A DNA stretch of 51,697 bases, taken from contig JAFZWA010000014.1 in assembly GCA_017617525.1 (NCBI GenBank), positions 1 to 51,697 of the forward strand, given 5' to 3'. The notes below the pieces were generated by a model. The model saw only the letters and a list, made by a program, of their open reading frames with translations, had not been told where the DNA came from and ran no database searches. This stretch comes from Clostridiales bacterium (GTDB lineage Bacteria; Bacillota; Clostridia; Saccharofermentanales; Saccharofermentanaceae). Shown here piece by piece: positions 1 through 51,697 of this stretch (the stretch's first letter is position 1; every line of letters begins with the position of its first letter). The position numbers were made by a program, and so were the translations under genes.

Positions 1-5
1 GCCTC

Positions 6-1166
6 TTACTTTTCTTCGTCCTGTTCGTCAGACTCTTCTTCGGAATCCTCATCTTCGGACTCATCTGCTTCATCAGCATCTTCGTCGGCGTCTTCGTCAT
101 CGGACTCTTCGTCCTCATCGGACTCTTCGTCGTCTTCGTCCTTGATCTTAAAGGAAGACTTGGACAGTCTCTCGACACGGTCCTCCTCGTCCTCTTCATC
201 ATCGTCCTGCTCGTAACGACGGAGCTTCTCTTCTCTTCTTCTCTTGGCGTCACGCTGCATCTGCTCGTCGGCCTTGATGAATCTTTCCGGGATCGGCTTC
301 TTTTCCCAGTCGTAGATACGAGCGAGGGAAAGGACCAGGAATCCGAGAACGATCAGTACCAGGGAGATGACCTGGGAGATACGAAGGGATGTGCCCGCGA
401 TGTAAAGGGAGTCAGTACGGAGTCCTTCGATGAAGAAACGTACGATACCGTATCCGATGCAGTAGCAGGATGTGACCGTCCACGGCTTCTTGCTCTTGCT
501 GCGGATAATGAACAGCGCGATGCAGATGATCAGGCAGGCAACCGACTCGTAGAAGAATGTCGGGTGAACCGGCTTATTGGCATCCAGATTCGGGCAGTTT
601 ACGGTAAGATAACGGGAAATCGCCGCACTTCTCATGCCCCACGGAAGGTCTGTCGTAGTACCGAAAGCTTCCTGGTTAAAGAAGTTTCCCCAGCGTCCGA
701 TCGCCTGACCGAGCGGGATATAAACCATAACGAAATCGATGATCGTTGCCATCGGGATCTTTCTGAGCTTTGACATAAGGAAGATACCGAAAGCCGCGCC
801 AAGTACGCCGCCGTAGATGGCAAGGCCGCCTTCTCTTACGTTCGTGATGTTCGAAAGTGTCTTTCCGATATTACCCTTAACATAGTAGTCGCTCCACGAA
901 CAGAAGACGTAGAACAGTCTCGCGCCGATAAAAGCCAGCGGGATCGACAGAAGGCAGTAGTCGGTAAGAAGGTCAGGAGTCAGACCATGCTTTCTGCACT
1001 GCTTCATGCCGAGGATCAGGCAAAGAGCGACCGCGAACGCGATCAGCATTCCGTACCAATAAACTACAAAGCCGTTGATGTCGATCGCGGCATTACTGAT
1101 AGTGAACTTCCATCCCAGACCCGGGAAGGAAACATAAAACTTTTCAAGTGCAACTAGGTACTGCAT
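6..1166 (-). CDS. lgt: Prolipoprotein diacylglyceryl transferase with acidic C-terminal tail
   Basis: Lgt transfers the diacylglyceryl group of phosphatidylglycerol to the lipobox cysteine of prolipoproteins, the first step of lipoprotein maturation in the plasma membrane. Several membrane segments and the family signature around residues 157-166 (GRWGNFFNQE) are visible, as are R83 and the YGG at 118-120. The enzyme ends near residue 300. A further 85 residues, made almost entirely of Asp, Glu and Ser with a short Lys/Arg stretch in front, form a cytoplasmic tail not needed for the known chemistry. It is the last visible gene of the rimP-infB-ribF operon. Two lipoproteins elsewhere in the window (15826-17517 and 36788-38527) are natural substrates. 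No terminator is visible because the window ends here. Confidence 0.95.
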   Translation of the reverse strand: MQYLVALEKFYVSFPGLGWKFTISNAAIDINGFVVYWYGMLIAFAVALCLILGMKQCRKHGLTPDLLTDYCLLSIPLAFIGARLFYVFCSWSDYYVKGNIGKTLSNITNVREGGLAIYGGVLGAAFGIFLMSKLRKIPMATIIDFVMVYIPLGQAIGRWGNFFNQEAFGTTTDLPWGMRSAAISRYLTVNCPNLDANKPVHPTFFYESVACLIICIALFIIRSKSKKPWTVTSCYCIGYGIVRFFIEGLRTDSLYIAGTSLRISQVISLVLIVLGFLVLSLARIYDWEKKPIPERFIKADEQMQRDAKRRREEKLRRYEQDDDEEDEEDRVERLSKSSFKIKDEDDEESDEDEESDDEDADEDADEADESEDEDSEEESDEQDEEK

Positions 1167-1211
1167 TAAAGGACCTCATTTCTCTTTCTTTCTTGTTCAC
1201 GCAATATAATA

Positions 1212-2198
1212 TCACACATATCCTTCAAATCGAACAGGAATTTGACGGCTTTTGTGATAATCCCAAGCCTTCTTCTGGTCTTTCTGCATCTGGTCTTTCA
1301 GCTCATCGAGCGATCCGAACTGCTGCTCGGGGCGGACAAACTTAAGGAGCATGACAGTTCCGTTCGTTCCGTAAAGCTGGTAATGGCCTTCGAGGATCAT
1401 GGTCTCCGTCAGTGGAGACTCATCGTCTTTATTGACCGTCGGACGAAGTCCGATGTTCGTGATCGACGGGTAAACAACGCCGTCGAGAAGGTACGCGGAG
1501 ACGTAAACACCGAATTTCGGGACGATCTTCTGCTCCGGGATACGGATGTTCGCCGTCGGAAAACCGAGCTTTCTTCCGATCTGCTGGCCTTTTTCCACGA
1601 CTCCGGAAAAAGCAACGGGGTGGTCAAGGAGCTTTTCAGCCATCTCCACTTCGCCGGATGCGATCAGTTCACGGACCCAGCTACTGCTGATCCTTCGATC
1701 TTCGTAGTTAATGGGGTCCACGGCGACGACAGTAACGTCGTTTTTCTTGCCCCAGGCCTTCAGTGCTTTTACATCGCCGGCACGGTCTTTTCCGAAGTGA
1801 TAATCCGCTCCTACCACGACGACCTTGGCCTTGATCCATTCCTTCAGGCAGACGTCCATAAAGGTCTCGGGGCTCATCCCCTTTACCTTTTCATTAAAAG
1901 GAAGCGCGAAAAGATCGTCGATGCCCATGTGGGACACCATACGGCAGCGCTCCGGATATGTAGTGATCAGATTATTCTGGGATTTACTGGCCGGCGGGTT
2001 TTCAAAGGTCTGCACAGCCGTTCTTATATTGTACTTCTTTGCTTCCTCGAGCATGGTCGCAAAGATCTTCTGGTGCCCGAGGTGAATGCCGTCGAAATAT
2101 CCGAGCGCGACAGCGCGAGAAGATCCCGCGTCTGAGGCCATAGAAGGCGTAGAGATCAGCTTTCCGTCTTTATTGATGATGCAATTCCAAACGTTCAT
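1212..2198 (-). CDS. ribF: Bifunctional riboflavin kinase / FMN adenylyltransferase
   Basis: RibF phosphorylates riboflavin to FMN and adenylates FMN to FAD. The N-terminal nucleotidyltransferase half shows the HxGH-type motif HLGH at residues 39-42 and the ISSSWVR stretch at 170-176. The C-terminal flavokinase half shows GFPTANI at 212-218. At 328 residues it is slightly longer than usual because about 25 residues precede the first motif. It lies 3 bp after truB in the conserved rbfA-nrnA-truB-ribF order and is probably co-transcribed with it. Confidence 0.95.
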   Translation of the reverse strand: MNVWNCIINKDGKLISTPSMASDAGSSRAVALGYFDGIHLGHQKIFATMLEEAKKYNIRTAVQTFENPPASKSQNNLITTYPERCRMVSHMGIDDLFALPFNEKVKGMSPETFMDVCLKEWIKAKVVVVGADYHFGKDRAGDVKALKAWGKKNDVTVVAVDPINYEDRRISSSWVRELIASGEVEMAEKLLDHPVAFSGVVEKGQQIGRKLGFPTANIRIPEQKIVPKFGVYVSAYLLDGVVYPSITNIGLRPTVNKDDESPLTETMILEGHYQLYGTNGTVMLLKFVRPEQQFGSLDELKDQMQKDQKKAWDYHKSRQIPVRFEGYV

Positions 2199-2201
2199 AT
2201 C

Positions 2202-3155
2202 TTACGCGAAAACCCTTTCTTCGCGGATCACAAGGCTTTCGTCTTCTTTCTCCGTATAGATCACGGCAACGGGCGCTCCTGCCAAAACAGTAAGAACGCG
2301 GACGCCTTCTTCTATGTCTCCCATTCTATCCTTAAAGACCGAAAAATCAAGTTTTTTGCCGTTTCGAAGGTCGGCCGCCTCGCGGTCTGTGACCTCGATT
2401 TTCGAAAGTCCTTCCATCGCTTTTATCTCTTCCACGACAAAAGCACTGTCGCCGGAACCGTAGCGTTTCTCGATCTCTTCGATCGAGAGGGCGTCATCGA
2501 TGGAGAAGCTTCCGCATGAAAGGCGTCGTAACGCCTCGCAGTACGCGCCGAATCCGAGGGAGTTTCCGATATCTTCACAGAGAGTTCTAATATAGGTGCC
2601 TTTGGAGCAGTGAACTGTCATTTCGGTTTTCACCGTCCCCACTTCTTCCCAGATCCGGTCGATTTTTATCGAGAAAATGGTTACTTTTCTGGGAGGGATC
2701 TCCACTTCCTGGCCTTTTCGGGCATAATCGTAGGCCGGACGGCCGTTGATCTTGATCGCGGAGTAAACAGATGGCACCTGGGTGATCTCTCCGACCATTG
2801 CCTGTACGGCAGTTCTTAATCTGGAATAATCGTCTTTGGAAAGATCCTGAAGTTCAGAGTCCGTCGGCATTTTTCCGCCGACGACCTCACCTTCGATATC
2901 GCCCGTGGACGTTATCTTTCCGAGCACCATCACGGCGCGGTAGGTCTTATCGTCATGCTCCATGTAGCGGAGAACGCGCGTCGCCTTTCCGACGGCCACA
3001 GTTAAAAGACCCGTGGCAAACGGATCCAACGTTCCGGCGTGACCGGCTTTTTTGATGCCGAAGATCTTTCGGATGCGGGAAACGACCGAAAACGAAGTCA
3101 TGCCTTCCGGCTTATCTACGAGGACAATGCCACAGGTTTCCGTTTTCTCAGTCAT
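2202..3155 (-). CDS. truB: tRNA pseudouridine-55 synthase TruB
   Basis: TruB isomerises U55 of the T-loop of tRNAs to pseudouridine. The first motif VDKPEGMTS is at residues 13-21. The catalytic-loop motif GTLDPFATG has the nucleophilic aspartate at D44. The C-terminal part (about residues 235-317) matches the position of the PUA-like RNA-binding domain. The start codon overlaps the end of the upstream nrnA by 4 bp (ATGA), so translation is probably coupled. Confidence 0.95.
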   Translation of the reverse strand: MTEKTETCGIVLVDKPEGMTSFSVVSRIRKIFGIKKAGHAGTLDPFATGLLTVAVGKATRVLRYMEHDDKTYRAVMVLGKITSTGDIEGEVVGGKMPTDSELQDLSKDDYSRLRTAVQAMVGEITQVPSVYSAIKINGRPAYDYARKGQEVEIPPRKVTIFSIKIDRIWEEVGTVKTEMTVHCSKGTYIRTLCEDIGNSLGFGAYCEALRRLSCGSFSIDDALSIEEIEKRYGSGDSAFVVEEIKAMEGLSKIEVTDREAADLRNGKKLDFSVFKDRMGDIEEGVRVLTVLAGAPVAVIYTEKEDESLVIREERVFA

Positions 3156-4177
3156 GTCTTCTCCAGATAGGAAGTCGCTTCTTCGATGATTCTTCCGGCG
3201 AACGAGTCGATGTCGGTGTTCTTTCCGCTGAAGCCCGCGGCTCTGTGATGTCCGCCGCCGCCGAAGATCTGCGCGAAATCCGCCGCGTCAAATCCGACCT
3301 TCGTTCTGCAGTTCACGCGGAGCTCACCGTTTTCGTTCTCACGAACGACAAATGCCGCAAGTACCGTATCGATATCGCGGAGCACGTTCACGATGCCGTC
3401 CGCGGCGCCTTCCGGCGCGTTTGTCTTTTCCATCATGTCGAGCGTGATCTTCGTGATCGCGATTCTACCATCGCAGTGAAGTTCCATCGCTGCCATCGCC
3501 ATGCCGTGAAGTCTTACCTTCCCCTCGCATGTCTCGTCAAAGAGGTGGTACGCGTTATCGGTCACGTTCGCGCCTCTTTCCATCAGTTCCGCCGCGATCC
3601 GAAAAGAGCTCGCGCGCGTATTTTCATAGGAGAATTTTCCCGAGTCGGACTGGATACCGACCATGAGGTAATCCGCAATGGCCTGGTCGACAAGTGCTTT
3701 TCCCGTAGCATCTTCCCATTCTTTGAGGAGCATATACATCAGCTCCGCGCAGGAAGCGGACTTGCCGTCCACATAGGCGTAATCGGTCTTCGGCGCGGAA
3801 GAAACGTGGTGATCGACCACGACCTTCTTTTCAGCACGCTCGAAAAGCGCCTCGCAGGCGCCCATACGGCTTCCTTCCGAGCAGTCAACGGCAAACGCCA
3901 GACCCTGGCGCGCGAAGATCTCTTCCTCGTTATCGGAAGATACGATCGTAAGAAGTTCATCGGGAATATTCATAAACGAAAGCCGCGGCGGGATCTCGCA
4001 TTCCAGGATCACCCGGGATGTATATCCCAGCTTCTCGAGGGACGCGGCCAAAGCCACGGCTGTTCCGATGCAGTCACCATCCACACGGGCGTGCGGAAAT
4101 ACCTGTATCTCTTTTTCCTTGTCGGAAGGAAGATACGCAAATACACGTTTAGAAAACTCACTCATGGTTTCCGGCAC
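3152..4177 (-). CDS. nrnA: DHH/DHHA1 phosphoesterase (NrnA-type nanoRNase/pAp phosphatase)
   Basis: Enzymes of this family degrade 2-5 nt RNAs and in several Firmicutes also dephosphorylate 3'-phosphoadenosine 5'-phosphate. The metal-binding aspartates are seen in RVDGDCIG (D33, D35) and in the VDHH motif at residues 121-124. The DHHA1 substrate loop GGGGHHRAAGF lies close to the C terminus. The length of 341 residues is slightly above the usual 310-330. Placement between rbfA (20-bp overlap) and truB (4-bp overlap) is the standard Firmicute arrangement and supports NrnA over other DHH proteins. Which nucleotide it prefers cannot be read from sequence. Confidence 0.88.
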   Translation of the reverse strand: MPETMSEFSKRVFAYLPSDKEKEIQVFPHARVDGDCIGTAVALAASLEKLGYTSRVILECEIPPRLSFMNIPDELLTIVSSDNEEEIFARQGLAFAVDCSEGSRMGACEALFERAEKKVVVDHHVSSAPKTDYAYVDGKSASCAELMYMLLKEWEDATGKALVDQAIADYLMVGIQSDSGKFSYENTRASSFRIAAELMERGANVTDNAYHLFDETCEGKVRLHGMAMAAMELHCDGRIAITKITLDMMEKTNAPEGAADGIVNVLRDIDTVLAAFVVRENENGELRVNCRTKVGFDAADFAQIFGGGGHHRAAGFSGKNTDIDSFAGRIIEEATSYLEKT

Positions 4178-4532
4178 GTTCTTTGTCCTCCTTGATGGTA
4201 CGGTCGATCAGATCCATCAGGTCCATACCTTTCTGGATCGATTCATCCAGCTTGAAGTGCAGTTCCGGAGCCACACGGAGTTTGATCCGTCTCGCGACCT
4301 GGCTTCTGATAAAGCCGGAAGCACGATTGACGGCCTCCATGCACTCGACTTTTTCCTTCTCGGAACCATATACCGAGAGGAATACCGTGGCATGGGTCAG
4401 ATCAGAGGACATTCGCACTTCCAGAACGGACGTCATCATCGGGATACGGGGATCCTTGACTTCCGTCAGAAGGAGCTGCGAAATGACCTTCTGCATCTCA
4501 TCGCCCACACGGGCGGCACGATTCTGTCTCAT
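4158..4532 (-). CDS. rbfA: Ribosome-binding factor A
   Basis: RbfA is a KH-like factor that binds the 30S subunit and assists maturation of the 16S rRNA 5' end. The 124-residue length is typical. The N-terminal helix (RAARVGDEMQKVISQLL) and the mid-protein KDPRI motif are characteristic. It starts 18 bp after infB and overlaps nrnA by 20 bp. Confidence 0.95.
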   Translation of the reverse strand: MRQNRAARVGDEMQKVISQLLLTEVKDPRIPMMTSVLEVRMSSDLTHATVFLSVYGSEKEKVECMEAVNRASGFIRSQVARRIKLRVAPELHFKLDESIQKGMDLMDLIDRTIKEDKERAGNHE

Positions 4533-4550
4533 GTTCTCACCCTATATGTA

Positions 4551-7361
4551 TTACTTTCTCTTAATTTCCTGCATCTCGAAGACTTCGATGATATCGCCTT
4601 CTTCGATGTCGTTGTAGTTCTCGATGGAGATACCGCACTCATAACCGGCGGCAACTTCCTTGGCGTCATCCTTGAAACGCTTGAGGGAAGCAAGCTTGCC
4701 CTGGTGAACGACGATACCGTCTCTTACGACACGAACCTCAGAAGTTCTGAGGACCTTACCGTCCTTAACGTAAGCACCACCGATCGTACCGACGGAGGAT
4801 ACCTTGAATGTCTGACGGATCTCAACGTGACCGAGAACGACTTCTTCGAACTTCGGCTTGAGCATACCGGTCATAGCGGCCTCGATATCTTCGATCGCGT
4901 TATAGATGACGCTGTAGAGTTTGATGTCTACGCCGACTTCCTTGGCCTGCTCGGTAACGACAGCGGAAGGACGAACGTTGAAGCCGATGATGATCGCGTT
5001 GGATACATCAGCCAGCGTAACGTCGGACTCTGTGATCGTACCGACACCACCATGGATGACCTTGACACGTACTTCGTCGTTCGTGAGCTTTTCGAGGGAC
5101 TGTGTAACGGCCTCGACGGAACCCTGAACGTCTGCCTTAATGATAAGGTTGAGATCCTTGATCTCGCCCTCGGCAAGTACCTGAGAAAGGTTCTCGAGAG
5201 TCATTCTCGAAGACTTGTGCAGCTGTTCTTCTCTCTGCTTGATCTTTCTCTTCTCAACGAGCTGACGGGCCATCTTCTCATCGGTTACGGCATAGAATGT
5301 CTCGCCGGCTTCCGGTACTTCCGGAAGACCTAAAATCTCTACCGGAACGGACGGGCCTGCCTTCTTCTGGGCGGCACCGTTCTCGTCGTACATCGCACGG
5401 ATGTGACCGAAGATCGGACCTGTAACGAGCGTATCACCGGAACGCAGTGTACCGCGCTGAACGAGTACTGTCGCTACCGGACCTCTGTTCTTATCGAGCT
5501 TGGCCTCGATGACCGTACCCTTTGCCTGACGCTTCGGGTCAGCCTTGAGTTCCATAACGTCTGCGGTAAGAAGGACCATCTCGAGGAGTTCGTCGATACC
5601 TTCACCGGATTTGGAGGATACCGGAACCATGATCGTGGATCCGCCCCACTCTTCCGGAAGGAGATCGTGCGAGGAGAGTTCCTGCTTAACCTTATCGATG
5701 TTCGCGCCGACCTTATCGATCTTTGTGATCGCTACGATGATCTCTGTGTTAGCGGCACGAGCGTGGTTGATGGCCTCGACTGTCTGCGGCATGACACCGT
5801 CATCCGCGGCAACTACGAGGATCGCGATATCCGTTACCTGAGCACCACGGGCACGCATCGTTGTGAACGCTTCGTGACCAGGAGTATCGAGGAACGTGAT
5901 CTGACGGCCCTTGCAGCGAACGGTGTAAGCACCGATGTGCTGGGTGATACCGCCGGCCTCGCCCTTAACGACGGATGTCGAACGGATCTTGTCGAGGAGC
6001 GATGTTTTACCATGGTCAACGTGGCCCATGACAACAACGATCGGCGGACGCGGTTTCATGTTCTCTTCGTTATCTTCGCCTTCGTCGAAGAGGATATCTT
6101 CCTCTGTGACCTCCACGATCGGTTCGGTCGTGATGCCGTATTCACCGGCAACGAGAGCGGCTGTATCGTAATCGAGTTCCTGGTTCAGTGTTACCAGCAT
6201 ACCCATCATCATGAGTGTCTTGATGACATCCGCGGATCTCTTTCCGAGACCGTCAGCGAGATCCTTGACTGTGATGAACGGCGGGAGCTCAACGTGTGTC
6301 AGCTGCGGCTTAACGACAGGTGCCGCGACGAAAGACTGACGCTTTACCTTCTTCTTGCCCTTGCCGCCCATGTACATCGAATCCAGAGCTTCGTCATTGG
6401 AAAGGATATCGGAAGCGTTACCAGTGAACTGGTTGGTACGCTTGTTACCGGATCTTCTGTCATTATTGATGGATGACTTCTGGCTGTCCTTCTTGGAATC
6501 CGCCTTCGGATCCTTTCTGTTCTTCTCGTATGCGTCACGAGCCGCGAAGTTCGCCTTCTCCTTTGTTGCCTCCGGCGGGAGATCCTGCTTCGGCTTGGAA
6601 GGTCTCTTCGGCTGGTTTCTGTTATTGTTGTAGATATCGTCGTCGTCCTTATCCTTCGGAGTGAATCCGCCGCCGAAACCACCGCGGTTTCCGCCTCTCG
6701 GACCACCAAATCCGCCGTTGTTCGGACGGCCGCCCTGTGGTCTGTCAGATCGAGGATATCCGCCGGTTCTCTGTCCGCCCTGATATCCGCCGGTTCTTCC
6801 GCCGTCCTTCGGGCGTACGAAAGTGGACGTCTCACGGGTAACGTTCGTCGTCGGTGCTTTTACAACAGCAGAGGAAAGCTTCGGAGCTTCCTTCTTTTCT
6901 TCTTTCTTCTCTTCCGGCTCTTTTGCCTTCGGTTCTTCCTTAACGGGAGCTGCTTCCTTCTTAACCGGAGCCTCTTCCTTCTTAGCAGGAGCCTCAGCTT
7001 TGACTTCCTTTTCTTCCTTCGGCTCAGCCTTCGCCTTCGGAGCTTTCTCCTCAGTTGCTTCAGCTGCCTTCTTTGTCTTGGCAGCCGTCTTCTTTGGAGC
7101 TTCTTCGTTCTTCGGAGCCTCGGCCTTTACTGCCGGTTCTGCCGGTGCCGGTGCGGGTGCCGGTGCAGCAGCTGCTTCCTTTTCGGCAGGCGCCGCGGAT
7201 CCTTCCTCTACCGGAGGTTTCTTGGCCTTTTTATTGACACGGCCGACACGAAGTGTCTTCGTTCCGGAGATACCGCTTACGGTCTTCTGCGAAACCGAGG
7301 ATTCAACCTTAGTCTCGGTAGAATCTCCCGTCTTGGTTGTTTTCTTCTCTTTTTCTGCCAT
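4551..7361 (-). CDS. infB: Translation initiation factor IF-2 with long low-complexity N terminus
   Basis: IF-2 is the GTPase that recruits initiator tRNA and drives subunit joining. The G domain is clear: G1 GHVDHGKT near residue 445, G3 DTPGHEA, then domains II-IV to the C terminus. The G4 motif reads TKID rather than the usual NKxD. The first ~330 residues are low complexity: a Lys/Glu/Ala/Pro-rich block (residues 60-165) and a Gly/Arg-rich block (190-235). This gives 936 residues against about 720 in Bacillus. An IF2_N-type segment ([17 protein letters not shown]) precedes the G domain. The upstream Shine-Dalgarno AGGAGG is strong. It lies 13 bp after ylxQ. Confidence 0.97.
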
Positions 7362-7374
7362 CGTTTCCTCCTGT

Positions 7375-7734
7375 TTATTCCGCCTTTTCAGCGGCCTTGT
7401 CTATCTTATCCAGTTCGTCGATCAGTTCCTTGAGCTTTTTGCCCATTCCCTGATCCAGTATCGCGATCGCGATCCGACTGTCTTTCCCGATCGCTCTTCC
7501 CAGTTCTTCCGCGGTTCCGAATGTTCTTAAGGACACTTCTTCGTCCTTCGCCACCCTTTCGAGCTTTTCCTTCTGCTTTCCGGAACCGTCCTGCGAGAGG
7601 ATCAGAAGCTCAACTGCTCCCGATCGCATCGCGAGTTCCACCGCGTCAAAACCGGATGTCAGGAGACTCGCGCGGAACGAAAGTCCGATCGTGCTGAGTA
7701 TCCTTTCCCTGGTCACCGGCCGATCCTTTTTCAT
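7375..7734 (-). CDS. ylxQ: L7Ae/L30e-family RNA-binding protein (YlxQ-like)
   Basis: Small proteins of the L7Ae/L30e fold bind kink-turns in RNA; the YlxQ member of the nusA operon has no firmly assigned role. I start it at [13 protein letters not shown] (119 residues), because this ATG overlaps the stop of rnpM as ATGA and a longer reading frame upstream merely overlaps rnpM in another frame. The core pattern ([41 protein letters not shown]) fits the family. The C terminus is a charged helix. Confidence 0.85.
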
Positions 7735-8006
7735 TTCTTCGGATCGACCTCCTTCATCTGATCCAGCCCCTGCCGGATCTCTTCCGGATCCACCTTGCGG
7801 TGAAGTCCCCGGTCGAACTGTGAATTCTCGACCGCTTTTTTCATGCACTCCGGGTCATGGCAGACATAAGCGCCTCTTCCGGGCATCCTGCCCGTCGGAT
7901 CGACCGTGACAGTGCCGTCCGCCTGCGCCACGATCCGGATCAGATCCTTCTTCGCAAAACGCTCGCGGCAGCTCACGCACATTCTCATCGGTATCTTCTT
8001 CGCCAT
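7731..8006 (-). CDS. rnpM: YlxR/RnpM family RNA-binding protein
   Basis: YlxR (RnpM) binds nucleic acid and has been reported to modulate RNase P in Bacillus. The two-cysteine motif MRMCVSCRERF near the N terminus and the GRGAYVC motif near residue 43 are diagnostic. The length of 91 residues is normal. Immediately downstream of nusA, overlapping ylxQ by 4 bp. Confidence 0.92.
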   Translation of the reverse strand: MAKKIPMRMCVSCRERFAKKDLIRIVAQADGTVTVDPTGRMPGRGAYVCHDPECMKKAVENSQFDRGLHRKVDPEEIRQGLDQMKEVDPKK

Positions 8007-8038
8007 GCCTTACGCCTTCCCCGTCTCTTTAATGCTTA

Positions 8039-9187
8039 TCAAGCCTGCTCGTCGGAAGCGGCTTCGCCTTCTTCATCGTCAGCAACAGTAAAGTTCGCGA
8101 CGAAATCGTTCTGAACCATCTGCTGGAACTGGGATGTGCTCTTGATATCGATCTTCCAGCCTGTAAGTCTTGCGGCAAGACGTACGTTCTGACCGGAACG
8201 GCCGATCGCCAGAGAATACTGCTGATCCGGTACGACTACCTGAGCGTTCTTCTCCTGTGTGCCGTCTTCGTTTGTGATGATCTCCGCGTCTACACGCTCA
8301 ACCTTCGCCGGAGAGAGTGCGTTGCTGATATAGACTGCCGGATCTTCGGAATATGCGATAACGTCGATCTTCTCGTTGCCGAGCTCGTCCATGATCGCCT
8401 GGATACGAGCGCCTCTCTGACCAACGCAAGCGCCGAGCGGATCTACGTCCGGATCACGGGAGATAACAGCGACCTTGGAACGGGAGCCTGCCTCACGTGC
8501 AACGGATACGATCTCGACGATACCGTCGTGGATCTCCGGAACTTCCTTCTCGAGGAGCTTCTTAACGAGGTTCGGGTGACTTCTGGAAACGATGATCACC
8601 GGACGCTCCTTCTGTGTCTCAACTCTGAGGATGAGGAACTTCATTCTCTTGTTGAAGGAATAATCCTCGTCCTTTACCTGCTCCTGTCTCGGAAGTGTTG
8701 CTTCGGCACGGCCGATGTCAACAAATACGAAACGGTTATCGGATCTCTGGATCACACCACTTGCCAGCTCGCCGATCTTATCGGAGAATTCGGACTGGAT
8801 ACGATCGTTTTCCGTATCACGAAGCTTCTTGCTGATCGCTGCTTTCGCGGCACCTGCAGCCAGACGGCCGAGGGACTCTACATCGATGGTCATCTCGATG
8901 GTATCGCCTTCTTCGAGGTCCGGGTCGATTTCCTTTGCTTCCGCGAGGGAGATCTGTGTCTTCGGATCTGTTACCTCAGAAACAACCTCTACGACTTCGT
9001 AGACGTACATATCACCGGTCTCACGATCGATCTCTGCAAAAACCTGCTCGTTCTGCTTCGCGTCAGAGAACTCTCTCTTAAAAGCAGCTACGATCGCTTC
9101 TTCGATCGCCTCGAAAAGCACTTCCTCATCGATGCCTCTCTCTTTTGCCAGTGCGTGAATAGCTTGCAACAGTTCTTCGTTTTTCAT
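8039..9187 (-). CDS. nusA: Transcription termination/antitermination factor NusA
   Basis: NusA binds RNA polymerase, promotes pausing and affects hairpin-dependent termination. The order is an N-terminal RNAP-binding domain (to about residue 130), an S1 domain (VIQRSDNRFVFVDIGRAEA), and KH1/KH2 with the conserved loop DPLGACVGQRGARIQAI. At 382 residues it lacks the C-terminal acidic repeats of proteobacterial NusA, as usual in Firmicutes. It is second in the operon behind rimP and is a plausible autoregulator through the leader hairpin at 9710-9731. Confidence 0.96.
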   Translation of the reverse strand: MKNEELLQAIHALAKERGIDEEVLFEAIEEAIVAAFKREFSDAKQNEQVFAEIDRETGDMYVYEVVEVVSEVTDPKTQISLAEAKEIDPDLEEGDTIEMTIDVESLGRLAAGAAKAAISKKLRDTENDRIQSEFSDKIGELASGVIQRSDNRFVFVDIGRAEATLPRQEQVKDEDYSFNKRMKFLILRVETQKERPVIIVSRSHPNLVKKLLEKEVPEIHDGIVEIVSVAREAGSRSKVAVISRDPDVDPLGACVGQRGARIQAIMDELGNEKIDVIAYSEDPAVYISNALSPAKVERVDAEIITNEDGTQEKNAQVVVPDQQYSLAIGRSGQNVRLAARLTGWKIDIKSTSQFQQMVQNDFVANFTVADDEEGEAASDEQA

Positions 9188-9220
9188 AAACTCTCTCCTT
9201 TATCGCGTTTTGTTGCCAAA

Positions 9221-9682
9221 TTAAAACCGTATTGTTCTTGATGCCTTCGCGATCTTGTCCCATTCCAGCTCGATCGTATTGTCGCCGGTTTTCAAGATCA
9301 GCTTTTCTTCCGTAGCGTCTTCGATGATCCCTTCCAGATGCTTACTTCCGTCGATCGCCGAGAAAAGAGAAACTTCGATCTCTTCGCCCTGGTGGCGTAC
9401 ATAGTCGGAAAGCGAGGAAAAAGGTCTCGTCGCGCCCGGTGAAGATACTTCAAAATAGTCAGGGTCCGCGTGGAGCTTGCCTTCAAGCGCCTTGTCCACC
9501 TCACGGGAAACAATCTCGCAGTCATCGATGCCGATGCCGCCGCGCTTGTCGATGAAGATGCGAAGGAAGTAATACTGTCCTTCTTTCTTGTACTCACAGT
9601 CCACAAGATCAAAGCCGAGTTCTTTTACGATCGGCTCAGCGATATCGAATGCTTCCTGTGCTACTTTTGATCTTCCTGCCAT
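9221..9682 (-). CDS. rimP: Ribosome maturation factor RimP
   Basis: RimP acts early in 30S subunit assembly. I choose the ATG giving MAGRSKVAQEAF (153 residues), because GGAGG sits 5 nt upstream; a longer reading would run into the leader hairpin. Family features are the N-terminal alpha/beta domain (GFDLVDCEYKKEGQYYFLRIFIDK), the DCEIVSREVDKAL helix, the SPGATRPF motif and a C-terminal SH3-like domain. It is first gene of the operon. Confidence 0.93.
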   Translation of the reverse strand: MAGRSKVAQEAFDIAEPIVKELGFDLVDCEYKKEGQYYFLRIFIDKRGGIGIDDCEIVSREVDKALEGKLHADPDYFEVSSPGATRPFSSLSDYVRHQGEEIEVSLFSAIDGSKHLEGIIEDATEEKLILKTGDNTIELEWDKIAKASRTIRF

Positions 9683-9709
9683 GCGTCCTCCGTCTCTTTG
9701 ATAAACAAA

Positions 9710-9731
9710 AGAGCGGGCCAAGACCCACTCT
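9710..9731 (-). terminator. Leader hairpin / probable attenuator of the rimP-nusA-infB operon
   Basis: The leftward transcript forms an 8-bp stem (GAGTGGG paired with CCCGCTC, with one G-U pair, plus one flanking A-T) around a 6-nt loop, followed at once by TTTTGTTTATC. It lies about 20 nt after the predicted transcription start and 28 nt before the rimP start codon. An intrinsic terminator here could let NusA control its own operon, as reported for Bacillus. That role is inferred. Confidence 0.65.
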
Positions 9732-9757
9732 CCATGTCAAACACTTCTAGCAAAAGT

Positions 9758-9786
9758 ATGTTAACACTAAAACTTAATAAATGCAA
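9758..9786 (-). promoter_or_regulatory. Sigma-A promoter of the rimP operon
   Basis: On the minus strand TTGCAT is followed by exactly 17 nt and TAACAT. Transcription would start near 9751, about 20 nt before the leader hairpin. Confidence 0.7.
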
Positions 9787-9888
9787 TGCTTTTCGGGCAT
9801 TTTCGTATAATAATGGTATAAAAGGTGAATTTCTCTTTTCCTTTGTTTTATTTACACAATTTTAACCTACTTTTTCTTTCGGCTACTA

Positions 9889-9948
9889 TTCAAATTATCC
9901 AAGTTATCATGTAGAATAGAATTATCCAAAAGATAAACGTTGGATAAT
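9889..9948 (+). promoter_or_regulatory. Promoter with three ATTATCCAA sites in front of the P-loop gene
   Basis: TTCAAA (9889-9894), 17 nt, TAGAAT (9912-9917) makes a plausible rightward promoter. Three copies of ATTATCCAA lie across it: 9894-9902 direct, 9921-9929 direct, and 9940-9948 inverted (TTGGATAAT). The last two form a perfect 9-bp inverted repeat with a 10-nt spacer covering the likely start site. The arrangement looks like an operator for an unidentified DNA-binding protein. Confidence 0.5.
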
Positions 9949-9972
9949 CAACAAAACAAGGAGATGATGCCA

Positions 9973-10377
9973 ATGATAAAGGTAATTGCAGGAGAAAAGG
10001 GAACAGGTAAGACAGCTCAGCTCGTAGAAATGATCAACGAGCAGGCGACAACGGATAACAATATCGTATGCATCCAGCGTGGACACCGTCTCGACCGTCT
10101 CATTAAATACAGCGTCCGTCTCGTGGACCTGGACGAGTATCCGGTTGAGGGTTTTGAACAGTTCTTAAGTTTCGTTGCCGGTATCTGCGCGAAAGACTAT
10201 GACGTAACTCACATTTACGTAGACAGCATCCTGAAGATCACAGGCGAAACAGATTATGAAAGATTCGCAGCTTTCCTCGGAAAGTTCGACGAATTCCTGG
10301 GAGACAAGATTACAGCGACAATTATGTGCAGCCGTGCTGCAAGCGAGCTTCCCGAAAGCGTAACCAAGTACTGCTGA
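9973..10377 (+). CDS. Small P-loop ATP-binding protein of a conserved clostridial family
   Basis: The protein has 134 residues and begins almost directly with a Walker A motif (GEKGTGKT, residues 7-14), then alternating strands and helices and a Walker B-like hydrophobic strand ending in D (THIYVDSILK). There is no membrane segment and no second domain. I recognise the type as a small P-loop family common in Clostridia, often loosely labelled PilT-like, without known function. The ATG at 9973 is preferred because AAGGAG lies 9 nt upstream; the alternative TTG at 9940 falls inside the operator repeat. It is monocistronic: own promoter and terminator. Confidence 0.8.
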   Translation: MIKVIAGEKGTGKTAQLVEMINEQATTDNNIVCIQRGHRLDRLIKYSVRLVDLDEYPVEGFEQFLSFVAGICAKDYDVTHIYVDSILKITGETDYERFAAFLGKFDEFLGDKITATIMCSRAASELPESVTKYC

Positions 10378-10418
10378 GCACCAAATATAGCGCATCCTAC
10401 AATTAAATAGAAAACAAC

Positions 10419-10454
10419 AGGGACTGCCCGATCAGGACAGTCCCTTCTTTTTGT
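10419..10454 (+). terminator. Bidirectional terminator between the P-loop gene and thrS
   Basis: GGGACTGCCC pairs with GGACAGTCCC (one mismatch) around CGATCA; the plus strand continues TTCTTTTTG. The minus strand continues with a T-rich tract as well, so it can also end thrS. Confidence 0.8.
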
Positions 10455-10509
10455 TCTTCGGGAAAAGCACGCACCCGCTTCTTCCCTTTTCCTGCTCGAA
10501 AAGCACTCG

Positions 10510-12279
10510 TTACTTCACAGATTCTTCCCGGACTCTCTCCACGAACTTCATGACGGCCATCTCACCGATCTCCTGTTTGTCCGGTTCGAGATCACGGCTT
10601 CTCACCGATACGGAGTGGTTCGCCATCTCTTTTTCACCGACGACAAGGATGTACGGCACACGGTCCATCTTCGCCGCGCGGATCTTGTATCCGAGTTTCT
10701 CGTCGGACTTATCGAGCTCTACGCGGACACCCGCCTCGCGAAGTTCCGATGCCAGTGCTTTTCCATACTCGAGATACTTGTCCGATACCGGAAGGATCTT
10801 CGCCTGCACCGGTGACAGCCATACCGGGAACTTGCCGGCATAGTGCTCGATCAGGATGCCGATGAAACGGTCGATCGATCCGAACACCACGCGGTGCAGC
10901 ATGATCGGTCTGTGCTTTTCGCCGTCCTCGCCGATGTACTCGAGCTCAAATCTCTGCGGCAGCTGGAAGTCGAGCTGGATCGTGCCGCACTGCCACATTC
11001 TTCCGATGGAATCCCGGATGTGGAAGTCGAGCTTCGGTCCGTAGAAAGCACCGTCGCCTTCGTTGATCGCGTACGGCTTTCCGACACCCTCGACCGCAGC
11101 CTTGAGAGACGCGATCGCAAGGTCCCACTCCTCATCACTTCCGATGGAGTTCTCGGGTCTCGTCGACAGCTCGATCTCATACTTGAATCCGAAGCGGTCA
11201 TAGAACTCATCGATCAGGCGCATAACGCCCTGGATCTCCGACATCACCTGGTCTTCTCTCATGAAGATGTGCGCGTCATCCTGAAGGAACGATCTCGCAC
11301 GCATCAGGCCATGGAGCGTACCGGACTTCTCGGCGCGGTGCACGATACCAAGCTCCGCGACTCTCATCGGGAACTCCTTGTAGGAGTGCTGCTTCGACTT
11401 ATACACGAGCATACCGCCCGGACAGTTCATCGGCTTGATCGCGTAGTCCGTATCGTCGACACTCGTCGTATACATGTTCTCTCTGTAGTGGTCCCAGTGG
11501 CCGGACTTTTCCCAGAGCGTTCTCATCAGCATGATCGGCGTACTGATCTCCTCATAGCCTTCACGCGAATGGATCTTTCTCCAGTAGTCGATCAGGTTGT
11601 TCTTCAAGATCAATCCCTTCGGGAAGTAGAAAGGAAGTCCCGGACCCTCTTCCATCAGAGCAAAGAGCTCCAGTTCTTTTCCGAGCTTTCTGTGATCTCT
11701 GGCTTTTGCTTCCTCGAGCTGCTTGAGATACTCCTCGAGCATCGATGCTTTCGGGAACGAGATACCGTAGATCCTCGTGAGCATCGGGTTCTTCTCACTT
11801 CCGCGCCAGTATGCGCCGGCGACGGACAGGAGCTTGACCGCCTTAATGAAGCTCACATTCGAGATATGCGGTCCCGCGCAGAACTCCGCGTAATCGCCCT
11901 GCTTATAGAACGAGATCCTCTCATCGTCCGGGATCTCCGAGATGAGCTCCATCTTGTACGACTCGTTTCTCTCCTCCATATAAGCATAGGCCTCGGATTT
12001 CGACACATCGTAGACCTGAAGGATCAGTGACTCCTTGACGATCTCCTTCATCTTCTCTTCGATCGCTTGGAGATGCTCGTCCGAGAACTGGAATCCGAAA
12101 TCAAAGTCATAGTAGAATCCGTTCTCGATCGCAGGACCGATGCCGCACTTGGCCTCCGGGTACAGACGTTTCACCGCCTGCGCCAGCAAATGCGCGCTCG
12201 TATGCCAGAAAGCCTTCTTGCCTTCCTTGCTCTCGAAGTCCGCCTCGTGTACCTGTTGATCATTCAATAAAATCTTCAT
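10510..12279 (-). CDS. thrS: Threonyl-tRNA synthetase lacking most of the TGS domain
   Basis: ThrS charges tRNA-Thr. The start at MKILLNDQQVHE is preferred because GGAGG lies 8 nt upstream; the longer frame runs into the T-box. The editing-domain motif HTSAHLLAQ comes already near residue 26, so the usual ~60-residue TGS domain is reduced to about 20 residues. The class II core follows, with the zinc ligands C (MNCPGGM) and H (HRAEKSGTLHG), motif 2 and motif 3 (GSIDRFIGILIEH), then the anticodon-binding domain to the C terminus. The protein is 589 residues against about 640 in E. coli. Expression should respond to uncharged tRNA-Thr through the T-box upstream. Confidence 0.95.
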   Translation of the reverse strand: MKILLNDQQVHEADFESKEGKKAFWHTSAHLLAQAVKRLYPEAKCGIGPAIENGFYYDFDFGFQFSDEHLQAIEEKMKEIVKESLILQVYDVSKSEAYAYMEERNESYKMELISEIPDDERISFYKQGDYAEFCAGPHISNVSFIKAVKLLSVAGAYWRGSEKNPMLTRIYGISFPKASMLEEYLKQLEEAKARDHRKLGKELELFALMEEGPGLPFYFPKGLILKNNLIDYWRKIHSREGYEEISTPIMLMRTLWEKSGHWDHYRENMYTTSVDDTDYAIKPMNCPGGMLVYKSKQHSYKEFPMRVAELGIVHRAEKSGTLHGLMRARSFLQDDAHIFMREDQVMSEIQGVMRLIDEFYDRFGFKYEIELSTRPENSIGSDEEWDLAIASLKAAVEGVGKPYAINEGDGAFYGPKLDFHIRDSIGRMWQCGTIQLDFQLPQRFELEYIGEDGEKHRPIMLHRVVFGSIDRFIGILIEHYAGKFPVWLSPVQAKILPVSDKYLEYGKALASELREAGVRVELDKSDEKLGYKIRAAKMDRVPYILVVGEKEMANHSVSVRSRDLEPDKQEIGEMAVMKFVERVREESVK

Positions 12280-12332
12280 GTTTGTTGCCTCCTTTGCATT
12301 AATCAATAGGTGTATGTTCGCAACAACATAAG

Positions 12333-12590
12333 AAAAGCACCCGAAAAGATCTATACGATCTTTAAGGGTGCGATATAGCACGGTTCCACCTTAACTTTTC
12401 ACTTCAGATTCCAACAAATCCTAGCCTTTAACGCAGACATACGGTAACGCTTACTTCGATTTCAGCCCTACAGCTCGGGAATGGTTTTCGTTCGCGATCC
12501 TCATAAGCGGCTTCCAGCTTCACGTCGCTCTCTCTGGATGATTGCCTGCGGACTACTCTTTTCCGTCAATGCTTTTCTTATGTTATTGGT
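12333..12590 (-). promoter_or_regulatory. Threonine T-box leader riboswitch of thrS
   Basis: The minus strand carries stem I elements (GAGTAG, then AGAGAG and a distal GCTGGAAGC loop). A candidate specifier ACC (Thr) followed by the conserved A lies at 12485-12483. The T-box sequence AGGTGGAACCGTG lies at about 12390-12378. An intrinsic terminator follows (12336-12371; GCACCC pairs with GGGTGC around an inner AAAGATC/GATCTTT stem, then TTTTC). Binding of uncharged tRNA-Thr should favour the antiterminator and thrS expression. Confidence 0.88.
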
Positions 12591-12594
12591 TTGA

Positions 12595-12622
12595 TGTTAA
12601 CAGTAAGAATAATCCCTGTCAA
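12595..12622 (-). promoter_or_regulatory. Sigma-A promoter of the thrS T-box transcript
   Basis: TTGACA and TAACAT on the minus strand are separated by about 17 nt, directly upstream of stem I of the T-box. Confidence 0.75.
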
Positions 12623-12687
12623 TAACCCGTCTGTTTAATCAGAAGTTCCCTCTTCTTCGGCAAAAGCACCCGTCCCGAGGGAAAGAA

Positions 12688-12716
12688 AAAAGACCGTCTC
12701 CGAAGAGACGGTCTTT
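12688..12716 (-). terminator. Intrinsic terminator after the SPFH gene
   Basis: Twelve-base arms (AAAGACCGTCTC / GAGACGGTCTTT) around a TTCG tetraloop on the minus strand are followed by TTTCTTTCCC. It lies 26 nt beyond the SPFH gene. The plus strand also has T residues after the stem. Confidence 0.88.
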
Positions 12717-12742
12717 TCTGATTCACTTGCTTATAGTGAGGA

Positions 12743-14059
12743 TCAAGCCTGAGGCTGACCGCACTCACCGCAGAACTTACCGGTGTTGCCTGCCTTACCG
12801 CACTTCGGGCATGTCCAGCCTGCTGCATCCGCCGGCTTCGGGGAACCGCACTCAGCACAGAACTTACCTGTGTTGGTCGCGCCGCAGGAACACTTCCAGG
12901 AACCCGGATCCGCCGGCTTCGGGGAACCGCAGTTCGCGCAGAACTTACCCTGGTTGCCGCCCTGACCGCAAGAGCATGTCCAGCCTGCTGCTGCCGGAGC
13001 TGCCGCTGCCTGCTGCTGCTGCATCATCTGCTGCTGCTGGAGGAATGCCATACCCTGGTTGCCCGGGTTCATAGCACTGCCGCCGAAACCGCCTACGAGA
13101 CCAACGCCCATCATAGCGTTGCCTGCGCCGGACTGGTTGTTAGCTGCGTCCTTCATAGCATCGACGGAACCCTTGATCTGGTAACCGGCTGCCATGTTCG
13201 GGTTGTTACCAAACATGAGACCATCGTCCATAGCCTCGATTCTCTTTCTGGACTCATCGTCAGGTGTAACAGACATAACTGCTACTTTCTCAACGATCAT
13301 ACCACGGCCCTGGAGCCAATCCTCGTCCAGAACTTCGTTCATGTATTTGGCAAGTTTTACCTGCTGGCTCTGAAGTCTGTTGTACTGAACTTCTTCTCCG
13401 CCTGCGCCCATCTTGTTGAGAGCTTCGCCGAGGTACATAAGGAACTCAGCTTTTGCCTGACCGGGCTGGCCGTTCTTGCCCATCAGTTCGTCACGACGAT
13501 AATCGCCTGCAACGTTACCTGCAATGTTCTTGAAGAATGTTACCGGGTCTACGATCTTGAACGAGAATGTACCGTTCATTCTGATGTAGATACCACGATA
13601 TGTCGGATCATCGTACGGAAGCGGAGCTGCTGTACCGAACTTGTTGTCGACCATCTCGAGCATGTTGACGAAGTATACTCTCTGCTGAGTAAGAGCCTCG
13701 CCACCGGCCTTAATACGGTTCCAGATATCACCACAGGACTTCTTTACACCGTCAAGGAAACCGCTTGTGCCGAAGCATGTCGGAGCAGAAGATGTATCCC
13801 ATGTATACATACCTGCTTCAGTTGTGAAGTCAACTACACGACCATTGTCAACGAGGATAAGTGCTGTTCCTTCCGGAACCGCGATCTTGGAACCATTGGA
13901 AATGATTTCCGCATCACCCTTGTTGCTGCCGTTGCGCATTACCTTCGCACCGCGACGCAGAAGGACTTCCTGTCCCAGAGAGTCACATGTGAAGAATTCC
14001 AGGTACTGATCTCTCAAGTTGCCGGAAACGCCCTGAATTGCTGCTTTAATTAAGCCCAT
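12743..14059 (-). CDS. SPFH/band-7 family protein with three C-terminal zinc ribbons (YdjI-like)
   Basis: 438 residues. The N-terminal ~290 residues fit an SPFH (stomatin/prohibitin/flotillin) domain: an early beta segment (residues 20-80), the mid part GIYIRMNGTFSFKIVDP, and a helical part ending DDESRKRIEAMDDG. A Gly/Met/Gln-rich linker (FLQQQQMMQQQQ) follows, then three tandem double-CxxC zinc ribbons, each ending in a GKFC-[AG]-xCG motif. There is no signal peptide or clear TM segment, so membrane attachment would need a partner. That partner is probably the gene 29 bp upstream, which has a TM helix and its own zinc ribbon. In Bacillus, YdjI is a comparable SPFH/zinc protein working with membrane proteins YdjG/YdjH and PspA. 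The parallel is by architecture only. Confidence 0.8.
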   Translation of the reverse strand: MGLIKAAIQGVSGNLRDQYLEFFTCDSLGQEVLLRRGAKVMRNGSNKGDAEIISNGSKIAVPEGTALILVDNGRVVDFTTEAGMYTWDTSSAPTCFGTSGFLDGVKKSCGDIWNRIKAGGEALTQQRVYFVNMLEMVDNKFGTAAPLPYDDPTYRGIYIRMNGTFSFKIVDPVTFFKNIAGNVAGDYRRDELMGKNGQPGQAKAEFLMYLGEALNKMGAGGEEVQYNRLQSQQVKLAKYMNEVLDEDWLQGRGMIVEKVAVMSVTPDDESRKRIEAMDDGLMFGNNPNMAAGYQIKGSVDAMKDAANNQSGAGNAMMGVGLVGGFGGSAMNPGNQGMAFLQQQQMMQQQQAAAAPAAAGWTCSCGQGGNQGKFCANCGSPKPADPGSWKCSCGATNTGKFCAECGSPKPADAAGWTCPKCGKAGNTGKFCGECGQPQA

Positions 14060-14088
14060 TTAAATCTCCTCCCTACAAGAAAAAAATT

Positions 14089-14919
14089 TCAGATCTCGAC
14101 CAACTTATCGACAAGCCAGATTCGCATATCAACTGTTTTGATCGCCGTGCCGCAGAAAGAGCAAACGTCTGTACCCAGATGTTTGACCGGAGCGCCACAG
14201 TGAGGACAGGTGAAACCTACTCCCTTGATGTCTTCCGCCGTAAGCCTGTCAGCGTCCAGTATATTCACTACTTTCACGTTGTACCGGGACTGCGTCGGAG
14301 TCGCTCGATTGCCTGATATAAATGTACCATTTCTTTCCTGGTATTGCAAACATTGTAACGAATATTGGAAGGTAATTTCCACCGTCGATTCGGTCTTTTG
14401 ATAGGCGTTAATTCCGCCCTTATGCACCATTACGTCACGGTATATCAGAGTTTTGCCTTCGGCACGTGCCGAACCCACCTTATGCCACAGTTCTTCCGAC
14501 AGAGAACGGGTCACTCCGATGCCGCACGCGTTGAGTTCTGTCTGGATACGATCGATGGTGTCTCCGTTGTTTCCCGTGGTCATCGCCATCAGAAGATCGA
14601 GGCTCTTTACGAGCACGGCCTGCGCCGCGGACTGCATCTGCGAAAGGCTTAAGTCCGGGAAATCCTTGTTGATCCTCGGGATCAAAGCACTCGAAAGATC
14701 AGAGACCGACTTCGGCGTCGAGAATTCCTGTTTCATGGAAAAATCCTCAGGACCCACCTTGCCTTCTTTGACTTCATTTTTGACGCCGTTATAGATCTGT
14801 CCGAGAAGCGAATTCTTAAACGCGCTTCTGACCTTCACGACGATGCCGACTACGCCAAGGACCAAAAGCAATCCTCCGGCGATACAAAGACCGATGATCG
14901 CGAAATTTCCTCCTAACAT
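14089..14919 (-). CDS. Membrane-anchored Tim44-like protein with C-terminal zinc ribbon
   Basis: 276 residues. One N-terminal TM helix (about residues 6-28) is followed by a charged linker. A middle domain (INKDFPDLSLSQMQSAAQAV... through SLQCLQYQERNG) resembles the Tim44/NTF2-like fold in spacing of helices and strands. A zinc ribbon closes it (CPHCG ... CSFCG, residues ~240-262). AGGAGG precedes the ATG. It is followed after 29 bp by the SPFH gene and probably forms a unit with it. The Tim44-like assignment is tentative; the TM and zinc ribbon are direct observations. Confidence 0.7.
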   Translation of the reverse strand: MLGGNFAIIGLCIAGGLLLVLGVVGIVVKVRSAFKNSLLGQIYNGVKNEVKEGKVGPEDFSMKQEFSTPKSVSDLSSALIPRINKDFPDLSLSQMQSAAQAVLVKSLDLLMAMTTGNNGDTIDRIQTELNACGIGVTRSLSEELWHKVGSARAEGKTLIYRDVMVHKGGINAYQKTESTVEITFQYSLQCLQYQERNGTFISGNRATPTQSRYNVKVVNILDADRLTAEDIKGVGFTCPHCGAPVKHLGTDVCSFCGTAIKTVDMRIWLVDKLVEI

Positions 14920-14950
14920 ACCGTTACCCTCCTGTTGTCATCTTATTCTT

Positions 14951-14988
14951 CGGAAAAAGCACCTATCCCCAAACACAAGTGCTTTTCG
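14951..14988 (-). terminator. Hairpin built from an inverted pair of the GAAAAGCAC motif
   Basis: On the plus strand GAAAAAGCAC (14953-14962) faces GTGCTTTTC (14979-14987) across a 16-nt spacer. The minus-strand transcript of the MinD-like gene, ending at 14995, would fold GAAAAGCAC with GTGCTTTTTC, the T-run being part of the stem's 3' arm. It is probably the terminator of that gene and possibly bidirectional. Confidence 0.65.
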
Positions 14989-14994
14989 CGCGCA

Positions 14995-15690
14995 TTAATA
15001 CGTATACAAAACTTTTCTGTCCATGCGAAGGACCGGAATACCCGACAGAGTCTTCTCGCTCCAGGACTCCGGAAGGACGTTGTCGAGACCCGTCTGATAT
15101 ACGATCGGGATGCCCGTCAGTTCGGATGCCGCGAGAATGACCTTTTCGCCTTCGATGAGTTCTTCTTCCGTGGTCTCTTCCAGAAGATTCGAGTTGTTGA
15201 TAAAGCCCGAGATCGGAAGACGTGCCGCCTCGGAAAGCTCTGCGCACATCTCCTTGATGCCCTCCGGATCCGATGTGAACGGACGGAACGCGTTGACGAC
15301 CATATACACGCGGTACTCGATGTTCTTGAAACGGCTGAGCATCGCGCCGAGAACTCTCGCGCCCAGATCCTCACCGCCGATATCGAATACGGCGATCGCG
15401 TCGTCCTGGTCAAACGCGGAATAGACTTCACCCGAAAGTGCCGGAACATCGACGTTGGTGTTCGCGTACTCAGGAACGATCACGCGGATACCCTCCGCCT
15501 CGAGCGCCTCTTTGGCGTCCGCCGAACGGTAATACGGGTTCACGATATCAAGGTCCGCGATCATGACGTTTGCTTGCGGATCTTCTTTTTTCAGCATATG
15601 CGCAAAATGCACCGATACTTCGGACTTACCGGATCCGTAGGCTCCCACGAACACATAAAGGCGCACTTTCTTGTTTACTTCATCACTCAT
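14995..15690 (-). CDS. MinD/ParA-like P-loop ATPase
   Basis: 232 residues from the ATG with GAGG upstream (MSDEVNKKVRLYVFVG). Walker A is GAYGSGKS (residues 16-23). The DLDIVNPYYRS motif matches the switch-type Asp of MinD/NifH-like ATPases, and AIAVFDIGGEDLGAR is the Walker B region. The family is common in Clostridia as a stand-alone ATPase without known partner. A Par/Min/flagellar partner gene is not present here. It appears to be transcribed alone (promoter at 15749-15777, terminator hairpin just downstream). Confidence 0.8.
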   Translation of the reverse strand: MSDEVNKKVRLYVFVGAYGSGKSEVSVHFAHMLKKEDPQANVMIADLDIVNPYYRSADAKEALEAEGIRVIVPEYANTNVDVPALSGEVYSAFDQDDAIAVFDIGGEDLGARVLGAMLSRFKNIEYRVYMVVNAFRPFTSDPEGIKEMCAELSEAARLPISGFINNSNLLEETTEEELIEGEKVILAASELTGIPIVYQTGLDNVLPESWSEKTLSGIPVLRMDRKVLYTY

Positions 15691-15720
15691 TTTCTTTTCC
15701 TCTAAAACAGAAAATTCGGA

Positions 15721-15738
15721 TGGCGTGAGGTCACGCCA
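15721..15738. repeat. 18-bp palindrome in the leader of the MinD-like gene
   Basis: TGGCGTGA and TCACGCCA form perfect 8-bp arms with a 2-bp centre. It lies within about 20 nt of the predicted transcription start and 31 nt upstream of the start codon, so it could be an operator or a leader hairpin. Confidence 0.55.
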
Positions 15739-15748
15739 CCCGAACATT

Positions 15749-15777
15749 AGCATACCATTTCTTATAGGAATTGACTA
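15749..15777 (-). promoter_or_regulatory. Possible promoter of the MinD-like gene
   Basis: TAGTCA and TATGCT on the minus strand are separated by 17 nt. The -35 is weak, so confidence is low. Confidence 0.4.
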
Positions 15778-15825
15778 CAAAAGAAAGACCTGAATAACCG
15801 TTTCTATCTTTCTTTCAAAAGCGCG

Positions 15826-17517
15826 TCAGGCACCCATGAATACTCTTACGAAAAGATCCATTACACTCTCTCCGTTGATCTTGGCCACAGAATCATCCTC
15901 CGAGAAATCGAGGTCCAGTTTTACATAGACTTCTTTACTTGTGTCCTTATCGATGACCTTAAAGATCTCAAATGCCTCTTCCTCCCAGCCTTTACGGTTC
16001 GTAGATATCGGGCGCAAACTTGTGCCCGCTTTGAGCGTGATGGTGCCCTTCGTTTCAAGTGTTTCCGGATCTACCTGATCTACCTTCAGATCCTTTTTCA
16101 GACAGGGGAAGATATGTCCGTAGTAAAAGACAAAGGATACTGCTTCTTCATCGGTGACCGGCTTTCCGTCATTACCGATACTATAGACAGCTCCATAGTT
16201 CTCACGTCCGACCACATATGTATCTTTCACAAGTTCTACATGATTCGGATCGAAATTCGCCGCTGAATTGGGAAGCCAGCTTGGGCTGCCTCCCCTATCC
16301 TCGACTTTCTTATCGACGATCTCAAAGATCGAGACGCCCATAATGTCATCTTCTCTGACAGTCCAGAAGTAGAGGAAATCCTGACCATGCGTATGGATGA
16401 GCGACAGGCCGTCAGGCGTACCAACATCGGAAGCATCGATTACCGTTTCCTGATCATCTACGAAGATGGAGAAAGAATCGATGTCATAGAAAGGAATCAT
16501 CATGTCAATGGCAACAAGGATCTTCTCGGTCTTTCCATCCCCGTCCAGATCCCAGTAAAAGTCCGAGTTCGGTGTGATGTGAAGAACATAGTCCTCCGGA
16601 AGCACATCGAAGTATTCGCCATTGAACACATCTTCGTTTCCGATATATTCAATACGACCTGTTCCTGACAGATCGCTTACATTTACAGTTTGCTGGAAAT
16701 ACACTCCGATACCGGAATAATCGATGGTGAATGGAATGTTGTCTGAGTTAAGGAAAGCAAGCACATCTTCTTCCTGATTCGATCCCGGATACTCATATGT
16801 TGTGCTGTTTACGATCGCTTCTTTTGCCAGTTCGGTGAAGCGATCCTTATCCTTGACCACATCAGAAAGAGCGATCCTTTTTCCGGTTGCCGTATCATAG
16901 TTGATCAGATTCTCCGAAGTCACTTCCACGACTTTCTCTCCATCGACCCGGAAGGGATAAAAGATCGTAGTGATCTTTTCATCCGCGCGGAGAACGGCCG
17001 GAATCAGGTAATCTTCGCTGTTTACCGCATATTCTTCCTTTCCGAATGTTTTGGAGATCTCGTCTTTTCGACCTTCAAAAAACTGCTTGGCATTCGGAAT
17101 GATCTTTTCGAAATCTTCCTTGACCGCCGCATTGAGTTTTTCGTATGCGTCGTCCTCAAATACGGGGATCCCGCAACTGCCGATATAGTACTCGATGCAG
17201 TTATATCCGGAGAACCAGTCTTCTTCCTCGATCCCCTTTATATCCTTGGAAATGAAATCGAATACTTCCTCCGTCTCGATCTGATACGAAAGGTAGCTGA
17301 CCTTCGTAAAAGACGGAGCATCGTAGGAGACGATCTCATTCACTGAAGGATCTGTGGAATCTTCCGTTGTATCTGTTTCTGACTCTGATGGCTTTTCGGT
17401 CGTTTCAGATACTGCTTCAGTCGTTTCGTTTTCAGAAGTGGTCTTCTGATCTTTTGTCGCGCACGCCGTGAAAAGCACCGACAGCGCGAGCACTGTCGCC
17501 AAAACCGATTTTTTCAT
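15826..17517 (-). CDS. Lipoprotein with RsiV/DUF3298-like domain
   Basis: 563 residues from MKKSVLATVLAL, a lipoprotein signal peptide ending in FTAC with the lipidated Cys near residue 19. A Thr/Ser/Glu-rich linker (to about residue 55) follows, then a globular region. The stretch NLINYDTATGKRIALSDVVKDKDRF is typical of the DUF3298 domain found in RsiV and PdaC-type extracellular proteins. The later DLDGDGKTEKI segment resembles a calcium-binding-like DxDGDG loop. It is a distant paralogue of the lipoprotein at 36788-38527, sharing the order YEKLN, VLRAD, DVVKD and W-D-x-x-GDG. Shine-Dalgarno AGAGG lies about 11 nt upstream. The partner or ligand is unknown. Confidence 0.78.
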   Translation of the reverse strand: MKKSVLATVLALSVLFTACATKDQKTTSENETTEAVSETTEKPSESETDTTEDSTDPSVNEIVSYDAPSFTKVSYLSYQIETEEVFDFISKDIKGIEEEDWFSGYNCIEYYIGSCGIPVFEDDAYEKLNAAVKEDFEKIIPNAKQFFEGRKDEISKTFGKEEYAVNSEDYLIPAVLRADEKITTIFYPFRVDGEKVVEVTSENLINYDTATGKRIALSDVVKDKDRFTELAKEAIVNSTTYEYPGSNQEEDVLAFLNSDNIPFTIDYSGIGVYFQQTVNVSDLSGTGRIEYIGNEDVFNGEYFDVLPEDYVLHITPNSDFYWDLDGDGKTEKILVAIDMMIPFYDIDSFSIFVDDQETVIDASDVGTPDGLSLIHTHGQDFLYFWTVREDDIMGVSIFEIVDKKVEDRGGSPSWLPNSAANFDPNHVELVKDTYVVGRENYGAVYSIGNDGKPVTDEEAVSFVFYYGHIFPCLKKDLKVDQVDPETLETKGTITLKAGTSLRPISTNRKGWEEEAFEIFKVIDKDTSKEVYVKLDLDFSEDDSVAKINGESVMDLFVRVFMGA

Positions 17518-17621
17518 AGAAAAATATACCTCTTTCCAAAAGTTTGACACCCCGGAAAGAAGTATATCACTAAAGATTTGTATTTGCGTGACATTAAAAA
17601 GTCTTTATCGTTCCCGCGCTT

Positions 17622-20072
17622 TTACCGAAGTTCCGCGATCGTGACGCCGTCCTCACCTTCACCGAATGTTCCCAGACGATAGGATCTGACACGCTTGTCT
17701 TTTTTGAGGAACTGCGTTACCGCCGATCGTAAAGCACCGGTGCCTTTACCGTGTACGATGCGGACGTTTTCAATATTACTGATGACGCAGTCATCGAGAT
17801 ACCGGTCGAGCGTGTGAAGCGCTTCATCTACCGTCATACCGAGAAGCTGAACTTCAGGCATCATGGAAGACTTCTTCGAAAGACGGATCTTGTCGGCAGA
17901 AGATGTCGATGTGCGGCGCGGTTCTTTTCGAGAACGGGTAGCGCTCTTTTTCACTTCTTCCTTCTTCGGATAGCGAAGCGAATCCGCGGCGACCGTAAGT
18001 TTCAGAGCACCCGAAGAAAGGATGCAGTTGCCGCCCTTGTCAGGTCCCTTGATCACGATACCCGTGACATCGAGCGTCGGCGAATAGTAAAGGCCGCCCT
18101 CACGGATCTTATCCGGCTTCTCGCCCGGGATCTCCTCAGGCTCTTCGTCATCGTCGCGCTCCGCGTCGATATCGGAAAGTCCGGCACGAAGATTGTTTCT
18201 GATCGCGCGGAGTTTTCTCTCGGCGTCGTGGGAGTTCTCCATCTTCTGGATCTCCTTGATCTCGTCTAAGATACCGTCTGCTTTTTCCAGGACCTCTTCG
18301 AGCATTTCCTGCTTCTCTTCTCTGGCCTGGGCAAGGATCTTCTTTCTCTCTTTTTCGATCTGCTTCTTTCTGTTCTCGAGTTCTTCCGACTGACGCTTTA
18401 CTTCGTCACGCAGATCCTCGATCTCCTGCTGGAGCTTTTCGCTTTCGCGGTTATGTCTTTCCGCCGAAGAAAGGAGTTCTTCGACCTTTAGGCTCTCCTC
18501 GGAAAGGATGCTCTGCGCGTTCTCGATGATCCTCGGGGAAAGACCGAGTTTTCTCGAGATAACGAACGCGTTAGAAACACCCGGAAGACCGATCATCAGA
18601 CGGTACGTCGGAGAAAGCGTTTCGGTATCGAATTCACAGCAGGCGTTCTCGACGCCCTCCTGCTCGACCGCATAAGCCTTCAGTTCCTTATAGTGTGTCG
18701 TCGCGACAGTGACGGCGCCTTTTCTTCTGCACTCGTCAAGGATCGCGATCGCCAGCGCCGCGCCTTCCGTCGGGTCCGTTCCGGAACCGAGCTCGTCGAC
18801 AAGGACCAGCGTAGTGGGCTTGGTGAGTTTTAAGATCTGGACCAGATTAGTCATATGCGCCGAGAAGGTCGAAAGGCTCTGCTCAATGCTCTGCTCATCA
18901 CCGATGTCGGCAAGTACTTTTGTAAAAGTAGATACTTCGGATCCGTCACTACACGGGATGAAAAGTCCGGCCATCGCCATGAGGGAGATCAGTCCGCACG
19001 TTTTCAGAGATACCGTCTTACCGCCGGTGTTCGGGCCCGTGATGACGAGCGTTCGGTAATCCGTTCCGACGGAAAAATCGATCGGAACGACACGGTCCTT
19101 GTCGATCAGCGGATGGCGCGCGCGCTTAAGAATGATCCTGCCCTGATCGTTGAACTTCGGGCGGGAACCGTCCAGTTCCAGCGCGAACTGCGCTTTTGCC
19201 TGCATGAAATCGATATGGCCGACCAGCGCGATATCCGCAAGGATCGCGTCTTTGTTGATGCCGACCTTGCCGCTTAAGATACCGAGGATTCGGTTGATCT
19301 CTTCCTGCTCAGCCGCGGTCCATTCGCGGATCTTGTTATTCAGCTCGACGACCGCCATCGGCTCGATAAAGAGCGTCTGACCGGATGCGGATGTATCGTG
19401 AACGACACCCGGAACCTCGCCCTTCTTTTCGGGCTTTACCGGCACGCAGTAACGGCCGTCACGCATGGTGACAAGCTGATCCTGCAGCGCCTGCGGGTTC
19501 TTTCGGATCAATCGCTCTAAGATCTCACGGATACTGCTCTGCGCGTCCTTGATCTGTCTTCGGATGTTGTAGAGTTCATTACTGGCGCGGTCGTTCATCT
19601 CGTTTTCGCCCGTGATCGCCATGGAGATCTCTTTCTCCAGAGAATCAAGCGGGACGAGCTGCTTTAATTCACGAAGCATCGCGTGATCGTTGACCTCTAC
19701 CTGCAGAGATTTCGGCTCCACATGGTAAAGTCTTTCAACCGTTCTTAAAAACTGCGCGATGTTGAGAAGATACTTCATCGTCAGCACAGCGCCGGTATCC
19801 GAAAAGCGAACTGCCTCACGGATATCATTGACGCCGCCTAAAGGAAGCGCGCCTTCTTTTACGAGATACTCCAGAGAGTCCTCGGTTTCTTTCTGCCAGG
19901 ATTCCACGAGCGGAAGATCCGATGTCGGGATCAATCCATAGCAAAGTTCACGCCCGTATATCGTACGAGCGTGGTTGACCAGACGGTCTAATATCTTGTC
20001 ATATTCCAGAATGGAAAGAGAGCGGCCGCGCACTTGCTTGCGCTTGGCCTCCTCTTCAAAAGTTGTATACAT
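17622..20072 (-). CDS. mutS2: MutS2 endonuclease / ribosome-rescue ATPase
   Basis: MutS2 is a MutS-related ATPase lacking the mismatch-recognition domains; in Bacillus it splits collided ribosomes and in others suppresses recombination. Walker A GPNTGGKT lies near residue 340, followed by the signature and Walker B (LVLVDELGSGTDPTEG). A long coiled coil (about residues 510-620) precedes a KOW-like segment. A C-terminal Smr domain (LLGMTVDEAL ... RIVHGKGTGALR) follows. The length of 816 residues is slightly above the Bacillus 785. It lies 54 bp after pfkA and may be co-transcribed with it. Confidence 0.95.
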   Translation of the reverse strand: MYTTFEEEAKRKQVRGRSLSILEYDKILDRLVNHARTIYGRELCYGLIPTSDLPLVESWQKETEDSLEYLVKEGALPLGGVNDIREAVRFSDTGAVLTMKYLLNIAQFLRTVERLYHVEPKSLQVEVNDHAMLRELKQLVPLDSLEKEISMAITGENEMNDRASNELYNIRRQIKDAQSSIREILERLIRKNPQALQDQLVTMRDGRYCVPVKPEKKGEVPGVVHDTSASGQTLFIEPMAVVELNNKIREWTAAEQEEINRILGILSGKVGINKDAILADIALVGHIDFMQAKAQFALELDGSRPKFNDQGRIILKRARHPLIDKDRVVPIDFSVGTDYRTLVITGPNTGGKTVSLKTCGLISLMAMAGLFIPCSDGSEVSTFTKVLADIGDEQSIEQSLSTFSAHMTNLVQILKLTKPTTLVLVDELGSGTDPTEGAALAIAILDECRRKGAVTVATTHYKELKAYAVEQEGVENACCEFDTETLSPTYRLMIGLPGVSNAFVISRKLGLSPRIIENAQSILSEESLKVEELLSSAERHNRESEKLQQEIEDLRDEVKRQSEELENRKKQIEKERKKILAQAREEKQEMLEEVLEKADGILDEIKEIQKMENSHDAERKLRAIRNNLRAGLSDIDAERDDDEEPEEIPGEKPDKIREGGLYYSPTLDVTGIVIKGPDKGGNCILSSGALKLTVAADSLRYPKKEEVKKSATRSRKEPRRTSTSSADKIRLSKKSSMMPEVQLLGMTVDEALHTLDRYLDDCVISNIENVRIVHGKGTGALRSAVTQFLKKDKRVRSYRLGTFGEGEDGVTIAELR

Positions 20073-20126
20073 AGACTCCTCTTATTTCCTCGAAGAAGCC
20101 TTTGTCTCATAGAAGATCGTTCTCGA

Positions 20127-21176
20127 TTACGTGAGAAGCTTGGATCTTTCTACTTCGTCCAGAGAGATCGTCTTCTTCATGGACAGGCCTTCTTCGATAT
20201 CTACGTCTGTGATCTCACCGTTTTTGTAGACCACGAGACGGTTCAATCTCTTATCTTTAATGCACTCGATGGCGCGAACGCCCATAAGGCTTGCCATCGT
20301 ACGGTCACGCAGCGTCGGGCTTCCGCCTCTCTGCAGGTGGCCGAGGATCGTCGGACGGGATTCGATCTCCGTCGCGTCTTCGATCTGCTTGGCGATCTCT
20401 GTCGCATCGCCGGCGCCTTCCGCTACGATAACGATGTAGTGGCGCTTGCCCTTGTTTCTGCAGTCGAGGATCGCCTTGATGACTTCCTTCATGTCCCACG
20501 GAACTTCCGGAAGGAGAATGATCTCCGCGCCTGTCGCGATACCTACATTCAGAGCGATATAACCCGCGTGACGGCCCATGACCTCGATAACGCTGCAACG
20601 CTCGTGAGAGGACGCTGTGTCGCGGAGTTTGTCGATGGCTTCCATCGCGGTGTTCATTGCCGTGTCGTAACCGATGGTGTACTCGGTGCTGGCAATATCG
20701 TTATCGATCGTGCCCGGAATACCGATGACCGGGATACCGATTCTCGCGAGGTCTCTTGCGCCCTTGAAAGAACCGTCACCGCCGACAACAACCAGACAGT
20801 CGATGCCGAATACTTTACACATCTTCGCGCCCTGAAGAACACCGGCCGGTGTCTCAAAGCTCTTGGATCTTGCGGTCATAAGGAAAGTACCGCCGCGTTG
20901 CAGTGTCTCGGAAACGTCTCTGTGACCGAGCTCTTTGACTTCGCCCTTCCAAAGACCATGATATCCGCGGGTAACGCCCATCATCTTAAAGCCGGCCTTT
21001 GTGCCAGCACGCACGACCGCACGGATCGTCGCGTTCATGCCCGGTGCGTCACCGCCGGATGTCAGGATACCGACACCGCGGATCTCAGGTTCCTGGCTTA
21101 AGTCGATCTGCGTATAGTTCTTCGCGACCATTTCCTTTAAGTTCGGCAGATTGCCGTTTGTATATTCTTCAAACAT
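20127..21176 (-). CDS. pfkA: ATP-dependent 6-phosphofructokinase with N-terminal extension
   Basis: It phosphorylates fructose 6-phosphate in glycolysis. The nucleotide loop SGGDAPG is at residues 40-46. The VGGDGSFKGA motif carries the Gly typical of ATP-using rather than PPi-using enzymes, and the catalytic PGTIDND motif follows. The protein is 349 residues because about 32 residues precede the conserved start (IRGVGILTSGG). The upstream ATG has a good AAGGA-type site, so the extension appears genuine. The dnaE-pfkA order is common in Firmicutes. Confidence 0.95.
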   Translation of the reverse strand: MFEEYTNGNLPNLKEMVAKNYTQIDLSQEPEIRGVGILTSGGDAPGMNATIRAVVRAGTKAGFKMMGVTRGYHGLWKGEVKELGHRDVSETLQRGGTFLMTARSKSFETPAGVLQGAKMCKVFGIDCLVVVGGDGSFKGARDLARIGIPVIGIPGTIDNDIASTEYTIGYDTAMNTAMEAIDKLRDTASSHERCSVIEVMGRHAGYIALNVGIATGAEIILLPEVPWDMKEVIKAILDCRNKGKRHYIVIVAEGAGDATEIAKQIEDATEIESRPTILGHLQRGGSPTLRDRTMASLMGVRAIECIKDKRLNRLVVYKNGEITDVDIEEGLSMKKTISLDEVERSKLLT

Positions 21177-21240
21177 ATTCCTTCTCCTCAGCGATCCGCC
21201 ATTGGTTGTCGCCGTTTACTTTCCTAGATTTATACCTCGT

Positions 21241-21269
21241 ATTATACCAAAGCTATTTCAGCAGGGAAA
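21241..21269 (-). promoter_or_regulatory. Promoter of pfkA
   Basis: A consensus TATAAT on the minus strand is preceded by TTTCCC at 17 nt. The -10 is strong and the -35 poor. Confidence 0.5.
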
Positions 21270-21287
21270 CATTTTATGACAATGCTC

Positions 21288-24200
21288 TTAGAAGAGAGAT
21301 ACATTCTCGATGCCGTATTCCTTGACGAGGATCTCGCAGACATCGCGGCTCCACTCGATGCTGTACTCGGGAGAAAGTCTCACGTTTCTCTTCTCCTTCG
21401 GAAGCGCGACATAAACAGGGACGCTGCCATGAAAGTACTGGCATGTCGAAAGAAGTCTCTTATATCCCTCATCGTCGACGTTACCGAAATAACGGATCGC
21501 CAGACGAGGCGCGTTCGGGTTTCTCGGCTCGTCTTTCGTCGGGGCTTCTCCTGAGGTAGTACTCGCGGAAGCATCCGATCCGGCATCAGCAGCCGGCGCC
21601 GGCGCCGCGGAGATCCCCTCCGGAAGCGGCGCTTCCGAAAGATCCGGTTGAGGCTCCGAAGGTCTTCCTGACATCGGCGCGCTCGTATCAAACTTCGGGC
21701 GACGGTTATTTCCATATCCGCCGGATCTCGCCGGCGGCAGCTGACAGAGCTCCTCGCTGTCACGGGAGAGCGGAACACAGTCTTCAAGGATCAGTTTCAC
21801 TGCCTCATCTTCGACCTGCACGCGGCCGCGGATCAACAGTGCTTTTGAAGAATTGATCACGGCGCCGTTTCTCGCGTAGGATTCCGGGAAGACGACGACT
21901 TCGTAATCGCTGAAAAGATCCTCAACACGAAGGAAGCACATGCTCTTTCCGGCCTTCGTCGTTTTCTGGTTACGTGAAGAGATCAGGCCCGCCATCGTGA
22001 CCTGTTCCTTATCGGAAAGCACTCGTCCCGAACCGACGTCTTCGCCGAGGGTCTTCAGGAACGACGTACTGTCGGTATTGGCAGATGCCATCGCTTTTTT
22101 GTAGTCATCGAGCGGATGTCCGGAGATATAAAGACCGAGCATCTCTTTTTCTTTGGCAAGACGGTCCTCGAGGTCAAATTCGGACACGTTCGGAAGGATC
22201 GGCTCGTCCTCCGCCGCGGCTTTCTCGTCGCCAAGAAGGCTGAAGATCGAGATCTGGCCTTCCATCGCCTGCTTCTTCGTAGAAGAAAGGCGGTTGAGGT
22301 ACGGCTCGGCCGCGCCGACCATCTGCGATCTCGGGATACCGAATTCATCCATCGCGGAAGAAAGGATCAGGCTCTCGATCATCTTCTTATTGATCTCGAG
22401 GTTCTCACTTCTTCTCAAGAAATCACCGAACGATTTGAACTCACCATTGACCTCACGATCGATAACGAGTTTTCGGACAGCGCTTTCACCGACGTTCTTA
22501 ACGGCCGTAAGGCCAATACGGATCTTCTTGTCGCCCTCGGTCGAGAACTTCACAAGACTCTTATTGACCGACGGCGGCAGGATCTGGATACCCATCTTTT
22601 TGGAAACGGATGTGTACCAGGCAGACGCGGACTGATTTCCGAGGAAGCTGTTGAGCATCGCGGCCATAAACTCCGTCGGATAGTGGTATTTCAGGTAAGC
22701 GGTATAATAACCGACTACGGCATAAGCGGCGGCGTGGGACTTGTTAAATGCGTATCCCGCGAACTGCGTTACGTCGTCGAAGATCTTTCTCGCGACAGGT
22801 TCGGATACGCCGTTGGCGATCGCGCCGGCAACTTCTCTTCCCTTTTCATCTTTACCGCCGTAGATAAATGTCTGACGGTATTTCTCCATGAGGGAGGCTT
22901 TCTTCTTCGCCATGGCGCGGCGGATGTTATCGGACTGGCCCATCGAGAAGCCCGCGAGATCACGAACGATCTGCATGACCTGTTCCTGGTAGATCATGCA
23001 TCCGTAGGTCATGTTCAGGATCGGCTCGAGGAGCGGATGATCGTACTTGATGGACGACGGATCGTGACGGGCAGCAACATACTTCGGGATCTGGTCCATC
23101 GGACCCGGACGGTAAAGAGAGATACCCGCGATAATGTCCTCAAGAGAGGACGGTTTGAGGTCGACCATGAACGATGTCATGCCCGAACTTTCAAGCTGGA
23201 ACACGCCCTCGGTATCGCCTCGGCTGATCATCTCAAAGACAGGGGCTTCATCCATCGGGATACGGTCGAAGTCGATCTCGATGCCCTGGTTTTCAAGGAC
23301 CATCTGCGCGGTATCGCGCATAACTGTCAAGGTGCGAAGGCCGAGGAAGTCGAACTTTAAAAGTCCGATCTCTTCGGAATTGGCTTTGGCAAACTGAACG
23401 ACGACAGACTCGTCGTTTTTCGCAAGAGGCGCGATCTCCGTAAGTGGCTTTGCGGAGATGATGACACCTGCCGCGTGCGTTGATGCGTGACGCGGCATCC
23501 CCTCGAAAAGCATCGCGGTATCGATGACCTGCTTGATGATGTCGCTGTTCTCATATTCATTCTTCAGATCCGGCGACATCTTAAGAGCGTCCGCGATCGT
23601 GATGCCTAAGTTATTCGGGACCATCTTACAGATGCGGTCACTGTCGGAATAGGAAACATCGAGCGCTCTGGCGACATCCTTGATACAGGCTTTCGCCGCG
23701 AGGGTTCCGAACGTGATTACCTGCGCGACTCGGTCCTCGCCGTATTTTCTTGTAACGTAGTCGATGACTTCCTGTCTTCTTTCGTAGCAGAAGTCAACGT
23801 CAAAGTCAGGCATGCTGACACGTTCGTTATTCAGGAAACGCTCGAAGATAAGACCGTATTTGATCGGGTCGATATTCGTGATCTGAAGTGCATACGCGAC
23901 AAGAGATCCCGCGCCGGAACCACGGCCCGGACCGACCATGATGTGATTCTCTTTGGCGTAGTGAATAAAGTCCCATACGATGAGATAGTAATCGGTATAT
24001 CCCATCGACGTGATAACAGACATCTCGTATTCGGCACGCTTATGGTACTTCTCGATCTCCTCGGGATCCGAGCACCAGGAAAGGCGGTTCTTCAGACCTT
24101 CCGAGCAAAGGTGACGGAGATATTCTTCGGCGTCCGCGAACTCGAGCGGAACGTCGAACGCGGGAAGATGGATCTGGTCGAATGTATATCCGGCATGGCA

Positions 24201-25025
24201 CATGCTCGCGATCTTCGTTGTGTTCTCGATCGCGGAAGGAACGGAGGAGAAATACTCTCGCATCTCCTCTTCCGACTTGATGTAGAAATCATCCGTCGGC
24301 ATCCTCATGTGATCCGGATCGCTCATACTCTTACCGGTCTGCATGCAAAGAAGGACCTCGTGAGCCTTGCTGTCTTCTTTGTACATGTAGTGGCAGTCAT
24401 TTGTCGCGACAAGCGGAATGCCCGTCTCGTTACTGAGCATGATGAGATGCTGGTTGACTCGAGCCTGCTCAGTCAGCTGATTACTCTGGATCTCGAGGTA
24501 GTAATTGCCTCGTCCGAACACGCGGTCGTACCAGAGCGCCGTCTCTTTTGCCTTATCAAATTCACCATGGATAACATGTGTCGCGACTTCACCGGAGACA
24601 CAAGCCGAAAGCGCGATCAGACCTTCCGAGTACTGCTCCAAAAGCTCATGGTCGATCCTAGGTTTATAGTAGAAGCCTTCGGTGAAACCCGCGGATACCA
24701 GGCGGTTCAGGTTTACAAGACCTTCGTCGTTTTTGGCAAGGAGAATGAGGTGATAGTAGCCTCTATCTTCGATCTCTTTCATGAAACGGCCGCGCGGCGC
24801 GACATACACTTCGCATCCGATGATCGGATGAATGCCCTCGGCGGTCATGGCCTTATAGAACTCGACCGTACCATACATGGTACCGTGGTCGGTAATGGCA
24901 CAGGAAGTCATGCCCAGTTCTTTCAAACGGGCAGCCAGACGTTTGATGCGGATCGCACCATCCAGAAGACTGTATTCGGTATGAAGGTGCAGGTGCACAA
25001 AACCCTGCAAGGACTCTTCTGCCAT
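21288..25025 (-). CDS. dnaE: DNA polymerase III alpha subunit (DnaE)
   Basis: 1245 residues. The N-terminal PHP domain begins with HLHTEYSLLDG. The polymerase core contains the catalytic aspartates in MPDFDVDFC. A helix-hairpin-helix region and an OB-fold (VTMAGLISSRNQKTTKAGKSM) come next. A Pro/Ala/Ser-rich linker near residues 1120-1180 precedes the C-terminal domain. This is the DnaE type without a proofreading exonuclease insert, so it differs from PolC, the other replicase of Firmicutes. It starts 70 bp after uvrB, and a hairpin made of GAAAAGCAY motifs lies between. Confidence 0.96.
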   Translation of the reverse strand: MAEESLQGFVHLHLHTEYSLLDGAIRIKRLAARLKELGMTSCAITDHGTMYGTVEFYKAMTAEGIHPIIGCEVYVAPRGRFMKEIEDRGYYHLILLAKNDEGLVNLNRLVSAGFTEGFYYKPRIDHELLEQYSEGLIALSACVSGEVATHVIHGEFDKAKETALWYDRVFGRGNYYLEIQSNQLTEQARVNQHLIMLSNETGIPLVATNDCHYMYKEDSKAHEVLLCMQTGKSMSDPDHMRMPTDDFYIKSEEEMREYFSSVPSAIENTTKIASMCHAGYTFDQIHLPAFDVPLEFADAEEYLRHLCSEGLKNRLSWCSDPEEIEKYHKRAEYEMSVITSMGYTDYYLIVWDFIHYAKENHIMVGPGRGSGAGSLVAYALQITNIDPIKYGLIFERFLNNERVSMPDFDVDFCYERRQEVIDYVTRKYGEDRVAQVITFGTLAAKACIKDVARALDVSYSDSDRICKMVPNNLGITIADALKMSPDLKNEYENSDIIKQVIDTAMLFEGMPRHASTHAAGVIISAKPLTEIAPLAKNDESVVVQFAKANSEEIGLLKFDFLGLRTLTVMRDTAQMVLENQGIEIDFDRIPMDEAPVFEMISRGDTEGVFQLESSGMTSFMVDLKPSSLEDIIAGISLYRPGPMDQIPKYVAARHDPSSIKYDHPLLEPILNMTYGCMIYQEQVMQIVRDLAGFSMGQSDNIRRAMAKKKASLMEKYRQTFIYGGKDEKGREVAGAIANGVSEPVARKIFDDVTQFAGYAFNKSHAAAYAVVGYYTAYLKYHYPTEFMAAMLNSFLGNQSASAWYTSVSKKMGIQILPPSVNKSLVKFSTEGDKKIRIGLTAVKNVGESAVRKLVIDREVNGEFKSFGDFLRRSENLEINKKMIESLILSSAMDEFGIPRSQMVGAAEPYLNRLSSTKKQAMEGQISIFSLLGDEKAAAEDEPILPNVSEFDLEDRLAKEKEMLGLYISGHPLDDYKKAMASANTDSTSFLKTLGEDVGSGRVLSDKEQVTMAGLISSRNQKTTKAGKSMCFLRVEDLFSDYEVVVFPESYARNGAVINSSKALLIRGRVQVEDEAVKLILEDCVPLSRDSEELCQLPPARSGGYGNNRRPKFDTSAPMSGRPSEPQPDLSEAPLPEGISAAPAPAADAGSDASASTTSGEAPTKDEPRNPNAPRLAIRYFGNVDDEGYKRLLSTCQYFHGSVPVYVALPKEKRNVRLSPEYSIEWSRDVCEILVKEYGIENVSLF

Positions 25026-25052
25026 CTGTTTTTCCTCTTATTCTTCCTTCAC

Positions 25053-25087
25053 GAAAAGCATCTGTCTTTCGTACCAAAGTGCTTTTT
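25053..25087 (-). repeat. Inverted pair of GAAAAGCAY motifs between uvrB and dnaE
   Basis: GAAAAGCAT (25053-25061) faces GTGCTTTTT (25079-25087), so the transcript can pair AAAAGCA with TGCTTTT around an 18-nt loop. It could partly terminate uvrB transcripts. No extra T-run is seen beyond the stem. Confidence 0.5.
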
Positions 25088-25095
25088 GCGAGCTA

Positions 25096-27117
25096 TCAGC
25101 CGTCTCCTAATTTCCCCTTTACGATCACCAGAAGATCACGAAGCCTTGCCGCCTCTTCGAACTCGAGTTCCTTGGCCGCCGCCTTCATTTCCTTGTCGAG
25201 GCGAGCTGCCAGCTTCTCCAGTTCTTTTTTCGACATGTGCGTCTTCTTCTCGTTTACAAGATCCGACAGATCCTTCATGTCGATCTTGTCTTCGCGGCTG
25301 ACTTCCTCGATCGTCGCCAGCACGTCACGCACTTCTTTTTTGACGCTCTTCGGTGTGATGTTGTTATCCTTATTATACTGGATCTGGATCGAACGTCGAC
25401 GGTTGGTTTCGGAAACCGCCTCGAACATCGAATCCGTCACGTCATCCGCGTAGAAGATAACGCGGCCGTTGACGTTTCGAGCGGCACGTCCGATCATCTG
25501 GATCAGAGATCTCGTCGATCTTAAGAAGCCTTCCTTATCGGCATCGAGGATCATCAGGAGCGAAACCTCCGGAATATCCAGACCCTCACGAAGGAGGTTG
25601 ATGCCGACGAGAACGTCGAACTCACCCTGACGCAGTTCACGCAGGATCTTCATTCGATCCACGATATCGATATCCGAGTGCAGATATTTCACGCGGATCT
25701 CTTCCTGCTTAAGAAAGCCCGTCAGGTCCTCACTCATCTTCTTGGTGAGCGTCAGGATCAGGGCTCTCTCGCCCTTCTTCACGGTCTCGCGGATCTCGGT
25801 GAGGATATCTTCCATCTGTCCCTCAACAGGACGGATCGCGATCTCCGGATCGAGAAGTCCCGTCGGACGGATGATCTGCTCAACGGTCTTTTCACTGTGC
25901 TCGGCCTCGTACTTACTCGGCGTCGCCGAAACGAAGATCGTCTGGCCCATCTTCTTTTCGAATTCCTCGAACTTGAGCGGGCGGTTATCAAACGCGGACG
26001 GGAGGCGGAAGCCGTAGTCCACGAGCGTTGTCTTTCTGGAACGGTCGCCGTTATACATCGCGCCGATCTGCGGCACGGTAACGTGCGACTCATCGATCAT
26101 GAGAAGATAATCCTCGGGCATAAAGTCCATGAGCGTATACGGCGGCTCGCCCGGTTTTCTTCGGGTCAGGTGGCGCGAGTAGTTCTCGATACCCTTTACA
26201 AAGCCCGTCTCGGAAAGCATCTCCAGATCGTATCTGGTCTTCTGCTCAAGTCGGTAAGCCTCAATGAGTTTTCCCTGCTCACGAAGCTCGGCGAGTCTTT
26301 CTTCGAGCTCCTCCTCGATCGTGACCAGCGCGCGGTCGAGTTTTTCCTTCGTCGTCGCGTAATGCGAAGCCGGGAAGATCACGGCATAGTTTCGGTTCCA
26401 CATGACCTTGCCGCTGATATAGTGGACCTCGGTGATCTTCTCGATCTCATCTCCGAAGAAAGTAACTCTCGTCAGGAGTTCCTCGGAAGACGGCGGGAAG
26501 ATATCGAGTGTGTCGCCTTTTACGCGAAAAGCACCTCGCGTGATCTCAAAGTCGTTTCGTACGTACTGAAGGTCGATGAGCTTTCGGATGACCGCGTCAC
26601 GGGAACAGATCATGCCCTGGCGGAGATTGATCATCAAGTCCTTATAGTCGGAAGGGTCACCGAGACCGTAGATGCAGGATACGGAAGCAACAACGATGAC
26701 ATCTCTTCTTTCAAGAAGCGCGCTCGTCGCGCTGTGACGCATACGGTCGATCTCATCGTTGATATCACAGTCCTTTTCGATATATGTATCCGTCGAAGCG
26801 ATATACGCTTCCGGCTGGTAGTAATCGTAGTAGGATACGAAGAATTCCACCGCGTTTTCCGGGAAGAACGCCTTAAACTCCGCGGCCAGCTGCGCGGCCA
26901 GGGTCTTATTCGGCGCGATGACCAGTGTCGGGCGCTGGGTCTTCTCGATGATGTTCGCCATGGTGAAGGTCTTACCGGAACCGGTAACACCGAGAAGCGT
27001 CTGCCCGCGCATGCCGGCATTCAGGCCCTCTACAAGACCCTCGATCGCCTGCGGCTGGTCACCCGTGGGAACATATGGAGAATGTATGACAAATCGCTTT
27101 TGATTAACGTCTTCCAT
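25096..27117 (-). CDS. uvrB: Excinuclease ABC subunit B
   Basis: UvrB verifies DNA damage with UvrA and recruits UvrC in nucleotide excision repair. Walker A is GVTGSGKT (residues 43-50). The beta-hairpin [11 protein letters not shown], helicase motif DESHVT, and motif VI region (QMIGRAARN) follow, and a C-terminal UVR domain ([30 protein letters not shown]). The length of 673 residues is typical. Control by LexA is suggested by two boxes just upstream. Confidence 0.97.
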
Positions 27118-27126
27118 GATAGAAAT

Positions 27127-27152
27127 CGAACACTCTTTCGAACATATTTTCG
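27127..27152 (-). promoter_or_regulatory. Two overlapping LexA (SOS) box-like sites
   Basis: On the plus strand CGAAC-N4-TTTCG occurs twice in tandem (27127-27140 and 27139-27152), one mismatch each from the Gram-positive LexA palindrome CGAAC-N4-GTTCG. They lie immediately downstream of the -10 of the uvrB promoter, where a repressor would block initiation. uvrB is a standard SOS gene. Confidence 0.65.
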
Positions 27153-27160
27153 TTTAATTC

Positions 27161-27189
27161 AGTATAGCACCGGGCAGGTACTTTGTCTA
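27161..27189 (-). promoter_or_regulatory. Promoter of uvrB
   Basis: TAGACA and TATACT on the minus strand are separated by exactly 17 nt; the start site would fall inside the LexA-box pair. Confidence 0.7.
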
Positions 27190-27289
27190 TAAGAAGTCGA
27201 ATGCCGCGCACTGTTTTCTTTTCCCAAAAACAGCACCCGGCATCCGGAATACACTTTTCAAACTCAAATCACATTTCAGGATAACTTTC

Positions 27290-27325
27290 CGTGCCTCCGC
27301 AGGGCGAAGCCCGAGGACCAGCACG
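27290..27325 (-). other. Nested hairpin of unknown role between the XRE gene and uvrB
   Basis: On either strand three short stems nest within each other: CGTGC/GCACG outside, CCTC/GAGG, and GGGC/GCCC closed by a 3-nt loop, with asymmetric internal loops. On the plus strand TTTTT follows 10 nt later. It is not a standard terminator and does not match SRP RNA or a riboswitch I recognise. Confidence 0.35.
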
Positions 27326-27360
27326 AGAAAGTATTGTTTTTCACGATTTAATATTTTATG

Positions 27361-27591
27361 TTAAGAAACCTGATCTACAACCAGGATCCTTTCGATCGGA
27401 ACTCTGAACGTCATAGAGAGTACGACCAGGTTGTCGATCGTCGGCATTGTCAGTCCTCTTTGCCACTTGTAAATGGCCTGGGGTGTGGCGAACCCGAAGA
27501 TATCCTGTAGATCTCGTACGGATAACCCTGCATCTTCGCGGAGTCGTACGATATTACATCCTGTTTCTTCCATGTTGATGATTGGTAACAT
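27361..27591 (-). CDS. Small XRE-type helix-turn-helix regulator
   Basis: 76 residues, almost entirely a Cro/CI-type HTH (NIVRLREDAGLSVRDLQDIFGFATPQAIYKWQRG followed by a dimer-like helix). It begins at an ATG 9 nt after GGGGGA. No second domain or membrane segment. It sits directly behind the terminator of the small-peptide gene at 27692-27832, and an upstream dyad overlapping that gene's promoter is a candidate binding site. Its own promoter is not obvious; it may rely on readthrough. Confidence 0.8.
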   Translation of the reverse strand: MLPIINMEETGCNIVRLREDAGLSVRDLQDIFGFATPQAIYKWQRGLTMPTIDNLVVLSMTFRVPIERILVVDQVS

Positions 27592-27628
27592 AGGTCATTC
27601 CCCCATTCTATGATTAAAATAAATTAAA

Positions 27629-27662
27629 AAAACCGCTTTTCCGTTACCCAGGGAAAAGCGGT
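27629..27662 (-). terminator. Intrinsic terminator of the 46-residue peptide gene
   Basis: Stem CCGCTTTTCC / GGGAAAAGCGG with an 8-nt loop, followed on the minus strand by seven T residues and further AT-rich sequence. Confidence 0.85.
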
Positions 27663-27691
27663 CGTCGTTTTACAACATACTGTGAAACATA

Positions 27692-27832
27692 TCAATCAAA
27701 GCGTTTCACAAGTGCTTTTCCATAATTATTCATTCGCAGACAATGTTTTGCATCGCGTGTCTTAATGACGGCGACTGTGGCTGTGGCTGATGTCATATAG
27801 GCTGTTGTCCAGTTTGTAATGTTGATTCTCAT
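27692..27832 (-). CDS. 46-residue peptide gene, function unknown
   Basis: A short frame encodes a 46-residue, basic peptide starting MRINITNWTTAYM, with an Ala/Thr/Val stretch in the middle (TSATATVAVIK) and a Lys/Arg-rich C terminus. It has no convincing signal peptide and a single Cys. Support for reality: GGAG 10 nt upstream of the ATG, a promoter pair and dyad ahead of it, and a strong terminator 30 nt behind it, so it forms a complete stand-alone transcription unit. It could be a regulatory or signalling peptide, a toxin, or the coding part of a small RNA. Confidence 0.6.
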   Translation of the reverse strand: MRINITNWTTAYMTSATATVAVIKTRDAKHCLRMNNYGKALVKRFD

Positions 27833-27886
27833 TTGCGAAACGCTCCTTTCTTTAGAATTTAGTGTGTTTATCTTTCGATATACATT

Positions 27887-27941
27887 ACTTTAGCACTATG
27901 ATTTTCATTTGTCAGTATACTCACGGTATAATTTTCAACAA
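27887..27941 (-). promoter_or_regulatory. Tandem promoters and TATAC/GTATA dyad of the 46-residue peptide gene
   Basis: Minus strand: TTGTTG-16 nt-TATACT (27941-27914) and CTGACA-17 nt-TAAAGT (27915-27887). The dyad TATAC-N5-GTATA at 27916-27930 sits between the -35 and -10 of the first and touches the -35 of the second. It is well placed as an operator, perhaps for the neighbouring XRE protein. Confidence 0.5.
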
Positions 27942-27961
27942 TATTTTTCTACCATTGCTAC

Positions 27962-28420
27962 TTACTCGTTATAGTACATGTACATATCGAGCTCAGAATC
28001 ATTCTCGATGTCCATGAAAACGACCAGGGTACCGCTCTTACAATAACCTACGATGACCCAGGATGTAGCGGACGGATCCGGGACGAGCTTCTGTCCGGAG
28101 AAAAGAGAATACTTCTCGATGTTATAGTCCTTCAGCTCGATCTCGTGGTAGTCATCTCCGAGAGTATTGTTCATCAGTACGATCAGCTCGTTGATGTGAT
28201 CGGCGGTGTCGACTCCGAACTTCGCCTCAAATCCCGTTCTGTTGAAAAGAGAGCCGTAAGCGACATACTCTTTCAGGTCGCAGTAACTCGGGATATCGAT
28301 ACCTGTCTTTCTTTCGATGACCGCCATCTTTCTGTCGCGGATGAAGAAGAAAGCGAGAACGCCTCCGAGGATCACTAAAAGCACGATAAGAGCGATGACC
28401 ATTTTATTGTTTTTCATCAT
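27962..28420 (-). CDS. Membrane-anchored hypothetical protein
   Basis: 152 residues: one N-terminal TM helix (about residues 7-27) followed by an extracytoplasmic domain of about 120 residues without a family I recognise. The start overlaps the end of tatD by 4 bp, so translation is coupled to metG-tatD. No Cys near the end of the TM segment, so it is an anchored protein rather than a lipoprotein. Confidence 0.7.
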   Translation of the reverse strand: MMKNNKMVIALIVLLVILGGVLAFFFIRDRKMAVIERKTGIDIPSYCDLKEYVAYGSLFNRTGFEAKFGVDTADHINELIVLMNNTLGDDYHEIELKDYNIEKYSLFSGQKLVPDPSATSWVIVGYCKSGTLVVFMDIENDSELDMYMYYNE

Positions 28421-29226
28421 GTATCCTTTCCGAAAAGACGCTGCGCGTTCTCGGTCGTGATCCTTGCCATTTCTTCGACAGAGATCTCTTTAAGGCGCGC
28501 CATCTCCTCCACTACATACTTAACGTAAGCCGGTTCATTTCTATGTCCTCTGAACGGTACCGGTGTCATATACGGCGAGTCCGTTTCGACCAGAAGTCGG
28601 TCGAGCGGGCACATACGGATGACGTCCGGTGCTTTTCGAGCATTCTTAAACGTGATCGGTCCGTCGAAGCCGAGGTAAAAGCCCATATCCAGAAGGATCT
28701 TGGCGGTCTCGACAGATCCGGAGAAGCAATGCAGTACACCCGGTGTCTCACGAAGGAGCTTCTGCTCGGAAAGAGACTTGAGGATGAAAAGCGTGTCTTC
28801 GCAGGCATCTCTTTCGTGGATGATCGCCGGCAGATCGTATCTGTAGGCAAGTCCCATCTGATAGATGAACGCCATGGCTTCGGCCGCCGGAGACGCGTCG
28901 TCGTAATGGTAATCCATGCCGATCTCACCGACCGCGACGATCCCCAGTTCATCCTTTTTCTTGAGCCACTGCTCCATCTGCCACTTCGACTCGTCGTCAA
29001 AGGTCGTGGCCACTTCCGGATGCACGCCCACCGCACAGGAGAGCTTGACGCCGCAGTCCTTCTTCGCCTCACGAAGATCCATATTGATCTTACTGTCATG
29101 GAGCTCCGAGCTCGCCAGAAGGATATGCGTTACACCCGCGTTTTTCGCATTTTCAAGTACAGCATCGATGTCGTCTTTATATTCTTCACGCCAGTTCAGA
29201 TGAGCATGCGTGTCAAAAATCTCCAT
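28417..29226 (-). CDS. tatD: TatD-family metal-dependent hydrolase
   Basis: TatD proteins are TIM-barrel enzymes with DNase or D-aminoacyl-tRNA deacylase activities. Metal-binding motifs: DTHAHL (H7, H9), GEIGMDYH, the HCFSGS motif, and ETDSPYM near the C terminus. 269 residues, normal length. The metG-tatD pair, separated by 3 bp, is a conserved neighbourhood in Firmicutes. Confidence 0.93.
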   Translation of the reverse strand: MEIFDTHAHLNWREEYKDDIDAVLENAKNAGVTHILLASSELHDSKINMDLREAKKDCGVKLSCAVGVHPEVATTFDDESKWQMEQWLKKKDELGIVAVGEIGMDYHYDDASPAAEAMAFIYQMGLAYRYDLPAIIHERDACEDTLFILKSLSEQKLLRETPGVLHCFSGSVETAKILLDMGFYLGFDGPITFKNARKAPDVIRMCPLDRLLVETDSPYMTPVPFRGHRNEPAYVKYVVEEMARLKEISVEEMARITTENAQRLFGKDT

Positions 29227-29229
29227 CGA

Positions 29230-31173
29230 TCAGGACACCTCCGCGCCCGGTTCTACGCCCTCCGGTACCGACAGAAGCGCGTAATCGCCGTTCGGTTTTT
29301 CGGCACAGAGGATCATGCCGTAAGAGTCAAATCCGCGAAGCTTTCTCGGCGCGAGATTGGCAACCCAAACGACCATCTTGCCGACCATCTCTTCCGGAGT
29401 ATAGTACTGCGCGATACCGGAAAGTACCTGCATCTTTCTGTCGCCGACATCCAGCTGCATGCGAAGGAGCTTATCTGCCTTCGGTACCTTCTCACACTCG
29501 AGGACCTTTGCCGCGCGAAGCTCGAGCTTGGCAAAATCGTCGTAAACGATCTCGTCCTTATGCTCGAGAACCTTGCCCTTTGCTGCCTCAAGAGCCGCTT
29601 CGGAGATCTTGGAAAGTTCTTCCATCTCTTTTTCCATATCAAGACGCGGGAAAAGCACTTCTCCCTTTTGTACGGTTACATTCTTGGAAAGAGCGCCGAT
29701 CTCGCCGGACTTTTCCCATGTGGTCTGATCTTCCGCAGCGCCGATCTGCTTCCAGATCTCCGGGCAGGAATTCGGCATTACAGGATTCAGAAGGATCGAG
29801 CAGACACGAACTGTGTCGAGAAGGTTATAAAGAACTGTCGCCAGTCTGGCCTTCTTGCTCTCGTCCTTAGCGAGTACCCACGGAGCGGTCTCGTCGATGT
29901 ACTTGTTCGCGCGGGCGATGACCTTGAAGATCTCGGCCAGTGCGTTTGCGATATGCAGGTCGCCGTAGTTCTGCTCAACGAACGGCTTCAGTGCTTTTGT
30001 CATCGAAATGAGCTCATCATCGAGCGGATCGGACTCGCGGTCTTCCGGAAGCGTTCCGTCGAAATACTTGATCGCCATCGCGACAGTTCTGGAAACGAGG
30101 TTTCCGAGGTCGTTCGCGAGGTCATTGTTGATCCTCTGAACCATCTGCTCATTGGAGAACGGGCAGTCCGCGCCGAAAGGCATCTCGCGGAGGAGATGAT
30201 AACGGACGGCATCTACACCGTAGCGGTCAGCAAGGATAAACGGATCGATGACGTTACCTGTGGACTTACCCATCTTCGCGCCGCCGAATGTGATCCAGCC
30301 GTGACCGTAGATATGCTTCGGAAGCGGAATATCCAGAGCCATCAGCATTGCCGGCCAGATGAGAGAGTGGAAACGGATGATCTCTTTGGCCATGACATGG
30401 ATGTCCGCCGGCCAGTACTTTTCGAAATCGTTATACGTCGAGTTACCGTAACCAAGTGCCGTGATATAGTTGGAAAGAGCGTCGATCCATACGTATACGA
30501 CGTGCTTCTCATCGAAGGATACCGGAATACCCCACTTAAAGCTCGTTCTGGAAACGCACAGGTCCTCAAGGCCCGGCTTGATGAAGTTGTTGATCATCTC
30601 GTTGACACGGGACTTCGGCTCGAGGAAGTTTCTCTCCTCGTCAAGAAGCAGTGCTTCGAGCTTATCGGAGAACTCGGAAAGCTTAAAGAAGTAAGCCTCT
30701 TCTTCCGCGTCTACGACTTCACGTCCGCAGTCCGGGCACTTGCCGTCTTTGAGCTGGCTCTCTGTCCAGAAAGACTCACACGGTGTGCAGTACTTGCCGA
30801 CGTATTTGCTCTTATAGATATATCCCTTGTCGTAAAGATCCTTGAAGATCTTCTGAACGGACTCAACGTGGTACGGGTCTGTTGTTCTGATGAAACGGTC
30901 GTATGTGATGTCGAGGCGCTCCCAGAGTTTTTTGAAGTTAGCGACGATCTCGTCAACATAAGCTTGCGGTGTAACGCCTGCTTCCTGTGCCTTCTTCTCG
31001 ATCTTCTGGCCGTGCTCATCGGTTCCCGTTAAGAACATGACATCGTAGCCCTGCATTCGCTTATATCTGGAGACCACGTCGCAAGCAAGTGTTGTGTAGC
31101 AATGACCAACATGCGGATTGCCGGACGGGTAATAGATCGGGGTCGTGATGTAAAACTTTTCTTTATTGCACAT
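29230..31173 (-). CDS. metG: Methionyl-tRNA synthetase with C-terminal tRNA-binding domain
   Basis: Class I synthetase charging tRNA-Met. HIGH motif is HVGH (residues 21-24) and the KMSKS equivalent is KMGKS near residue 300. The zinc knuckle includes CTPCESF and CPDCG. The last ~110 residues form the EMAP-II-like OB fold (YDDFAKLELRAAKVLECEKVPKADKLL). 647 residues, typical of Firmicutes. Preceded by GGAGG and a strong promoter; I see no T-box in the short leader. Confidence 0.97.
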   Translation of the reverse strand: MCNKEKFYITTPIYYPSGNPHVGHCYTTLACDVVSRYKRMQGYDVMFLTGTDEHGQKIEKKAQEAGVTPQAYVDEIVANFKKLWERLDITYDRFIRTTDPYHVESVQKIFKDLYDKGYIYKSKYVGKYCTPCESFWTESQLKDGKCPDCGREVVDAEEEAYFFKLSEFSDKLEALLLDEERNFLEPKSRVNEMINNFIKPGLEDLCVSRTSFKWGIPVSFDEKHVVYVWIDALSNYITALGYGNSTYNDFEKYWPADIHVMAKEIIRFHSLIWPAMLMALDIPLPKHIYGHGWITFGGAKMGKSTGNVIDPFILADRYGVDAVRYHLLREMPFGADCPFSNEQMVQRINNDLANDLGNLVSRTVAMAIKYFDGTLPEDRESDPLDDELISMTKALKPFVEQNYGDLHIANALAEIFKVIARANKYIDETAPWVLAKDESKKARLATVLYNLLDTVRVCSILLNPVMPNSCPEIWKQIGAAEDQTTWEKSGEIGALSKNVTVQKGEVLFPRLDMEKEMEELSKISEAALEAAKGKVLEHKDEIVYDDFAKLELRAAKVLECEKVPKADKLLRMQLDVGDRKMQVLSGIAQYYTPEEMVGKMVVWVANLAPRKLRGFDSYGMILCAEKPNGDYALLSVPEGVEPGAEVS

Positions 31174-31213
31174 AATTATATGCGCCTCCTTCTTTTGCTG
31201 AATGCATTTAATG

Positions 31214-31243
31214 ATTATAACAACTTTATATAGGAAAAATCAA
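31214..31243 (-). promoter_or_regulatory. Promoter of metG-tatD operon
   Basis: TTGATT, 18 nt, TATAAT on the minus strand, with the start site about 35 nt before the metG start codon. Confidence 0.75.
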
Positions 31244-31261
31244 CGTGAGCCACGACCGCCG

Positions 31262-31750
31262 TCAGTGGATAATGTATGTGTACGCAGAAAGCACCACGAC
31301 ATTCAGGACGATCAGTTGTATCAGCACGAGGATCAACTCCCAGACAAAAAGCTTCAGGAGTTTGTCATGAATCGCAAGCCTTACAAGCGGAATCGTGAAA
31401 AGCACACATAAGACGATATAGAAGATAAGCGGTCCCGGGCTTTCCTGATACGGAGTCACTTCCCGCTTCTCTGTCTGAGAATCCGTCTCATCGGCAGGAT
31501 CGGTAATCTTATGCGAATCGGCATCAAAAGAATCGGAATACTCTTCAATGGAATCGAGCACATCATTGACAGCAAGGTTGTGTTCTTTTACCGGCTTTGC
31601 AGTCGACATTATTTCGGCTTGTTCGCGGTAATGCTGATTCATAGAAAGCATCTTCTGCGCACTGATCACGACGGAGAAGATGACAAAACCTACCCAGAAG
31701 GCAAAGATCGTCCAGATATATGCTTTTCTCACCTTCGGATCAGAAAACAT
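31262..31750 (-). CDS. Three-TM membrane protein of unknown function
   Basis: 162 residues. One TM helix near the N terminus (about residues 11-31), a ~70-residue acidic loop rich in Asp/Ser/Glu, and two C-terminal TM helices (about 107-128 and 135-158). No family recognised. Its start overlaps the nitrilase stop by 11 bp, so the two are co-expressed. Confidence 0.7.
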   Translation of the reverse strand: MFSDPKVRKAYIWTIFAFWVGFVIFSVVISAQKMLSMNQHYREQAEIMSTAKPVKEHNLAVNDVLDSIEEYSDSFDADSHKITDPADETDSQTEKREVTPYQESPGPLIFYIVLCVLFTIPLVRLAIHDKLLKLFVWELILVLIQLIVLNVVVLSAYTYIIH

Positions 31751-32582
31751 GACTCTCTCCTTTCCCCGAGATCAGCTTTTCGGAAAAAGAGATCCTGCCC
31801 TTTTCGCCGAAATCCGGCTCGCTGCCCTTGAGATCATAAACAAGGATCGCCTCCTGGCCGGGTTTTACCTCGACCAGTGTTCTTCCCGAACGGTCATAAA
31901 GCGCCGTCGGCGCCGTCTGATGCGGGAATGTCGTATTGCATGTAAGCGTATAGGTCACGTTTTCTACCGCGCGGGTACGGATATGCCCGCGGATCAGGTT
32001 ATATCTGTCCGGATCCTCACGGTCAGTCACGTCATAGAACAAGATGATGTTCAGATTCGTTTTTCCTTTATAAAGCTCACGGAAATACTCCGGGAATCGC
32101 ACTTCAAAACAGATGCGCACTCCGACTCGGATGCCGTCTACATCAAAGATACCGGGTTCCTCACCTGCCGAGAAATTCTCCGCGTCCCAGCCCCAGAGAG
32201 CTCGCTTGCTGTAGCGTTCCACCTGACCCTGCGGAGTAAATACCAAAGCTGTGTTATAGAACATATTCTCGGTGGCCGGAGCATCGCCCATGAGAGGCGC
32301 GTCCCACACCGTGCATTCTTCTTTGACGATCGTTCCGATCAGGACATAGATATCGTGGCACCAGGCCGCCTCGGCGATCGCCTGATGTGCTTTTTCCACG
32401 GCATCAAAATTGATCTTATGTACGGAGTCGATGTCTCTCGGAGGGTACCCTGTCACGGAGCATTCCGGGCACACTAAAAGCCGCACCCCGCCTTTTGCCG
32501 CGCGTTCGATCGCGCGAAGGATGTGATCGCAGTTCTTTTCGACATCACCACAAACGGGAAACTGATATGCGGCAATCTTCAT
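31740..32582 (-). CDS. Carbon-nitrogen hydrolase (nitrilase superfamily)
   Basis: 280 residues with the catalytic triad visible: Glu40 in CPECSVTGYPP, Lys126 in RYSKRALWG, Cys158 in VRICFEVRFPE. The substrate is not evident; the superfamily covers amidases, carbamoylases and nitrilases. Upstream TATAAT lies at 32676-32681. First gene of a two-gene unit with the three-TM protein. Confidence 0.88.
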   Translation of the reverse strand: MKIAAYQFPVCGDVEKNCDHILRAIERAAKGGVRLLVCPECSVTGYPPRDIDSVHKINFDAVEKAHQAIAEAAWCHDIYVLIGTIVKEECTVWDAPLMGDAPATENMFYNTALVFTPQGQVERYSKRALWGWDAENFSAGEEPGIFDVDGIRVGVRICFEVRFPEYFRELYKGKTNLNIILFYDVTDREDPDRYNLIRGHIRTRAVENVTYTLTCNTTFPHQTAPTALYDRSGRTLVEVKPGQEAILVYDLKGSEPDFGEKGRISFSEKLISGKGESHVF

Positions 32583-32675
32583 GGTCTACTCCTAAATTCG
32601 TCCCGGCACGACACAAGCCGGCTCCCTGCTTTACCCGTTCCTTTGCACCTGCATGTGCTTTGTCCCACTGCGAAA

Positions 32676-32681
32676 ATTATA
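32676..32681 (-). promoter_or_regulatory. -10 element of the nitrilase gene
   Basis: TATAAT on the minus strand; the matching -35 (ATTCAA at 16 nt) is weak. The ~90-nt leader contains a small CCGGC/GCCGG hairpin. Confidence 0.4.
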
Positions 32682-32787
32682 ACGTAAATCCGCCTTCTTG
32701 AATACCTTAGCGTCAAAGCAATACGAACCTCACGATTATATGATAAAATATGAAAGACATTTTAGAAATCGGGGATGGGAATTAGAC

Positions 32788-33588
32788 ATGTCAGAAAACG
32801 GCGAAAAGCTGATCAACAGAAGGTGCAGAGTCTGTGGCGGAGAGATCCGAAACGACTATCTTTCCGCGTCTTGTGTCTGCGCGAACTGCGGCAACAAATG
32901 GCCGATGCAGGAAATGCTTCCGGACTACGCGTCGCACGCTTCCACGGTCGAAAAGATCAAGCAGGCAAGATGCCTCATGGATGAAAAGCCGGACGTGACC
33001 AAGATCTCTCAGGCAAAGCTTCTTCTTCATCAGGCATCTACGGAATGCTTACACCCGGATCCCGTTTCCGCCGAACTTCTTAAGGCTTGTAAAGACGGCA
33101 TCAAGGAGACCGAAGATCTCCGTCACTACGCAGTTGCCGTTTCCCACATGGAGAAAAAGAACTATCGCCAGGCCCTTTCTGAATTCGAAAGGATCCCGAA
33201 TTTCCGTGACTCAAGTAAACTCATCGAAGACTGTAAGGTCCTCGCGGTAAAAGACAAAAAGAAACAGATCCCGATCGCCATCGCGATCGGTCTGGTCATC
33301 CCGATCGTTCTCGGTGTCCTTCTTTATGAGAAGACGCCTGTGCCGATCTGGGCGATCATCCCCATCTGCCTTGCGCTTGCGGCAGGCTGCTCGTACGCGG
33401 TCTATCTTGAAAACACGCTTTCCATCGTCATCATCGTAGCGTCATTCCTGTCCGCCGTACCGCTGATCCTGTTCATGATTCTGGCATATGGATATGGTAT
33501 GGATTCAGGACCCGCCGCGACGATTGCCATCGGCGCTCCGGTCGCGTTAGTTGCAGCGGCGGCATTTAACTCGAAGCCGGGAAAGTAG
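32788..33588 (+). CDS. Zinc-ribbon, helical-repeat and four-TM protein
   Basis: I start at MSENGEKLINRR (266 residues), because a TATGAT-like -10 lies just upstream and would exclude the longer frame. C13-x2-C16 and C31-x2-C34 form a zinc ribbon. A TPR-like helical region (about residues 50-170, ending YRQALSEFERIPNFRDSSKLIEDC) is followed by four TM helices in the last 90 residues. Same general design (zinc ribbon + TPR-like) as the array at 46976-51680 but with a membrane part. First gene of a rightward group ending with the SDR. Confidence 0.7.
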   Translation: MSENGEKLINRRCRVCGGEIRNDYLSASCVCANCGNKWPMQEMLPDYASHASTVEKIKQARCLMDEKPDVTKISQAKLLLHQASTECLHPDPVSAELLKACKDGIKETEDLRHYAVAVSHMEKKNYRQALSEFERIPNFRDSSKLIEDCKVLAVKDKKKQIPIAIAIGLVIPIVLGVLLYEKTPVPIWAIIPICLALAAGCSYAVYLENTLSIVIIVASFLSAVPLILFMILAYGYGMDSGPAATIAIGAPVALVAAAAFNSKPGK

Positions 33589-33600
33589 AATTATAAGCAT

Positions 33601-34434
33601 ATGCTCTTTATCGTCTGTGCTCTTTCATGTGAGGCCAAACCTCTGATCTCCGCCCTTTCTCTTCGAAAGGATACTTTCGGGTGTCCGTATGACACGTTCT
33701 TTGCAGAAGACAGTTCCGTGGTTCTTACGGTCTCCGGCATGGGCACCGTGCTCGCCGCGTCCGCGACGACCTATCTTCTGACGCGTTTCGGCTTTTCTCC
33801 CGAGAAGGATTTTCTGATCAACTTCGGTTCCTGCGCCGGAAAAGAGCCGGGCTTTCATCTGATCAACAAGATCACCGACGAAGCGACCGAAAGAAGCTTT
33901 TATCCCGACATGCTCTACGATCTTTCCGCCTGCGGTCTTCCCGCTTCTTCGGAAAAAGCACTTGTCACGGTCAACAAGGTCGTCGCTTCCCTGGCAGACC
34001 CGAACGTTCTATACGAGATGGAGGCCTCCGCGGTATTCCTTGCGGCGTCGCGTTTTATTCCTCCTCACCGCATGGTCTTTTTGAAATACGTTTCCGATTC
34101 CGGTACAGACGATCCGAAGAAGATCACATCAGCCATGCTCCAGGAGGGCGCAGAAAAGCAGGTTCCCAAGGTGCTATCCGTCCTGGATCATCTGAAGACG
34201 ATCGTTGAAGACGATTATGCCATCGACGAAGATCTTTTCATCAACACGTTCCTGAACTTAAAGGCCAGCGAGACCATGCGTCATGAGCTGCGCCAGCTGT
34301 TCCGCTACGCAAAAGCCGAAGGCATCGATATGGAAAAGATCCTTTCCGATATGGAAAATGAGGGACTTTTTCCCGTAAACTCCAAGCGCGAGGGAAAGGA
34401 GGTCATCGATGTCATCCGACAAAGGCTCATTTAA
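33601..34434 (+). CDS. Nucleoside phosphorylase/MTA-SAH nucleosidase-like protein
   Basis: 277 residues. The first ~190 show the PNP/MTAN fold hallmarks: VSGMGTVLAA, INFGSCAG and YEMEASAVFLAA with the Met-Glu pair that contacts ribose. An ~85-residue helical C-terminal extension follows. The stop overlaps the start of the SPL-family gene by 26 bp. The expected substrate is a nucleoside; 5'-deoxyadenosine or 5'-methylthioadenosine would suit a radical-SAM partner, but this is inference. Confidence 0.72.
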   Translation: MLFIVCALSCEAKPLISALSLRKDTFGCPYDTFFAEDSSVVLTVSGMGTVLAASATTYLLTRFGFSPEKDFLINFGSCAGKEPGFHLINKITDEATERSFYPDMLYDLSACGLPASSEKALVTVNKVVASLADPNVLYEMEASAVFLAASRFIPPHRMVFLKYVSDSGTDDPKKITSAMLQEGAEKQVPKVLSVLDHLKTIVEDDYAIDEDLFINTFLNLKASETMRHELRQLFRYAKAEGIDMEKILSDMENEGLFPVNSKREGKEVIDVIRQRLI

Positions 34435-35437
34435 CTTTCCCTTCTCGCATATCTATGTCGAAGAAAAGGTAATGGACAGTGATCTGACCAAGAGCATCCT
34501 GTCCCGCTACAAGAGATCGGTCGTCATCCCGATCTCCCACTATAAGGACGTCTTCAACCGTCCACGCCAGAGCTTTTACCATCAAAAAACAGCTCCGATG
34601 CTGATCCTTGCCAAGAACACCGGATCGTCCGTCTTTAAGGGCGCTCCGGTCTGCCAGGATTTCGGATATGACCACTTTTACTACACTTCCTGCGCGAGAA
34701 ACTGCATCTTCGACTGTGAATACTGCTACCTTCGCGGCATGTACGGCTCAGGTAACGTCGTAGTTTTCGTCAATATCGAAGACACCTTCGCCGAGGTCGA
34801 AGATCTTTTAAAAGAGCATCCCGTATATCTCTGCGTTTCTTTTGATACCGACCTTATGGCGCTGGAGAACATCACGGGATTTGTTTCCCGCTGGGCAGAG
34901 TTTACAAAGGCACACGAAGATCTCACCATCGAGATCCGTACCAAATCCTTCCGAAAGGATCTTTTCGATAAGATCGCTCCTTGTGACCGTGTGATCTTCG
35001 CGTACACGCTTTCTCCGCAGGAGATCATCGACAAGTACGAAAAGAAGACCGCTTCCCTTTCTGAAAGATTATCCGCGGCATCCTGCGCCATGGAAAAAGG
35101 GTTTCCGGTAAGACTCTGTTTTGACCCGCTGATCTACGTCAAAAACTGGAATGATTTATATGCGTCAATGTTTTCTGAAGTCAAAAAAAGTATCGACGTA
35201 CGTCAATTAAAGGATGTCAGTGTCGGTTCTTTCCGTATCTCTTCCGAGTACATCAAGAAGATCCGAAAAGACTTCCCGGGCTCTTCGATCTGCCAGTTCC
35301 CTTACGAAAACGTCAAAGGCTACATGCAGTACCCGGAAAACATTAAAAACGAGATGGAAAATACCCTTGTAACACTGTTACAAACCTTGATATCTGAAGG
35401 AAAGATCTATAGAATCGAAAGTGATGGCAAACAATAA
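34409..35437 (+). CDS. splB: Spore photoproduct lyase family radical-SAM protein
   Basis: 342 residues with the spaced cluster motif C99-x3-C103-x2-C106 (an extra Cys at 95) that marks SPL-type radical SAM enzymes. SPL reverts the 5-thyminyl-dihydrothymine lesion in spore DNA. C142 could be the H-donor cysteine, although its spacing to the cluster is shorter than in Bacillus. AGGAGG precedes the ATG at the right distance. Overlap with the phosphorylase-like gene argues for a joint function. The family also exists in non-sporulators, so the lesion specificity is not certain and the gene symbol is by family. Confidence 0.78.
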   Translation: MSSDKGSFNFPFSHIYVEEKVMDSDLTKSILSRYKRSVVIPISHYKDVFNRPRQSFYHQKTAPMLILAKNTGSSVFKGAPVCQDFGYDHFYYTSCARNCIFDCEYCYLRGMYGSGNVVVFVNIEDTFAEVEDLLKEHPVYLCVSFDTDLMALENITGFVSRWAEFTKAHEDLTIEIRTKSFRKDLFDKIAPCDRVIFAYTLSPQEIIDKYEKKTASLSERLSAASCAMEKGFPVRLCFDPLIYVKNWNDLYASMFSEVKKSIDVRQLKDVSVGSFRISSEYIKKIRKDFPGSSICQFPYENVKGYMQYPENIKNEMENTLVTLLQTLISEGKIYRIESDGKQ

Positions 35438-35451
35438 AGGAGGAACTGAAA

Positions 35452-36060
35452 ATGAACGATATACGTATCAACAATCCACATCTGAAGAGACCGGAAGAGG
35501 TAAGAAACTGCCCCAAGTGTGGCGCGCGGCTTCTCTCCGAAGTCTGCCAGTTCTGCGGCACATATATCGGTGAAGTCGCGACCGGAGATCTGACTCCCGA
35601 GTATCCTCTTGTTGAGTGCAAAAACGGCAAGCTCGGTTTCTGGAACATCGGATTCCCCTTTATGTTCGGAGGCATCTTCCTGGGTGTTTCTCTTCCCATG
35701 TTGATCATCTTTCTGGCAACCGGATTTGCACCCTGGTATATTATACTCTTCTTCATTCCGTTCATTCTGATCGGTGTCATCTCCATCATCGTCGGAATCC
35801 GTGCTTACTTCCGCCACCTATCGGTCAAAAAGAACGGTGTCGTCCGTACAGGCGTTGTGTATGGCTATATGGATGACACGGTTGCCTATAACAACGTCAA
35901 CGCGCAAAAGATAAAGATCCTCCTGGATACTTCCGAAGGAAAGAAGTTCATCCTTCTTCCACTCGGAACTACCACAAAGCCTTATGAAGTCAACAGCGAA
36001 GTGCAGGTCATGCTTATGGGCAATAGCGCGATGATCCTGGACAAAGAGATCAAATGGTAA
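35452..36060 (+). CDS. Zinc-ribbon membrane protein
   Basis: 202 residues: zinc ribbon C20-x2-C23 / C32-x2-C35 (NCPKCG, VCQFCG), two TM helices (about residues 62-84 and 90-112), then a ~85-residue beta-rich cytoplasmic or extracytoplasmic domain resembling DUF3592 in outline. AAGGAGG lies 9 nt before the start. It follows splB by 14 bp. Confidence 0.7.
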   Translation: MNDIRINNPHLKRPEEVRNCPKCGARLLSEVCQFCGTYIGEVATGDLTPEYPLVECKNGKLGFWNIGFPFMFGGIFLGVSLPMLIIFLATGFAPWYIILFFIPFILIGVISIIVGIRAYFRHLSVKKNGVVRTGVVYGYMDDTVAYNNVNAQKIKILLDTSEGKKFILLPLGTTTKPYEVNSEVQVMLMGNSAMILDKEIKW

Positions 36061-36079
36061 ATCGGGAAAGGGAAAAGAA

Positions 36080-36781
36080 ATGACAAAGACCGCCATCGTC
36101 ACCGGAGCTTCTTCCGGAATCGGAAAAGCCATCTGTGAGACTCTCCTCAATATGGACTATGAAGTCTACGGAATCGGCCGTGATTTCAGCCACTCCGGGA
36201 ATATAGATGAGCATGTATCTTTTCACAAAGTCGAATTTGACCTGCTCGAGACATCCAAGATCGAGCCGACGATCCGGGGCATCTCAAAGGGAAAGACGAT
36301 CGATCTTCTCGTAAACTGCGCGGGAGTCGGCTTCTACGGACTTCACGATGAGATCAAGCCTGAGAATATCTCCGAGCTCGTCAGAACGAATCTCGAAGCT
36401 CCACTTCTTCTCTCGAATATCCTTCTTAAGAAACTGAAGGAAAGTAAAGGCACGATCCTCAACATCGCTTCCGTCACAGCCAACCAGAGCAACCCTCACG
36501 GAGCTGCTTACGGTGCGACAAAGGCAGGTCTTCTCAGTTTCGGCAAAAGTCTCTTTGATGAAGTAAGAAAACACGGTGTGAAGGTCACCACGATCCTTCC
36601 GGACATGACGGATACGAACCTATACAGAAACGCGGATTTCGAGGCATCGAAAGAAGAAAACGCACGACTCGTTCCACAGGACGTGGCCGATGCCGTGCGC
36701 TATATTCTGTCAGCTGATCCGCATATGGTCATCACGGAGTTCACCGTAAGACCACAGCTTCACCGTATCGATAAAAAGTGA
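36080..36781 (+). CDS. Short-chain dehydrogenase/reductase
   Basis: 233 residues with the Rossmann motif TGASSGIG, NCAG after beta-4, the catalytic Ser in NIASVTAN and Tyr/Lys in YGATKAG. Classical SDR; cofactor and substrate are not deducible. The C terminus lacks the longer substrate loop of many SDRs. It is the last gene of the rightward group and converges with the lipoprotein gene at 6 bp. Confidence 0.88.
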   Translation: MTKTAIVTGASSGIGKAICETLLNMDYEVYGIGRDFSHSGNIDEHVSFHKVEFDLLETSKIEPTIRGISKGKTIDLLVNCAGVGFYGLHDEIKPENISELVRTNLEAPLLLSNILLKKLKESKGTILNIASVTANQSNPHGAAYGATKAGLLSFGKSLFDEVRKHGVKVTTILPDMTDTNLYRNADFEASKEENARLVPQDVADAVRYILSADPHMVITEFTVRPQLHRIDKK

Positions 36782-36787
36782 TCTTTC

Positions 36788-38527
36788 TCAGCCGTAGATC
36801 GTCACACCTTCAAAGAGGCCGTGATGGTAAGGCTGTTCCAAGTTGTACCATGCATAATCACGTTCCTCACACTTTTGAACCGGCAGCGAAATGATGTAAG
36901 ATTCACTCTCGTCTGTTTCAAGGGTCTCAAGCTTCGCGTACAGATCTTTCTTTGAAAATCCGATCTCCCGGACCGCCGTACCTACAGGAACCTTAAAGTC
37001 CTTCACGACCGTTCCGTCTTTTTTGATTATGGTACAGGAGAATTCTTCTTGCGTGACCAGATAGGCGGTCTTCCGATATAAGTCATCTTTCGCCTTAAAA
37101 CCACCGTTTTCTCCGATCATGGTATAGAAGTTATAGTACGGCGATGAGCCGATCGGTCCGCCGTTACTCGGATCGTATATGAGAATGTCTGACGGATCAT
37201 AGGTATTTCCCTCGGCACTGATCGACTCAGTAAAAAAGCCCGAATCTGAAGACACTTTCTCTAGGGTCAGATCATCCTTGATCTTATATACTTCGATATA
37301 AACACCGTTATACTCATCCGACAAATTAATGATCAGATATATACCCGTATCCGTCCGTGCCAGATACGCATCATCATACCATACCATTGTATCTTTCAGA
37401 TCAATATCCGCGGATTTCTTCCCGTTGATCGTGACAGAAATCGTCTCGACCCATGAACATCCTTCCTCTCTTTCAATATCAAAAGACAATACATCCGCCT
37501 GTCCGTCACCGGTAACATCCCAGAAAACGGTATCTTCCTGCATCAGGATCATATAGTATTTGGGGGTATTCCCAAAGTAGGAAAGATCGAAGATCTCAGG
37601 ATGCTTCATCGCAGAAAGATGCACCGGCGCAGACCATTCCGAACAGTTCGGAAGACAGATCCCCTCATAGGAAAGGCCAAAAGCAACGGTTCCGTCCATG
37701 ATCTGTCCGAGGATCTCATCCGCGCTCTCCTTGAAATCGTCATATAGATTGTCATAATCAAAAACTGTCAGATAATACGAGCAGAGTGCGGCTCTGTCCT
37801 TGACAACATCATCGAAAGTGATCGGGGTTGCATCCTTAGATCGGTAATTGTATCCCTTGATCAGCTCACTGTGTTCGCGCCATGTCTCTTCCGTCATAAA
37901 AGAGACGATATAATCATCCGCTCGGAGCACTTTTGTCTCTACCCCAATGTGGAGTAAATCTTTCCAATCCTTTAAACGCTCGTAATAATCGCCCTTCTTT
38001 TCGGCCAGCTGTTTAAGACATATTTCCTTCTCTTCGGAATACTGCGTCTTGGCCTTTTCTTCGAGAGGGGCGAAGATCGCGTCGAGTTCATCATTTAACT
38101 TCTCATAGCCGGAAGTCTTGATCCTCAGGGATTCACATATCATTTCCATTCTGTTGTAGTCCCACCCGGTTTCCTTAAACCAGTCCGAGACCGCAGAAGT
38201 TTCAATATCAAGATTCTTCAGGTTTCTTTTGAAACTGACGTTTCCCAATCCCTTTGGCTCAGAAGGATCTTCGAGCAACGGATACACATCCAGCGCCGTT
38301 CCGTTATATGGCGGCTCTGTTTCAAACGTTTCCCAGGTGGTCGAAGTCTCTTCTGATACAGTAGTTTCCGTTTCTGTTTCCGATTCGCTTGGCTCCGTCT
38401 CAGTCGCCGACGTCTCCGTTGAAGTCGGCACCTCCGTTTCCTTCGTCGTTTCTTCCGTCTTCGACTTACAGCCGGAAAGACCGAGAATCATGGACAGCAC
38501 AAGTAAACACGCAACTCTTTTTTTCAT
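36788..38527 (-). CDS. Lipoprotein paralogous to 15826-17517, RsiV-like domain
   Basis: 579 residues; signal peptide with lipobox LSGC (Cys about residue 20) and a long Thr/Ser/Glu linker (residues 22-75). The globular part shares with the paralogue the sequence order YEKLND, VLRAD, DVVKD and a W-D-x-x-GDG loop (VFWDVTGDGQADVLSF). GGAGG lies 10 nt upstream. It is the last leftward gene of the sigma/PrsW neighbourhood. Confidence 0.78.
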   Translation of the reverse strand: MKKRVACLLVLSMILGLSGCKSKTEETTKETEVPTSTETSATETEPSESETETETTVSEETSTTWETFETEPPYNGTALDVYPLLEDPSEPKGLGNVSFKRNLKNLDIETSAVSDWFKETGWDYNRMEMICESLRIKTSGYEKLNDELDAIFAPLEEKAKTQYSEEKEICLKQLAEKKGDYYERLKDWKDLLHIGVETKVLRADDYIVSFMTEETWREHSELIKGYNYRSKDATPITFDDVVKDRAALCSYYLTVFDYDNLYDDFKESADEILGQIMDGTVAFGLSYEGICLPNCSEWSAPVHLSAMKHPEIFDLSYFGNTPKYYMILMQEDTVFWDVTGDGQADVLSFDIEREEGCSWVETISVTINGKKSADIDLKDTMVWYDDAYLARTDTGIYLIINLSDEYNGVYIEVYKIKDDLTLEKVSSDSGFFTESISAEGNTYDPSDILIYDPSNGGPIGSSPYYNFYTMIGENGGFKAKDDLYRKTAYLVTQEEFSCTIIKKDGTVVKDFKVPVGTAVREIGFSKKDLYAKLETLETDESESYIISLPVQKCEERDYAWYNLEQPYHHGLFEGVTIYG

Positions 38528-38687
38528 AACCCAATACCTCCGGATCGCACTTCTTGATAATTAGACTCTGATGCGGTTCGTTTTTTTTCGAGTTTCGTTA
38601 TTTATGTCAATTCTTTTTCTGTGTTCCGCCCCATTCGACAACTGTGAATCCTTTTCTAACCGGACGATTCAGAGAATCTATGAGGCA

Positions 38688-38711
38688 ATATACTCTCAAG
38701 GTCAAGTATAT
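38688..38711 (-). repeat. ATATACT/AGTATAT inverted repeat behind the beta-rich protein gene
   Basis: Seven-bp arms with a 10-nt spacer begin at the stop codon of the 38711-39178 gene. No T-run follows, so it is either a weak terminator or a binding site upstream of the lipoprotein gene. Confidence 0.35.
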
Positions 38712-39178
38712 CACACGCGGATCGTAAGAATGCTGTTCTTTCCGTTCAGTTCAATCGTATTCTTCGCGTTTGGATCGGTAGGAAGACCGCATCGGATCTC
38801 GTTATTCTTTCCTTCGCAGCGGGTATTGAATACAAAGCCCTCCGGAACGATCAGTTCTGCTTCACCCTTTAACATGTTGATGTCGATATTTCCGTCGATC
38901 CTGTCTGCAATAATGGTGATTCTACCTTCTGCGTCGATCTCCAGTCTTTCAAAGGAGAGACCCTTGAGGTTGAGTGTCGTATTCTCAATAAACACCTCGA
39001 TGTTTCCGGCCATCGGAGGGATGCCGACCAGTGCTTTTTCCACACCTTCGATATCGATATCCGCCTGATCGCGGTCTGTATCAAACTTCACCTTCGAAGG
39101 TACTACGATGGTGTCATTATCTGTCGCGTAAAGTGTTACTTCAGATGCCTTCTTGATCTTGATGTCATAATCCTTCAT
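38711..39178 (-). CDS. Beta-strand-rich DUF4097-like protein
   Basis: 155 residues with regularly alternating hydrophobic/polar strands (IDIEGVEKAL, IEVFIENTTLNLKGL, FERLEIDAEGRITIIADRIDGNIDINMLKGEAEL) as in the right-handed beta folds of DUF4097/putative adhesin domains. Unlike most such proteins it has no signal peptide or TM. GGAGG lies 8 nt before the ATG. Confidence 0.65.
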   Translation of the reverse strand: MKDYDIKIKKASEVTLYATDNDTIVVPSKVKFDTDRDQADIDIEGVEKALVGIPPMAGNIEVFIENTTLNLKGLSFERLEIDAEGRITIIADRIDGNIDINMLKGEAELIVPEGFVFNTRCEGKNNEIRCGLPTDPNAKNTIELNGKNSILTIRV

Positions 39179-39283
39179 GTTCGTGTCCTCCGTCTTAAAA
39201 TGTGTTTTTCTCTGTTTCTTGTCTCAAGAATAACACCCGGAAAACGGGAAATCCTTAAACGATTATTAAATGCGCTTTTGGAC

Positions 39284-39331
39284 AAAAGTTAAGGGCGTCA
39301 TCCTCCTCTGGTGACGCCCCGTAACTTTTAC
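39284..39331 (-). terminator. Long inverted repeat, probable terminator of the 109-kb-side 2-TM gene
   Basis: Two consecutive stems, AAAAGTTA/TAACTTTT outside and GGGCGTCA/TGACGCCC inside, around an 11-nt loop. It lies behind the 2-TM gene ending at 39400; the minus strand ends with TTAACTTTTG. The stretch 39332-39399 shows no further feature. Confidence 0.65.
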
Positions 39332-39399
39332 TGACACTGTGCATCCTGAAAAAGGGAGTAGATGCTTATGCCGGCAAGCCGTGTTTTTTGAGCTTTAGA

Positions 39400-39699
39400 T
39401 CATGTCTTCTTGTCTTTGAAGTGGCGAACAACGAAGGTAAAAACGACACCGACAATAAAGCCCAGTACGGCTGCAAGGACAAACCCTCCGGCCTCCTTGG
39501 AGAGGATAAATGAACCATAGGAAGTCTCCTCCACGGATACGAGAGAACCCGAAAAAGCACTGATCACTACAAAGAGCGCGACAAACGACAGCGCCGTTGA
39601 AACGCCCAAGATACGGGTAACCCTCCGCTGATGTTTACGGCGGATCTTGTTACCGCGGATCTGAATCTCTCGCAAAGCTTCTTCGGTAGTGTACTTCAT
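39400..39699 (-). CDS. Small two-TM protein, possible regulator of the sigma factor
   Basis: 99 residues from MKYTTEEALREIQIRG (GGGAG 6 nt upstream; a longer frame adds 10 residues). A basic, helical N terminus of about 28 residues (RRKHQRRVTR) precedes two TM helices (about 29-48 and 68-90). In Clostridia I have seen such KYTTEEAL proteins encoded close to ECF sigma factors, which makes an anti-sigma-like role possible but unproven. Confidence 0.65.
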   Translation of the reverse strand: MKYTTEEALREIQIRGNKIRRKHQRRVTRILGVSTALSFVALFVVISAFSGSLVSVEETSYGSFILSKEAGGFVLAAVLGFIVGVVFTFVVRHFKDKKT

Positions 39700-39743
39700 A
39701 TCCGACTCCCTATTCTCATTTCCTTTCATCTACTTAATAGCAG

Positions 39744-39772
39744 ATTTTATATTTTTACTCACTCTTTTTCAA
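39744..39772 (-). promoter_or_regulatory. Promoter of the two-TM gene
   Basis: TTGAAA, 17 nt, TAAAAT on the minus strand, so this gene can be expressed separately from the sigma-PrsW operon. Confidence 0.6.
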
Positions 39773-39786
39773 AAATTTTTCTTCCA

Positions 39787-40431
39787 TTATACTATTTCTT
39801 CGTCATCACCTGAAAACGGCTTATAATCGATCAGATAAAGGAGCAGCGCGAAAAGCATCGGCAGCGCGTATCCGATATATGAAGAGATCCCCGATTCGGA
39901 GACCAGAAGATTATAAAGACCATGGAACGTCATCGCCATCGACAGCGCCCCGATGATTCCGGCAAACGAGATGACCTTATAATCCTTCAGAAGGCGAAGT
40001 CCCAGGATGAACGCCATCATCGTGACCAGGTGCATGACGCCGACGGCGAGTCCTCGGATCATGACGAAGCCCAGATGGGACGCGCCCGAAGAAAGGATAA
40101 AGCAGCAGTTCTCAAATGTCGCGAATCCGGCGCCGACGCCTACCGCGGTCGGTTTCAGATCCTCAGGGGATGGCTCGAATACAAAGAAACAGAAAAGGAC
40201 AGGAAGGAACTTCATGATCTCTTCGACGATCGGGGACAAAAAGATCGAAGTATCTTCCGTACCGTATCCGGTCGAAATGGCCAGATATCCGCTAATGTAA
40301 GCGGAAAGCAGGCAGACGATCATGCCCGTCATGAAAGATACGATGAAGCGGCGCGTGCTTCTCTTGGTAAAAAGAAGCGAGATCACCAGAGGAACAGCGA
40401 TACAGATCAGAACATTTTCAGCATAGATCAT
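39787..40431 (-). CDS. PrsW-family intramembrane metalloprotease
   Basis: 214 residues, seven or so TM helices. The conserved motifs are present: EEIMKF (active-site glutamates), GFATFENCCF, RGLAVGVMHL and TFHGLYN. PrsW of Bacillus cleaves the anti-sigma RsiW at site 1, and C. difficile PrsW acts similarly, so a role in activating the sigma factor of the same operon is probable. Its start overlaps the stop of the preceding gene by 4 bp. Confidence 0.85.
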   Translation of the reverse strand: MIYAENVLICIAVPLVISLLFTKRSTRRFIVSFMTGMIVCLLSAYISGYLAISTGYGTEDTSIFLSPIVEEIMKFLPVLFCFFVFEPSPEDLKPTAVGVGAGFATFENCCFILSSGASHLGFVMIRGLAVGVMHLVTMMAFILGLRLLKDYKVISFAGIIGALSMAMTFHGLYNLLVSESGISSYIGYALPMLFALLLYLIDYKPFSGDDEEIV

Positions 40432-41195
40432 CTCTCTTTATCCCTCTCTTTCTTCAGTGATAAGTACATAAGCGGAATGGCGACCGTGTTGGCGACCATC
40501 GCCACGTCGTAGAATAAATCGCCGAATGAATACATCGCCAGGACCGAAAACATGAAAAACGCGTATGTGGTAAACACATCTTTGTCCTTGATGCTTCGGA
40601 TCATAAGCCAGATCAGTCCCGCAAACGTCAGGACCACGATCGGAATATAAGTCGCGTCATTCAGTTCTTCAGAGAACAGAGCGATAAACTCCAGAACAAG
40701 GACCGTGAGATGGATAAGTACGATACAGATCTGTTCTCTTTTCGGAAGGATATTCCTGCTTCGGATCCCTCGGATAAGAAGCCAGAGATAGAAAATATAC
40801 GGGATACCGAAAACGATATCCTGCACCCATTCACCACTCCAGAAGATCCAAAGCGTGATGTGCGCGCCGATGAATAAAAACGAGAAAATGATCTCCCACG
40901 CGATCTTCTTTTCGTCACGAAGGGCTTTTTCAAGTCCCGCCGAAAGAAAGAGGATCATGGCGCATTCCGCAAACTCGTTGACCGCAAACGGCATTCGGGT
41001 ATCGGGCCGTAAGCAGTCATAAGCCACCCAGTAGAGATTACTGAAAAGATAGCAGCCCATGGCAAAGCAGAAGAAAACGGCGATCAATGTCGTATTTCTG
41101 CGAAGCATGGAACGACCCGTAGGCAGGATAACGGCAACAAGCACAATTACCTGCACGATCGTCAGAATAACGCCGATGAGAGTCGAATCACTCAT
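40428..41195 (-). CDS. Multi-TM membrane protein of the sigma-PrsW operon
   Basis: 255 residues with about eight TM helices and short loops; no catalytic motif seen and no family recognised. It is coupled at both ends by ATGA overlaps: with the 37-residue microprotein upstream and with PrsW downstream. By position it might sense an envelope signal or act as anti-sigma anchor. Confidence 0.75.
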   Translation of the reverse strand: MSDSTLIGVILTIVQVIVLVAVILPTGRSMLRRNTTLIAVFFCFAMGCYLFSNLYWVAYDCLRPDTRMPFAVNEFAECAMILFLSAGLEKALRDEKKIAWEIIFSFLFIGAHITLWIFWSGEWVQDIVFGIPYIFYLWLLIRGIRSRNILPKREQICIVLIHLTVLVLEFIALFSEELNDATYIPIVVLTFAGLIWLMIRSIKDKDVFTTYAFFMFSVLAMYSFGDLFYDVAMVANTVAIPLMYLSLKKERDKER

Positions 41196-41305
41196 TTCTT
41201 CTTACTCTCTTGTTTGACCTTGCGAAAATGAAGCGCAAGCTGAGTTGTCAGCGCACCGAGTATAAAAGCGACGATACCGGTGATCACGTATCCCAAGTAT
41301 TCCAC
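41192..41305 (-). CDS. 37-residue single-TM microprotein
   Basis: A GTG-started frame encodes a 37-residue protein with one TM helix (about residues 5-24, rich in Ile/Val/Leu/Gly) and a strongly basic tail (HFRKVKQESKKK). It overlaps the sigma gene end by 22 bp, and its stop overlaps the next start as ATGA. AGGATGGG lies 7-14 nt upstream. No room for a classical anti-sigma domain, but the basic cytoplasmic tail next to a sigma factor gene is suggestive. Confidence 0.6.
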   Translation of the reverse strand: MEYLGYVITGIVAFILGALTTQLALHFRKVKQESKKK

Positions 41306-41859
41306 GAAGATCCCATCCTTTCGAGCACTTTGCGAAGTGCGGTTTTTCCTCTGGCAGCTAAGTTATATGTCTGTTTCACGGTCTTCTTGATGACGCGGCT
41401 GATCTGCTCGGGTTTCAGATCCTCAAAATACATAAGGTAAAGCACCTGTCTGTATTCCGGATTGATCTCCTCGAGCGCGTTATAAAGTTCGACTTTGGAT
41501 TCGTCTTCGATAAGAACTGATTCCGGCTGCTCCTCGACGTCTTTCAGATCTCTGTCGACATCGACCTCGGCAACGGGATAACGGCTTTTCTTTCTGAGGA
41601 AATGACGGGCCTGATTCTTCGCTACCGCGAAAAGCCATGTCTTAAAAGAGGCTTCCTTCTTTTCCGTATATCTTGCGGTTCCGGAAGCCAGGACCGCGAA
41701 CGTGTCCATCATCAGTTCTTCCGCGTCCTCGGAATTTCCGACGATGCCGTATATAAACAGTATCAGGGTGTCCTTGTACTTTTCAAAAAGGGCACCGAGC
41801 GCTTCCATATCCCCGTCCGAAAGAAAGCGAATATATAACTGCCCATCAGTCTGGTCCAA
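41284..41859 (-). CDS. ECF-type RNA polymerase sigma factor
   Basis: 191 residues: sigma-2 (about residues 20-90, with the SEDAEELMMDTFAVL core and KTWLFAVAKNQARHFLR) and sigma-4 (about 125-180, YRQVLYLMYFEDLKPEQISRVIKKTVKQTYNLAARGKTALRKVL), with no sigma-3 between. The start is TTG with AAAGGGGG upstream. It is the first gene of a four-gene overlapping operon with PrsW. It may direct its own promoter; a sigma-A-like promoter is visible too. Confidence 0.88.
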   Translation of the reverse strand: MDQTDGQLYIRFLSDGDMEALGALFEKYKDTLILFIYGIVGNSEDAEELMMDTFAVLASGTARYTEKKEASFKTWLFAVAKNQARHFLRKKSRYPVAEVDVDRDLKDVEEQPESVLIEDESKVELYNALEEINPEYRQVLYLMYFEDLKPEQISRVIKKTVKQTYNLAARGKTALRKVLERMGSSWNTWDT

Positions 41860-41894
41860 GAAATCCGCCCCCTTTCAAAATCATACCCATGAAA

Positions 41895-41924
41895 ATAGTA
41901 CCATTTCAGCATGTAAAAAGACAA
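41895..41924 (-). promoter_or_regulatory. Promoter of the sigma factor operon
   Basis: TTGTCT, 18 nt, TACTAT on the minus strand, about 30 nt before the TTG start codon. Confidence 0.5.
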
Positions 41925-41936
41925 TGGATTTACCGA

Positions 41937-41986
41937 GTTTTTCGCAAAGAAAAACGCACGTTTCCCAAACATTTTTCTAATGTTTG
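41937..41986. repeat. Two adjacent inverted repeats upstream of the sigma operon promoter
   Basis: GTTTTTC-N5-GAAAAAC at 41937-41955 and CAAACATT-N5-AATGTTTG at 41966-41986. The first is 13 nt upstream of the -35. The second, read rightwards, is followed by TTTTGCTTTTTC and could terminate transcription. They lie in a divergent intergenic region where a terminator would be unexpected. Confidence 0.45.
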
Positions 41987-42071
41987 TTTTGCTTTTTCAA
42001 AAAATAATATTATTATATTTTTCAGGGTGTAAATAATCTTTCTTTTTTCGGAAAAGAAAGTGAGGGAATAA

Positions 42072-42550
42072 ATGGGAACGATCGCGGCATTTGGAGATTC
42101 CGTATTAAAGGGCGTCATCTATGAAGATGAGCACTATCGCGTCACCACCTTCCGTCAAGCACGATCAGTAATTTCACTTCGACATATACGAACATCATCA
42201 ACGAGATCAAAGCGCTCGGCAAAACACCTGTGCTCCTTTCGCTTCCGCCGATCGATTCCGCACGCTATTTCAAGCAGATCTCCAAGGGCTTAAATGCCGA
42301 GAACATCATGCAGTGGATGCGAAACGACCAGCAGTTCATCACGAACTGGCACGAGCGCTATAACATCGAGATCTTTAAGCTCGCGATCGCGACGCAGGTC
42401 CCCGTCATCGACATCACGTCGATCTTTCTGGAGAAAAAGAACTACTCGAGATACCTCTGTAACGACGGTATCCACCCGAACGAAGAAGGACATAAGCTCA
42501 TCGCCAAGGCAATCGAAGAACATGTCAGAAAGAAAAACATTCAGCTCTGA
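42072..42550 (+). pseudogene. SGNH/GDSL hydrolase, internally deleted and frameshifted
   Basis: The N terminus (MGTIAAFGDSVLKGVIYEDEHYRV, with the catalytic Ser in GDS) is in one frame. The C-terminal part (beginning about 42153 with STISNF, then LLSLPPIDSARYF, ending with the catalytic Asp/His motif DGIHPNEEGH) is in another. The blocks carrying the oxyanion Gly and Asn are missing. About 24 residues are followed by the last ~130, against about 200-230 for the family. So an internal segment was lost near 42140-42150. GAGGGA before the ATG and the terminator behind it remain intact, consistent with a recent event. Confidence 0.8.
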
Positions 42551-42577
42551 AAAAGTGCTTTTCACGAAGTAAAAAGA

Positions 42578-42610
42578 AACAGCATCCGAAGATAACTTCA
42601 GATGCTGTTT
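42578..42610. terminator. Bidirectional terminator between the SGNH pseudogene and rho
   Basis: AACAGCATC-C-GAAG / CTTC-A-GATGCTGTT around ATAA, with one internal mismatch. The plus strand continues TTTTTGTTTTCTT; the minus strand continues TTCTTTTTAC. It serves convergent genes. Confidence 0.85.
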
Positions 42611-42635
42611 TTGTTTTCTTGTTTCGAATAAGGCC

Positions 42636-44657
42636 TCAGTTACCGCCGTTCGCAGAACCGTTCGCGCCCGTGCCGCGCATCGCGTCGAAGACTTCCTTAT
42701 CCGCAAAGGAGACTTTGACGGAACGGATGAAGTGATCGTTCGAATTGGTGCGCAGGAGAAGATTGATGATCGTCTCTGTGACCGGAGCGGTCTCCATCTG
42801 GGAGAATGCTTTTCGGATCGTCCAGACGGCATCGAGTTCTTCCTGGGACATGAGCAGGTCCTCACGACGCGTACCGGACTTGTTGATGTCGATCGCCGGG
42901 AAGATACGCTTCTCGGAGAGCTTTCTGTCGAGGTAGACTTCCATGTTACCTGTTCCCTTGAATTCCTCGAAGATAACTTCGTCCATTCGGGAACCGGTCT
43001 CGATGAGAGAGGTCGCTACGATCGTCAAAGATCCACCGTTTTCGATATTTCTCGCGGCACCGAAGAAACGCTTCGGACCATAAAGGGATCCCGGATCCAG
43101 ACCACCGGAAAGCGTACGTCCTGTCGGTGTGATCGTTAAGTTATAAGCACGAGCCAGACGTGTCATGGAGTCGAGGAGGATAACGACATCCTCGCCCATT
43201 TCTACAAGACGCATCGCGCGCTCGAGAACGAGCTCGGTGACTCTTGTGTGATTCTCCGGCTTCTTATCGAATGTCGAGTAAACGACTTCGCCCTTGATGG
43301 AGCGCTGCATGTCGGTAACTTCCTCCGGACGCTCGTCGATGAGAAGAACGATGAGCTTGGTCTTCGGGCTGTTCTGTGTGATCGCGTTCGCGATCTTCTG
43401 CAGAAGGATCGTCTTACCTGCTTTCGGCGGGGATACGATCATACCACGCTGACCTTTACCGATCGGAGAAACGAGGTCGATGATACGTGTGCTCAATTCC
43501 TGTTTTCCTGTTTCCAGACGGAATCTCTCGTCCGGATAGATCGGCGTCAATCTTTCAAAGTGCGGACGTCTTCCGATCTTATCGAGCTCGACTTCGTTGA
43601 CTTTCGTGATGTAGCTTAATGCCAGGTTCTTGTCCTGACCGCGCTTCGGAAGAGCGAATCCCTGGATCTGGTCGCCCATGCGAAGACCGAATCTTCGGAT
43701 GAGGTTGGTCGGAACAAATACGTCCTGCGGAGACGGCAGATAGTTCTCACGTCTTACGAAACCATAACCGCCATCCTGTACGATCTCAAGAACACCGACG
43801 AACTCGACGGGCTCGATCTGCGGCTTGTTGTTCTCAGGGGCGTTTTCACCATCCTGCTCGGTCTTTTCGGAAGACTCTTCGCCTTCTGCTGCAGGTGCGG
43901 TGGCTTCGTTTGCCGGACGGATCTCCACGCTTCTGTGGCGGCTCTTCTTATTCTTCTTGCCCTGCTTCTCATTTTCCTTCGGCGCTTCAGCCTTTGCTTC
44001 CGCGTTCTCGGCATTTTCTTCGGCAGGCTTTTCGGAAGCTTCCTCTTTGTTTTCAGATGCTTCTTCCTGCTTCGGCTCGGCTTCTGCTTCAACAGCTTCA
44101 GAAGTTTCCTTGCCCTTCTTCGCCGGTTTCTTGCCGCGTTTTTTCGTATCCTTAGTTTCTTCCTTTTTTTCCTCGGAAGGAGCTTCTTTTACTTCTTCGG
44201 AAGCCGCAGTAACTACCGGCTCTTCCTTTGCGGCAGCCGGTTCTTCAGCATCCTTCTTTGTCTTCTTTTTCTTATCGGAAGTCTTTGCTTTCGAAGCCGT
44301 CTTCTTTTCTTCCGGCTTTGTTTCCTCTGCCGGCTTTTCTTCTACTGCTTCTTCTTTCTTCTCCGCCTTCTTCTTTGTGCGCTTGGCGGGCGCATCGGAA
44401 GCTTTTTCTTCAGAAGGAACATCTTCCTTCTTTTCTTCCGCTTTCTTCTTCGCGGGCGCCTTTTTGGACTTGGCCGGTGCTTTTGCAGAAGCCTTAGTGT
44501 CTTGCGCCTGTTCGGATTTCTTTTGTTCGTGGTCGAGGAGTGATGCCAGTTCAGCTTGGCTCATGCTCTCAGCCTGTTCCGGTGTGACGAGCTGAAATGC
44601 CAGCGCGATCGCCGAAAGTGCCTCTTTGCTCTTCGAGAAAAAATCTTCTTGGGCCAC
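42636..44657 (-). CDS. rho: Transcription termination factor Rho with long charged insert
   Basis: 673 residues, GTG start with GAGGT 8 nt upstream. A short helical N terminus is followed by about 230 residues (roughly 45-275) almost exclusively Lys, Glu, Ala and Ser. The cold-shock-like RNA-binding domain ([28 protein letters not shown]) and the ATPase core come next: Walker A PPKAGKT near residue 430, Q-loop and R-loop regions, arginine finger GSGTRR-like ([10 protein letters not shown]). The insert is of the low-complexity type linked to phase separation and regulation in some bacterial Rho proteins. A ~190-nt leader suggests autoregulation. Confidence 0.96.
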
Positions 44658-44852
44658 AGATATACCTCACATGTAAAAACTTAGAAACGTCTTTCATTCT
44701 GCCGCAGGAAAAGGCGATACTATGCCCCACCCTTACCTTGCGTAAACTTATTCAACTACTAAATGCGAAACGAATGACACCTCATCTGTACTGCTATTTT
44801 CTCTTTCTATACGGGAAAACTATGGAACGCAGCACATCTTTAAACTGTTGCC

Positions 44853-44882
44853 ATTATAAATGTTTCGCCGTTACATTGTCAA
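44853..44882 (-). promoter_or_regulatory. Consensus promoter of rho
   Basis: TTGACA, 18 nt, TATAAT on the minus strand. The start site near 44846 leaves a leader of about 190 nt before the GTG. That leader (44658-44846) has no gene; a few very short frames occur, and no strong hairpin is evident. Confidence 0.8.
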
Positions 44883-44923
44883 CTTACAGGATTGTCACCT
44901 TCCCCGTGTTTTCCCTTCCACGC

Positions 44924-44952
44924 AAAAAGGACTCGTCGCGATGACGAGTCCT
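44924..44952 (-). terminator. Intrinsic terminator of the mreB-like gene
   Basis: Perfect 10-bp stem AGGACTCGTC/GACGAGTCCT with a 5-nt loop, then TTTTTGCG on the minus strand, 34 nt behind the stop codon. Confidence 0.9.
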
Positions 44953-44985
44953 CACTTTGTCTTTTCCGAAATTCGCTTTTGCTTA

Positions 44986-45996
44986 TCAGGTATCGCCGAG
45001 AGCCGCGAACTTATCCATCATGCCGAGCGCCTTACCTGTACCGATCGCAACGCAGGAAACCGTGTCCTCAGCGACGCATACATCGATACCGATCTTGGTA
45101 GCGAGCATTCTGTCGAGACCATAAAGGAGCGCGCCGCCACCGGTCATAACGATACCACGCTGGGAGATATCGGCCATCAGTTCCGGCGGAGTTCTCTCGA
45201 GTACGGAGTGAACGGCGTCGAAGATAGCGGCTACCGGCTCTTCAAGAGCTTCGAGCATTTCAGTGGAAGAAACAGTAACGGTGGCCGGAAGACCTGTGAT
45301 GAGGTTACGTCCGCGGACATCCATGGTCATTTCTTCTTCTCTCGGATAAGCGCATCCGATGTTGATCTTTAATTCTTCAGCAGTCTTCTCACCGATGAGT
45401 ACGTTGTGCTTACGACGAACGTGCTTAACGATCGCTTCGTCGAACTTGTCGCCCGCAACCTTCAGAGAGAAGTCAACTACAGGCTCGCAGAGGGAGATAA
45501 CGGCGATATCCGTTGTACCGCCTCCGATATCTACGATCATGGAACCGCAGGCCTTAGTGATATCGATACCGGCACCGATTGCGGCAGCGATCGGCTCACG
45601 GATCAGGAATACGTCTTTCGCGCCGGCGTGGCGGCAGGCATCCTCAACGGCCTTCTGCTCAACCGGAGTGATGACCGACGGAACGCAGACAACAATCGTC
45701 GGACGGAAGTATGTAGCACGGATGCCCTGGCATACACGGCCGATGAAAGCCTTGAGCATGACCTCCGTTACCTTAAAGTCGGAAATAACACCGTCACGAA
45801 GCGGACGGATGGCTTCTACGACACCCGGAGTTCTACCGAGCATCAGGCTGGCGCTCTCACCTACCGCGAGAACCGTACCTGTCTTAGTATTAACTGCTAC
45901 AACGGAAGGCTCCTTAAGTACTACGCCTTTACCGCGAACATAAATAAGGACACTGCTTGTGCCCAGATCGATACCGATATCAAGTCCTAAACCCAT
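44986..45996 (-). CDS. mreB: MreB/Mbl-type rod-shape actin homologue
   Basis: 336 residues from MGLGLDIGIDLG (GAGGTG 8 nt upstream; a longer frame with 18 extra residues is less likely). Phosphate-1 loop DLGTSSVLIYV, the GRTPGVVEAIRPLRDGVI stretch, phosphate-2 DIGGGTTDIAVIS, adenosine motif MTGGGALLYGLDRML. The protein organises cell-wall synthesis at the membrane. mreC/mreD are absent, so this is probably a solitary MreB or Mbl rather than the mreBCD copy. Confidence 0.93.
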   Translation of the reverse strand: MGLGLDIGIDLGTSSVLIYVRGKGVVLKEPSVVAVNTKTGTVLAVGESASLMLGRTPGVVEAIRPLRDGVISDFKVTEVMLKAFIGRVCQGIRATYFRPTIVVCVPSVITPVEQKAVEDACRHAGAKDVFLIREPIAAAIGAGIDITKACGSMIVDIGGGTTDIAVISLCEPVVDFSLKVAGDKFDEAIVKHVRRKHNVLIGEKTAEELKINIGCAYPREEEMTMDVRGRNLITGLPATVTVSSTEMLEALEEPVAAIFDAVHSVLERTPPELMADISQRGIVMTGGGALLYGLDRMLATKIGIDVCVAEDTVSCVAIGTGKALGMMDKFAALGDT

Positions 45997-46020
45997 GATT
46001 ACACCTCGTATATATAGAAA

Positions 46021-46038
46021 AATACGCATCTGCGTATT
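46021..46038. repeat. AATACGCA/TGCGTATT palindrome in the mreB leader
   Basis: Perfect 8-bp arms with a 2-bp centre, 25 nt upstream of the start codon and inside the predicted transcript (start near 46056). On the minus strand it runs straight into TTTTTC. Operator or short leader hairpin. Confidence 0.5.
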
Positions 46039-46062
46039 GTTGATGCACAATTAAGCATGTTA

Positions 46063-46091
46063 ATGATACAATAAATGTGCTTATCTTTCAA
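46063..46091 (-). promoter_or_regulatory. Promoter of the mreB-like gene
   Basis: TTGAAA, 17 nt, TATCAT on the minus strand. Confidence 0.7.
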
Positions 46092-46132
46092 CGCTACGAC
46101 ATTGCATTCATTTTACAAATTGGGGTGAAATT

Positions 46133-46975
46133 GTGAAGAATCTATTGGCATATGTGCTTATGCTGTGCGGAACGGTAGCCGTTTTCTTCGACGGGATCCT
46201 GCCCTCCTGCGTGATTCTTGCCCTGACCATCCTCGGATATATCGGAATGCCGTTTTTCGCAAGGGCCCTCGTTGACGGTTTTTTCCTCACGAAAAGCACC
46301 TATAAGTATTTCCTTCGCGTCGCCCTAACGGCCTTTCTGTCGCAGGCCGCGATCCTTTATGTGTATCTCGTCTGGGACCGTTCCCCGGAGCCCGAGCGTT
46401 TCAATATCGTATTCACCTGGCTGATCGCGTTCACCTTCCTTGTCGGTCTGGAACTTCTGGTCTCGCTTCCGCGCGACCGCGTCGCCTCGATGAATCTTCT
46501 CGAACCGAATCAGACGTCGCACAGCACCAGATACGGTGTCGTGATCTCCAGCACCGAAGCCAACAATCTTCCGAAAGGCATGAAAGTCCCGAACTGGCCG
46601 AGGACCACGCTTCACGGCATCGCGATCATGCTTTTTGCGATCTGCATGGTCCTGATCACATTCATGCCGCTTACGATGTCCATGATGAGCGTCATGTGCA
46701 CCATCATGTTCTACTTCCTGCACCGCTGGAAGATCGACTCGAGAGTCCTTGTCGCGACAACTTTCTACTGCGCGTTTGCCGCATGTTACACATACCTTTA
46801 TTTCCGCATGACCGGCATCGTCACATGGGAAGGTATTTCACTTCTGGGATTCCTTTTATGCCTTCTTCTTCCGAGCAAGAAGAGAAAGAAGCCGAAGTGG
46901 TTTTATCGCCTGTTCTATCTCTTCTACCCGGTCTCGATCCTGCTGTGCGCGCTGGTCGCGTCACTTGTCAGCTGA
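46133..46975 (+). CDS. TraX-family multi-TM membrane protein
   Basis: 280 residues starting at GTG with GGGGTG upstream. About nine TM helices; the C-terminal pattern KKPKWFYRLFYLFYPVSILLCAL is characteristic of the TraX/acyltransferase-like family. TraX acetylates F-pilin in conjugation, but chromosomal clostridial members have no known pilin partner and none is visible here. It is divergent from mreB and convergent with the zinc-ribbon array. Confidence 0.72.
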   Translation: MKNLLAYVLMLCGTVAVFFDGILPSCVILALTILGYIGMPFFARALVDGFFLTKSTYKYFLRVALTAFLSQAAILYVYLVWDRSPEPERFNIVFTWLIAFTFLVGLELLVSLPRDRVASMNLLEPNQTSHSTRYGVVISSTEANNLPKGMKVPNWPRTTLHGIAIMLFAICMVLITFMPLTMSMMSVMCTIMFYFLHRWKIDSRVLVATTFYCAFAACYTYLYFRMTGIVTWEGISLLGFLLCLLLPSKKRKKPKWFYRLFYLFYPVSILLCALVASLVS

Positions 46976-48475
46976 TCATTCCTCTTCCCATTCAGAATCA
47001 TGAAAGTAGCTCAGATCCATAGATCCTGCTTCCCCGCTTTTTAGTGCCTCCAATCGGATCATATTCGCGACGATCTGTCGGATGTTACCGATCGCATACA
47101 CACTGGAATCATCCAACTTGGATACTTCTTCCTCGACAAGCCACAGATGAGCTTGATTATCTTCCATCAATCTTCTTAAATTGTTTATTTTATCGGCAAG
47201 ATCATACATTCTGGCCGTTTCCTGCGGCGTCAACTCTCCAGGGCCAATAGATTTATCTCCACCCTGTTTGGCATATAGCACTTTGTATTCTTTCGTCGCA
47301 TTTTCATATTCCCATTCCATATGTTTCCGTTCCTTGAACAGACTGTCTTTCTTTCTTCTGTGAACATTCGACGGACTGGAAGATACAGCGAAAGATTCAA
47401 TTTCCGGCACGAGATTTTTGAATCCTTCGAAATACGGTCTGTCACAGTCTTCACAGGCAGCAAACGCCTCTTCAGAGCGTTCTTTAAAAGCCGGAATATA
47501 TACTTTATGCGCAAAGCTCTCCGGATCTGCCATAACACTCTGAAGATCCTGTATTTTGGTCGAGCACATGATGCGTCCGCGAAGCGCCTCATAGTTAGAG
47601 GGATCGGCGGCAAGGATGTGTTCATAAAGAGCGTCTGCTTTTACGTACTGCTGCTTTTCAAAGGCATCTTTCACCTCAGAAAGCACCGTTTCATCACGGA
47701 TGAAATCGAAGTCAAACGTCAATCCGCAGAACGGGCACTCGTATACCTGTCTGTTCAGATTCACGAGCACTTCTCCGCCGCAGGATGCGCAGGATGGAGC
47801 GATCTTCAAGAACGCCTGCTTTTCGTTGCCATAGGTTGCTTGCTTTTCGGAAGCCTGTCTTTTTGTCTCCTCTTTCACCTCGTCCGGTTCCAGTTCTTGA
47901 AGCTGTGCATACAGTTTGGCAAATTCCTTGTTAAACTTCGAAAGTCTCGACCTGATCTTTGCGAGTTCTCCTGCTCTTTGCGCATTGTTCAGGGGAACCG
48001 TGGCGAATTTCGAGTAGATCTTTACCGCTCCTTTATCCAGACTTATCTGTTGCTGCTTGTTTCCTCGAATGAACGTCGCGAGTTCCCTCATAAGAGAGAG
48101 CCTGTAGAAATATGTTTTCCCGTCCTGATCAGCCATCTTTTGAACTCTTAACAGTGTCGCGGGAAGAAGACGTACAGTTCTGTCCGGATCACTCAAAAGT
48201 TCCGGACGGTTGATCCCTGATTCACAAAGAAGGATACCGCGAAGCGCGATAAAATTGTGCGGGTCTTTTTTCAGGATAAACTCGTACTTCTCTTTTGCGG
48301 AATCATACTGAAGCACTTTCTGAGAGGCAGCCGCCTGTTCCAGAATATCCCTTAAACGAAAATACTCGTAATCGTAGAAAATACCGCAATACGGACATTC
48401 GTACTGCTGTTTGTCGTTATTGACGATGAGAACACCGCCGCACTTTGTACAACTGTGACTCTTGATCAGTGTCAT
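46976..48475 (-). CDS. Zinc-ribbon/TPR-like protein, third member of a tandem array
   Basis: 499 residues made of two similar halves. Each half begins with a zinc ribbon (C9-x2-C12 and C27-x2-C30; then CASCGG ... CPFCG near residue 225-250) directly followed by a helical unit of TPR type (AKEKYEFILKKDPHNFIALRGILLC; KADALYEHILAADPSNYEALRGRIMC). A coiled-coil C terminus follows. No TM helix. The start overlaps the stop of the second member by 4 bp. Its first ~107 bp after codon 4 are identical to those of the second member. Function unknown. Confidence 0.78.
   Translation of the reverse strand: MTLIKSHSCTKCGGVLIVNNDKQQYECPYCGIFYDYEYFRLRDILEQAAASQKVLQYDSAKEKYEFILKKDPHNFIALRGILLCESGINRPELLSDPDRTVRLLPATLLRVQKMADQDGKTYFYRLSLMRELATFIRGNKQQQISLDKGAVKIYSKFATVPLNNAQRAGELAKIRSRLSKFNKEFAKLYAQLQELEPDEVKEETKRQASEKQATYGNEKQAFLKIAPSCASCGGEVLVNLNRQVYECPFCGLTFDFDFIRDETVLSEVKDAFEKQQYVKADALYEHILAADPSNYEALRGRIMCSTKIQDLQSVMADPESFAHKVYIPAFKERSEEAFAACEDCDRPYFEGFKNLVPEIESFAVSSSPSNVHRRKKDSLFKERKHMEWEYENATKEYKVLYAKQGGDKSIGPGELTPQETARMYDLADKINNLRRLMEDNQAHLWLVEEEVSKLDDSSVYAIGNIRQIVANMIRLEALKSGEAGSMDLSYFHDSEWEEE
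48357..48463. repeat. 107-bp block identical to 49994-50100
   Basis: The 5' coding parts of the second and third array genes are identical over 107 bp, including synonymous positions. Both flanks diverge abruptly (AAAC versus GCGA-type sequence inside the gene, and several differences near the start codon). Confidence 0.95.
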
Positions 48476-50112
48476 TTTTCGTATTCTCCTTCTTCAACAT
48501 TTATCGGGTTTCCTTTGCCCTTGGAGGTTTCGATCTTTACCATCTCCCGCAGGTATTTCTCGATCAGCTTTTTACTGTGTTCACCTTGATCGCCAAGTTT
48601 ATTCACTTCAGAAGATGCTTCTTCGACTTTCTGTTTCAATTGCTTATTGGCTTTTCGCGCGGTCCATGCATCTTTTCCGGAATCTGCCACGATCAGATAG
48701 TCTTCGGCTTCTTCCTGAAGTTTCTCCAAACGCTTCTGCTCTTTTCTGGCAAGGCTGTTCGGATTCATATCTCCCTTGTAAGACTCATATTCCGATATCG
48801 CGTTTCCGAATAGTTCAAAGTATGGCCTATCCTCCTGTTCACAATGGGAAAGCGCGTCCGTGATACGCTCGTTCACGGTCGGGATGTGTGCTTTTCGCAT
48901 AGAGGAAACAATATCTTTTGAAGCCGTCTCTAGATTCTTCCATTTCGCTGCACAAAGGACACGCCCACGAAGCGCGGTGAAGTTTTTCGGATCAACGGTA
49001 AGGATGTACTTAAAGATCGCATCTGCCTCAACAAACTGGCACTGATCAAGTGCATCCTTTGCCTCAGCCACCGCCGTATCATCACGAATGAAATCGAAGT
49101 CATAGGACATTCCGCAGAACGGGCATTCATACACCTGTCTGTCCAGATTGACGATCAGCTCGCCGCCGCATTTTGCGCAGGATTGGGACTTCTTAAGATT
49201 CACCTCTGAAGAATCTGTTTTCTCCGATCCGGTACTGCTTTTTTCTTCCGGAAGAAGTCCGAGAAGTTCCTTGTAAAGCTTTTGGAATTCTGTCTGGATA
49301 GACCTGCTTTTCGCCTTCAGTTCCTCATAAGATCCTTCATCAACAGTTACATGTTTTCCGGTTCCGAGAGTATCGATGTTGTACTTCATTTTCAGATCTT
49401 CACGTGTTCTCTCATAGTGTTCTTTTCCATCCGTTCTGCTGCCGATCGCGCAAAGACCAAGGGCAATAAACACAGCCGCGAGAATGTAGTTATAGTATCC
49501 GATGTCCAACGGATCCACTTTGTATCCGACAATGACGATCACTACGGCAAGCACCAGGAAGAATCCGCCCAGGAAGACTTTGCCGGCCGGATCGGATTCG
49601 ACATAGACTTCTCCTTTTTGTTCCTTTTCGTGAAGCTCCTTCAGCAACTTACTTTTCTGCTGATTGAGTGTCTCGATGGGCTGCATTTTCCGGCGGTTGT
49701 TCATATACGATTTCGAATACTCGTTCATGATCCGAAGTTTAGAAAAGAACGGCTTATTATCGGGAAGCGCCTTCTCCTCGCTTTCGTTGATCGAAGCCGG
49801 TGTGATGCGTCGGAAGTTCTCGATCTTTCCTAACTCTTCCACCTTGCTGATATTCGCATCACAGAGGAACTTACCGATAAGCGCACGGAAATTGTGCGGT
49901 TCCTTCGTAAGAACGAACTCATACTTCTCTTTTGCAGAAGTGTACTGCAATACTTTCAGAGAGGAATCTGCCTGATCGAGGACATCGCGCGAACGAAAAT
50001 ACTCGTAATCGTAGAAAATACCGCAATACGGACATTCGTACTGCTGTTTGTCGTTATTGACGATGAGAACACCGCCGCACTTTGTACAACTGTGACTCTT
50101 AATTAACGTCAT
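48472..50112 (-). CDS. Zinc-ribbon/TPR-like protein with two TM helices, second array member
   Basis: 546 residues with the same two-half layout as its neighbours: zinc ribbon and helical unit at residues 1-90, and again around 310-400 (CAKCGGELIV ... CPFCG; EADAIFKYILTVDPKNFTALRGRVLC). It differs in having two TM helices between the halves (about residues 175-195 and 205-225), which would anchor it and could place the others at the membrane through complex formation. ATGA overlaps couple it to both neighbours. Confidence 0.78.
   Translation of the reverse strand: MTLIKSHSCTKCGGVLIVNNDKQQYECPYCGIFYDYEYFRSRDVLDQADSSLKVLQYTSAKEKYEFVLTKEPHNFRALIGKFLCDANISKVEELGKIENFRRITPASINESEEKALPDNKPFFSKLRIMNEYSKSYMNNRRKMQPIETLNQQKSKLLKELHEKEQKGEVYVESDPAGKVFLGGFFLVLAVVIVIVGYKVDPLDIGYYNYILAAVFIALGLCAIGSRTDGKEHYERTREDLKMKYNIDTLGTGKHVTVDEGSYEELKAKSRSIQTEFQKLYKELLGLLPEEKSSTGSEKTDSSEVNLKKSQSCAKCGGELIVNLDRQVYECPFCGMSYDFDFIRDDTAVAEAKDALDQCQFVEADAIFKYILTVDPKNFTALRGRVLCAAKWKNLETASKDIVSSMRKAHIPTVNERITDALSHCEQEDRPYFELFGNAISEYESYKGDMNPNSLARKEQKRLEKLQEEAEDYLIVADSGKDAWTARKANKQLKQKVEEASSEVNKLGDQGEHSKKLIEKYLREMVKIETSKGKGNPINVEEGEYEK
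49994..50100. repeat. 107-bp block identical to 48357-48463
   Basis: Second copy of the identical block, codons 5-40 of the middle array gene. The first array gene (51,57x-51,66x) has the same protein motif but many nucleotide differences. Confidence 0.95.
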
Positions 50113-51680
50113 TTTTCCTGTTCCTCCGTGACATCTTTTGGGGAGTTTCTATTCTTCTCCCATTCGACCAGTTCTCTTAAGATGGCGCCGATCTGACGCT
50201 CCGCGGCTTTGCCCTTTTCGTTAAGGACTTTGATCTTGTCATTTGTCTCGTCAAGACGATCCCATAGGATCTCCTTTGTCGAATACGCATCCATGATCTG
50301 ATCATCCAGATCATGGATCCTTTTCATGTTGATCAGCCCTCCGATTAGGTTCTTACCGTAAGTGTTACTCCAACGGACACGACTGCGTTCTCTTTCCAGA
50401 TCCTTGATATAATCACCGACTTCTTCATGACCATCTTCGAGGCGCTGCTTGTTCTGCCTGTTCTTTTCGTAGGGACTTGTGTTCTGATTGTAGATCCTAA
50501 CCTGCGGAATGATCCTCTTGAACTGCTTGAAATACGGTCTGTCGCTCTCCTTGCTCCTTTCGATCGCCTCATCGATGCGCGCTTCCATCGAAGGAAGATA
50601 TACTTTGCGCATGCGGCCGATCACACTGATCGTCGGGATCGCCGTCCATTTCGCCGCGCACAGGATACGTCCGCGAAGCGCTTCGAAGTTTGACGGATCG
50701 ACCGTCAGAATATATGCATAGATCGCGTCCGCCTTGATGAACTGCTTCTTCGAAAGCGCCTCTGCCGCTTCTTTTTCCGCGGTCTCGTCGCGGATAAAAT
50801 CGAAGTCGAAAGTAAGACCGCAGAACGGACATTCATAGAGCTGTCTGCTCAGATTGACGATCAGTTCACCGCCGCATCCGGTACAGCACTGCGAATTCTG
50901 AAGAGTTACCGTCGTGACGTTATCCTCCTTCTCGTCATCGCCGTCTCCGCTTGCGATACCCGGTTTTTCAAGGTTCTGCGGATCTTGTTCAAACAGTTTT
51001 ACCGAAAGCTCGACAAAATGATCACGTACCGCCTTTTTCTCCGCGGCTTCAACAGCCGCCGGGCTCTTTGCTTTATTGGCGGCCGCCTTTTCATTTTTCT
51101 CCTTTTCGATAAACTCCAGTTCGGGATCTTTTCCCTTGAAGAAGTTCGACACTTTTTCTTTGAATGTCTCCTTCTTTTCCATATCCTCATAGAGCTTGGA
51201 TATATCGCAAAGGCCGGTCAGATCCATAGCCTCTTTCGATTCGACTTTTTTCTTCGGGTTTGCATCTGCGCAGTAATCTCTGGCGATGGTGTTCATCTCC
51301 ATGAGCGTCTCAAAATAGGGCTTGTTCTCGGGAAGTGCTTTTCCCGCGGCATCGGAAATAGTCTCCGGGCTGATCTGCGCGACACGCGCGATCTTTAAAA
51401 GCTCGGATGGACGGTTGATCTTGGATTCACTTAAGATCTTTCCCTGAAGCGCGACAAAATTGTGCGGTTCCTTCTGAAGAAGAAAATCGTACTTTTCCTT
51501 TGCGGAATCAAATTGAAGGACTTTCAGCGAAGAGGCCGCCTGATCCAGGATATCCTGGGAGCGGAAATACTCATAATCGTAAAAAACGCTGCAATACGGG
51601 CATTCGTACTGCTGACGATCGTTATGGACGGTCAAAGCACCGCCGCATTTGGTACATGTGTGGCTCTTGATCAATGTCAT
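50109..51680 (-). CDS. Zinc-ribbon/TPR-like protein, first member of the tandem array
   Basis: 523 residues; N-terminal zinc ribbon (C9-x2-C12, C27-x2-C30) and helical unit, then a Lys/Glu/Ala-rich segment (about residues 165-215). A second ribbon (CTGCGGELIV ... CPFCG) and helical unit follow (KADAIYAYILTVDPSNFEALRGRILC), and a coiled-coil end. No TM. GGAGG lies 9 nt before the start, at the window edge, so whether more members lie upstream cannot be seen. Confidence 0.78.
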   Translation of the reverse strand: MTLIKSHTCTKCGGALTVHNDRQQYECPYCSVFYDYEYFRSQDILDQAASSLKVLQFDSAKEKYDFLLQKEPHNFVALQGKILSESKINRPSELLKIARVAQISPETISDAAGKALPENKPYFETLMEMNTIARDYCADANPKKKVESKEAMDLTGLCDISKLYEDMEKKETFKEKVSNFFKGKDPELEFIEKEKNEKAAANKAKSPAAVEAAEKKAVRDHFVELSVKLFEQDPQNLEKPGIASGDGDDEKEDNVTTVTLQNSQCCTGCGGELIVNLSRQLYECPFCGLTFDFDFIRDETAEKEAAEALSKKQFIKADAIYAYILTVDPSNFEALRGRILCAAKWTAIPTISVIGRMRKVYLPSMEARIDEAIERSKESDRPYFKQFKRIIPQVRIYNQNTSPYEKNRQNKQRLEDGHEEVGDYIKDLERERSRVRWSNTYGKNLIGGLINMKRIHDLDDQIMDAYSTKEILWDRLDETNDKIKVLNEKGKAAERQIGAILRELVEWEKNRNSPKDVTEEQEK

Positions 51681-51697
51681 TTCCCAAAAACCTCCGA

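Follow-up and report, generated by a model that had tools for sequence, protein, structure and literature searches.

Features of the window

The window, the whole 51,697-nt stretch of DNA that was analysed, contains the word AAAAGCAC 32 times over both strands (15 plus, 17 minus), against 1.1 on average, and never more than 4, in dinucleotide shuffles of the same sequence. Eighteen of these sites read GAAAAGCAC and five read GAAAAAGCAC. The site counts had been proposed in a sequence-only reading of the window, and our recount returned the same total, the same positions and strands, the same balance and the same division into forms. According to the gene caller, 15 words lie in genes in the sense orientation, 8 lie in genes antisense, and 9 (28%) are intergenic, close to the quarter that had been estimated, although one of the nine, at 39553, is overlapped by an uncalled ORF. 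The related form GAAAAGCAT, said to occur seven or more times, was counted 7 times. A long form, TTCTTCGGRAAAAGCAC, does recur as had been noted, with starts that had been misplaced by one or two bases and lie at 10454, 14946 and 33945. The sites are listed below, where "word" denotes AAAAGCAC and "long form" denotes TTCTTCGG[AG]AAAAGCAC.

1763..1770, minus: word, in gene 1212..2198 (minus), sense
2439..2446, plus: word, in gene 2202..3155 (minus), antisense
3694..3701, minus: word, in gene 3152..4177 (minus), sense
6854..6861, minus: word, in gene 4551..7361 (minus), sense
9114..9121, plus: word, in gene 8039..9187 (minus), antisense
10454..10470, plus: long form, intergenic; word at 10463
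10499..10506, plus: word, intergenic
10755..10762, minus: word, in gene 10510..12381 (minus), sense
10912..10919, minus: word, in gene 10510..12381 (minus), sense
12333..12340, plus: word, in gene 10510..12381 (minus), antisense
12662..12669, plus: word, intergenic
14946..14962, plus: long form, intergenic; word at 14955, inverted partner at 14979
14979..14986, minus: word, intergenic; inverted partner of 14955
17471..17478, plus: word, in gene 15826..17550 (minus), antisense
21839..21846, minus: word, in gene 21288..25025 (minus), which we take to encode DnaE, sense
25079..25086, minus: word, intergenic
26527..26534, plus: word, in gene 25096..27117 (minus), antisense
27712..27719, minus: word, intergenic
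28377..28384, plus: word, in gene 27962..28420 (minus), antisense; common to 0 of 17 aligned relatives
28629..28636, minus: word, in gene 28417..29226 (minus), sense
29651..29658, plus: word, in gene 29230..31173 (minus), antisense
29991..29998, minus: word, in gene 29230..31173 (minus), sense
31398..31405, plus: word, in gene 31262..31750 (minus), antisense
32387..32394, minus: word, in gene 31740..32582 (minus), sense
33945..33961, plus: long form, in gene 33601..34434 (plus), sense; word at 33954
39031..39038, minus: word, in gene 38711..39178 (minus), sense
39553..39560, plus: word, intergenic by the gene caller; overlapped by ORF 39400..39729 (minus)
42555..42562, minus: word, intergenic
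44477..44484, minus: word, in gene 42636..44657 (minus), sense
46292..46299, plus: word, in gene 46133..46975 (plus), sense
48888..48895, minus: word, in gene 48472..50112 (minus), sense
51335..51342, minus: word, in gene 50109..51695 (minus), sense

Enrichment and strand balance in the genome

The 2.47 Mb genome carries 607 copies of GAAAAGCAC, 318 forward and 289 reverse, while the reversed word occurs only 30 times. Markov, synonymous-shuffle, motif and context counts were made on a 780 kb sample of the genome, in which AAAAGCAC was the strongest 8-mer against an order-5 Markov model. It was also the top 8-mer under a codon-shuffled control that keeps protein and codon usage, with 240 copies in genes where 31-34 were predicted. 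An order-6 Markov model and codon-shuffled controls had been suggested in the sequence-only reading, and the word stood out under a background model of each kind. The 325 sites of the sample (about 0.42 cores per kb) include these 240 within genes, which are spread over 205 of 658 genes with at most 3 per gene, and density is about three-fold higher between genes (1.09/kb) than inside them (0.34/kb). Inverted pairs, which had been noted at gene ends, are rare: the window has 14955 with 14979, and only 8 such pairs within 60 bp were found among the 325 sites.

It is highly improbable that the word merely results from codon or amino-acid preference or from transcription terminators. Sense words do favour one frame, reading A-AAA-GCA-C in 90 of 117 cases, and a G+C stretch followed by a T-run resembles the end of a terminator. 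Synonymous shuffling nevertheless rules out a codon artefact in the sample, the antisense excess equals the sense excess (123 and 117 words, respectively), and a favoured amino-acid pair plus codon choice is insufficient for a word that is found in several frames, in both orientations and in intergenic DNA. Terminators were rejected as the source of the intergenic excess because only 9 of 85 intergenic words are preceded by a stem with 7 or more pairs, compared with 68 of 364 control T-runs, the controls being a random 15% of such runs.

A second alternative is that the word serves recombination and self-recognition in the manner of Chi, with AddAB or RecBCD reading one strand. Such a site would also give a frequent, genus-specific word that varies between relatives, and the word here is indeed very frequent, short, present in coding and intergenic DNA and different in related species. 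Chi words are usually strongly skewed along the direction of replication and are recognised as bare sequences of 5-8 nt. With replication strand assigned by GC skew rather than from mapped origins, words on the G-rich and C-rich strands numbered 123:170 (p 0.007; fraction 0.42). The skew is thus mild, not zero, and this preference would suit a Chi site; it falls, however, within the spread of other words of the same composition (0.39-0.70). The strong replication-linked orientation bias expected of Chi was not found in the genome or in the 780 kb sample, where orientation is nearly balanced (318:289 and 117:123), in agreement with the absence of strand skew claimed for the window. Together with informative flanks reaching from about -12 to +12, unlike a bare word, this makes a Chi-type site unlikely.

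The extended motif and its context

Across 321 sites, the AAAAGCAC core lies within a longer degenerate motif, roughly 20-25 bp in all, with information from about -12 to +12 that is stronger in the 83 intergenic sites. The preferred flanks (T-9, C-7, Y-6, C-4, K-3, S-2, G-1, Y+8, K+9) lie mostly upstream of the core. In intergenic gaps between co-directional genes, words favour one orientation by 37:12, a preference not expected of a word that serves uptake alone. An extended degenerate motif is typical of a protein that binds double-stranded DNA, and with the intergenic excess and the 37:12 preference it could point to a regulatory protein, or one that organises the chromosome, bound at about a thousand sites in each genome. 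We regard this as unlikely, as 240 of the 325 sites lie inside genes in both orientations, many sites are not common to several species, and spacing between words is near random (coefficient of variation 0.95).

Depletion of the word in atypical genes, used as a proxy for foreign DNA, was not observed: observed/expected ratios were 6.5, 9.1, 9.2 and 6.5 from the least to the most codon-typical quartile. Because density in the least typical quartile is not below that in the most typical, the proxy gives no support for exclusion of the word from foreign DNA. The three longest word-free runs on the contigs examined are not prophages; from a reading of their proteins, they hold a ribosomal protein operon, ATP synthase genes and a pilus operon.

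Distribution, dialects and turnover among relatives

Sister genomes had been proposed as a place to look for the same word, and it is present in the congeners. Among 98 genomes searched whole, GAAAAGCAC occurs 80-610 times in the 23 of the genus, 7-113 times in 35 from the family's other genera and 7-38 times in 40 from other families. Strong enrichment is confined to one genus. Within it, AAATGCAC replaces the word in G010, G011 and G017, with copy numbers of 664, 594 and 577 among the three; the other 20 congeners have 53-157. In G010, AAATGCAC is the top word by synonymous shuffle (43 vs 5.6), and its flanks are similar to those of AAAAGCAC. The genomes rich in AAATGCAC do not form one clade in a DnaE tree, where G011 and G017 group together and G010 falls elsewhere, on a backbone with poor resolution. 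At the place orthologous to window word 26527, AAATGCAC is found in G010 and G011 and GAATGCAC in G017, and G in the altered position is also seen in several other relatives; this is one clear example of a same-place change of spelling. By direct alignment, AAATGCAC matched G000 AAAAGCAC at 1 of 5 (G010), 1 of 6 (G011) and 0 of 5 (G017) places. The three genomes give 7, 8 and 11 aligned words, respectively, numbers too small to be read genome-wide.

A further form, AAAAGAACTG, ranges from 10 to 291 copies among the 23 congeners (G019 has 291 and G005 has 218); counts are 9-26 in 5 other genomes of the family and 4-21 in 18 genomes from the order. Because AAAAGAACT is sense-biased in G000 (73:10) and the flanks of AAAAGAAC are weaker, AAAAGAAC(TG) was taken as a tolerated variant rather than a proven third dialect; AAAAGAAC is possibly either.

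In eight word-rich congeners pooled, the word is retained at 76 of 114 aligned places, compared with 140 of 509 for controls; in G002 alone the figures are 47/60 and 97/320 same-composition words (p 4.5e-12). Five word-rich species with few sites (G013, G004, G006, G008 and G016) showed no significant retention singly. Word-scarce species pooled retained 34/141 vs 121/929 (p 0.001), with G007 (6/18 vs 11/133) and G009 (8/29 vs 28/282) above their own controls, and no excess was seen in the AAATGCAC species (5/26 vs 27/114). Retention is stronger where the word is common, yet does not cleanly track abundance.

Sites differ between species by substitution: G002 shows 27 substitutions and no gaps, G022 shows 50 and 3, and G007 shows 17 and 2. 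They arise and decay through point mutation, not insertion. High copy number might suggest a mobile repeat scattered through the genome, or the target at which one inserts, a reading to which we give almost no credence in view of these substitutions and of a shared sequence that is degenerate and only about 25 bp long. No long conserved repeat was found within 45 bp on either side of the copies.

Competence machinery and pilus

The sequence-only reading had recommended a search for ComEA, ComEC and a pilin-type receptor. ComEA, ComEC, DprA and a type IV pilus proved nearly universal in the genus: ComEC was found in 21 of 23 genomes, DprA in all 23, and ComEA and a PilB-class ATPase in 22 each. 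The genome itself carries a PilB-PilT-PilC-PilM-PilN operon with pilins. Two long minor pilins are encoded at L252:10705-11211 and L252:10148-10690, and a second pilT gene stands by itself. The machinery is not limited to word-rich genomes: of 17 genomes searched from the family's other genera, in which the word has only 7-113 copies, 16 gave a PilT score over the cut-off. Low counts of both main words occur in G007, G009, G015, G021 and G022 despite machinery genes, and G007, with 80 copies, is within the range seen in the family's other genera. One candidate receptor is a minor pilin whose cysteines are invariant. A search of solved structures with the minor pilin alignment returned weak matches only, the best being a geopilin (E 0.026).

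Proposed mechanism and significance

The uptake-like character of the word is supported by these results, and we infer that it is an uptake sequence proper. It is likely that natural transformation in this genus of rumen Clostridia uses a self-recognition sequence of the DNA-uptake type whose core is AAAAGCAC. PilB and PilT would drive a type IV pilus bearing a pilin or tip protein, which may be a minor pilin whose tail resembles a zinc knuckle. This protein would bind double-stranded DNA, most readily at the motif of about 20-25 bp around AAAAGCAC. Retraction of the pilus would deliver DNA to ComEA and ComEC for import of one strand, and DprA and recombinases would insert this strand by homology. 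Because word-bearing fragments would enter more often, alleles with the word would displace alleles without it, and the word would therefore build up by point mutation on both strands where coding constraint permits. If receptor preference shifted, the old word would decay and the one-base dialect AAATGCAC would take over.

In the parts of the literature consulted (PMC5031613, PMC7811141), sequence-specific uptake is placed in two families, the Pasteurellaceae and the Neisseriaceae, both of them proteobacterial. Our literature searches found no uptake sequences in Clostridia, and none of the literature found addressed natural competence in Saccharofermentans or uptake signal sequences in metagenome-assembled genomes. 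We lean towards the view that uptake sequences have evolved independently a third time, here for the first time in Clostridia: the rumen genus would tag its own DNA, and drift in receptor preference would split its species into dialects (AAAAGCAC, AAATGCAC and possibly AAAAGAAC) that limit gene exchange between them. If uptake is confirmed, this would be the first such tag in this branch of bacteria. A third origin in Clostridia would imply that the trait evolves repeatedly and independently of an outer-membrane route. Natural transformation would then be expected in a group of rumen bacteria that have not been cultured, and the tag that lets DNA enter them would be known. The 23 genomes of the genus, with their varied dialects and densities, offer a natural experiment on whether biased uptake drives such words and whether dialects act as species barriers.

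Comparison with known systems

Chi sites of RecBCD and AddAB resemble the word as frequent, short, self-marking sequences that differ between species, but Chi is strand-skewed and bare, whereas the word is nearly balanced and sits in a long flanking motif. The best reading of the sequence data is a self-DNA uptake sequence convergent with DUS and USS. Like the Neisseriaceae DUS, which has the pilin ComP as its receptor, it is a short, non-palindromic word with hundreds to thousands of copies on both strands, in genes and between them, with one-base dialects and a type IV pilus. It differs from the DUS in its unrelated sequence, in its density of about 0.42 cores per kb, in that terminator use is not prominent, in its Clostridia host and in having a receptor that is a candidate only. 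Descent from a Neisserial DUS or Pasteurellacean USS consensus was not apparent in the 780 kb sample, which holds 1 copy of GCCGTCTGAA, 8 of AAGTGCGGT and 5 of ACAAGCGGT. The Pasteurellaceae USS, likewise unrelated in sequence, is described in the portion of the source consulted as a core of about 9 bp in a longer degenerate motif with preferred flanks, which changes by point mutation and has variants specific to lineages (PMC7811141). In the word described here the flanks lie mainly upstream of the core, in contrast to the AT tracts described for the USS. The two share a core set in a longer degenerate motif with preferred flanks, evolution by point mutation and variants that differ between lineages.

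Abundance of the word in the window and genome

The window contains 32 copies of the 8-mer AAAAGCAC; 100 dinucleotide shuffles of it gave a mean of 1.1 copies and a maximum of 4. Recounting bore out this number and the listed places, which the sequence-only reading had offered as an over-represented word resembling a DNA-uptake sequence, together with its sub-counts of 18 copies as GAAAAGCAC and five as GAAAAAGCAC and the seven occurrences of a related form, GAAAAGCAT. A longer form, TTCTTCGGRAAAAGCAC, starts at 10454, 14946 and 33945. Also in the window, at 46976-51695, lie three paralogues in tandem, each about 500-546 residues long, with a common N-terminal cysteine-rich (CxxC) segment (MTLIKSH.CTKCGG). 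Throughout the genome to which the window belongs, a draft of 2.47 Mb in 64 contigs, GAAAAGCAC was found 318 times on the forward and 289 times on the reverse strand, versus 15 + 15 copies of the same word read backwards.

Background models were applied to about 780 kb of this genome, window included, so the codon-aware tests rest on one third of a draft; the other genomes are drafts as well. Under an order-5 Markov model, which partly absorbs the word and is thus conservative, AAAAGCAC had the top z-score of all 8-mers present 15 times or more (325 vs 130 expected, z 17). A simple codon-usage script called 658 genes covering 90% of the sample. When synonymous codons were shuffled inside each gene, a control suggested by the sequence-only reading and done twice, the word again ranked first, with 240 copies observed and 31-34 expected, and the excess held for both sense (117 vs 16.3) and antisense (123 vs 17.4) copies. 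Runner-up 8-mers either overlap the word via AAAAG or AAAGCAC or reach z-scores less than half as high.

Placement and orientation

The word is present in 205 of the 658 genes, never more than three times per gene, and its spacing is near random (coefficient of variation 0.95). As had been claimed from the window, several reading frames are used within genes: sense copies read A-AAA-GCA-C in 90 of 117 cases, and two frames share most antisense copies (57 and 55 of 123). Density is 1.09 per kb between genes versus 0.34 per kb within them, the intergenic class being slightly inflated because the gene caller skips some short genes (e.g. window 39400..39729). The 780 kb contain eight inverted pairs separated by no more than 60 bp, and a hairpin stem precedes 9 of 85 intergenic words, a proportion below that of control T-runs (68 of 364). 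Across the contigs analysed, the three longest runs free of AAAAGCAC are occupied by the operon of ribosomal proteins, the genes for ATP synthase and the pilus operon:

L099 16232 to L123 13555, word-free run
L111 4526 to L112 237, word-free run
L252 6385-19403, word-free run

In stretches with clear GC skew, 123 copies read on the G-rich and 170 on the C-rich strand (p 0.007), a mild preference within the spread of same-letter 8-mers (0.39 to 0.70). An account of the word based on AddAB, in place of an uptake sequence, would be an alternative and so counts among the weak points of the uptake-sequence account. In gaps between co-directional genes, the sample reads GTGCTTTT 37 times and AAAAGCAC 12 times in the direction of the genes (p 0.0005), and 24 of these 49 words lie at most 60 bases from the upstream stop codon. 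This orientation preference is a weak point of the uptake-sequence account.

Extended motif

Alignment of 321 sites, with position 0 at the first A of the word, revealed upstream preferences for T at -9, C at -7, T/C at -6, C at -4, G/T at -3, C/G at -2 and G at -1, downstream preferences for T/C at +8 and T/G at +9, and a weaker signal for T at -12 and at +21. Intergenic sites (n=83) are more strongly biased (G -1 82%, C -7 69%, T -9 63%). These flank preferences fit recognition of some 20-25 bp of double-stranded DNA better than they fit a bare 8-mer.

Distribution and dialects in relatives

We counted GAAAAGCAC in 98 whole genomes. As the sequence-only reading had proposed, the word was sought in sister genomes, and all 23 of the genus hold 80 to 610 copies, versus 7 to 113 in 35 genomes of other family genera and 7 to 38 in 40 genomes from the order's other families. 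The ranges overlap slightly, with 80 copies in the congener G007 and 95, 108 and 113 in three genomes of genus g5. Since the reversed-word control is also low in some other genera (57 vs 4 in G055), absolute copy numbers are the better guide. Assemblies of relatives from rumen and duodenum point to a rumen origin for the window's own genome.

By synonymous shuffle, AAATGCAC ranks first among the 8-mers of the congener G010 (43 vs 5.6; second run 43 vs 4.7). Whole-genome counts of this spelling are 664 (G010), 594 (G011) and 577 (G017), and the remaining 20 congeners have 53 to 157. A DnaE tree places G011 and G017 as sisters with full support and G010 separately. The flanks of AAATGCAC in G010 are much like those of the word (T-9 55%, C-7 67%, G/T-3 84%, T/C+8 84%), with the G at -1 missing; those of AAAAGCAC are weaker in G010 (n=23) and show hardly any preference in G022 (n=22). 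At the place orthologous to window 26527, 8 of 19 aligned relatives have AAAAGCAC, G010 and G011 have AAATGCAC, G017 has GAATGCAC and several others have a G at the base concerned. AAAAGAACTG is elevated in most of the genus (highest in G019 with 291 and G005 with 218; G007, with 10, is not elevated), and was not accepted as a proven dialect because AAAAGAACT is sense-biased in the window's own genome. Separately, intergenic DNA of G007 (L156-L167) contains CAGGCCTA 20 times versus 0.5 expected, and the overlapping AGGCCTGA and GGCCTGAA are likewise strongly repeated, which suggests a dispersed intergenic repeat family.

Retention and turnover

In DNA aligned with the relative G002, the word was retained at 47 of 60 places and same-composition words at 97 of 320 (p 4.5e-12); all 27 word differences between the two genomes are substitutions, with no gaps. 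Eight word-rich congeners pooled gave 76/114 vs 140/509, and 29/54 vs 43/189 (p 3e-5) once G002 was removed, of which only G012 and G005 are significant one by one. Pooled places are non-independent, many being the same window sites against several species. Retention was 15/42 vs 21/158 in five intermediate species, and the aligned DNA of the three AAATGCAC species gave no excess (5/26 vs 27/114). Five scarce species had a smaller excess (34/141 vs 121/929, odds ratio 2.1), clear in G007 and G009 and absent from the aligned DNA of G022 (11/53 vs 50/280). These figures fit a word that some lineages maintain and that has been relaxed or re-spelt elsewhere, with G007 an exception. A further weak point of the uptake-sequence account is that retention and abundance do not go together in all species.

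Competence and pilus machinery

The search for ComEC and ComEA that the first reading had put forward found them in 21 and 22 of the 23 congeners; DprA is present in all 23 and a strong match to a PilB-class ATPase, read from bit scores, in 22. In the window's own genome PilB, PilT, PilC, PilM and PilN, identified by Pfam matches and gene order, are clustered, and a protein with no Pfam match presumably occupies the PilO position. The cluster holds four pilin-like genes, and the N_methyl motif was present in all three scanned. Two genes of this genome deserve mention:

L252:10705-11211, type IV minor pilin of 168 residues
L255:4303-5379, isolated second pilT-like gene; no pilus genes adjoin it within the 20 kb read

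Near its C-terminus the minor pilin has three cysteines invariant in 22 orthologues, with C or H 2-5 residues past the first in 21 of the 22 as read from the alignment. They look like a small metal (zinc) knuckle, and we regard the protein as a candidate receptor, no more. Among congeners, 22 of 23 have the second pilT above cut-off, as does 1 of 17 genomes of other family genera; the exception is G007, the congener with the fewest copies of GAAAAGCAC. This pattern is suggestive, but descent confounds it. For PilT itself, 16 of the 17 genomes of other family genera pass the cut-off, and the machinery is therefore background, not proof.

Comparison with known uptake systems

The excerpts of PMC13020248 and PMC1852404 place uptake words in terminators of Pasteurellaceae and Neisseriaceae and name none in Clostridia, and among the matches listed in a search of open-licence papers no such word was reported for Clostridia. 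The DUS of Neisseriaceae and the USS of Pasteurellaceae differ in sequence from AAAAGCAC. Descent from either is ruled out because their consensus words are rare in the 780 kb sample (DUS 1 copy, USS 8). The results are most simply accounted for by a self-DNA uptake sequence with dialects, which would have arisen independently in this genus. The excerpts of PMC5031613 and PMC7811141 describe sequence-preferring uptake for Pasteurellaceae and Neisseriaceae, call the two systems convergent with variants inside each family, and state that USS evolve by point mutation; excerpts of PMC3630211 list eight dialects of DUS.
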